From Siphonodentalium dalli (Eukaryota > Mollusca > Scaphopoda > Gadilida > Siphonodentaliidae), in assembly GCA_032622095.1 (NCBI GenBank), contig CP136066.1, positions 6,597,784 through 6,661,783 on the forward strand: a stretch of 64,000 nucleotides of DNA, in the 5' to 3' direction. Position numbers and translations under genes: made by a program. Shown one piece after another: positions 1 to 64,000 of the stretch. Every line of letters begins with the position of its first letter. Positions within the stretch are counted from its first letter, which is position 1. Under the pieces are notes generated by a model, which saw only the letters and a list, made by a program, of their open reading frames with translations, had not been told where the DNA came from and ran no database searches.

Positions 1-3000
1 CTGAGACCATTCTGGTAATAGGACAATAAGAAACGACTGGGGCCATTCTGGACATAGGACAATAAGAAACGACTGGGACCATTCTGGATATAGGACAATA
101 AGAAACTACTGAGACCATTCTGGTAATAGGACAATAAGAAACTACTGAGACCATTCTGGTAATAGGACAATAAGAAACTACTGAGACCATTCTGGACATA
201 GGACAATAAGAAACGACTGGGACCATTCTGGATATAGGACAATAAGAAACTACTGAGACCATTCTGGTAATAGGACAATAAGAAACGACTGAGACCATTC
301 TGGTAATAGGACAATAAGAAACGACTGAGACCATTCTGGTAATAGGACAATAAGAAACTACTGGGACCATTCTGGTAATAGGACAATAAGAAACGACTGA
401 GACCATTCTGGTAATAGGACAATAAGAAACGACTGGGGCCATTCTGGACATAGGACAATAAGAAACTACTGGGAACATTCTGGTAATAGGACAATAAGAA
501 ACGACTGGGGCCATTCTGGACATAGGACAATAAGAAACTACTGAGACCATTCTGGTAATAGGACAATAAGAAACGACTGAGACCATTCTGGTAATAGGAC
601 AATAAGAAACGACTGAGACCATTCTGGTAATAGGACAATAAGAAACTACTGGGACCATTCTGGTAATAGGACAATAAGAAACGACTGGGACCATTCTGGA
701 CATAGGACAATAAGAAACTACTGAGACCATTCTGGTAATAGGACAATAAGAAACGACTGAGACCATTCTGGTAATAGGACAATAAGAAACGACTGGGGCC
801 ATTCTGGACATAGGACAATAAGAAACGACTGAGACCATTCTGGTAATAGGACAATAAGAAACGACTGGGGCCATTCTGGTAATAGGACAATAAGAAACTA
901 CTGAGACCATTCTGGACATAGGACAATAAGAAACTACTGAGACCATTCTGGTAATAGGACAATAAGAAACGACTGAGACCATTCTGGTAATAGGACAATA
1001 AGAAACGACTGGGACCATTCTGGACATAGGACAATAAGAAACGACTGGGGCCATTCTGGACATAGAACAATAAGAAACTACTGAGACCATTCTGGACATA
1101 GGACAATAAGAAACTACTGAGACCATTCTGGACATAGGACAATAAGAAACTACTGAGACCATTCTGGACATAGGACAATAAGAAACGACTGAGACCATTC
1201 TGGTAATAGGACAATAAGAAACTACTGAGACCATTCTGGACATAGGACAATAAGAAACTACTGAGACCATTCTGGTAATAGGACAATAAGAAACGACTGA
1301 GACCATTCTGGACATAGGACAATAAGAAACTACTGAGACCATTCTGGTAATAGGACAATAAGAAACTACTGGGAACATTCTGGTAATAGGACAATAAGAA
1401 ACTACTGAGACCATTCTGGACATAGGACAATAAGAAACGACTGAGATCATTCTGGTAATAGGACAATAAGAAACGACTGGGACCATTCTGGTAATAGGAC
1501 AATAAGAAACGACTGGGACCATTCTGGTAATAGGACAATAAGAAACGACTGAGACCATTCTGGTAATAGGACAATAAGAAACTACTGGGACCATTCTGGT
1601 AATAGGACAATAAGAAACGACTGGGACCATTCTGGATATAGGACAATAAGAAACTACTGAGACCATTCTGGTAATAGGACAATAAGAAACTACTGAGACC
1701 ATTCTGGACATAGGACAATAAGAAACGACTGAGACCATTCTGGACATAGGACAATAAGAAACGACTGAGACCATTCTGGACATAGGACAATAAGAAACGA
1801 CTGGGACCATTCTGGTAATAGGACAATAAGAAACGACTGAGATCATTCTGGTAATAGGACAATAAGAAACTACTGAGATCATTCTGGTAATAGGACAATA
1901 AGAAACGACTGAGACCATTCTGGTAATAGGACAATAAGAAACGACTGAGACCATTCTGGTAATAGGACAATAAGAAACGACTGGGACCATTCTGGTAATA
2001 GGACAATAAGAAACGACTGGGACCATTCTGGTAATAGGACAATAAGAAACGACTGAGACCATTCTGGATATAGGACAATAAGAAACGACTGGGACCATTC
2101 TGGTAATAGGACAATAAGAAACTACTGAGATCATTCTGGTAATAGGACAATAAGAAACGACTGAGACCATTCTGGTAATAGGACAATAAGAAACGACTGG
2201 GACCATTCTGGTAATAGGACAATAAGAAACGACTGGGACCATTCTGGTAATAGGACAATAAGAAACGACTGGGACCATTCTGGTAATAGGACAATAAGAA
2301 ACTACTGGGACCATTCTGGTAATAGGACAATAAGAAACGACTGGGACCATTCTGGTAATAGGACAATAAGAAACGACTGGGACCATTCTGGTAATAGGAC
2401 AATAAGAAACTACTGAGACCATTCTGGTAATAGGACAATAAGAAACGACTGAGATCATTCTGGATATAGGACAATAAGAAACTACTGAGACCATTCTGGT
2501 AATAGGACAATAAGAAACGACTGGGATCATTCTGGTAATAGGACAATAAGAAACTACTGAGACCATTCTGGACATAGGACAATAAGAAACTACTGAGACC
2601 ATTCTGGTAATAGGACAATAAGAAACTACTGAGACCATTCTGGTAATAGGACAATAAGAAACGACTGGGACCATTCTGGACATAGGACAATAAGAAACTA
2701 CTGGGACCATTCTGGTAATAGGACAATAAGAAACGACTGGGACCATTCTGGTAATAGGACAATAAGAAACGACTGAGGCCATTCTGGACATAGGACAATA
2801 AGAAACGACTGGGACCATTCTGGACATAGGACAATAAGAAACGACTGAGACCATTCTGGACATAGGACAATAAGAAACGACTGAGACCATTCTGGTAATA
2901 GGACAATAAGAAACGACTGAGGCCATTCTGGTAATAGGACAATAAGAAACGACTGAGGCCATTCTGGTAATAGGACAATAAGAAACGACTGAGACCATTC

Positions 3001-3636
3001 TGGACATAGGACAATAAGAAACGACTGAGACCATTCTGGACATAGGACAATAAGAAACGACTGAGACCATTCTGGTAATAGGACAATAAGAAACGACTGA
3101 GACCATTCTGGTAATAGGACAATAAGAAACGACTGAGACCATTCTGGATATAGGACAATAAGAAACGACTGGGACCATTCTGTACATAGGACAATAAGAA
3201 ACGACTGAGACCATTCTGGACATAGGACAATAAGAAACGACTGGGGCCATTCTGGTAATAGGACAATAAGAAACGACTGAGATCATTCTGGTAATAGGAC
3301 AATAAGAAACGACTGAGACCATTCTGGTAATAGGACAATAAGAAACGACTGAGACCATTCTGGATATAGGACAATAAGAAACGACTGAGACCATTCTGGT
3401 AATAGGACAATAAGAAACGACTGAGACCATTCTGGTAATAGGACAATAAGAAACGACTGAGATCATTCTGGACATAGGACAATAAGAAACTACTGGGAAC
3501 ATTCTGGACATAGGACAATAAGAAACGACTGGGACCATTCTGGACATAGGACAATAAGAAACGACTGGGACCATTCTGGTAATAGGACAATAAGAAACTA
3601 CTGGGGCCATTCTGGTAATAGGACAATAAGAAACTA
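1..3636 (+). repeat. Mixed satellite stretch without a private marker
   Basis: These 101 monomers mix A4 and G4, mostly TAA-type with many ACA-type and some ATA-type at 16-18, and both G35 and T35. GGCC copies (G6) and GATC copies (T7) are interspersed. A few GGGAAC copies (A7) occur, for example at 469 and 1369, and a single G15T copy at 3169. I see no rare variant that defines a block and no long exact duplication. No gene or unique DNA is present. Confidence 0.9.
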
Positions 3637-6012
3637 CTGATACCATTCTGGTAATAGGACAATAAGAAACGACTGGGACCATTCTGGTAATAGGACAATA
3701 AGAAACTACTGATACCATTCTGGTAATAGGACAATAAGAAACGACTGGGACCATTCTGGTAATAGGACAATAAGAAACGACTGAGATCATTCTGGACATA
3801 GGACAATAAGAAACTACTGGGACCATTCTGGTAATAGGACAATAAGAAACTACTGAGACCATTCTGGTAATAGGACAATAAGAAACGACTGGGACCATTC
3901 TGGTAATAGGACAATAAGAAACTACTGAGATCATTCTGGACATAGGACAATAAGAAACTACTGAGATCATTCTGGTAATAGGACAATAAGAAACTACTGG
4001 GAACATTCTGGTAATAGGACAATAAGAAACGACTGGGACCATTCTGGTAATAGGACAATAAGAAACGACTGAGATCATTCTGGTAATAGGACAATAAGAA
4101 ACTACTGAGACCATTCTGGTAATAGGACAATAAGAAACGACTGATACCATTCTGGTAATAGGACAATAAGAAACGACTGAGATCATTCTGGATATAGGAC
4201 AATAAGAAACGACTGGGGCCATTCTGGTAATAGGACAATAAGAAACGACTGAGATCATTCTGGTAATAGGACAATAAGAAACGACTGAGACCATTCTGGT
4301 AATAGGACAATAAGAAACGACTGATACCATTCTGGTAATAGGACAATAAGAAACGACTGAGATCATTCTGGATATAGGACAATAAGAAACTACTGAGATC
4401 ATTCTGGACATAGGACAATAAGAAACTACTGAGATCATTCTGGTAATAGGACAATAAGAAACTACTGGGAACATTCTGGTAATAGGACAATAAGAAACGA
4501 CTGGGACCATTCTGGTAATAGGACAATAAGAAACGACTGAGATCATTCTGGTAATAGGACAATAAGAAACTACTGAGACCATTCTGGTAATAGGACAATA
4601 AGAAACGACTGATACCATTCTGGTAATAGGACAATAAGAAACGACTGAGATCATTCTGGATATAGGACAATAAGAAACGACTGGGGCCATTCTGGTAATA
4701 GGACAATAAGAAACGACTGAGATCATTCTGGTAATAGGACAATAAGAAACGACTGAGACCATTCTGGTAATAGGACAATAAGAAACGACTGAGACCATTC
4801 TGGTAATAGGACAATAAGAAACGACTGATACCATTCTGGTAATAGGACAATAAGAAACGACTGAGATCATTCTGGATATAGGACAATAAGAAACTACTGA
4901 GACCATTCTGGTAATAGGACAATAAGAAACGACTGGGACCATTCTGGTAATAGGACAATAAGAAACGACTGATACCATTCTGGATATAGGACAATAAGAA
5001 ACTACTGAGATCATTCTGGACATAGGACAATAAGAAACTACTGAGATCATTCTGGTAATAGGACAATAAGAAACTACTGGGGCCATTCTGGTAATAGGAC
5101 AATAAGAAACGACTGAGATCATTCTGGTAATAGGACAATAAGAAACGACTGAGATCATTCTGGTAATAGGACAATAAGAAACGACTGAGATCATTCTGGA
5201 TATAGGACAATAAGAAACGACTGAGACCATTCTGGTAATAGGACAATAAGAAACGACTGATACCATTCTGGTAATAGGACAATAAGAAACGACTGAGATC
5301 ATTCTGGATATAGGACAATAAGAAACGACTGGGGCCATTCTGGTAATAGGACAATAAGAAACGACTGAGACCATTCTGGACATAGGACAATAAGAAACGA
5401 CTGAGATCATTCTGGATATAGGACAATAAGAAACGACTGAGACCATTCTGGTAATAGGACAATAAGAAACGACTGATACCATTCTGGTAATAGGACAATA
5501 AGAAACGACTGAGATCATTCTGGATATAGGACAATAAGAAACGACTGGGGCCATTCTGGTAATAGGACAATAAGAAACGACTGAGACCATTCTGGATATA
5601 GGACAATAAGAAACGACTGAGACCATTCTGGTAATAGGACAATAAGAAACGACTGATACCATTCTGGTAATAGGACAATAAGAAACGACTGAGACCATTC
5701 TGGTAATAGGACAATAAGAAACGACTGAGATCATTCTGGATATAGGACAATAAGAAACGACTGGGACCATTCTGGATATAGGACAATAAGAAACGACTGG
5801 GACCATTCTGGTAATAGGACAATAAGAAACTACTGGGGCCATTCTGGTAATAGGACAATAAGAAACGACTGAGATCATTCTGGATATAGGACAATAAGAA
5901 ACGACTGGGACCATTCTGGTAATAGGACAATAAGAAACTACTGAGATCATTCTGGTAATAGGACAATAAGAAACTACTGATACCATTCTGGTAATAGGAC
6001 AATAAGAAACGA
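3637..6012 (+). repeat. T5 (CTGATACC) satellite neighbourhood
   Basis: A T at monomer position 5 on an A4 background (CTGATACC) occurs in 11 monomers, starting at 3637, 3709, 4141, 4321, 4609, 4825, 4969, 5257, 5473, 5653 and 5977. I saw it nowhere else in the window. It is often followed by a GATC monomer with ATA at 16-18 and then by a GGCC monomer. That cassette recurs at spacings of 5, 6 and 8 monomers. A private marker confined to 2.4 kb implies spread from one founder by local exchange. Confidence 0.93.
3925..4896 (+). repeat. 13-monomer higher-order repeat, two copies, second with one extra monomer
   Basis: Copy one is 3925-4392 (468 bp, 13 monomers) and copy two is 4393-4896 (14 monomers). 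Monomer states match one for one over the first 11 (3925-4320 against 4393-4788). Copy two then has an additional GACC/TAA/G35 monomer at 4789-4824, identical to the one before it. After that the remaining two monomers match. The event looks like a whole-unit duplication followed by, or combined with, a one-monomer slip. A fragment of the same series (its first four monomers) reappears at 6265-6408, and the first two monomers reappear at 5005. Confidence 0.92.
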
Positions 6013-6612
6013 CTGAGATCATTCTGGTAATAGGACAATAAGAAACGACTGAGACCATTCTGGTAATAGGACAATAAGAAACGACTGGGACCATTCTGGT
6101 AATAGGACAATAAGAAACTACTGAGATCATTCTGGTAATAGGACAATAAGAAACGACTGAGATCATTCTGGTAATAGGACAATAAGAAACGACTGAGACC
6201 ATTCTGGTAATAGGACAATAAGAAACGACTGGGACCATTCTGGTAATAGGACAATAAGAAACTACTGAGATCATTCTGGACATAGGACAATAAGAAACTA
6301 CTGAGATCATTCTGGTAATAGGACAATAAGAAACTACTGGGAACATTCTGGTAATAGGACAATAAGAAACGACTGGGACCATTCTGGTAATAGGACAATA
6401 AGAAACGACTGAGACCATTCTGGATATAGGACAATAAGAAACGACTGGGACCATTCTGGACATAGGACAATAAGAAACGACTGGGGCCATTCTGGTAATA
6501 GGACAATAAGAAACGACTGGGACCATTCTGGACATAGGACAATAAGAAACTACTGGGACCATTCTGGTAATAGGACAATAAGAAACTACTGAGACCATTC
6601 TGGACATAGAAC

Positions 6613-7400
6613 AATAAGAAACGACTGGGACCATTCTGGACATAGAACAATAAGAAACGACTGAGACCATTCTGGTAATAGGACAATAAGAAACTACTGA
6701 GACCATTCTGGACATAGGACAATAAGAAACAACTGAGACCATTCTGGTAATAGGACAATAAGAAACAACTGAGACCATTCTGGTAATAGGACAATAAGAA
6801 ACGACTGGGACCATTCTGGTAATAGGACAATAAGAAACGACTGAGACCATTCTGGACATAGGACAATAAGAAACTACTGAGACCATTCTGGTAATAGGAC
6901 AATAAGAAACGACTGGGACCATTCTGGTAATAGAACAATAAGAAACGACTGAGACCATTCTGGTAATAGGACAATAAGAAACTACTGAGACCATTCTGGA
7001 CATAGGACAATAAGAAACAACTGAGACCATTCTGGTAATAGGACAATAAGAAACTACTGAGACCATTCTGGACATAGAACAATAAGAAACGACTGAGACC
7101 ATTCTGGTAATAGGACAATAAGAAACTACTGAGACCATTCTGGTAATAGGACAATAAGAAACTACTGAGACCATTCTGGACATAGAACAATAAGAAACGA
7201 CTGGGATCATTCTGGTAATAGGACAATAAGAAACAACTGAGACCATTCTGGACATAGAACAATAAGAAACGACTGAGACCATTCTGGATATAGGACAATA
7301 AGAAACGACTGGGACCATTCTGGTAATAGGACAATAAGAAACAACTGAGACCATTCTGGACATAGAACAATAAGAAACGACTGGGACCATTCTGGACATA
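6613..7400 (+). repeat. A35/A22 variant cluster
   Basis: Five monomers carry the rare A at position 35 (at 6731, 6767, 7019, 7235 and 7343). Many neighbours have A at position 22 (TAGAACAAT instead of TAGGACAAT), mostly on ACA-type monomers. A35 is otherwise rare: I noted it near 8531, 32111, 32291, 59939 and 60191. A35 converts the single CpG of the monomer (C34-G35) to CA, the product expected from deamination on the opposite strand. The clustering suggests spread of one event rather than repeated mutation. Confidence 0.85.
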
Positions 7401-9112
7401 GAACAATAAGAAACGACTGAGACCATTCTGGTAATAGGACAATAAGAAACTACTGAGATCATTCTGGTAATAGGACAATAAGAAACTACTGAGACCATTC
7501 TGGTAATAGGACAATAAGAAACGACTGGGGCCATTCTGGACATAGAACAATAAGAAACGACTGGGACCATTCTGGATATAGGACAATAAGAAACTACTGA
7601 GGCCATTCTGGTAATAGGACAATAAGAAACGACTGGGACCATTCTGGTAATAGGACAATAAGAAACGACTGGGACCATTCTGGACATAGGACAATAAGAA
7701 ACGACTGGGACCATTCTGGATATAGGACAATAAGAAACGACTGAGACCATTCTGGATATATAACAATAAGAAACGACTGAGACCATTCTGGTAATAGGAC
7801 AATAAGAAACGACTGGGACCATTCTGGTAATAGGACAATAAGAAACGACTGGGACCATTCTGGTAATAGGACAATAAGAAACGACTGAGACCATTCTGGT
7901 AATAGGACAATAAGAAACGACTGGGACCATTCTGGTAATAGGACAATAAGAAACGACTGGGACCATTCTGGTAATAGGACAATAAGAAACGACTGGGACC
8001 ATTCTGGTAATAGGACAATAAGAAACGACTGGGACCATTCTGGACATAGGACAATAAGAAACGACTGAGACCATTCTGGTAATAGGACAATAAGAAACGA
8101 CTGAGACCATTCTGGTAATAGGACAATAAGAAACTACTGAGACCATTCTGGTAATAGGACAATAAGAAACGACTGAGACCATTCTGGTAATAGGACAATA
8201 AGAAACGACTGAGACCATTCTGGTAATAGGACAATAAGAAACGACTGGGACCATTCTGGTAATAGGACAATAAGAAACTACTGAGACCATTCTGGTAATA
8301 GGACAATAAGAAACGACTGGGACCATTCTGGTAATAGGACAATAAGAAACTACTGGGACCATTCTGGTAATAGGACAATAAGAAACGACTGAGACCATTC
8401 TGGACATAGGACAATAAGAAACGACTGAGACCATTCTGGTAATAGGACAATAAGAAACTACTGAGACCATTCTGGTAATAGGACAATAAGAAACGACTGG
8501 GACCATTCTGGTAATAGGACAATAAGAAACAACTGGGACCATTCTGGTAATAGGACAATAAGAAACGACTGGGACCATTCTGGATATAGGACAATAAGAA
8601 ACGACTGAGACCATTCTGGACATAGGACAATAAGAAACGACTGGGACCATTCTGGACATAGGACAATAAGAAACGACTGGGACCATTCTGGACATAGGAC
8701 AATAAGAAACGACTGGGACCATTCTGGTAATAGGACAATAAGAAACGACTGGGACCATTCTGGTAATAGGACAATAAGAAACTACTGAGACCATTCTGGT
8801 AATAGGACAATAAGAAACTACTGAGATCATTCTGGTAATAGGACAATAAGAAACGACTGAGACCATTCTGGTAATAGAACAATAAGAAACGACTGAGACC
8901 ATTCTGGTAATAGAACAATAAGAAACGACTGGGGCCATTCTGGACATAGGACAATAAGAAACGACTGGGACCATTCTGGATATAGGACAATAAGAAACGA
9001 CTGAGACCATTCTGGTAATAGGACAATAAGAAACGACTGAGACCATTCTGGACATAGGACAATAAGAAACGACTGGGACCATTCTGGATATAGGACAATA
9101 AGAAACGACTGA

Positions 9113-9843
9113 GACCATTCTGGTAATAGGACAATAAGAAACTACTGGGACCATTCTGGATATAGGACAATAAGAAACGACTGAGACCATTCTGGACATA
9201 GGACAATAAGAAACGACTGAGACCATTCTGGTAATAGGACAATAAGAAACTACTGGGACCATTCTGGATATAGGACAATAAGAAACGACTGAGACCATTC
9301 TGGACATAGGACAATAAGAAACGACTGAGACCATTCTGGACATAGGACAATAAGAAACGACTGGGACCATTCTGGACATAGGACAATAAGAAACGACTGA
9401 GACCATTCTGGACATAGGACAATAAGAAACGACTGGGACCATTCTGGATATAGGACAATAAGAAACGACTGAGACCATTCTGGACATAGGACAATAAGAA
9501 ACGACTGAGACCATTCTGGACATAGGACAATAAGAAACTACTGAGACCATTCTGGACATAGGACAATAAGAAACGACTGGGACCATTCTGGTAATAGGAC
9601 AATAAGAAACGACTGAGACCATTCTGGTAATAGGACAATAAGAAACGACTGGGACCATTCTGGTAATAGGACAATAAGAAACTACTGGGACCATTCTGGA
9701 TATAGGACAATAAGAAACGACTGAGACCATTCTGGACATAGGACAATAAGAAACGACTGAGACCATTCTGGTAATAGGACAATAAGAAACTACTGGGACC
9801 ATTCTGGATATAGGACAATAAGAAACGACTGAGACCATTCTGG
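9113..9843 (+). repeat. 540-bp-offset duplication (15 monomers), 191-bp identical arms
   Basis: Bases 9113-9303 equal 9653-9843, an offset of exactly 15 monomers. The arms are bounded by an A/G difference at position 4 (9112 against 9652) and an A/T difference at position 16 (9304 against 9844). Each arm holds an alternating run of ATA-, ACA- and TAA-type monomers with two T35 sites. The bases between the arms do not match at this offset, so this is either an older duplication partly overwritten or two short conversion tracts. Confidence 0.85.
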
Positions 9844-12456
9844 TAATAGGACAATAAGAAACGACTGGGACCATTCTGGACATAGGACAATAAGAAACTA
9901 CTGGGACCATTCTGGTAATAGGACAATAAGAAACTACTGGGACCATTCTGGACATAGGACAATAAGAAACGACTGAGACCATTCTGGACATAGGACAATA
10001 AGAAACTACTGGGACCATTCTGGATATAGAACAATAAGAAACGACTGGGGCCATTCTGGACATAGGACAATAAGAAACGACTGGGACCATTCTGGACATA
10101 GGACAATAAGAAACGACTGGGACCATTCTGGACATAGGACAATAAGAAACGACTGGGACCATTCTGGACATAGGACAATAAGAAACGACTGGGACCATTC
10201 TGGACATAGAACAATAAGAAACGACTGGGACCATTCTGGATATAGGACAATAAGAAACGACTGGGACCATTCTGGACATAGAACAATAAGAAACGACTGG
10301 GACCATTCTGGACATAGGACAATAAGAAACGACTGGGACCATTCTGGACATAGAACAATAAGAAACGACTGGGACCATTCTGGATATAGGACAATAAGAA
10401 ACGACTGAGACCATTCTGGACATAGGACAATAAGAAACGACTGGGACCATTCTGGATATAGGACAATAAGAAACGACTGGGACCATTCTGGTAATAGGAC
10501 AATAAGAAACGACTGGGACCATTCTGGACATAGGACAATAAGAAACGACTGAGACCATTCTGGTAATAGGACAATAAGAAACGACTGAGACCATTCTGGT
10601 AATAGGACAATAAGAAACGACTGAGACCATTCTGGTAATAGGACAATAAGAAACGACTGGGACCATTCTGGACATAGGACAATAAGAAACGACTGGGACC
10701 ATTCTGGTAATAGGACAATAAGAAACGACTGAGACCATTCTGGATATAGGACAATAAGAAACTACTGAGACCATTCTGGTAATAGGACAATAAGAAACGA
10801 CTGAGACCATTCTGGTAATAGGACAATAAGAAACGACTGAGACCATTCTGGACATAGGACAATAAGAAACGACTGGGACCATTCTGGACATAGGACAATA
10901 AGAAACTACTGGGACCATTCTGGTAATAGGACAATAAGAAACGACTGAGACCATTCTGGTAATAGGACAATAAGAAACGACTGAGACCATTCTGGTAATA
11001 GGACAATAAGAAACGACTGAGACCATTCTGGTAATAGGACAATAAGAAACGACTGAGACCATTCTGGTAATAGGACAATAAGAAACTACTGAGACCATTC
11101 TGGATATATAACAATAAGAAACTACTGAGACCATTCTGGACATAGGACAATAAGAAACGACTGAGACCATTCTGGTAATAGGACAATAAGAAACGACTGA
11201 GACCATTCTGGTAATAGGACAATAAGAAACGACTGAGACCATTCTGGACATAGGACAATAAGAAACGACTGAGACCATTCTGGATATAGGACAATAAGAA
11301 ACTACTGAGACCATTCTGGTAATAGGACAATAAGAAACGACTGGGGCCATTCTGGACATAGGACAATAAGAAACGACTGAGACCATTCTGGATATAGGAC
11401 AATAAGAAACTACTGAGACCATTCTGGTAATAGGACAATAAGAAACGACTGGGACCATTCTGGTAATAGGACAATAAGAAACGACTGGGGCCATTCTGGA
11501 CATAGGACAATAAGAAACGACTGAGACCATTCTGGTAATAGGACAATAAGAAACGACTGAGACCATTCTGGTAATAGGACAATAAGAAACGACTGAGACC
11601 ATTCTGGACATAGGACAATAAGAAACTACTGAGGCCATTCTGGACATAGAACAATAAGAAACTACTGGGACCATTCTGGTAATAGGACAATAAGAAACGA
11701 CTGAGACCATTCTGGATATAGGACAATAAGAAACGACTGAGACCATTCTGGATATAGGACAATAAGAAACTACTGGGACCATTCTGGTAATAGGACAATA
11801 AGAAACTACTGAGACCATTCTGGTAATAGGACAATAAGAAACTACTGAGGCCATTCTGGTAATAGGACAATAAGAAACTACTGAGGCCATTCTGGTAATA
11901 GGACAATAAGAAACGACTGAGACCATTCTGGTAATAGGACAATAAGAAACGACTGAGACCATTCTGGACATAGGACAATAAGAAACTACTGGGAACATTC
12001 TGGACATAGAACAATAAGAAACGACTGGGACCATTCTGGTAATAGGACAATAAGAAACTACTGAGACCATTCTGGATATAGGACAATAAGAAACTACTGA
12101 GACCATTCTGGTAATAGGACAATAAGAAACTACTGAGACCATTCTGGTAATAGGACAATAAGAAACGACTGAGGCCATTCTGGTAATAGGACAATAAGAA
12201 ACTACTGGGGCCATTCTGGTAATAGGACAATAAGAAACTACTGGGACCATTCTGGATATAGGACAATAAGAAACGACTGAGACCATTCTGGATATAGGAC
12301 AATAAGAAACTACTGGGGCCATTCTGGTAATAGGACAATAAGAAACGACTGAGGCCATTCTGGTAATAGGACAATAAGAAACGACTGGGACCATTCTGGA
12401 CATAGGACAATAAGAAACTACTGGGGCCATTCTGGTAATAGGACAATAAGAAACTA

Positions 12457-13392
12457 CAGAGACCATTCTGGTAATAGGACAATAAGAAACGACTGAGACC
12501 ATTCTGGATATAGGACAATAAGAAACGACTGAGACCATTCTGGTAATAGGACAATAAGAAACGACTGGGACCATTCTGGTAATAGGACAATAAGAAACTA
12601 CTGGGAACATTCTGGTAATAGGACAATAAGAAACTACAGAGACCATTCTGGTAATAGGACAATAAGAAACGACTGAGACCATTCTGGTAATAGGACAATA
12701 AGAAACTACTGAGACCATTCTGGACATAGGACAATAAGAAACTACAGAGACCATTCTGGTAATAGGACAATAAGAAACTACTGAGACCATTCTGGACATA
12801 GGACAATAAGAAACTACTGAGACCATTCTGGTAATAGGACAATAAGAAACGACTGAGACCATTCTGGTAATAGGACAATAAGAAACGACTGAGACCATTC
12901 TGGACATAGGACAATAAGAAACTACAGAGACCATTCTGGTAATAGGACAATAAGAAACGACTGAGACCATTCTGGTAATAGGACAATAAGAAACTACTGA
13001 GACCATTCTGGACATAGGACAATAAGAAACTACAGAGACCATTCTGGTAATAGGACAATAAGAAACTACTGAGACCATTCTGGACATAGGACAATAAGAA
13101 ACTACTGAGACCATTCTGGTAATAGGACAATAAGAAACGACTGAGACCATTCTGGTAATAGGACAATAAGAAACTACTGAGACCATTCTGGACATAGGAC
13201 AATAAGAAACGACTGAGACCATTCTGGACATAGGACAATAAGAAACTACTGAGACCATTCTGGACATAGGACAATAAGAAACGACTGAGACCATTCTGGT
13301 AATAGGACAATAAGAAACTACTGAGACCATTCTGGACATAGGACAATAAGAAACTACAGAGACCATTCTGGTAATAGGACAATAAGAAACGA
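12457..13392 (+). repeat. CAG (A2) satellite neighbourhood with 8-monomer higher-order repeat
   Basis: Six monomers have A at position 2 (CAGAGACC instead of CTGAGACC), at 12457, 12637, 12745, 12925, 13033 and 13357, and I saw none elsewhere. Spacings are 5, 3, 5, 3 and 9 monomers. The central part is an 8-monomer (288 bp) repeat: 12618-12886 is identical to 12906-13174, ending at a G/T difference at position 35 (12887 against 13175). All six A2 monomers are TAA-type and follow a monomer ending in T35. The region looks like repeated exchange from a single mutated founder. Confidence 0.93.
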
Positions 13393-16300
13393 CTGAGACC
13401 ATTCTGGTAATAGGACAATAAGAAACGACTGAGGCCATTCTGGTAATAGGACAATAAGAAACTACTGGGGCCATTCTGGTAATAGGACAATAAGAAACGA
13501 CTGGGGCCATTCTGGTAATAGGACAATAAGAAACGACTGAGACCATTCTGGACATAGGACAATAAGAAACGACTGAGATCATTCTGGACATAGGACAATA
13601 AGAAACTACTGGGGCCATTCTGGACATAGGACAATAAGAAACTACTGAGATCATTCTGGACATAGGACAATAAGAAACTACTGAGACCATTCTGGTAATA
13701 GGACAATAAGAAACGACTGGGACCATTCTGGTAATAGGACAATAAGAAACTACTGAGACCATTCTGGTAATAGGACAATAAGAAACGACTGAGACCATTC
13801 TGGTAATAGGACAATAAGAAACGACTGAGACCATTCTGGTAATAGGACAATAAGAAACGACTGGGACCATTCTGGTAATAGGACAATAAGAAACGACTGG
13901 GACCATTCTGGTAATAGGACAATAAGAAACGACTGGGGCCATTCTGGTAATAGGACAATAAGAAACGACTGAGACCATTCTGGACATAGGACAATAAGAA
14001 ACGACTGAGACCATTCTGGACATAGAACAATAAGAAACGACTGGGACCATTCTGGACATAGAACAATAAGAAACTACTGAGACCATTCTGGTAATAGGAC
14101 AATAAGAAACGACTGAGACCATTCTGGTAATAGGACAATAAGAAACTACTGAGACCATTCTGGACATAGGACAATAAGAAACGACTGGGACCATTCTGGT
14201 AATAGGACAATAAGAAACGACTGGGACCATTCTGGTAATAGGACAATAAGAAACGACTGGGGCCATTCTGGTAATAGGACAATAAGAAACGACTGGGACC
14301 ATTCTGGTAATAGGACAATAAGAAACGACTGGGACCATTCTGGTAATAGGACAATAAGAAACGACTGGGACCATTCTGGACATAGGACAATACGAAACTA
14401 CTGAGACCATTCTGGTAATAGGACAATAAGAAACGACTGAGGCCATTCTGGTAATAGGACAATAAGAAACGACTGGGACCATTCTGGTAATAGGACAATA
14501 AGAAACTACTGAGACCATTCTGGTAATAGGACAATAAGAAACGACTGGGACCATTCTGGTAATAGGACAATAAGAAACGACTGGGACCATTCTGGTAATA
14601 GGACAATAAGAAACGACTGAGACCATTCTGGACATAGGACAATAAGAAACTACTGAGACCATTCTGGTAATAGGACAATAAGAAACGACTGAGACCATTC
14701 TGGTAATAGGACAATAAGAAACGACTGGGGCCATTCTGGTAATAGGACAATAAGAAACTACTGAGACCATTCTGGTAATAGGACAATAAGAAACGACTGG
14801 GACCATTCTGGTAATAGGACAATAAGAAACGACTGAGACCATTCTGGACATAGGACAATAAGAAACTACTGGGACCATTCTGGTAATAGGACAATAAGAA
14901 ACTACTGAGACCATTCTGGTAATAGGACAATAAGAAACGACTGGGACCATTCTGGTAATAGGACAATAAGAAACTACTGAGATCATTCTGGTAATAGGAC
15001 AATAAGAAACGACTGAGACCATTCTGGACATAGGACAATAAGAAACTACTGGGACCATTCTGGTAATAGGACAATAAGAAACGACTGAGACCATTCTGGT
15101 AATAGGACAATAAGAAACGACTGGGACCATTCTGGTAATAGGACAATAAGAAACTACTGAGATCATTCTGGTAATAGGACAATAAGAAACGACTGAGACC
15201 ATTCTGGTAATAGGACAATAAGAAACGACTGAGACCATTCTGGTAATAGGACAATAAGAAACGACTGAGACCATTCTGGTAATAGGACAATAAGAAACGA
15301 CTGGGGCCATTCTGGACATAGGACAATAAGAAACTACTGAGACCATTCTGGTAATAGGACAATAAGAAACGACTGGGACCATTCTGGACATAGGACAATA
15401 AGAAACTACTGGGACCATTCTGGACATAGGACAATAAGAAACGACTGGGGCCATTCTGGTAATAGGACAATAAGAAACGACTGGGGCCATTCTGGTAATA
15501 GGACAATAAGAAACGACTGGGACCATTCTGGTAATAGGACAATAAGAAACTACTGAGACCATTCTGGTAATAGGACAATAAGAAACGACTGAGACCATTC
15601 TGGATATAGGACAATAAGAAACGACTGGGACCATTCTGGACATAGGACAATAAGAAACGACTGAGATCATTCTGGTAATAGGACAATAAGAAACTACTGA
15701 GACCATTCTGGTAATAGGACAATAAGAAACGACTGGGACCATTCTGGACATAGGACAATAAGAAACGACTGAGATCATTCTGGTAATAGGACAATAAGAA
15801 ACTACTGAGACCATTCTGGTAATAGGACAATAAGAAACTACTGAGACCATTCTGGACATAGGACAATAAGAAACTACTGAGACCATTCTGGTAATAGGAC
15901 AATAAGAAACTACTGAGACCATTCTGGTAATAGGACAATAAGAAACGACTGAGACCATTCTGGATATAGGACAATAAGAAACGACTGGGACCATTCTGGA
16001 TATAGGACAATAAGAAACGACTGGGACCATTCTGGTAATAGGACAATAAGAAACGACTGGGACCATTCTGGTAATAGGACAATAAGAAACTACTGAGACC
16101 ATTCTGGACATAGGACAATAAGAAACTACTGGGAACATTCTGGTAATAGGACAATAAGAAACGACTGAGACCATTCTGGTAATAGGACAATAAGAAACGA
16201 CTGGGACCATTCTGGTAATAGGACAATAAGAAACTACTGAGACCATTCTGGTAATAGGACAATAAGAAACGACTGGGACCATTCTGGTAATAGGACAATA

Positions 16301-16603
16301 AGAAACGACTGGGACCATTCTGGTAATAGGACAATAAGAAACTACTGAGACCATTCTGGACATAGGACAATAAGAAACTACTGAGATCATTCTGGTAATA
16401 GGACAATAAGAAACTACTGAGATCATTCTGGTAATAGGACAATAAGAAACGACTGAGACCATTCTGGTAATAGGACAATAAGAAACTACTGAGACCATTC
16501 TGGACATAGGACAATAAGAAACTACTGAGACCATTCTGGTAATAGGACAATAAGAAACGACTGGGACCATTCTGGTAATAGGACAATAAGAAACTACTGA
16601 GAC
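13393..16603 (+). repeat. Mixed satellite stretch
   Basis: Mostly TAA-type copies with ACA-type interspersed; ATA-type copies are sparse until about 15.6 kb. GATC (T7) copies are scattered from 13.5 kb on and become more frequent after about 15 kb. A single A29C copy lies at 14365-14400 (C at 14393). Short 5-monomer echoes are visible, for example around 14.9-15.2 kb, but no private marker defines a block. No gene or unique sequence is seen. Confidence 0.88.
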
Positions 16604-17691
16604 CATTCTGGATATAGGACAATAAGAAACGACTGAGACCATTCTGGTAATAGGACAATAAGAAACGACTGAGATCATTCTGGTAATAGGACAATAAGAA
16701 ACGACTGAGACCATTCTGGACATAGGACAATAAGAAACTACTGAGACCATTCTGGTAATAGGACAATAAGAAACTACTGAGACCATTCTGGTAATAGGAC
16801 AATAAGAAACGACTGGGACCATTCTGGTAATAGGACAATAAGAAACTACTGAGACCATTCTGGATATAGGACAATAAGAAACGACTGAGACCATTCTGGT
16901 AATAGGACAATAAGAAACGACTGAGATCATTCTGGTAATAGGACAATAAGAAACGACTGAGACCATTCTGGACATAGGACAATAAGAAACTACTGAGATC
17001 ATTCTGGTAATAGGACAATAAGAAACTACTGAGACCATTCTGGACATAGGACAATAAGAAACTACTGAGACCATTCTGGTAATAGGACAATAAGAAACTA
17101 CTGAGACCATTCTGGACATAGGACAATAAGAAACTACTGAGATCATTCTGGATATAGGACAATAAGAAACGACTGAGACCATTCTGGTAATAGGACAATA
17201 AGAAACGACTGAGATCATTCTGGTAATAGGACAATAAGAAACGACTGAGACCATTCTGGACATAGGACAATAAGAAACTACTGAGACCATTCTGGTAATA
17301 GGACAATAAGAAACTACTGAGACCATTCTGGTAATAGGACAATAAGAAACGACTGGGACCATTCTGGTAATAGGACAATAAGAAACTACTGAGACCATTC
17401 TGGATATAGGACAATAAGAAACGACTGAGACCATTCTGGTAATAGGACAATAAGAAACGACTGAGATCATTCTGGTAATAGGACAATAAGAAACGACTGA
17501 GACCATTCTGGACATAGGACAATAAGAAACTACTGAGATCATTCTGGTAATAGGACAATAAGAAACTACTGAGACCATTCTGGACATAGGACAATAAGAA
17601 ACTACTGAGACCATTCTGGTAATAGGACAATAAGAAACTACTGAGACCATTCTGGACATAGGACAATAAGAAACTACTGAGATCATTCTGG
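16604..17691 (+). repeat. Exact 540-bp tandem duplication (15 monomers)
   Basis: Bases 16604-17151 are identical to 17144-17691, a 548-base match at an offset of 540, with no mismatch across all variable sites. The match ends on the left at a C/T difference at position 7 (16603 against 17143) and on the right at an A/T difference at position 16 (17152 against 17692). The unit contains a mixture of GATC, GACC, TAA-, ACA- and ATA-type monomers, so agreement is informative and not just consensus. It is the longest exact duplication I found and is probably the most recent. Confidence 0.95.
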
Positions 17692-20600
17692 TAATAGGAC
17701 AATAAGAAACTACTGAGATCATTCTGGATATAGGACAATAAGAAACTACTGAGACCATTCTGGTAATAGGACAATAAGAAACTACTGGAACCATTCTGGT
17801 AATAGGACAATAAGAAACGACTGAGACCATTCTGGTAATAGGACAATAAGAAACTACTGAGATCATTCTGGTAATAGGACAATAAGAAACTACTGAGACC
17901 ATTCTGGTAATAGGACAATAAGAAACGACTGAGACCATTCTGGTAATAGGACAATAAGAAACGACTGGGACCATTCTGGTAATAGGACAATAAGAAACGA
18001 CTGAGGCCATTCTGGTAATAGGACAATAAGAAACTACTGAGACCATTCTGGTAATAGGACAATAAGAAACGACTGAGACCATTCTGGTAATAGGACAATA
18101 AGAAACGACTGGGACCATTCTGGTAATAGGACAATAAGAAACGACTGAGGCCATTCTGGTAATAGGACAATAAGAAACTACTGAGACCATTCTGGTAATA
18201 GGACAATAAGAAACGACTGAGACCATTCTGGTAATAGGACAATAAGAAACGACTGAGACCATTCTGGTAATAGGACAATAAGAAACGACTGAGACCATTC
18301 TGGTAATAGGACAATAAGAAACGACTGAGACCATTCTGGTAATAGGACAATAAGAAACGACTGGGACCATTCTGGTAATAGGACAATAAGAAACGACTGA
18401 GACCATTCTGGTAATAGGACAATAAGAAACGACTGAGACCATTCTGGATATAGGACAATAAGAAACGACTGGGACCATTCTGGACATAGGACAATAAGAA
18501 ACTACTGGGGCCATTCTGGTAATAGGACAATAAGAAACGACTGAGATCATTCTGGTAATAGGACAATAAGAAACGACTGAGACCATTCTGGTAATAGGAC
18601 AATAAGAAACTACTGAGACCATTCTGGTAATAGGACAATAAGAAACGACTGAGACCATTCTGGTAATAGGACAATAAGAAACTACTGGGACCATTCTGGT
18701 AATAGGACAATAAGAAACGACTGAGACCATTCTGGTAATAGGACAATAAGAAACGACTGAGACCATTCTGGTAATAGGACAATAAGAAACTACTGGGACC
18801 ATTCTGGTAATAGGACAATAAGAAACGACTGGGACCATTCTGGTAATAGGACAATAAGAAACGACTGAGACCATTCTGGTAATAGGACAATAAGAAACTA
18901 CTGGGACCATTCTGGTAATAGGACAATAAGAAACTACTGGGACCATTCTGGTAATAGGACAATAAGAAACGACTGAGACCATTCTGGTAATAGGACAATA
19001 AGAAACGACTGAGACCATTCTGGTAATAGGACAATAAGAAACGACTGAGACCATTCTGGTAATAGGACAATAAGAAACGACTGGGACCATTCTGGTAATA
19101 GGACAATAAGAAACGACTGAGACCATTCTGGATATAGGACAATAAGAAACGACTGAGACCATTCTGGATATAGGACAATAAGAAACGACTGAGACCATTC
19201 TGGTAATAGGACAATAAGAAACGACTGAGACCATTCTGGTAATAGGACAATAAGAAACGACTGAGACCATTCTGGATATAGGACAATAAGAAACGACTGA
19301 GACCATTCTGGATATAGGACAATAAGAAACGACTGAGACCATTCTGGTAATAGGACAATAAGAAACGACTGAGACCATTCTGGATATAGGACAATAAGAA
19401 ACTACTGAGACCATTCTGGTAATAGGACAATAAGAAACGACTGAGACCATTCTGGTAATAGGACAATAAGAAACGACTGAGACCATTCTGGTAATAGGAC
19501 AATAAGAAACGACTGAGACCATTCTGGATATAGGACAATAAGAAACGACTGAGACCATTCTGGTAATAGGACAATAAGAAACGACTGAGACCATTCTGGT
19601 AATAGGACAATAAGAAACGACTGAGACCATTCTGGTAATAGGACAATAAGAAACGACTGAGACCATTCTGGTAATAGGACAATAAGAAACGACTGAGACC
19701 ATTCTGGACATAGGACAATAAGAAACGACTGGGACCATTCTGGTAATAGGACAATAAGAAACGACTGAGACCATTCTGGTAATAGGACAATAAGAAACGA
19801 CTGAGACCATTCTGGTAATAGGACAATAAGAAACGACTGGGACCATTCTGGTAATAGGACAATAAGAAACGACTGAGACCATTCTGGATATAGGACAATA
19901 AGAAACGACTGAGACCATTCTGGATATAGGACAATAAGAAACGACTGGGACCATTCTGGTAATAGGACAATAAGAAACGACTGAGACCATTCTGGATATA
20001 GGACAATAAGAAACGACTGGGACCATTCTGGTAATAGGACAATAAGAAACGACTGAGACCATTCTGGATATAGGACAATAAGAAACGACTGGGACCATTC
20101 TGGATATAGGACAATAAGAAACGACTGAGACCATTCTGGATATAGGACAATAAGAAACGACTGGGACCATTCTGGTAATAGGACAATAAGAAACGACTGA
20201 GACCATTCTGGTAATAGGACAATAAGAAACGACTGAGACCATTCTGGACATAGGACAATAAGAAACGACTGGGACCATTCTGGTAATAGGACAATAAGAA
20301 ACGACTGAGACCATTCTGGTAATAGGACAATAAGAAACGACTGGGACCATTCTGGTAATAGGACAATAAGAAACGACTGGGACCATTCTGGTAATAGGAC
20401 AATAAGAAACGACTGAGACCATTCTGGTAATAGGACAATAAGAAACGACTGAGACCATTCTGGACATAGGACAATAAGAAACGACTGAGACCATTCTGGA
20501 CATAGGACAATAAGAAACGACTGGGACCATTCTGGACATAGGACAATAAGAAACGACTGGGACCATTCTGGTAATAGGACAATAAGAAACGACTGGGACC

Positions 20601-20700
20601 ATTCTGGACATAGGACAATAAGAAACTACTGAGACCATTCTGGACATAGGACAATAAGAAACTACTGAGACCATTCTGGACATAGGACAATAAGAAACGA
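17692..20700 (+). repeat. Low-diversity satellite stretch
   Basis: From about 17.7 to 18.45 kb almost every copy is TAA-type. From 18.5 to 20.4 kb the copies are almost all GACC with TAA or ATA at 16-18, and T35 becomes infrequent after about 19 kb. A 72-bp dimer (A4/ATA then G4/TAA) repeats at 19909, 19981, 20053 and 20125; the third copy has ATA in its second monomer. ACA-type increases after about 20.4 kb. Low diversity could mean recent expansion from few templates. Confidence 0.85.
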
Positions 20701-22068
20701 CTGGTACCATTCTGGATATAGGACAATAAGAAACGACTGGGACCATTCTGGACATAGGACAATAAGAAACGACTGAGACCATTCTGGTAATAGGACAATA
20801 AGAAACGACTGAGACCATTCTGGTAATAGGACAATAAGAAACGACTGAGACCATTCTGGACATAGGACAATAAGAAACGACTGAGACCATTCTGGATATA
20901 GGACAATAAGAAACGACTGAGACCATTCTGGTAATAGGACAATAAGAAACGACTGAGACCATTCTGGTAATAGGACAATAAGAAACTACTGGGACCATTC
21001 TGGATATAGGACAATAAGAAACGACTGAGACCATTCTGGTAATAGGACAATAAGAAACTACTGAGAACATTCTGGTAATAGGACAATAAGAAACGACTGG
21101 GACCATTCTGGACATAGGACAATAAGAAACGACTGAGACCATTCTGGACATAGGACAATAAGAAACGACTGAGACCATTCTGGTAATAGGACAATAAGAA
21201 ACGACTGAGACCATTCTGGTAATAGGACAATAAGAAACTACTGAGACCATTCTGGTAATAGGACAATAAGAAACGACTGGGACCATTCTGGACATAGGAC
21301 AATAAGAAACTACTGAGACCATTCTGGACATAGGACAATAAGAAACGACTGAGACCATTCTGGTAATAGGACAATAAGAAACGACTGAGACCATTCTGGT
21401 AATAGGACAATAAGAAACGACTGGGACCATTCTGGACATAGGACAATAAGAAACGACTGGGACCATTCTGGTAATAGGACAATAAGAAACGACTGGGACC
21501 ATTCTGGACAGAGGACAATAAGAAACGACTGGGACCATTCTGGATATAGGACAATAAGAAACTACTGGGACCATTCTGGATATAGGACAATAAGAAACGA
21601 CTGAGACCATTCTGGATATAGGACAATAAGAAACTACTGGGACCATTCTGGTAATAGGACAATAAGAAACGACTGGGACCATTCTGGATATAGGACAATA
21701 AGAAACTACTGGGACCATTCTGGATATAGGACAATAAGAAACTACTGGGACCATTCTGGACAGAGGACAATAAGAAACGACTGAGACCATTCTGGTAATA
21801 GGACAATAAGAAACGACTGGGACCATTCTGGACATAGGACAATAAGAAACTACTGGGACCATTCTGGATATAGGACAATAAGAAACGACTGAGACCATTC
21901 TGGATATAGAACAATAAGAAACGACTGGTACCATTCTGGTAATAGGACAATAAGAAACGACTGAGACCATTCTGGTAATAGGACAATAAGAAACGACTGG
22001 TACCATTCTGGTAATAGGACAATAAGAAACGACTGGTACCATTCTGGTAATAGGACAATAAGAAACGA
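20701..22068 (+). repeat. GGTACC (G4 T5) satellite neighbourhood
   Basis: Four monomers carry T5 on a G4 background (CTGGTACC), at 20701, 21925, 21997 and 22033, and I saw none elsewhere. They contain GGTACC, a hexamer absent from the normal monomer. In the same stretch a T19G change (ACAGAGG instead of ACATAGG) occurs at 21493 and 21745, exactly 7 monomers apart, in a run of mainly G4/ATA copies. This T5 is probably independent of the T5 at 3.6-6 kb, because the flanking states differ. Confidence 0.88.
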
Positions 22069-25000
22069 CTGAGACCATTCTGGTAATAGGACAATAAGAA
22101 ACGACTGAGACCATTCTGGTAATAGGACAATAAGAAACTACTGGGACCATTCTGGATATAGGACAATAAGAAACGACTGAGACCATTCTGGTAATAGGAC
22201 AATAAGAAACTACTGAGACCATTCTGGTAATAGGACAATAAGAAACTACTGAGACCATTCTGGTAATAGGACAATAAGAAACTACTGAGACCATTCTGGT
22301 AATAGGACAATAAGAAACGACTGGGACCATTCTGGTAATAGGACAATAAGAAACGACTGGAACCATTCTGGTAATAGGACAATAAGAAACGACTGGGACC
22401 ATTCTGGACATAGGACAATAAGAAACTACTGAGACCATTCTGGTAATAGGACAATAAGAAACGACTGGAACCATTCTGGTAATAGGACAATAAGAAACGA
22501 CTGGGGCCATTCTGGACATAGGACAATAAGAAACTACTGAGACCATTCTGGTAATAGGACAATAAGAAACGACTGGGACCATTCTGGACATAGGACAATA
22601 AGAAACGACTGGGACCATTCTGTACATAGAACAATAAGAAACGACTGGGACCATTCTGGATATAGGACAATAAGAAACGACTGGGACCATTCTGGTAATA
22701 GGACAATAAGAAACGACTGGGGCCATTCTGGATATAGGACAATAAGAAACGACTGGGACCATTCTGGATATAGGACAATAAGAAACGACTGGGACCATTC
22801 TGGATATAGGACAATAAGAAACGACTGGGGCCATTCTGGATATAGGACAATAAGAAACGACTGAGACCATTCTGGTAATAGGACAATAAGAAACGACTGG
22901 GGCCATTCTGGTAATAGGACAATAAGAAACTACTGAGACCATTCTGGTAATAGGACAATAAGAAACGACTGAGACCATTCTGGTAATAGGACAATAAGAA
23001 ACGACTGGGACCATTCTGGTAATAGGACAATAAGAAACGACTGGGACCATTCTGGTAATAGGACAATAAGAAACGACTGAGACCATTCTGGTAATAGGAC
23101 AATAAGAAACGACTGGGATCATTCTGGTAATAGGACAATAAGAAACGACTGAGACCATTCTGGTAATAGGACAATAAGAAACTACTGGGACCATTCTGGA
23201 CATAGAACAATAAGAAACGACTGGGACCATTCTGGTAATAGGACAATAAGAAACTACTGAGACCATTCTGGTAATAGGACAATAAGAAACGACTGGGAAC
23301 ATTCTGGTAATAGGACAATAAGAAACTACTGAGATCATTCTGGTAATAGGACAATAAGAAACTACTGAGATCATTCTGGTAATAGGACAATAAGAAACGA
23401 CTGAGACCATTCTGGTAATAGGACAATAAGAAACGACTGGGAACATTCTGGTAATAGGACAATAAGAAACTACTGAGATCATTCTGGTAATAGGACAATA
23501 AGAAACTACTGAGATCATTCTGGTAATAGGACAATAAGAAACGACTGGGACCATTCTGGTAATAGGACAATAAGAAACTACTGAGATCATTCTGGTAATA
23601 GGACAATAAGAAACGACTGAGACCATTCTGGACATAGGACAATAAGAAACGACTGGGACCATTCTGGACATAGGACAATAAGAAACGACTGAGACCATTC
23701 TGGACATAGGACAATAAGAAACTACTGAGACCATTCTGGATATAGGACAATAAGAAACTACTGAGACCATTCTGGTAATAGGACAATAAGAAACGACTGG
23801 GACCATTCTGGACATAGGACAATAAGAAACGACTGAGACCATTCTGGACATAGGACAATAAGAAACGACTGGGACCATTCTGGTAATAGGACAATAAGAA
23901 ACTACTGGGATCATTCTGGTAATAGGACAATAAGAAACGACTGAGACCATTCTGGTAATAGGACAATAAGAAACTACTGAGACCATTCTGGACATAGGAC
24001 AATAAGAAACGACTGAGATCATTCTGGTAATAGGACAATAAGAAACTACTGGGACCATTCTGGACATAGGACAATAAGAAACGACTGGGACCATTCTGGA
24101 TATAGGACAATAAGAAACGACTGAGACCATTCTGGTAATAGGACAATAAGAAACGACTGGGACCATTCTGGTAATAGGACAATAAGAAACGACTGAGACC
24201 ATTCTGGTAATAGGACAATAAGAAACTACTGAGACCATTCTGGACATAGGACAATAAGAAACGACTGGGACCATTCTGGTAATAGGACAATAAGAAACGA
24301 CTGGGACCATTCTGGTAATAGGACAATAAGAAACGACTGGGACCATTCTGGACATAGGACAATAAGAAACGACTGAGACCATTCTGGACATAGGACAATA
24401 AGAAACTACTGAGACCATTCTGGATATAGGACAATAAGAAACTACTGAGACCATTCTGGTAATAGGACAATACGAAACGACTGGGACCATTCTGGTAATA
24501 GGACAATAAGAAACTACTGAGATCATTCTGGTAATAGGACAATAAGAAACGACTGGGACCATTCTGGTAATAGGACAATAAGAAACGACTGGGACCATTC
24601 TGGTAATAGGACAATAAGAAACGACTGGGACCATTCTGGACATAGGACAATAAGAAACGACTGAGACCATTCTGGACATAGGACAATAAGAAACGACTGG
24701 GACCATTCTGGTAATAGGACAATAAGAAACTACTGGGATCATTCTGGTAATAGGACAATAAGAAACGACTGAGACCATTCTGGTAATAGGACAATAAGAA
24801 ACTACTGAGACCATTCTGGACATAGGACAATAAGAAACGACTGGGGCCATTCTGGTAATAGGACAATAAGAAACGACTGGGACCATTCTGGTAATAGGAC
24901 AATAAGAAACTACTGAGACCATTCTGGACATAGGACAATAAGAAACGACTGGGGCCATTCTGGACATAGGACAATAAGAAACGACTGAGACCATTCTGGA

Positions 25001-25776
25001 CATAGGACAATAAGAAACGACTGGGATCATTCTGGTAATAGGACAATAAGAAACTACTGAGACCATTCTGGACATAGGACAATAAGAAACGACTGGGACC
25101 ATTCTGGTAATAGGACAATAAGAAACGACTGGGGCCATTCTGGAAATAGGACAATAAGAAACGACTGGGACCATTCTGGACATAGGACAATAAGAAACGA
25201 CTGGGATCATTCTGGTAATAGGACAATAAGAAACTACTGAGACCATTCTGGACATAGGACAATAAGAAACGACTGGGACCATTCTGGTAATAGGACAATA
25301 AGAAACGACTGGGGCCATTCTGGAAATAGGACAATAAGAAACGACTGGGACCATTCTGGAAATAGGACAATAAGAAACGACTGGGACCATTCTGGTAATA
25401 GAACAATAAGAAACGACTGAGACCATTCTGGTAATAGGACAATAAGAAACGACTGAGACCATTCTGGTAATAGGACAATAAGAAACGACTGGGATCATTC
25501 TGGTAATAGGACAATAAGAAACGACTGAGACCATTCTGGTAATAGGACAATAAGAAACTACTGAGACCATTCTGGACATAGGACAATAAGAAACTACTGA
25601 GACCATTCTGGTAATAGGACAATAAGAAACGACTGGGGCCATTCTGGTAATAGGACAATAAGAAACGACTGAGACCATTCTGGTAATAGGACAATAAGAA
25701 ACGACTGGGACCATTCTGGACATAGGACAATAAGAAACGACTGAGACCATTCTGGTAATAGGACAATAAGAAACGA
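22069..25776 (+). repeat. Mixed satellite stretch including a 5-monomer duplication
   Basis: TAA-, ACA- and ATA-types are mixed, with GATC and some GAAC copies between 23.1 and 24.1 kb. Bases 24989-25180 equal 25169-25360 (192 bases at a 180-bp offset). This 5-monomer unit contains a rare AAA state at 16-18 (25141 and 25321); a third AAA copy at 25357 marks the end of the match. A29C occurs once (C at 24473). Two GGAACC copies (A5) lie near 22.36 and 22.46 kb. No gene or unique DNA is seen. Confidence 0.87.
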
Positions 25777-26532
25777 CGGGGACCATTCTGGTAATAGGAC
25801 AATAAGAAACGACTGGGACCATTCTGGTAATAGGACAATAAGAAACGACTGAGACCATTCTGGATATAGGACAATAAGAAACGACTGGGACCATTCTGGA
25901 TATAGGACAATAAGAAACGACTGGGACCATTCTGGACATAGGACAATAAGAAACTACTGAGACCATTCTGGTAATAGGACAATAAGAAACGACTGGGGCC
26001 ATTCTGGTAATAGGACAATAAGAAACGACGGGGACCATTCTGGTAATAGGACAATAAGAAACGACTGGGACCATTCTGGTAATAGGACAATAAGAAACGA
26101 CTGAGACCATTCTGGATATAGGACAATAAGAAACGACTGGGACCATTCTGGATATAGGACAATAAGAAACTACTGGGACCATTCTGGTAATAGGACAATA
26201 AGAAACTACTGAGACCATTCTGGTAATAGGACAATAAGAAACGACGGGGACCATTCTGGTAATAGGACAATAAGAAACGACTGGGACCATTCTGGTAATA
26301 GGACAATAAGAAACGACTGAGACCATTCTGGATATAGGACAATAAGAAACGACTGGGACCATTCTGGATATAGGACAATAAGAAACGACTGGGACCATTC
26401 TGGACATAGGACAATAAGAAACTACTGAGACCATTCTGGTAATAGGACAATAAGAAACGACTGGGGCCATTCTGGTAATAGGACAATAAGAAACGACGGG
26501 GACCATTCTGGTAATAGGACAATAAGAAACGA
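25777..26532 (+). repeat. CGG (G2) neighbourhood, 7+6 monomer higher-order repeat
   Basis: Four monomers have G at position 2 (CGGGGACC), at 25777, 26029, 26245 and 26497, and I saw none elsewhere. Spacings are 7, 6 and 7 monomers. The 7-monomer segment 25777-26028 is identical to 26245-26496, and identity continues through the next CGG monomer to about 26080/26548. The larger unit is therefore 13 monomers (468 bp). The 6-monomer middle part follows the same order of states as the 7-monomer part but lacks one copy, which suggests loss of one monomer during exchange. The G2 change adds a CpG. Confidence 0.93.
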
Positions 26533-28116
26533 CTGGGACCATTCTGGATATAGGACAATAAGAAACGACTGGGACCATTCTGGACATAGGACAATAAGAA
26601 ACTACTGGGACCATTCTGGACATAGGACAATAAGAAACGACTGAGACCATTCTGGACATAGGACAATAAGAAACGACTGAGGCCATTCTGGTAATAGGAC
26701 AATAAGAAACTACTGGGACCATTCTGGTAATAGGACAATAAGAAACGACTGGGACCATTCTGGATATAGGACAATAAGAAACGACTGGGACCATTCTGGA
26801 CATAGGACAATAAGAAACGACTGAGACCATTCTGGTAATAGGACAATAAGAAACGACTGAGGCCATTCTGGTAATAGGACAATAAGAAACTACTGGGACC
26901 ATTCTGGTAATAGGACAATAAGAAACGACTGAGATCATTCTGGACATAGGACAATAAGAAACTACTGAGATCATTCTGGTAATAGGACAATAAGAAACGA
27001 CTGGGACCATTCTGGACATAGAACAATAAGAAACGACTGAGACCATTCTGGATATAGGACAATAAGAAACGACTGAGACCATTCTGGTAATAGGACAATA
27101 AGAAACTACTGGGACCATTCTGGTAATAGGACAATAAGAAACGACTGAGACCATTCTGGATATAGGACAATAAGAAACGACTGAGACCATTCTGGACATA
27201 GAACAATAAGAAACGACTGAGACCATTCTGGACATAGGACAATAAGAAACTACTGGAACCATTCTGTACATAGAACAATAAGAAACGACTGGGACCATTC
27301 TGGACATAGGACAATAAGAAACGACTGGGACCATTCTGTACATAGAACAATAAGAAACGACTGAGACCATTCTGGACATAGGACAATAAGAAACGACTGG
27401 GACCATTCTGTACATAGAACAATAAGAAACGACTGGGACCATTCTGGACATAGGACAATAAGAAACGACTGAGACCATTCTGGTAATAGGACAATAAGAA
27501 ACGACTGGGACCATTCTGGACATAGGACAATAAGAAACGACTGGGACCATTCTGGTAATAGGACAATAAGAAACTACTGGGACCATTCTGGTAATAGGAC
27601 AATAAGAAACGACTGAGACCATTCTGGTAATAGGACAATAAGAAACTACTGGGACCATTCTGGTAATAGGACAATAAGAAACGACTGAGACCATTCTGGT
27701 AATAGGACAATAAGAAACGACTGAGATCATTCTGGATATAGGACAATAAGAAACTACTGGGACCATTCTGGATATAGGACAATAAGAAACGACTGAGACC
27801 ATTCTGGTAATAGGACAATAAGAAACTACTGGGACCATTCTGGTAATAGGACAATAAGAAACTACTGGGACCATTCTGGTAATAGGACAATAAGAAACTA
27901 CTGGGACCATTCTGGATATAGGACAATAAGAAACTACTGGGACCATTCTGGACATAGGACAATAAGAAACTACTGGGAACATTCTGGACATAGGACAATA
28001 AGAAACTACTGGGACCATTCTGGACATAGGACAATAAGAAACTACTGGGACCATTCTGGTAATAGGACAATAAGAAACTACTGGGACCATTCTGAATATA
28101 GGACAATAAGAAACGA
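26533..28116 (+). repeat. Mixed stretch with TGTACA (T15) dimer repeat
   Basis: Three monomers with G15T, ACA at 16-18 and A22 occur at 27253, 27325 and 27397, alternating with ordinary ACA-type monomers. This makes a 72-bp dimer repeated about three times at 27253-27468. T15 also occurs singly at 3169, 22609 and 37729, and twice at 33301 and 33445. From about 27.5 to 28.1 kb, G4 and T35 copies dominate. A G15A copy lies at 28081. No gene or unique sequence is present. Confidence 0.87.
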
Positions 28117-28548
28117 CTGAGACCATTCTGGACATAGGACAATAAGAAACGACTGGGACCATTCTGGACATAGGACAATAAGAAACGACTGGGACCATTC
28201 TGGACATATAACAATAAGAAACGACTGAGGCCATTCTGGACATAGGACAATAAGAAACGACTGGGACCATTCTGGATATAGGACAATAAGAAACGACTGA
28301 GGCCATTCTGGACATAGGACAATAAGAAACGACTGGGGCCATTCTGGACATAGGACAATAAGAAACGACTGGGGCCATTCTGGACATAGGACAATAAGAA
28401 ACGACTGAGACCATTCTGGACATAGGACAATAAGAAACGACTGGGACCATTCTGGATATAGGACAATAAGAAACGACTGAGACCATTCTGGTAATAGGAC
28501 AATAAGAAACGACTGGGACCATTCTGGACATAGGACAATAAGAAACGA

Positions 28549-29556
28549 CTGGGACCATTCTGGACATAGGACAATAAGAAACGACTGGGACCATTCTGGA
28601 TATAGGACAATAAGAAACGACTTGGACCATTCTGGATATAGGACAATAAGAAACGACTTGGACCATTCTGGACATAGGACAATAAGAAACGACTGAGACC
28701 ATTCTGGAAATAGAACAATAAGAAACGACTGGGACCATTCTGGACATAGGACAATAAGAAACGACTGGGACCATTCTGGATATAGGACAATAAGAAACGA
28801 CTGAGACCATTCTGGAAATAGAACAATAAGAAACGACTGGGACCATTCTGGACATAGGACAATAAGAAACGACTGGGACCATTCTGGATATAGGACAATA
28901 AGAAACGACTTGGACCATTCTGGATATAGGACAATAAGAAACGACTTGGACCATTCTGGACATAGGACAATAAGAAACGACTGAGACCATTCTGGAAATA
29001 GAACAATAAGAAACGACTGGGACCATTCTGGAAATAGGACAATAAGAAACGACTGGGACCATTCTGGATATAGAACAATAAGAAACGACTGAGACCATTC
29101 TGGACATAGGACAATAAGAAACTACTGAGACCATTCTGGACATAGGACAATAAGAAACGACTGAGACCATTCTGGACATAGGACAATAAGAAACGACTGG
29201 GACCATTCTGGACATAGGACAATAAGAAACGACTGAGACCATTCTGGATATAGAACAATAAGAAACGACTTGGACCATTCTGGACATAGGACAATAAGAA
29301 ACGACTGGGACCATTCTGGACATAGGACAATAAGAAACGACTGGGACCATTCTGGACATAGGACAATAAGAAACGACTGGGACCATTCTGGACATAGGAC
29401 AATAAGAAACGACTGGGACCATTCTGGATATAGGACAATAAGAAACGACTTGGACCATTCTGGATATAGGACAATAAGAAACGACTTGGACCATTCTGGA
29501 CATAGGACAATAAGAAACGACTGAGACCATTCTGGAAATAGAACAATAAGAAACGA
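28549..29556 (+). repeat. Five-monomer cassette with CTT (T3) variants, three copies
   Basis: An identical 180-bp cassette occurs at 28549-28728, 28837-29016 and 29377-29556, offset by 288 bp (8 monomers) and 540 bp (15 monomers). Its order is G4/ACA, G4/ATA, T3/ATA, T3/ACA, then A4/AAA with A22. Copies one and three share further monomers on both sides (28513 with 29341, and 28729-28800 with 29557-29628). T3 (CTTGGACC) monomers also occur at 29269, 29629 and 31645 and nowhere else that I noticed. In the + frame that starts at position 2, T3 turns TGG into TTG. Confidence 0.92.
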
Positions 29557-30240
29557 CTGGGACCATTCTGGACATAGGACAATAAGAAACGACTGGGACC
29601 ATTCTGGATATAGGACAATAAGAAACGACTTGGACCATTCTGGACATAGGACAATAAGAAACGACTGGGACCATTCTGGACATAGGACAATAAGAAACGA
29701 CTGGGACCATTCTGGATATATAACAATAAGAAACGACTGGGACCATTCTGGATATATAACAATAAGAAACGACTGGGACCATTCTGGAAATAGAACAATA
29801 AGAAACGACTGGGACCATTCTGGACATAGGACAATAAGAAACGACTGGGACCATTCTGGATATATAACAATAAGAAACGACTGGGACCATTCTGGATATA
29901 GGACAATAAGAAACTACTGAGACCATTCTGGATATAGGACAATAAGAAACTACTGAGACCATTCTGGACATAGGACAATAAGAAACTACTGAGACCATTC
30001 TGGATATAGGACAATAAGAAACGACTGGGACCATTCTGGATATAGGACAATAAGAAACGACTGGGACCATTCTGGATATAGGACAATAAGAAACTACTGA
30101 GACCATTCTGGATATAGAACAATAAGAAACGACTGGGACCATTCTGAATATAGGACAATAAGAAACGACTGAGACCATTCTGGACATAGGACAATAAGAA
30201 ACGACTGGGACCATTCTGGACATAGGACAATAAGAAACGA

Positions 30241-30348
30241 CTGGGACCATTCTGGACATATAACAATAAGAAACGACTGGGGCCATTCTGGACATATAAC
30301 AATAAGAAACGACTGGGGCCATTCTGGACATATAACAATAAGAAACGA
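30241..30348 (+). repeat. Run of three ACA-TATAAC monomers
   Basis: Three consecutive monomers (30241, 30277, 30313) combine ACA at 16-18 with T21 and A22 (ACATATAAC). The second and third also have G6. Elsewhere T21/A22 usually sits on ATA-type monomers, so this combination suggests a recombinant monomer that was then amplified to three copies. A single earlier ACATATAAC copy lies near 28.2 kb. Confidence 0.85.
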
Positions 30349-32098
30349 CTGAGACCATTCTGGACATAGAACAATAAGAAACGACTGAGACCATTCTGGA
30401 TATAGGACAATAAGAAACGACTGGGACCATTCTGGACATAGAACAATAAGAAACGACTGAGACCATTCTGGTAATAGGACAATAAGAAACGACTGGGACC
30501 ATTCTGGACATAGAACAATAAGAAACGACTGGGACCATTCTGGATATAGGACAATAAGAAACGACTGGGACCATTCTGGTAATAGGACAATAAGAAACGA
30601 CTGAGACCATTCTGGACATAGGACAATAAGAAACGACTGAGACCATTCTGGACATAGGACAATAAGAAACTACTGAGACCATTCTGGACATAGAACAATA
30701 AGAAACGACTGAGACCATTCTGGTAATAGGACAATAAGAAACGACTGGGACCATTCTGGTAATAGGACAATAAGAAACGACTGAGACCATTCTGGATATA
30801 GGACAATAAGAAACGACTGGGACCATTCTGGACATAGGACAATAAGAAACGACTGGGACCATTCTGGACATAGGACAATAAGAAACGACTGGGACCATTC
30901 TGGACATAGGACAATAAGAAACGACTGGGGCCATTCTGGATATAGGACAATAAGAAACGACTGGGACCATTCTGGACATAGAACAATACGAAACGACTGG
31001 GACCATTCTGGTAATAGGACAATAAGAAACGACTGGGACCATTCTGGACATAGGACAATAAGAAACGACTGAGACCATTCTGGACATAGGACAATAAGAA
31101 ACGACTGGGACCATTCTGGACATAGGACAATAAGAAACGACTGAGACCATTCTGGACATAGGACAATAAGAAACGACTGGGGCCATTCTGGACATAGGAC
31201 AATAAGAAACGACTGGGACCATTCTGGACATAGGACAATAAGAAACGACTGAGACCATTCTGGACATAGGACAATAAGAAACGACTGGGACCATTCTGGA
31301 CATAGAACAATAAGAAACGACTGAGGCCATTCTGGATATAGAACAATAAGAAACGACTGAGACCATTCTGGTAATAGGACAATAAGAAACGACTGAGACC
31401 ATTCTGGACATAGAACAATAAGAAACGACTGAGACCATTCTGGTAATAGGACAATAAGAAACGACTGGGACCATTCTGGACATAGGACAATAAGAAACGA
31501 CTGGGACCATTCTGGTAATAGGACAATAAGAAACGACTGGGACCATTCTGGATATAGAACAATAAGAAACGACTGGGACCATTCTGGTAATAGGACAATA
31601 AGAAACGACTGGGACCATTCTGGATATAGAACAATAAGAAACGACTTGGACCATTCTGGATATAGGACAATAAGAAACGACTGGGATCATTCTGGACATA
31701 GGACAATAAGAAACGACTGAGATCATTCTGGACATAGGACAATAAGAAACGACTGAGACCATTCTGGACATAGGACAATAAGAAACGACTGAGACCATTC
31801 TGGACATAGAACAATAAGAAACGACTGAGACCATTCTGGACATAGAACAATAAGAAACGACTGAGACCATTCTGGACATAGGACAATAAGAAACGACTGA
31901 GACCATTCTGGTAATAGGACAATAAGAAACGACTGGGACCATTCTGGATATAGGACAATAAGAAACGACTGGGACCATTCTGGACATAGGACAATAAGAA
32001 ACGACTGAGACCATTCTGGACATAGGACAATAAGAAACGACTGAGACCATTCTGGATATAGGACAATAAGAAACGACTGAGACCATTCTGGACATAGG

Positions 32099-32439
32099 AC
32101 AATAAGAAACAACTGAGATCATTCTGGATATAGGACAATAAGAAACGACTGAGACCATTCTGGACATAGGACAATAAGAAACGACTGGGACCATTCTGGT
32201 AATAGGACAATAAGAAACGACTGGGACCATTCTGGACATAGAACAATAAGAAACGACTGAGACCATTCTGGACATAGAACAATAAGAAACAACTGAGATC
32301 ATTCTGGATATAGGACAATAAGAAACGACTGAGACCATTCTGGACATAGGACAATAAGAAACGACTGGGACCATTCTGGTAATAGGACAATAAGAAACGA
32401 CTGGGACCATTCTGGACATAGAACAATAAGAAACGACTG
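32099..32439 (+). repeat. 180-bp offset duplication carrying A35
   Basis: Bases 32099-32259 equal 32279-32439 (161 bases, 5-monomer offset). Both arms begin just before a CAA (A35) site followed by a GATC/ATA monomer, then GACC/ACA, GGACC/TAA and GGACC/ACA-A22 monomers. The limits are a G/A difference at position 22 (32098 against 32278) and an A/G difference at position 4 (32260 against 32440). On the minus strand A35 produces the TTG used as the start of a 129-codon open frame, which I do not regard as a gene. Confidence 0.9.
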
Positions 32440-33738
32440 GGACCATTCTGGTAATAGGACAATAAGAAACGACTGGGACCATTCTGGACATAGGACAATA
32501 AGAAACGACTGGGACCATTCTGGACATAGAACAATAAGAAACGACTGGGACCATTCTGGTAATAGGACAATAAGAAACGACTGGGACCATTCTGGATATA
32601 GGACAATAAGAAACGACTGGGACCATTCTGGACATAGAACAATAAGAAACGACTGAGACCATTCTGGACATAGGACAATAAGAAACGACTGGGACCATTC
32701 TGGATATAGGACAATAAGAAACGACTGAGACCATTCTGGATATAGAACAATAAGAAACGACTGGGGCCATTCTGGACATAGGACAATAAGAAACGACTGG
32801 GACCATTCTGGACATAGGACAATAAGAAACGACTGAGACCATTCTGGATATAGGACAATAAGAAACGACTGAGACCATTCTGGACATAGGACAATAAGAA
32901 ACGACTGGGACCATTCTGGATATAGGACAATAAGAAACGACTGAGACCATTCTGGATATAGAACAATAAGAAACGACTGGGACCATTCTGGATATAGGAC
33001 AATAAGAAACGACTGGGACCATTCTGGGAATACAACAATAAGAAACGACTGGGATCATTCTGGAAATAGAACAATACGAAACGACTGGGACCATTCTGGA
33101 CATAGGACAATAAGAAACGACTGGGGCCATTCTGGACATAGGACAATAAGAAACGACTGGGACCATTCTGGACATAGGACAATAAGAAACGACTGGGGCC
33201 ATTCTGGACATAGGACAATAAGAAACGACTGGGACCATTCTGGACATAGGACAATAAGAAACGACTGGGACCATTCTGGATATAGGACAATAAGAAACGA
33301 CTGGGACCATTCTGTACATAGGACAATAAGAAACGACTGGGACCATTCTGGATATATAACAATAAGAAACGACTGGGACCATTCTGGACATAGGACAATA
33401 AGAAACGACTGGGACCATTCTGGATATATAACAATAAGAAACGACTGGGACCATTCTGTACATAGGACAATAAGAAACGACTGGGACCATTCTGGATATA
33501 TAACAATAAGAAACGACTGAGACCATTCTGGACATAGAACAATAAGAAACGACTGGGACCATTCTGGACATAGGACAATAAGAAACGACTGAGACCATTC
33601 TGGACATAGGACAATAAGAAACGACTGGGACCATTCTGGACATAGGACAATAAGAAACGACTGGGACCATTCTGGACATAGAACAATAAGAAACGACTGG
33701 GACCATTCTGGACATAGAACAATAAGAAACGACTGGGA

Positions 33739-34288
33739 CCATTCTGGACATAGAACAATAAGAAACGACTGGGACCATTCTGGACATAGAACAATAAGAA
33801 ACGACTGAGGCCATTCTGGATATAGAACAATAAGAAACGACTGAGGCCATTCTGGACATAGGACAATAAGAAACGACTGAGACCATTCTGGACATAGGAC
33901 AATAAGAAACGACTGGGACCATTCTGGATATATAACAATAAGAAACGACTGAGACCATTCTGGACATAGGACAATAAGAAACGACTGGGACCATTCTGGA
34001 TATATAACAATAAGAAACGACTGAGGCCATTCTGGACATAGAACAATAAGAAACGACTGGGACCATTCTGGACATAGAACAATAAGAAACGACTGAGGCC
34101 ATTCTGGATATAGAACAATAAGAAACGACTGAGGCCATTCTGGACATAGGACAATAAGAAACGACTGAGACCATTCTGGACATAGGACAATAAGAAACGA
34201 CTGGGACCATTCTGGATATATAACAATAAGAAACGACTGAGACCATTCTGGACATAGGACAATAAGAAACGACTGGGACCATTCTGGA
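33739..34288 (+). repeat. 8-monomer higher-order repeat (288 bp)
   Basis: Bases 33739-34000 equal 34027-34288 (262 bases at a 288-bp offset). The unit order is ACA-A22, G6/ATA-A22, G6/ACA, A4/ACA, G4/ATA-TATAAC, A4/ACA. These are rare states, so the match is strong evidence of a shared origin. The limits are differences at positions 4 and 6 on the left and at position 17 on the right (34001 against 34289). Confidence 0.92.
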
Positions 34289-36004
34289 CATAGAACAATA
34301 AGAAACGACTGGGACCATTCTGGACATAGAACAATAAGAAACGACTGGGACCATTCTGGACATAGGACAATAAGAAACGACTGGGACCATTCTGGACATA
34401 GGACAATAAGAAACGACTGAGACCATTCTGGACATAGGACAATAAGAAACGACTGGGACCATTCTGGAAATAGGACAATAAGAAACTACTGAGACCATTC
34501 TGGTAATAGGACAATAAGAAACGACTGAGACCATTCTGGATATAGGACAATAAGAAACGACTGGGACCATTCTGGACATAGAACAATAAGAAACGACTGA
34601 GACCATTCTGGACATAGGACAATAAGAAACGACTGGGACCATTCTGGACATAGGACAATAAGAAACGACTGGGACCATTCTGGACATAGGACAATAAGAA
34701 ACGACTGGGACCATTCTGGACATAGGACAATAAGAAACGACTGGGACCATTCTGGACATAGGACAATAAGAAACGACTGGGACCATTCTGGACATAGGAC
34801 AATAAGAAACGACTGGGGCCATTCTGGACATAGGACAATAAGAAACTACTGAGACCATTCTGGATATAGGACAATAAGAAACGACTGAGGCCATTCTGGT
34901 AATAGGACAATAAGAAACGACTGAGACCATTCTGGACATAGGACAATAAGAAACGACTGAGACCATTCTGGTAATAGGACAATAAGAAACGACTGAGGCC
35001 ATTCTGGTAATAGGACAATAAGAAACGACTGGGGCCATTCTGGACATAGGACAATAAGAAACGACTGAGACCATTCTGGATATAGGACAATAAGAAACGA
35101 CTGAGGCCATTCTGGTAATAGGACAATAAGAAACGACTGGGACCATTCTGGACATAGGACAATAAGAAACTACTGAGACCATTCTGGATATAGGACAATA
35201 AGAAACGACTGAGGCCATTCTGGTAATAGGACAATAAGAAACGACTGAGACCATTCTGGACATAGGACAATAAGAAACGACTGAGACCATTCTGGTAATA
35301 GGACAATAAGAAACGACTGAGGCCATTCTGGTAATAGGACAATAAGAAACGACTGGGGCCATTCTGGATATAGGACAATAAGAAACTACTGGGACCATTC
35401 TGGACATAGGACAATAAGAAACGACTGAGACCATTCTGGTAATAGGACAATAAGAAACGACTGAGACCATTCTGGTAATAGGACAATAAGAAACGACTGG
35501 GACCATTCTGGTAATAGGACAATAAGAAACTACTGGGACCATTCTGGACATAGGACAATAAGAAACTACTGAGACCATTCTGGTAATAGGACAATAAGAA
35601 ACTACTGGGACCATTCTGGTAATAGGACAATAAGAAACGACTGAGACCATTCTGGAAATAGGACAATAAGAAACTACTGGGACCATTCTGGTAATAGAAC
35701 AATAAGAAACGACTGAGACCATTCTGGAAATAGGACAATAAGAAACGACTGAGACCATTCTGGTAATAGGACAATAAGAAACTACTGAGACCATTCTGGT
35801 AATAGGACAATAAGAAACGACTGAGGCCATTCTGGTAATAGGACAATAAGAAACGACTGAGACCATTCTGGACATAGGACAATAAGAAACGACTGAGACC
35901 ATTCTGGTAATAGGACAATAAGAAACGACTGAGGCCATTCTGGTAATAGGACAATAAGAAACGACTGAGACCATTCTGGACATAGGACAATAAGAAACGA
36001 CTGG

Positions 36005-36879
36005 GACCATTCTGGACATAGGACAATAAGAAACGACTGAGACCATTCTGGACATAGGACAATAAGAAACGACTGGGACCATTCTGGACATAGGACAATA
36101 AGAAACGACTGAGACCATTCTGGTAATAGGACAATAAGAAACGACTGAGGCCATTCTGGACATAGGACAATAAGAAACGACTGAGGCCATTCTGGTAATA
36201 GGACAATAAGAAACGACTGAGACCATTCTGGACATAGGACAATAAGAAACTACTGAGACCATTCTGGTAATAGGACAATAAGAAACGACTGAGACCATTC
36301 TGGACATAGGACAATAAGAAACTACTGAGACCATTCTGGACATAGGACAATAAGAAACGACTGAGACCATTCTGGTAATAGGACAATAAGAAACGACTGA
36401 GGCCATTCTGGACATAGGACAATAAGAAACGACTGAGGCCATTCTGGTAATAGGACAATAAGAAACGACTGGGACCATTCTGGACATAGGACAATAAGAA
36501 ACTACTGAGACCATTCTGGTAATAGGACAATAAGAAACTACTGAGACCATTCTGGACATAGGACAATAAGAAACGACTGAGACCATTCTGGACATAGGAC
36601 AATAAGAAACGACTGGGACCATTCTGGACATAGGACAATAAGAAACGACTGAGACCATTCTGGTAATAGGACAATAAGAAACGACTGAGGCCATTCTGGA
36701 CATAGGACAATAAGAAACGACTGAGGCCATTCTGGTAATAGGACAATAAGAAACGACTGAGACCATTCTGGACATAGGACAATAAGAAACTACTGAGACC
36801 ATTCTGGTAATAGGACAATAAGAAACGACTGAGACCATTCTGGACATAGGACAATAAGAAACTACTGAGACCATTCTGG
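36005..36879 (+). repeat. 540-bp offset duplication (15 monomers), lightly diverged
   Basis: Bases 36005-36339 equal 36545-36879. Beyond that, similarity continues through about 37.0 kb with single differences, such as A/T at position 16 (36340 against 36880). The unit has a characteristic order of A4 GACC, G6/ACA, G6/TAA and T35-linked monomers. A 15-monomer offset is also seen at 9.1, 16.6 and 28.8 kb, but with different contents, so it is not one repeat dispersed over the array. Confidence 0.9.
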
Positions 36880-39800
36880 TAATAGGACAATAAGAAACGA
36901 CTGAGACCATTCTGGTAATAGGACAATAAGAAACGACTGAGGCCATTCTGGACATAGGACAATAAGAAACGACTGAGGCCATTCTGGTAATAGGACAATA
37001 AGAAACGACTGAGACCATTCTGGACATAGGACAATAAGAAACTACTGAGACCATTCTGGTAATAGGACAATAAGAAACGACTGAGACCATTCTGGACATA
37101 GGACAATAAGAAACTACTGAGACCATTCTGGACATAGGACAATAAGAAACGACTGAGACCATTCTGGTAATAGGACAATAAGAAACGACTGAGGCCATTC
37201 TGGACATAGGACAATAAGAAACGACTGAGGCCATTCTGGTAATAGGACAATAAGAAACGACTGGGACCATTCTGGACATAGGACAATAAGAAACTACTGA
37301 GACCATTCTGGTAATAGGACAATAAGAAACTACTGAGACCATTCTGGACATAGGACAATAAGAAACGACTGAGACCATTCTGGACATAGGACAATAAGAA
37401 ACGACTGGGACCATTCTGGACATAGGACAATAAGAAACGACTGAGACCATTCTGGTAATAGGACAATAAGAAACGACTGAGGCCATTCTGGACATAGGAC
37501 AATAAGAAACGACTGAGGCCATTCTGGTAATAGGACAATAAGAAACGACTGAGACCATTCTGGACATAGAACAATAAGAAACGACTGAGACCATTCTGGT
37601 AATAGGACAATAAGAAACTACTGAGACCATTCTGGTAATAGGACAATAAGAAACGACTGAGACCATTCTGGTAATAGGACAATAAGAAACGACTGAGGCC
37701 ATTCTGGTAATAGGACAATAAGAAACGACTGAGGCCATTCTGTACATAGGACAATAAGAAACGACTGAGGCCATTCTGGTAATAGGACAATAAGAAACGA
37801 CTGAGGCCATTCTGGACATAGGACAATAAGAAACGACTGAGGCCATTCTGGTAATAGGACAATAAGAAACGACTGGGACCATTCTGGACATAGGACAATA
37901 AGAAACGACTGAGACCATTCTGGTAATAGGACAATAAGAAACGACTGAGGCCATTCTGGACATAGGACAATAAGAAACGACTGAGGCCATTCTGGTAATA
38001 GGACAATAAGAAACGACTGGGACCATTCTGGTAATAGGACAATAAGAAACTACTGGGACCATTCTGGTAATAGGACAATAAGAAACTACTGAGACCATTC
38101 TGGTAATAGGACAATAAGAAACGACTGGGACCATTCTGGTAATAGGACAATAAGAAACGACTGGGAACATTCTGGTAATAGGACAATAAGAAACGACTGG
38201 GACCATTCTGGTAATAGGACAATAAGAAACGACTGAGACCATTCTGGACATAGGACAATAAGAAACTACTGAGACCATTCTGGACATAGGACAATAAGAA
38301 ACGACTGAGACCATTCTGGTAATAGGACAATAAGAAACGACTGAGGCCATTCTGGACATAGGACAATAAGAAACGACTGAGGCCATTCTGGTAATAGGAC
38401 AATAAGAAACTACTGAGACCATTCTGGTAATAGGACAATAAGAAACGACTGAGACCATTCTGGTAATAGGACAATAAGAAACTACTGGGACCATTCTGGT
38501 AATAGGACAATAAGAAACTACTGAGACCATTCTGGTAATAGGACAATAAGAAACGACTGAGACCATTCTGGACATAGGACAATAAGAAACGACTGAGACC
38601 ATTCTGGTAATAGGACAATAAGAAACTACTGAGACCATTCTGGTAATAGGACAATAAGAAACTACTGAGACCATTCTGGACATAGGACAATAAGAAACTA
38701 CTGAGACCATTCTGGTAATAGGACAATAAGAAACGACTGAGACCATTCTGGTAATAGGACAATAAGAAACTACTGAGACCATTCTGGTAATAGGACAATA
38801 AGAAACTACTGAGACCATTCTGGACATAGGACAATAAGAAACTACTGAGACCATTCTGGTAATAGGACAATAAGAAACGACTGAGACCATTCTGGTAATA
38901 GGACAATAAGAAACTACTGAGACCATTCTGGTAATAGGACAATAAGAAACTACTGAGACCATTCTGGACATAGGACAATAAGAAACTACTGAGACCATTC
39001 TGGTAATAGGACAATAAGAAACGACTGAGACCATTCTGGACATAGGACAATAAGAAACGACTGAGACCATTCTGGTAATAGGACAATAAGAAACTACTGA
39101 GGCCATTCTGGTAATAGGACAATAAGAAACGACTGAGGCCATTCTGGACATAGGACAATAAGAAACGACTGAGGCCATTCTGGTAATAGGACAATAAGAA
39201 ACTACTGAGACCATTCTGGTAATAGGACAATAAGAAACGACTGAGACCATTCTGGTAATAGGACAATAAGAAACGACTGGGACCATTCTGGTAATAGGAC
39301 AATAAGAAACGACTGAGACCATTCTGGTAATAGGACAATAAGAAACTACTGGGACCATTCTGGACATAGGACAATAAGAAACTACTGAGACCATTCTGGT
39401 AATAGGACAATAAGAAACTACTGTGACCATTCTGGACATAGGACAATAAGAAACGACTGAGACCATTCTGGTAATAGGACAATAAGAAACGACTGGGGCC
39501 ATTCTGGTAATAGGACAATAAGAAACGACTGGGGCCATTCTGGTAATAGGACAATAAGAAACGACTGAGACCATTCTGGTAATAGGACAATAAGAAACGA
39601 CTGGGGCCATTCTGGTAATAGGACAATAAGAAACGACTGGGACCATTCTGGATATAGAACAATAAGAAACGACTGGGGCCATTCTGGATATAGGACAATA
39701 AGAAACGACTGGGACCATTCTGGTAATAGGACAATAAGAAACGACTGAGACCATTCTGGACATAGGACAATAAGAAACGACTGAGACCATTCTGGATATA

Positions 39801-42702
39801 GGACAATAAGAAACGACTGGGACCATTCTGGATATAGGACAATAAGAAACGACTGAGACCATTCTGGTAATAGGACAATAAGAAACGACTGGGACCATTC
39901 TGGACATAGGACAATAAGAAACGACTGGGACCATTCTGGATATAGGACAATAAGAAACGACTGAGACCATTCTGGACATAGGACAATAAGAAACGACTGA
40001 GACCATTCTGGATATAGGACAATAAGAAACGACTGGGACCATTCTGGATATAGGACAATAAGAAACGACTGAGACCATTCTGGTAATAGGACAATAAGAA
40101 ACGACTGGGACCATTCTGGACATAGGACAATAAGAAACGACTGGGACCATTCTGGACATAGGACAATAAGAAACGACTGAGACCATTCTGGATATAGGAC
40201 AATAAGAAACGACTGGGACCATTCTGGTAATAGGACAATAAGAAACGACTGAGACCATTCTGGACATAGGACAATAAGAAACGACTGGGACCATTCTGGT
40301 AATAGGACAATAAGAAACTACTGAGACCATTCTGGTAATAGGACAATAAGAAACGACTGGGACCATTCTGGTAATAGGACAATAAGAAACGACTGAGACC
40401 ATTCTGGACATAGGACAATAAGAAACGACTGAGACCATTCTGGATATAGGACAATAAGAAACGACTGGGACCATTCTGGTAATAGGACAATAAGAAACGA
40501 CTGAGACCATTCTGGACATAGGACAATAAGAAACGACTGGGACCATTCTGGTAATAGGACAATAAGAAACTACTGAGACCATTCTGGATATAGGACAATA
40601 AGAAACGACTGGGACCATTCTGGTAATAGGACAATAAGAAACTACTGAGACCATTCTGGATATAGAACAATAAGAAACGACTGGGACCATTCTGGTAATA
40701 GGACAATAAGAAACTACTGAGACCATTCTGGATATAGAACAATAAGAAACGACTGGGACCATTCTGGTAATAGGACAATAAGAAACGACTGAGACCATTC
40801 TGGACATAGGACAATAAGAAACTACTGGGACCATTCTGGTAATAGGACAATAAGAAACGACTGAGACCATTCTGGATATAGGACAATAAGAAACTACTGA
40901 GACCATTCTGGATATAGGACAATAAGAAACGACTGAGACCATTCTGGTAATAGGACAATAAGAAACTACTGAGACCATTCTGGACATAGGACAATAAGAA
41001 ACGACTGAGACCATTCTGGATATAGGACAATAAGAAACTACTGAGACCATTCTGGATATAGGACAATAAGAAACGACTGAGACCATTCTGGTAATAGGAC
41101 AATAAGAAACTACTGAGACCATTCTGGACATAGGACAATAAGAAACGACTGGAAACATTCTGGACATAGGACAATAAGAAACGACTGAGGCCATTCTGGA
41201 TATAGGACAATAAGAAACGACTGAGACCATTCTGGATATAGGACAATAAGAAACGACTGAGACCATTCTGGATATAGGACAATAAGAAACGACTGAGACC
41301 ATTCTGGTAATAGGACAATAAGAAACGACTGAGACCATTCTGGATATAGGACAATAAGAAACGACTGAGACCATTCTGGACATAGGACAATAAGAAACGA
41401 CTGGGGCCATTCTGGTAATAGGACAATAAGAAACGACTGAGACCATTCTGGTAATAGGACAATAAGAAACGACTGAGACCATTCTGGTAATAGGACAATA
41501 AGAAACGACTGAGACCATTCTGGTAATAGGACAATAAGAAACGACTGAGACCATTCTGGACATAGGACAATAAGAAACTACTGGGACCATTCTGGTAATA
41601 GGACAATACGAAACGACTGAGACCATTCTGGATATAGGACAATAAGAAACTACTGAGACCATTCTGGTAATAGGACAATACGAAACGACTGAGACCATTC
41701 TGGATATAGGACAATAAGAAACTACTGAGACCATTCTGGTAATAGGACAATAAGAAACTACTGAGAACATTCTGGATATATAACAATAAGAAACTACTGG
41801 GACCATTCTGGTAATAGGACAATAAGAAACGACTGGGACCATTCTGGTAATAGGACAATAAGAAACTACTGAGAACATTCTGGATATATAACAATAAGAA
41901 ACTACTGGGACCATTCTGGTAATAGGACAATAAGAAACGACTGGGACCATTCTGGTAATAGGACAATAAGAAACGACTGAGACCATTCTGGTAATAGGAC
42001 AATAAGAAACGACTGAGATCATTCTGGACATAGGACAATAAGAAACGACTGAGACCATTCTGGTAATAGGACAATAAGAAACGACTGGGATCATTCTGGT
42101 AATAGGACAATAAGAAACGACTGGGACCATTCTGGTAATAGGACAATAAGAAACTACTGAGACCATTCTGGACATAGGACAATAAGAAACGACTGAGACC
42201 ATTCTGGTAATAGGACAATAAGAAACGACTGAGACCATTCTGGACATAGGACAATAAGAAACTACTGAGACCATTCTGGTAATAGGACAATAAGAAACTA
42301 CTGAGACCATTCTGGACATAGGACAATAAGAAACGACTGAGACCATTCTGGTAATAGGACAATAAGAAACGACTGAGACCATTCTGGTAATAGGACAATA
42401 AGAAACGACTGAGACCATTCTGGACATAGGACAATACGAAACGACTGAGACCATTCTGGACATAGGACAATAAGAAACGACTGAGACCATTCTGGTAATA
42501 GGACAATAAGAAACGACTGAGACCATTCTGGTAATAGGACAATAAGAAACTACTGAGACCATTCTGGACATAGGACAATAAGAAACGACTGAGACCATTC
42601 TGGACATAGGACAATAAGAAACTACTGAGACCATTCTGGACATAGGACAATAAGAAACGACTGGGACCATTCTGGTAATAGGACAATAAGAAACGACTGA
42701 GA

Positions 42703-43095
42703 CCATTCTGGACATAGGACAATAAGAAACGACTGAGACCATTCTGGTAATAGGACAATAAGAAACGACTGAGACCATTCTGGTAATAGGACAATAAGAA
42801 ACGACTGGGGCCATTCTGGACATAGGACAATAAGAAACGACTGAGGCCATTCTGGTAATAGGACAATAAGAAACGACTGGGGCCATTCTGGACATAGGAC
42901 AATAAGAAACGACTGAGACCATTCTGGTAATAGGACAATAAGAAACGACTGAGACCATTCTGGTAATAGGACAATAAGAAACGACTGGGGCCATTCTGGA
43001 CATAGGACAATAAGAAACGACTGAGGCCATTCTGGTAATAGGACAATAAGAAACGACTGGGGCCATTCTGGACATAGGACAATAAGAAACGACTG
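42703..43095 (+). repeat. 180-bp offset duplication of G6/ACA and G6/TAA monomers
   Basis: Bases 42703-42915 equal 42883-43095 (213 bases, 5-monomer offset). The match is bounded by an A/G difference at position 6 on the left (42702 against 42882) and an A/G difference at position 4 on the right (42916 against 43096). A looser third copy follows at about 43.1-43.35 kb, with a few changes. Confidence 0.88.
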
Positions 43096-45756
43096 GGACC
43101 ATTCTGGTAATAGGACAATAAGAAACGACTGAGACCATTCTGGACATAGGACAATAAGAAACGACTGAGGCCATTCTGGTAATAGGACAATAAGAAACTA
43201 CTGAGACCATTCTGGTAATAGGACAATAAGAAACGACTGGGGCCATTCTGGACATAGGACAATAAGAAACGACTGAGGCCATTCTGGTAATAGGACAATA
43301 AGAAACGACTGGGGCCATTCTGGACATAGGACAATAAGAAACGACTGAGACCATTCTGGATATAGGACAATAAGAAACGACTGGGACCATTCTGGTAATA
43401 GGACAATAAGAAACGACTGGGGCCATTCTGGACATAGGACAATAAGAAACGACTGGGACCATTCTGGTAATAGGACAATAAGAAACGACTGAGACCATTC
43501 TGGTAATAGGACAATAAGAAACGACTGAGATCATTCTGGTAATAGGACAATAAGAAACGACTGAGACCATTCTGGTAATAGGACAATAAGAAACGACTGA
43601 GATCATTCTGGTAATAGGACAATAAGAAACGACTGAGACCATTCTGGTAATAGGACAATAAGAAACTACTGAGACCATTCTGGACATAGGACAATAAGAA
43701 ACTACTGAGACCATTCTGGTAATAGGACAATAAGAAACGACTGAGGCCATTCTGGACATAGGACAATAAGAAACGACTGAGGCCATTCTGGTAATAGGAC
43801 AATACGAAACGACTGGGACCATTCTGGTAATAGAACAATAAGAAACGACTGGGACCATTCTGGAGATAGGACAATAAGAAACGACTGAGACCATTCTGGT
43901 AATAGGACAATAAGAAACGACTGGGGCCATTCTGGTAATAGGACAATAAGAAACGACTGAGACCATTCTGGACATAGGACAATAAGAAACGACTGAGGCC
44001 ATTCTGGTAATAGGACAATAAGAAACGACTGGGGCCATTCTGGTAATAGGACAATAAGAAACGACTGGGGCCATTCTGGTAATAGGACAATAAGAAACGA
44101 CTGGGACCATTCTGGTAATAGGACAATAAGAAACTACTGGGGCCATTCTGGACATAGGACAATAAGAAACGACTGAGACCATTCTGGTAATAGGACAATA
44201 AGAAACGACTGAGGCCATTCTGGTAATAGGACAATAAGAAACGACTGGGGCCATTCTGGTAATAGGACAATAAGAAACGACTGAGACCATTCTGGTAATA
44301 GGACAATAAGAAACGACTGGGACCATTCTGGTAATAGGACAATAAGAAACGACTGGGGCCATTCTGGACATAGGACAATAAGAAACGACTGAGGCCATTC
44401 TGGTAATAGGACAATAAGAAACGACTGGGGCCATTCTGGACATAGGACAATAAGAAACGACTGAGGCCATTCTGGTAATAGGACAATAAGAAACGACTGA
44501 GGCCATTCTGGTAATAGGACAATAAGAAACGACTGAGACCATTCTGGACATAGGACAATAAGAAACGACTGAGACCATTCTGGACATAGGACAATAAGAA
44601 ACGACTGAGGCCATTCTGGTAATAGGACAATAAGAAACGACTGAGACCATTCTGGACATAGGACAATAAGAAACGACTGAGACCATTCTGGATATAGGAC
44701 AATAAGAAACGACTGAGGCCATTCTGGTAATAGGACAATAAGAAACGACTGGGGCCATTCTGGTAATAGGACAATAAGAAACGACTGAGACCATTCTGGT
44801 AATAGGACAATAAGAAACTACTGAGACCATTCTGGTAATAGAACAATAAGAAACTACTGGGACCATTCTGGACATAGGACAATAAGAAACGACTGAGGCC
44901 ATTCTGGTAATAGGACAATAAGAAACGACTGGGGCCATTCTGGTAATAGGACAATAAGAAACGACTGAGACCATTCTGGTAATAGGACAATAAGAAACGA
45001 CTGAGACCATTCTGGTAATAGGACAATAAGAAACTACTGGGACCATTCTGGTAATAGGACAATAAGAAACTACTGAGATCATTCTGGTAATAGGACAATA
45101 AGAAACGACTGAGACCATTCTGGTAATAGGACAATAAGAAACTACTGAGACCATTCTGGTAATAGGACAATAAGAAACTACTGAGACCATTCTGGTAATA
45201 GGACAATAAGAAACTACTGAGATCATTCTGGATATATAACAATAAGAAACGACTGAGACCATTCTGGTAATAGGACAATAAGAAACTACTGAGATCATTC
45301 TGGTAATAGGACAATAAGAAACTACTGAGACCATTCTGGTAATAGGACAATAAGAAACTACTGAGATCATTCTGGATATATAACAATAAGAAACGACTGA
45401 GACCATTCTGGTAATAGGACAATAAGAAACGACTGAGACCATTCTGGTAATAGGACAATAAGAAACTACTGAGACCATTCTGGTAATAGGACAATAAGAA
45501 ACTACTGAGACCATTCTGGACATAGGACAATAAGAAACTACTGGAGCCATTCTGGTAATAGGACAATAAGAAACGACTGAGACCATTCTGGTAATAGGAC
45601 AATAAGAAACGACTGAGACCATTCTGGACATAGGACAATAAGAAACGACTGGGAACATTCTGGACATAGGACAATAAGAAACGACTGGGAACATTCTGGA
45701 CATAGGACAATAAGAAACGACTGAGACCATTCTGGACATAGGACAATAAGAAACTA

Positions 45757-46908
45757 CTGAGAACATTCTGGTAATAGGACAATAAGAAACTACTGGGACC
45801 ATTCTGGACATAGGACAATAAGAAACTACTGAGACCATTCTGGTAATAGGACAATAAGAAACTACTGAGAACATTCTGGTAATAGGACAATAAGAAACTA
45901 CTGGGACCATTCTGGACATAGGACAATAAGAAACTACTGAGAACATTCTGGTAATAGGACAATAAGAAACTACTGGGGCCATTCTGGACATAGGACAATA
46001 AGAAACTACTGAGAACATTCTGGTAATAGGACAATAAGAAACTACTGGGACCATTCTGGTAATAGGACAATAAGAAACGACTGGGACCATTCTGGACATA
46101 GGACAATAAGAAACTACTGGGATCATTCTGGTAATAGGACAATAAGAAACGACTGAGACCATTCTGGACATAGGACAATAAGAAACTACTGAGAACATTC
46201 TGGTAATAGGACAATAAGAAACTACTGAGATCATTCTGGACATAGGACAATAAGAAACTACTGAGAACATTCTGGTAATAGGACAATAAGAAACTACTGG
46301 GACCATTCTGGTAATAGGACAATAAGAAACTACTGAGAACATTCTGGTAATAGGACAATAAGAAACTACTGGGACCATTCTGGTAATAGGACAATAAGAA
46401 ACTACTGAGATCATTCTGGACATAGGACAATAAGAAACGACTGGGACCATTCTGGTAATAGGACAATAAGAAACGACTGGGACCATTCTGGTAATAGGAC
46501 AATAAGAAACGACTGGGACCATTCTGGTAATAGGACAATAAGAAACTACTGAGAACATTCTGGTAATAGGACAATAAGAAACTACTGGGACCATTCTGGT
46601 AATAGGACAATAAGAAACGACTGGGACCATTCTGGTAATAGGACAATAAGAAACTACTGAGAACATTCTGGTAATAGGACAATAAGAAACTACTGAGAAC
46701 ATTCTGGTAATAGGACAATAAGAAACGACTGAGACCATTCTGGTAATAGGACAATAAGAAACTACTGAGATCATTCTGGACATAGGACAATAAGAAACTA
46801 CTGGGACCATTCTGGACATAGGACAATAAGAAACGACTGAGACCATTCTGGTAATAGGACAATAAGAAACGACTGAGAACATTCTGGTAATAGGACAATA
46901 AGAAACGA
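45757..46908 (+). repeat. AGAAC (A4 A7) satellite neighbourhood
   Basis: Eleven monomers read CTGAGAACAT, at 45757, 45865, 45937, 46009, 46189, 46261, 46333, 46549, 46657, 46693 and 46873. The state is otherwise scattered and rare (for example 21061, 41761, 48169, 48241 and near 50.3-51.2 kb). Spacings of 2 and 3 monomers are common. All are TAA-type. A7 on a G4 background (GGGAAC) is instead concentrated at 53-57 kb, so the two combinations have separate local histories. Confidence 0.9.
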
Positions 46909-49900
46909 CTGGGACCATTCTGGTAATAGGACAATAAGAAACTACTGGGATCATTCTGGTAATAGGACAATAAGAAACGACTGAGACCATTCTGGTAATA
47001 GGACAATAAGAAACTACTGAGACCATTCTGGTAATAGGACAATAAGAAACTACTGGGATCATTCTGGTAATAGGACAATAAGAAACGACTGAGACCATTC
47101 TGGTAATAGGACAATAAGAAACTACTGGGATCATTCTGGTAATAGGACAATAAGAAACGACTGGGACCATTCTGGATATAGGACAATAAGAAACGACTGG
47201 GGCCATTCTGGTAATAGGACAATAAGAAACGACTGAGACCATTCTGGTAATAGGACAATAAGAAACGACTGGGGCCATTCTGGTAATAGGACAATAAGAA
47301 ACGACTGAGACCATTCTGGTAATAGGACAATAAGAAACGACTGGGACCATTCTGGTAATAGGACAATAAGAAACGACTGAGACCATTCTGGTAATAGGAC
47401 AATAAGAAACGACTGGGACCATTCTGGTAATAGGACAATAAGAAACTACTGGGACCATTCTGGTAATAGGACAATAAGAAACGACTGGGACCATTCTGGT
47501 AATAGGACAATAAGAAACGACTGGGACCATTCTGGTAATAGGACAATAAGAAACTACTGAGATCATTCTGGACATAGGACAATAAGAAACTACTGGGACC
47601 ATTCTGGTAATAGGACAATAAGAAACGACTGAGACCATTCTGGTAATAGGACAATAAGAAACGACTGGGACCATTCTGGTAATAGGACAATAAGAAACGA
47701 CTGGGACCATTCTGGTAATAGGACAATAAGAAACGACTGGGACCATTCTGGTAATAGGACAATAAGAAACGACTGGGACCATTCTGGACATAGGACAATA
47801 AGAAACTACTGGGACCATTCTGGACATAGGACAATAAGAAACTACTGGGGCCATTCTGGTAATAGGACAATAAGAAACGACTGGGACCATTCTGGTAATA
47901 GGACAATAAGAAACGACTGAGACCATTCTGGTAATAGGACAATAAGAAACGACTGGGACCATTCTGGATATAGGACAATAAGAAACGACTGAGACCATTC
48001 TGGTAATAGGACAATAAGAAACTACTGGGACCATTCTGGTAATAGGACAATAAGAAACGACTGAGACCATTCTGGATATAGGACAATAAGAAACGACTGA
48101 GACCATTCTGGTAATAGGACAATAAGAAACTACTGGGACCATTCTGGATATAGGACAATAAGAAACGACTGAGAACATTCTGGTAATAGGACAATAAGAA
48201 ACGACTGAGACCATTCTGGATATAGGACAATAAGAAACGACTGAGAACATTCTGGTAATAGGACAATAAGAAACGACTGAGACCATTCTGGATATAGGAC
48301 AATAAGAAACGACTGGGACCATTCTGGTAATAGGACAATAAGAAACGACTGAGACCATTCTGGTAATAGGACAATAAGAAACGACTGAGACCATTCTGGT
48401 AATAGGACAATAAGAAACGACTGAGACCATTCTGGTAATAGGACAATAAGAAACTACTGGGACCATTCTGGACATAGGACAATAAGAAACGACTGAGACC
48501 ATTCTGGTAATAGGACAATAAGAAACGACTGGGACCATTCTGGTAATAGGACAATAAGAAACGACTGGGGCCATTCTGGTAATAGGACAATAAGAAACGA
48601 CTGAGACCATTCTGGTAATAGGACAATAAGAAACGACTGGGGCCATTCTGGTAATAGGACAATAAGAAACTACTGAGATCATTCTGGTAATAGGACAATA
48701 AGAAACTACTGAGACCATTCTGGTAATAGGACAATAAGAAACTACTGAGACCATTCTGGTAATAGGACAATAAGAAACGACTGGGGCCATTCTGGTAATA
48801 GGACAATAAGAAACTACTGAGATCATTCTGGTAATAGGACAATAAGAAACGACTGAGACCATTCTGGTAATAGGACAATAAGAAACGACTGAGACCATTC
48901 TGGTAATAGGACAATAAGAAACTACTGGGACCATTCTGGTAATAGGACAATAAGAAACGACTGGGACCATTCTGGTAATAGGACAATAAGAAACGACTGG
49001 GGCCATTCTGGTAATAGGACAATAAGAAACTACTGAGATCATTCTGGTAATAGGACAATAAGAAACGACTGAGACCATTCTGGTAATAGGACAATAAGAA
49101 ACGACTGAGACCATTCTGGTAATAGGACAATAAGAAACGACTGAGACCATTCTGGTAATAGGACAATAAGAAACTACTGAGATCATTCTGGTAATAGGAC
49201 AATAAGAAACGACTGAGACCATTCTGGTAATAGGACAATAAGAAACGACTGAGACCATTCTGGTAATAGGACAATAAGAAACGACTGAGACCATTCTGGT
49301 AATAGGACAATAAGAAACTACTGGGACCATTCTGGTAATAGGACAATAAGAAACGACTGGGACCATTCTGGTAATAGGACAATAAGAAACGACTGGGACC
49401 ATTCTGGTAATAGGACAATAAGAAACTACTGAGACCATTCTGGTAATAGGACAATAAGAAACGACTGGGGCCATTCTGGTAATAGGACAATAAGAAACTA
49501 CTGAGATCATTCTGGTAATAGGACAATAAGAAACGACTGGGACCATTCTGGTAATAGGACAATAAGAAACTACTGAGAACATTCTGGACATAGGACAATA
49601 AGAAACGACTGAGACCATTCTGGACATAGGACAATAAGAAACGACTGAGACCATTCTGGTAATAGGACAATACGAAACGACTGAGACCATTCTGGTAATA
49701 GGACAATAAGAAACGACTGGGACCATTCTGGTAATAGGACAATAAGAAACGACTGAGACCATTCTGGACATAGGACAATAAGAAACGACTGAGACCATTC
49801 TGGACATAGGACAATAAGAAACGACTGGGACCATTCTGGTAATAGGACAATAAGAAACGACTGAGACCATTCTGGTAATAGGACAATAAGAAACGACTGG

Positions 49901-52900
49901 GACCATTCTGGTAATAGGACAATAAGAAACTACTGAGACCATTCTGGTAATAGGACAATAAGAAACGACTGGGACCATTCTGGTAATAGGACAATAAGAA
50001 ACTACTGAGACCATTCTGGTAATAGGACAATAAGAAACGACTGAGACCATTCTGGTAATAGGACAATAAGAAACGACTGAGACCATTCTGGACATAGGAC
50101 AATAAGAAACGACTGGGACCATTCTGGTAATAGGACAATAAGAAACTACTGAGACCATTCTGGTAATAGGACAATAAGAAACGACTGAGACCATTCTGGT
50201 AATAGGACAATAAGAAACGACTGGGACCATTCTGGTAATAGGACAATAAGAAACGACTGAGACCATTCTGGTAATAGGACAATAAGAAACGACTGGGACC
50301 ATTCTGGTAATAGGACAATAAGAAACGACTGAGAACATTCTGGTAATAGGACAATAAGAAACTACTGAGACCATTCTGGATATAGGACAATAAGAAACGA
50401 CTGAGACCATTCTGGATATAGGACAATAAGAAACGACTGGGACCATTCTGGTAATAGGACAATAAGAAACGACTGAGAACATTCTGGTAATAGGACAATA
50501 AGAAACGACTGGGACCATTCTGGTAATAGGACAATAAGAAACGACTGGGACCATTCTGGTAATAGGACAATAAGAAACGACTGGGACCATTCTGGTAATA
50601 GGACAATAAGAAACGACTGGGACCATTCTGGTAATAGGACAATAAGAAACGACTGGGACCATTCTGGTAATAGGACAATAAGAAACGACTGAGAACATTC
50701 TGGTAATAGGACAATAAGAAACGACTGGGACCATTCTGGTAATAGGACAATAAGAAACGACTGGGACCATTCTGGTAATAGGACAATAAGAAACGACTGA
50801 GACCATTCTGGTAATAGGACAATAAGAAACGACTGGGACCATTCTGGTAATAGGACAATAAGAAACGACTGAGACCATTCTGGTAATAGGACAATAAGAA
50901 ACTACTGGGACCATTCTGGTAATAGGACAATAAGAAACGACTGGGACCATTCTGGACATAGGACAATAAGAAACGACTGGGACCATTCTGGTAATAGGAC
51001 AATAAGAAACGACTGGGACCATTCTGGTAATAGGACAATAAGAAACGACTGGGACCATTCTGGTAATAGGACAATAAGAAACGACTGAGACCATTCTGGA
51101 CATAGGACAATAAGAAACGACTGAGACCATTCTGGTAATAGGACAATAAGAAACGACTGAGAACATTCTGGTAATAGGACAATAAGAAACTACTGAGACC
51201 ATTCTGGTAATAGGACAATAAGAAACGACTGAGACCATTCTGGTAATAGGACAATAAGAAACTACTGGGACCATTCTGGTAATAGGACAATAAGAAACTA
51301 CTGGGACCATTCTGGTAATAGGACAATAAGAAACTACTGGGACCATTCTGGACATAGGACAATAAGAAACTACTGGGACCATTCTGGATATAGAACAATA
51401 AGAAACTACTGGGACCATTCTGGACATAGGACAATAAGAAACGACTGGGATCATTCTGGATATAGGACAATAAGAAACGACTGAGACCATTCTGGTAATA
51501 GGACAATAAGAAACGACTGAGACCATTCTGGTAATAGGACAATAAGAAACGACTGAGACCATTCTGGTAATAGGACAATAAGAAACGACTGAGACCATTC
51601 TGGTAATAGGACAATAAGAAACGACTGGGATCATTCTGGATATAGGACAATAAGAAACGACTGAGACCATTCTGGTAATAGGACAATAAGAAACTACTGA
51701 GACCATTCTGGTAATAGGACAATAAGAAACTACTGGGACCATTCTGGTAATAGGACAATAAGAAACTACTGGGACCATTCTGGTAATAGGACAATAAGAA
51801 ACTACTGGGACCATTCTGGACATAGGACAATAAGAAACTACTGGGACCATTCTGGACATAGGACAATAAGAAACGACTGAGACCATTCTGGTAATAGGAC
51901 AATAAGAAACTACTGAGACCATTCTGGTAATAGGACAATAAGAAACGACTGAGACCATTCTGGTAATAGGACAATAAGAAACGACTGGGATCATTCTGGA
52001 TATAGGACAATAAGAAACTACTGAGACCATTCTGGTAATAGGACAATAAGAAACGACTGAGACCATTCTGGTAATAGGACAATAAGAAACTACTGGGACC
52101 ATTCTGGTAATAGGACAATAAGAAACGACTGGGGCCATTCTGGTAATAGGACAATAAGAAACGACTGAGACCATTCTGGTAATAGGACAATAAGAAACTA
52201 CTGAGACCATTCTGGTAATAGGACAATAAGAAACTACTGGGACCATTCTGGTAATAGGACAATAAGAAACTACTGGGGCCATTCTGGTAATAGGACAATA
52301 AGAAACGACTGAGACCATTCTGGTAATAGGACAATAAGAAACTACTGAGACCATTCTGGTAATAGGACAATAAGAAACGACTGAGACCATTCTGGTAATA
52401 GGACAATAAGAAACTACTGGGACCATTCTGGTAATAGGACAATAAGAAACGACTGGGGCCATTCTGGACATAGGACAATAAGAAACTACTGGGACCATTC
52501 TGGTAATAGGACAATAAGAAACTACTGGGACCATTCTGGTAATAGGACAATAAGAAACTACTGAGACCATTCTGGACATAGGACAATAAGAAACTACTGG
52601 GACCATTCTGGTAATAGGACAATAAGAAACTACTGAGACCATTCTGGACATAGGACAATAAGAAACTACTGGGACCATTCTGGTAATAGGACAATAAGAA
52701 ACTACTGAGACCATTCTGGTAATAGGACAATAAGAAACGACTGGGGCCATTCTGGTAATAGGACAATAAGAAACTACTGGGACCATTCTGGTAATAGGAC
52801 AATAAGAAACTACTGGGACCATTCTGGTAATAGGACAATAAGAAACTACTGGGACCATTCTGGTAATAGGACAATAAGAAACTACTGGGACCATTCTGGA

Positions 52901-53244
52901 TATAGGACAATAAGAAACTACTGAGACCATTCTGGTAATAGGACAATAAGAAACGACTGAGACCATTCTGGTAATAGGACAATAAGAAACGACTGGGGCC
53001 ATTCTGGTAATAGGACAATAAGAAACTACTGGGACCATTCTGGTAATAGGACAATAAGAAACTACTGGGACCATTCTGGTAATAGGACAATAAGAAACTA
53101 CTGAGACCATTCTGGTAATAGGACAATAAGAAACTACTGGGACCATTCTGGTAATAGGACAATAAGAAACGACTGGGACCATTCTGGTAATAGGACAATA
53201 AGAAACGACTGAGACCATTCTGGTAATAGGACAATAAGAAACTA
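46909..53244 (+). repeat. TAA-dominated satellite stretch
   Basis: TAA-type monomers make up most copies, with long runs lacking ACA or ATA, particularly between about 48.5 and 51.0 kb. Local patterns include GGGATC (G4 T7) TAA-type copies at 46945, 47053 and 47125. A GGGATC/ATA copy at 51445, 51625 and 51985 is spaced by 5 and 10 monomers. GAGAAC pairs 72 bp apart lie at 48169 and 48241. A single A29C copy has C at 49673. No gene or unique DNA is seen. Confidence 0.87.
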
Positions 53245-56200
53245 CTGGGAACATTCTGGTAATAGGACAATAAGAAACGACTGGGATCATTCTGGTAATA
53301 GGACAATAAGAAACTACTGGGAACATTCTGGTAATAGGACAATAAGAAACGACTGGGACCATTCTGGTAATAGGACAATAAGAAACGACTGAGACCATTC
53401 TGGTAATAGGACAATAAGAAACTACTGAGACCATTCTGGACATAGGACAATAAGAAACGACTGAGACCATTCTGGTAATAGGACAATAAGAAACGACTGG
53501 GGCCATTCTGGTAATAGGACAATAAGAAACGACTGAGACCATTCTGGACATAGGACAATAAGAAACGACTGGGGCCATTCTGGTAATAGGACAATAAGAA
53601 ACGACTGAGACCATTCTGGACATAGGACAATAAGAAACGACTGGAACCATTCTGGTAATAGGACAATAAGAAACGACTGAGACCATTCTGGTAATAGGAC
53701 AATAAGAAACTACTGAGACCATTCTGGATATAGGACAATAAGAAACGACTGGGAACATTCTGGTAATAGGACAATAAGAAACGACTGAGACCATTCTGGA
53801 TATAGGACAATAAGAAACTACTGGGAACATTCTGGTAATAGGACAATAAGAAACTACTGGGAACATTCTGGTAATAGGACAATAAGAAACTACTGAGACC
53901 ATTCTGGTAATAGGACAATAAGAAACTACTGGGAACATTCTGGTAATAGGACAATAAGAAACGACTGGGAACATTCTGGTAATAGGACAATAAGAAACTA
54001 CTGGGAACATTCTGGTAATAGGACAATAAGAAACGACTGGGAACATTCTGGTAATAGGACAATAAGAAACTACTGAGACCATTCTGGTAATAGGACAATA
54101 AGAAACTACTGAGACCATTCTGGTAATAGGACAATAAGAAACTACTGGGAACATTCTGGTAATAGGACAATAAGAAACTACTGGGAACATTCTGGTAATA
54201 GGACAATAAGAAACGACTGGGAACATTCTGGTAATAGGACAATAAGAAACGACTGAGACCATTCTGGTAATAGGACAATAAGAAACTACTGAGACCATTC
54301 TGGTAATAGGACAATAAGAAACTACTGAGACCATTCTGGTAATAGGACAATAAGAAACTACTGGGAACATTCTGGACATAGGACAATAAGAAACGACTGA
54401 GACCATTCTGGTAATAGGACAATAAGAAACGACTGGGACCATTCTGGTAATAGGACAATAAGAAACGACTGAGACCATTCTGGTAATAGGACAATAAGAA
54501 ACTACTGAGACCATTCTGGACATAGGACAATAAGAAACGACTGAGACCATTCTGGTAATAGGACAATAAGAAACGACTGGGACCATTCTGGTAATAGGAC
54601 AATAAGAAACGACTGAGACCATTCTGGTAATAGGACAATAAGAAACTACTGAGACCATTCTGGACATAGGACAATAAGAAACGACTGAGACCATTCTGGT
54701 AATAGGACAATAAGGAACGACTGAGACCATTCTGGTAATAGGACAATAAGAAACGACTGAGACCATTCTGGTAATAGGACAATAAGAAACTACTGGGAAC
54801 ATTCTGGTAATAGGACAATAAGAAACTACTGAGACCATTCTGGTAATAGGACAATAAGAAACTACTGAGACCATTCTGGTAATAGGACAATAAGAAACGA
54901 CTGAGACCATTCTGGTAATAGGACAATAAGAAACTACTGAGACCATTCTGGTAATAGGACAATAAGAAACTACTGAGACCATTCTGGTAATAGGACAATA
55001 AGAAACTACTGGGACCATTCTGGTAATAGGACAATAAGAAACGACTGGGACCATTCTGGTAATAGGACAATAAGAAACTACTGAGACCATTCTGGACATA
55101 GGACAATAAGAAACGACTGAGACCATTCTGGTAATAGGACAATAAGGAACGACTGAGACCATTCTGGTAATAGGACAATAAGAAACGACTGAGACCATTC
55201 TGGTAATAGGACAATAAGAAACTACTGAGACCATTCTGGTAATAGGACAATAAGAAACGACTGGGACCATTCTGGTAATAGGACAATAAGAAACGACTGA
55301 GATCATTCTGGTAATAGGACAATAAGAAACTACTGAGACCATTCTGGTAATAGGACAATAAGAAACTACTGAGATCATTCTGGTAATAGGACAATAAGAA
55401 ACTACTGAGATCATTCTGGTAATAGGACAATAAGAAACGACTGAGATCATTCTGGTAATAGGACAATAAGAAACGACTGGGACCATTCTGGTAATAGGAC
55501 AATAAGAAACTACTGAGACCATTCTGGTAATAGGACAATAAGAAACGACTGAGACCATTCTGGTAATAGGACAATAAGAAACTACTGAGATCATTCTGGT
55601 AATAGGACAATAAGAAACTACTGAGACCATTCTGGTAATAGGACAATAAGAAACTACTGAGACCATTCTGGACATAGGACAATAAGAAACGACTGAGACC
55701 ATTCTGGTAATAGGACAATAAGGAACGACTGAGACCATTCTGGTAATAGGACAATAAGAAACGACTGGGACCATTCTGGTAATAGGACAATAAGAAACTA
55801 CTGAGATCATTCTGGTAATAGGACAATAAGAAACGACTGAGACCATTCTGGTAATAGGACAATAAGAAACTACTGAGATCATTCTGGTAATAGGACAATA
55901 AGAAACTACTGAGACCATTCTGGTAATAGGACAATAAGAAACTACTGAGACCATTCTGGACATAGGACAATAAGAAACGACTGAGACCATTCTGGTAATA
56001 GGACAATAAGAAACGACTGAGACCATTCTGGTAATAGGACAATAAGAAACGACTGGGACCATTCTGGACATAGGACAATAAGAAACGACTGAGACCATTC
56101 TGGTAATAGGACAATAAGGAACGACTGAGACCATTCTGGTAATAGGACAATAAGAAACGACTGAGACCATTCTGGTAATAGGACAATAAGAAACTACTGG

Positions 56201-57132
56201 GAACATTCTGGTAATAGGACAATAAGAAACTACTGAGACCATTCTGGTAATAGGACAATAAGAAACTACTGAGACCATTCTGGTAATAGGACAATAAGAA
56301 ACTACTGGGAACATTCTGGTAATAGGACAATAAGAAACTACTGGGGCCATTCTGGTAATAGGACAATAAGAAACTACTGAGACCATTCTGGTAATAGGAC
56401 AATAAGAAACTACTGGGAACATTCTGGACATAGGACAATAAGAAACGACTGAGACCATTCTGGTAATAGGACAATAAGGAACGACTGAGACCATTCTGGA
56501 CATAGGACAATAAGAAACTACTGAGATCATTCTGGTAATAGGACAATAAGAAACTACTGGGAACATTCTGGTAATAGGACAATAAGAAACTACTGGGACC
56601 ATTCTGGTAATAGGACAATAAGAAACTACTGGGAACATTCTGGTAATAGGACAATAAGAAACTACTGGGGCCATTCTGGTAATAGGACAATAAGAAACTA
56701 CTGGGAACATTCTGGTAATAGGACAATAAGAAACGACTGGGAACATTCTGGTAATAGGACAATAAGAAACTACTGGGAACATTCTGGTAATAGGACAATA
56801 AGAAACGACTGGGAACATTCTGGTAATAGGACAATAAGAAACTACTGAGACCATTCTGGTAATAGGACAATAAGAAACTACTGAGACCATTCTGGTAATA
56901 GGACAATAAGAAACTACTGGGAACATTCTGGTAATAGGACAATAAGAAACTACTGGGAACATTCTGGTAATAGGACAATAAGAAACGACTGGGAACATTC
57001 TGGTAATAGGACAATAAGAAACGACTGAGACCATTCTGGTAATAGGACAATAAGAAACTACTGAGACCATTCTGGACATAGGACAATAAGAAACGACTGA
57101 GACCATTCTGGTAATAGGACAATAAGGAACGA
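53245..57132 (+). repeat. GGGAAC (G4 A7) neighbourhood with G31-anchored higher-order repeat
   Basis: GGGAAC monomers are frequent here, especially at 53.8-54.3 and 56.2-57.0 kb, nearly always TAA-type. Six monomers carry the otherwise unseen A31G change (AAGGAAC instead of AAGAAAC), starting at 54685, 55117, 55693, 56089, 56449 and 57097. Each is A4/TAA/G35 and each directly follows an ACA-type monomer ending in G35, so the dimer was copied as a block. Spacings are 12, 16, 11, 10 and 18 monomers. The five monomers 54685-54864 match 56089-56268. This is a higher-order repeat with a fixed anchor and a variable body. Confidence 0.92.
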
Positions 57133-60100
57133 CTGAGACCATTCTGGTAATAGGACAATAAGAAACTACTGAGACCATTCTGGTAATAGGACAATAAGAA
57201 ACGACTGGGATCATTCTGGTAATAGGACAATAAGAAACGACTGGGACCATTCTGGACATAGGACAATAAGAAACGACTGAGACCATTCTGGATATAGGAC
57301 AATAAGAAACTACTGAGAACATTCTGGACATAGGACAATAAGAAACGACTGAGACCATTCTGGTAATAGGACAATAAGAAACTACTGGGACCATTCTGGA
57401 CATAGGACAATAAGAAACGACTGAGACCATTCTGGTAATAGGACAATAAGAAACTACTGGGACCATTCTGGTAATAGGACAATAAGAAACGACTGAGACC
57501 ATTCTGGTAATAGGACAATAAGAAACTACTGAGACCATTCTGGTAATAGGACAATAAGAAACGACTGAGACCATTCTGGTAATAGGACAATAAGAAACTA
57601 CTGCGACCATTCTGGTAATAGGACAATAAGAAACTACTGAGATCATTCTGGTAATAGGACAATAAGAAACTACTGCGACCATTCTGGTAATAGGACAATA
57701 AGAAACTACTGAGATCATTCTGGTAATAGGACAATAAGAAACGACTGGGACCATTCTGGTAATAGGACAATAAGAAACGACTGGGACCATTCTGGTAATA
57801 GGACAATAAGAAACGACTGGGACCATTCTGGACATAGGACAATAAGAAACGACTGAGACCATTCTGGATATAGGACAATAAGAAACTACTGAGAACATTC
57901 TGGACATAGGACAATAAGAAACGACTGAGACCATTCTGGTAATAGGACAATAAGAAACTACTGGGACCATTCTGGACATAGGACAATAAGAAACGACTGA
58001 GACCATTCTGGTAATAGGACAATAAGAAACTACTGAGACCATTCTGGACATAGGACAATAAGAAACGACTGAGACCATTCTGGTAATAGGACAATAAGAA
58101 ACTACTGGGACCATTCTGGACATAGGACAATAAGAAACGACTGGGACCATTCTGGTAATAGGACAATAAGAAACTACTGAGACCATTCTGGTAATAGGAC
58201 AATAAGAAACTACTGAGACCATTCTGGTAATAGGACAATAAGAAACGACTGGGAACATTCTGGTAATAGGACAATAAGAAACGACTGAGACCATTCTGGA
58301 TATAGGACAATAAGAAACGACTGAGATCATTCTGGATATAGGACAATAAGAAACGACTGAGATCATTCTGGTAATAGGACAATAAGAAACGACTGAGACC
58401 ATTCTGGACATAGGACAATAAGAAACTACTGAGACCATTCTGGTAATAGGACAATAAGAAACGACTGGGGCCATTCTGGACATAGGACAATAAGAAACGA
58501 CTGAGACCATTCTGGTAATAGGACAATAAGAAACTACTGAGACCATTCTGGTTATAGGACAATAAGAAACTACTGAGACCATTCTGGACATAGGACAATA
58601 AGAAACGACTGGGATCATTCTGGTAATAGGACAATAAGAAACTACTGGGACCATTCTGGTAATAGGACAATAAGAAACGACTGAGACCATTCTGGACATA
58701 GGACAATAAGAAACTACTGGGACCATTCTGGATATAGGACAATAAGAAACTACTGAGACCATTCTGGACATAGGACAATAAGAAACTACTGAGACCATTC
58801 TGGTAATAGGACAATAAGAAACGACTGAGACCATTCTGGACATAGGACAATAAGAAACGACTGAGACCATTCTGGTAATAGGACAATAAGAAACGACTGA
58901 GACCATTCTGGTAATAGGACAATAAGAAACGACTGAGACCATTCTGGTAATAGGACAATAAGAAACTACTGAGACCATTCTGGTAATAGGACAATAAGAA
59001 ACTACTGGGACCATTCTGGACATAGGACAATAAGAAACGACTGGGACCATTCTGGTAATAGGACAATAAGAAACTACTGCGACCATTATGGATATAGGAC
59101 AATAAGAAACGACTGGGGCCATTCTGGACATAGGACAATAAGAAACTACTGGGATCATTCTGGTTATAGGACAATAAGAAACTACTGGGGCCATTCTGGT
59201 AATAGGACAATAAGAAACTACTGAGACCATTCTGGACATAGGACAATAAGAAACGACTGGGGCCATTCTGGTAATAGGACAATAAGAAACGACTGAGACC
59301 ATTCTGGTAATAGGACAATAAGAAACGACTGGGAACATTCTGGTAATAGGACAATAAGAAACGACTGAGACCATTCTGGATATAGGACAATAAGAAACGA
59401 CTGGGGCCATTCTGGTAATAGGACAATAAGAAACTACTGGGGCCATTCTGGACATAGGACAATAAGAAACGACTGAGATCATTCTGGATATAGAACAATA
59501 AGAAACGACTGGGACCATTCTGGTAATAGGACAATAAGAAACGACTGGGGCCATTCTGGACATAGGACAATAAGAAACGACTGGGACCATTCTGGTAATA
59601 GGACAATAAGAAACGACTGAGACCATTCTGGACATAGGACAATAAGAAACGACTGGGGCCATTCTGGACATAGGACAATAAGAAACGACTGGGACCATTC
59701 TGGTAATAGGACAATAAGAAACGACTGAGACCATTCTGGACATAGGACAATAAGAAACGACTGGGGCCATTCTGGACATAGGACAATAAGAAACGACTGG
59801 GGCCATTCTGGTAATAGGACAATAAGAAACTACTGGGGCCATTCTGGACATAGGACAATAAGAAACGACTGGGGCCATTCTGGACATAGGACAATAAGAA
59901 ACGACTGGGACCATTCTGGTAATAGGACAATAAGAAACAACTGGGAACATTCTGGTAATAGGACAATAAGAAACGACTGAGACCATTCTGGTAATAGGAC
60001 AATAAGAAACGACTGGGGCCATTCTGGTAATAGGACAATAAGAAACTACTGGGGCCATTCTGGACATAGGACAATAAGAAACGACTGGGGCCATTCTGGT

Positions 60101-63100
60101 AATAGGACAATAAGAAACTACTGGGGCCATTCTGGTAATAGGACAATAAGAAACGACTGAGACCATTCTGGTAATAGGACAATAAGAAACAACTGGGAAC
60201 ATTCTGGTAATAGGACAATAAGAAACTACTGAGACCATTCTGGATATAGGACAATAAGAAACGACTGGGGCCATTCTGGTAATAGGACAATAAGAAACTA
60301 CTGGGGCCATTCTGGACATAGGACAATAAGAAACGACTGGGGCCATTCTGGTAATAGGACAATAAGAAACTACTGGGACCATTCTGGACATAGGACAATA
60401 AGAAACGACTGGGGCCATTCTGGTAATAGGACAATAAGAAACTACTGGGGCCATTCTGGTAATAGGACAATAAGAAACTACTGAGGCCATTCTGGTAATA
60501 GGACAATAAGAAACGACTGGGGCCATTCTGGTAATAGGACAATAAGAAACGACTGAGACCATTCTGGTAATAGGACAATAAGAAACGACTGGGGCCATTC
60601 TGGACATAGGACAATAAGAAACGACTGGGACCATTCTGGTAATAGGACAATAAGAAACGACTGAGACCATTCTGGTAATAGGACAATAAGAAACTACTGA
60701 GACCATTCTGGTAATAGGACAATAAGAAACGACTGAGACCATTCTGGTAATAGGACAATAAGAAACTACTGAGACCATTCTGGTAATAGGACAATAAGAA
60801 ACGACTGGGACCATTCTGGATATAGGACAATAAGAAACGACTGAGACCATTCTGGACATAGGACAATAAGAAACGACTGAGACCATTCTGGTAATAGGAC
60901 AATAAGAAACGACTGGGGCCATTCTGGACATAGGACAATAAGAAACGACTGAGACCATTCTGGATATAGGACAATAAGAAACGACTGGGACCATTCTGGT
61001 AATAGGACAATAAGAAACGACTGGGGCCATTCTGGTAATAGGACAATAAGAAACTACTGGGACCATTCTGGTAATAGGACAATAAGAAACGACTGAGACC
61101 ATTCTGGTAATAGGACAATAAGAAACTACTGAGACCATTCTGGACATAGGACAATAAGAAACGACTGAGACCATTCTGGATATAGGACAATAAGAAACGA
61201 CTGGGACCATTCTGGTAATAGGACAATAAGAAACGACTGGGGCCATTCTGGTAATAGGACAATAAGAAACGACTGGGGCCATTCTGGTAATAGGACAATA
61301 AGAAACTACTGAGACCATTCTGGTAATAGGACAATAAGAAACTACTGAGACCATTCTGGTAATAGGACAATAAGAAACGACTGGGACCATTCTGGTAATA
61401 GGACAATAAGAAACGACTGGGGCCATTCTGGACATAGGACAATAAGAAACTACTGAGATCATTCTGGACATAGGACAATAAGAAACGACTGAGACCATTC
61501 TGGATATAGGACAATAAGAAACGACTGAGACCATTCTGGACATAGGACAATAAGAAACGACTGAGACCATTCTGGTAATAGGACAATAAGAAACGACTGG
61601 GGCCATTCTGGACATAGGACAATAAGAAACGACTGAGACCATTCTGGATATAGGACAATAAGAAACGACTGGGACCATTCTGGTAATAGGACAATAAGAA
61701 ACGACTGGGGCCATTCTGGTAATAGGACAATAAGAAACTACTGGGACCATTCTGGTAATAGGACAATAAGAAACGACTGAGACCATTCTGGTAATAGGAC
61801 AATAAGAAACTACTGGGACCATTCTGGTAATAGGACAATAAGAAACGACTGAGACCATTCTGGTAATAGGACAATAAGAAACTACTGAGACCATTCTGGA
61901 CATAGGACAATAAGAAACGACTGAGACCATTCTGGATATAGGACAATAAGAAACGACTGGGACCATTCTGGTAATAGGACAATAAGAAACGACTGGGGCC
62001 ATTCTGGTAATAGGACAATAAGAAACTACTGGGACCATTCTGGTAATAGGACAATAAGAAACGACTGGGGCCATTCTGGACATAGGACAATAAGAAACGA
62101 CTGGGACCATTCTGGATATAGGACAATAAGAAACGACTGGGACCATTCTGGTAATAGGACAATAAGAAACTACTGAGACCATTCTGGATATAGGACAATA
62201 AGAAACGACTGGGACCATTCTGGACATAGGACAATAAGAAACGACTGAGATCATTCTGGTAATAGGACAATAAGAAACTACTGAGACCATTCTGGTAATA
62301 GGACAATAAGAAACGACTGAGACCATTCTGGACATAGGACAATAAGAAACGACTGGGACCATTCTGGTAATAGGACAATAAGAAACGACTGGGGCCATTC
62401 TGGTAATAGGACAATAAGAAACTACTGAGACCATTCTGGTAATAGGACAATAAGAAACTACTGAGGCCATTCTGGTAATAGGACAATAAGAAACTACTGA
62501 GGCCATTCTGGTAATAGGACAATAAGAAACTACTGGGACCATTCTGGTAATAGGACAATAAGAAACGACTGAGACCATTCTGGTAATAGGACAATAAGAA
62601 ACTACTGAGATCATTCTGGTAATAGGACAATAAGAAACGACTGGGACCATTCTGGACATAGGACAATAAGAAACGACTGGGGCCATTCTGGACATAGGAC
62701 AATAAGAAACGACTGGGACCATTCTGGACATAGGACAATAAGAAACGACTGAGGCCATTCTGGACATAGGACAATAAGAAACGACTGGGACCATTCTGGA
62801 CATAGGACAATAAGAAACGACTGGGGCCATTCTGGTAATAGGACAATAAGAAACGACTGAGATCATTCTGGTAATAGGACAATAAGAAACGACTGAGATC
62901 ATTCTGGTAATAGGACAATAAGAAACGACTGGGGCCATTCTGGTAATAGGACAATAAGAAACGACTGAGACCATTCTGGTAATAGGACAATAAGAAACGA
63001 CTGGGACCATTCTGGACATAGGACAATAAGAAACGACTGAGGCCATTCTGGACATAGGACAATAAGAAACGACTGAGGCCATTCTGGACATAGGACAATA

Positions 63101-64000
63101 AGAAACGACTGGGACCATTCTGGACATAGGACAATAAGAAACGACTGAGGCCATTCTGGACATAGGACAATAAGAAACGACTGGGACCATTCTGGACATA
63201 GGACAATAAGAAACGACTGGGACCATTCTGGTAATAGGACAATAAGACACGACTGAGATCATTCTGGTAATAGGACAATAAGAAACGACTGAGATCATTC
63301 TGGTAATAGGACAATAAGAAACGACTGAGACCATTCTGGTAATAGGACAATAAGAAACGACTGAGGCCATTCTGGACATAGGACAATAAGAAACGACTGG
63401 GACCATTCTGGACATAGGACAATAAGAAACGACTGGGACCATTCTGGACATAGAACAATAAGAAACGACTGCGACCATTCTGGTAATAGGACAATAAGAA
63501 ACGACTGAGACCATTCTGGACATAGGACAATAAGAAACTACTGGGACCATTCTGGATATAGGACAATAAGAAACGACTGGGACCATTCTGGTAATAGGAC
63601 AATAAGAAACGACTGAGACCATTCTGGTAATAGGACAATAAGAAACGACTGAGACCATTCTGGTAATAGGACAATAAGAAACTACTGAGACCATTCTGGA
63701 TATAGGACAATAAGAAACGACTGGGACCATTCTGGATATAGGACAATAAGAAACGACTGGGACCATTCTGGTAATAGGACAATAAGAAACGACTGAGACC
63801 ATTCTGGTAATAGGACAATAAGAAACGACTGGGACCATTCTGGTAATAGGACAATAAGAAACGACTGGGACCATTCTGGACATAGGACAATAAGAAACGA
63901 CTGGGACCATTCTGGATATAGGACAATAAGAAACGACTGGGACCATTCTGGTAATAGGACAATAAGAAACGACTGGGACCATTCTGGACATAGGACAATA
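57133..64000 (+). repeat. Mixed satellite stretch to the window end
   Basis: TAA-, ACA- and some ATA-types are mixed, and G4 G6 (GGGCC) copies are abundant at about 59.1-60.6 kb. C4 (CTGCGACC) copies at 57601 and 57673 form a 72-bp duplicated dimer, and C4 recurs at 59077 and 63469. The 59077 monomer also has A at position 12 (59088), the only change I saw inside CATTCTG. A35 sites at 59939 and 60191 mark a 7-monomer repeat (59941-60192 against 60193-60444, with several differences). A32C occurs once at 63248. The last monomer is cut at its 28th base by the window end. Confidence 0.87.

Follow-up and report, generated by a model that had tools for sequence, protein, structure and literature searches.

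Few independent mutations probably explain the constant monomer length of a 36-bp satellite array in Siphonodentalium dalli

How a tandem array can accumulate thousands of substituted bases and yet show no change in the length of its monomer is the question raised by this locus. The window, the whole 64,000-nucleotide stretch of Siphonodentalium dalli DNA analysed here, is occupied from base 1 to base 64000 by a single uninterrupted 36-bp tandem array, which TRF returns as one row (period 36, 1777.8 copies) with 93% matches and 0% indels. The array runs to both window edges and neither of its ends lies inside the 64-kb window.

1..64000, no strand assigned: 36-bp tandem array with consensus CTGAGACCATTCTGGTAATAGGACAATAAGAAACGA, comprising 1777 full monomers and a 28-base tail.

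The register of the array is strict. When the sequence is cut every 36 bases from base 1, 19 of the 36 columns hold the same letter in all 1777 monomers. The near-invariant word CATTCTG is present in 1776 of the 1777 monomers, with 1775 of 1776 intervals at 36 bp and the remaining one at 72 bp, owing to a substitution in one monomer. Monomers of 35 or 37 bases, insertions, deletions and foreign sequence are all absent from the 64-kb window. The constant register that the sequence-only reading had reported from base 1 to base 64000 is thus borne out by TRF, the column table and the CATTCTG spacing. The commonest compound difference between monomers, TA versus AC or AT at columns 16-17, also allows an alignment with one deletion and one insertion, and with cheap gaps 726 of the 1777 monomers score better in this way. 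The intermediate AA occupies these columns in 13 monomers, which makes two substitutions the simpler reading, with a compensated deletion/insertion pair as the alternative.

The variation within the array is extensive in cells and narrow in kinds. The 3347 substituted cells reduce to 28 variant types, each defined by column and letter, located in 17 columns and combined into 110 distinct monomer types among the 1777 full monomers. The earlier mention of hundreds of substitutions is correct as a count of cells, behind which stand these 28 types. Nine common types are present in 69 to 760 copies each, while 19 types have at most 19 copies, including six singletons. Rare variants tend to lie close together: of the 11 types with 4-30 copies, which the local-clustering test covered, eight are clustered locally, with a median-gap P of at most 0.0165 against random placement, and the other three (5 G to A, 15 G to T and 29 A to C) have a scattered distribution (P 0.25-0.30). 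If every local cluster of a rare type is taken as one event, and every common type likewise, the total comes to 33 to 58 independent events as the gap cut-off is lowered from 400 to 30 monomers, with a floor of 28. The number of independent mutations is thus estimated at about 28-58, where 58 is not an upper bound since common types may conceal recurrent events; the three scattered rare types also mean that there were possibly more events than counted. In a tandem array, counting substituted cells rather than independent mutations overstates the evidence for constraint.

Three further properties of the variants were observed. Transitions make up 9 of the 28 types and transversions 19, a proportion that differs from a 2:1 expectation (P 0.0002) and from a 1:1 expectation (P 0.04). 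At the sole consensus CpG, formed by C34 and G35, a change of C to T is absent from all 1777 monomers and one of G to A is seen in just 10, a pattern that suggests either a low level of CpG methylation or a young array. All eight monomers with T at column 15 carry AC at columns 16-17, yet they sit in five separate places, and this linkage reflects either an old dispersed haplotype or context-dependent mutation.

The array carries numerous block copies, all in register. Exact repeats of at least five monomers number 30, the longest spanning 18 monomers at a lag of 22, as compared with 1-3 such repeats, the longest of 5-6 monomers, in five shuffles. The lags of these 30 repeats range from 4 to 77 monomers, except for two repeats of five monomers at lags of 816 and 1104. 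At the DNA level, a scan of lags that are multiples of 36 recovered 13 exact repeats of 250-688 bp at lags of 4-77 monomers, while off-register lags (below 3000 and not a multiple of 36) yield no exact match longer than 6 bp. The principal blocks, together with a locally spread rare variant and a regional domain, are as follows.

36090..37569, plus strand: longest exact block duplication, 688 bp, with its copy 22 monomers (792 bp) off, from the exact-repeat scan.
16604..17691, plus strand: exact 548-bp block with its copy 15 monomers (540 bp) off, from the exact-repeat scan.
3906..4792, plus strand: exact 419-bp block with its copy 13 monomers (468 bp) off, from the exact-repeat scan.
25777..26532, plus strand: rare variant T to G at column 2 spread locally, in four copies at spacings of 7, 6 and 7 monomers.
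27973..35964, plus strand: homogenisation domain rich in A at column 16 and A at column 22, from the regional allele table.

The neighbours of the four column-2 T to G copies are largely the same. Two monomers are identical with a chance of 0.10-0.12 at lags 1-5 and of 0.065-0.079 at lags 50-60, the random level being 0.065. Allele frequencies change along the array in kilobase-scale domains, and within the domain at 27973..35964 the frequency of A at column 16 is 0.78-0.89 and that of A at column 22 is 0.24-0.25, against 0.14-0.51 and 0.00-0.09, respectively, in the other 14 full bins. This pattern is what in-register unequal exchange or replication misalignment usually leaves behind. Of the features of a satellite, the locus shows a long head-to-tail array of one monomer and homogenisation by local exchange.

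These observations are probably best explained by an ordinary satellite array that turns over by in-register duplication and deletion of blocks, in which indels are missing mainly because independent mutations are few and the monomer is without long base runs. Blocks of several to tens of monomers would be duplicated or deleted in register in a homology-driven manner, through unequal exchange or replication misalignment, and with about 28-58 independent mutations falling on such a monomer few indels would be expected. The remainder might be due to chance, possibly with a mild pairing disadvantage of off-length monomers. The simplest cause, few independent mutations and no long slippage tracts, had been left unweighed by the sequence-only reading.

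The degree to which the absence of indels is surprising depends on the number of events and on the mutational ratio assumed. With r as the indel:substitution odds and N as the number of independent events, the probability of observing no indel is (1/(1+r))^N. The human germline ratio is 0.118 (1.5e-9 over 1.27e-8), as given in an excerpt of PMC4309431. At this ratio, which may not be that of the host, the zero-indel probability falls from 0.044 with 28 events to 0.0038 with 50 and 0.0016 with 58. The same excerpt of PMC4309431 places de novo indels mostly in highly repetitive DNA, and a passage of PMC13147462 describes hotspots of 1-2 bp indels as dominated by mono- and dinucleotide repeats. 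In the array, no base run of the consensus is longer than AAA, and none anywhere in the window is longer than GGGG, a run present at 135 places, of which 131 fall within columns 3-6 of full monomers. As for secondary structure, neither strand of the one 144-base stretch that was folded does better than its shuffles (z 0.04 and -0.74). The human ratio was also halved because no base run in the window exceeds four, which gives zero-indel probabilities of 0.20 (28 events), 0.057 (50) and 0.036 (58); the halving is assumed, not measured, and the array too is a repeat. A much higher ratio applies to the maize Mo17 5S rDNA copies, for which an extract of PMC10335936 reports 48 SNPs and 22 indels, and at the ratio in that extract the zero-indel probability is 3e-5 with 28 events. 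Tandem repeats commonly evolve by acquiring indels according to a section of PMC4053949, a study from which monomers under 50 bp were excluded. Indels in the array are somewhat scarcer than a (human) genome average would give. The deficit is mild at most and unproven, and a constraint on length is not needed to explain it.

In-register block exchange is evidently active in the array, and exchange might itself purge indels if a monomer of the wrong length paired less well and went uncopied, although this is an unlikely account of the locus. In a neutral simulation of in-register block duplication and deletion free of any bias, the pooled indel:substitution ratio was 0.045 for an input of 0.05 and 0.104 for an input of 0.1; indels were lacking altogether from 17 of the 24 runs at the lower input and from 12 of the 24 at the higher. 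Both ratios were run on 24 arrays started from one set of 24 seeds, and the two sets of results are therefore interdependent. The simulated arrays held 600 monomers and about 9 segregating substitution types against 28 in the real array, which means that the simulation informs on direction and not on magnitude. Neutral exchange thus leaves the indel ratio near its input, and a pairing bias would have to be added to it. In addition, a single base within a block of hundreds would barely disturb pairing. Of the previously proposed role of exchange, in-register block copying is clearly present, while a filtering of indels did not emerge from copying by itself in the neutral simulation.

A second possibility, also rather unlikely, is that a sequence-specific protein or a chromatin array reads conserved blocks at columns 8-14 and 23-34 at a fixed spacing, so that off-length monomers are lost. 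The block at columns 8-14 is exact in 1776 of the 1777 monomers and that at columns 23-34 in 1761 of 1777. The 19 invariant columns exceed the 14.5 expected from a random placing of 28 types (P 0.005), and the variant types taken together are clustered by column, with P values of 0.005, 0.003 and 0.004 for pairs within 0, 2 and 3 columns. However, the clustering is not clear for the 19 rare and presumably younger types (P 0.17, 0.06 and 0.06 within 0, 2 and 3 columns), nor for the 17 types with at most 10 copies (P 0.47, 0.08 and 0.08). A two-arc statistic was reached by none of 1500 random placements when all types were used and had a P of 0.13 for the 19 rare types; it carries no weight because it was picked after the data were seen. 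The clustering of all types hints at uneven tolerance or uneven mutability, and it also leaves room for founders differing at few places.

The spacing itself also argues against such a constraint. A length of 180 bp is about a nucleosome repeat, but lag 5, which corresponds to it, is not preferred, with a value of 0.9381 against 0.9371-0.9386 at lags 3, 4, 6 and 7. With a DNA helix repeat of 10.5, 36 bp amounts to about 3.4 helical turns, so rotational phase is not kept from one monomer to the next. In a scan of the consensus on either strand, the best match to the CENP-B box, NTTCGNNNNANNCGGGN, has 4 mismatches in 9 positions. The suggestion made from the letters that length is under constraint thus finds no confirmation, as lag 5 is unfavoured, a CENP-B-like box is lacking from the consensus and the rare types are not clearly clustered. 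A more specific form, in which a protein would read CATTCTG and ACAATAAGAAAC at fixed spacing, with block sequence and monomer length both selected and the common variants confined to tolerated linkers (columns 4-7 and 16-22, plus 35), is very unlikely. If monomer length were truly protected, such satellites would provide a direct readout of a spacing-dependent function.

It is highly improbable that assembly polishing or collapse took out real indels. Every 700-mer in the window is unique, and long reads should therefore be placeable without ambiguity. Moreover, 110 monomer types are kept, six singleton variants among them, which argues against a smoothing of the sequence towards a consensus.

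A constant length would also arise if the array were, or descended from, a minus-strand coding repeat with a 12-residue unit, read in the frame YCPITRMVSVVS, in which frameshifts are or were selected against. This origin, like polishing, has very little probability. It is raised by two minus-strand frames that are open end to end.

1..64000, minus strand: two stop-free frames, one of 21,333 codons and the other of 21,332, both considered probably non-coding.

Frame YCPITRMVSVVS scores 92.3 bits over 400 residues against the Pfam family Epiplasmin (PF10992). Six of six 240-residue stretches of this frame exceed the Epiplasmin cut-off of 30 (37.5 to 63.9 bits), and one 36-residue stretch gives an E value of 0.018, though with 15.5 bits it remains below that cut-off. 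Six column-permuted controls, cut to 240 of 396 residues, reach at most 28.9 bits with any family, and the translations of two unrelated repeats reach 21.4 bits with other families. Nevertheless, two of the six permuted controls exceed some family's own cut-off, and one matches Epiplasmin at 16.4 bits. As every copy repeats one 12-residue unit, long stretches add little independent evidence. The likeness to Epiplasmin thus exceeds that of the few controls, with an independent content of one 12-residue unit. The second open frame scores under every Pfam cut-off, and both open frames are far under the NCBIfam cut-offs.

Codon-level evidence is mixed. On the consensus background, the changes 3 G to T (9 copies) and 15 G to T (8 copies) would each create a stop in one open frame, and they are always linked to letters that avoid the stop, in 9 of 9 and 8 of 8 copies, respectively. 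Against this, synonymous types are not in significant excess, with 10 of 28 against 27 of 108 possible (P 0.10) and 5 of 28 against 22 of 108 (P 0.74). Purifying selection on the Epiplasmin-like reading is thus not apparent from a synonymous excess of P 0.10, a comparison of low power with 28 types. Open frames are, furthermore, readily obtained by chance, since at least three of the six frames are open in 65% of 5000 shuffled 36-mers; the consensus itself has three open frames, every one on the minus strand, and variants close one of them. A 64-kb intronless stretch of a single unit would also be an unlikely gene. Relatives were found neither in PDB sequences nor in viral contigs nor in prokaryote contigs, where none of five pattern matches was confirmed. 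The monomer may descend from a coding repeat or resemble one by chance, while a working 64-kb gene is unlikely.

Matches to plasmid and phage DNA were considered as possible relatives and set aside. A tblastn search matched four plasmid and seven phage records, and both of the records examined (2 of 11) are 18-bp repeats, a period that divides 36. The phage match lies on the strand antisense to the annotated gene and scores 96.7 bits in its true order, the best of 40 permuted orders giving 65.9. The plasmid match starts 343 bases into an annotated gene, and so falls in another frame. The phage match is read as a chance match of periodic sequences, though its true order beats all 40 permutations. 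As to the two loci themselves, a hypothetical-protein gene of a Haliscomenobacter plasmid (L001:1286-1910) consists for the most part of 34.7 copies of an 18-bp unit with 0% indels, which translates to a 6-residue repeat. The Streptococcus phage gene annotated as glycerol kinase (L002:983-1346) contains 20.2 copies of an 18-bp repeat, likewise with 0% indels, and its annotation looks doubtful.

Other searches for relatives gave no match, these being exact pattern scans for the array in prokaryote and viral contigs, blastn with bases 1-1800 in phage and plasmid sequences, and Rfam at gathering scores over bases 1-4000. The kind of array and the lack of DNA matches in the prokaryote, viral, phage and plasmid collections point to a eukaryotic source. 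Monomer fragments sought in full-text literature matched solely a text on the insulin receptor. The only named 36-bp satellite matched by length, as far as an excerpt of PMC6922343 describes it, is 36TR, a tandem repeat with a 36-bp monomer in the pDv element of Drosophila virilis.

The comparison with 36TR is one of length only, the 36-bp monomer being common to both. According to the same excerpt, 36TR lies inside a transposable element; the S. dalli window holds no sequence other than the array and has its flanks beyond view. The maize Mo17 5S rDNA, as presented in the extract cited above, is alike in being a long tandem array with many variant copies; it differs in having a genic unit with a spacer and in carrying 22 indels next to 48 SNPs, whereas the S. 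dalli array has none. Relative to satellite and minisatellite arrays in general, the S. dalli array is distinguished by a short monomer and by the absence of any length variant in 64 kb. With those evolving under unequal exchange (concerted evolution) it shares head-to-tail monomers, duplications at whole-monomer lags and local homogenisation domains.
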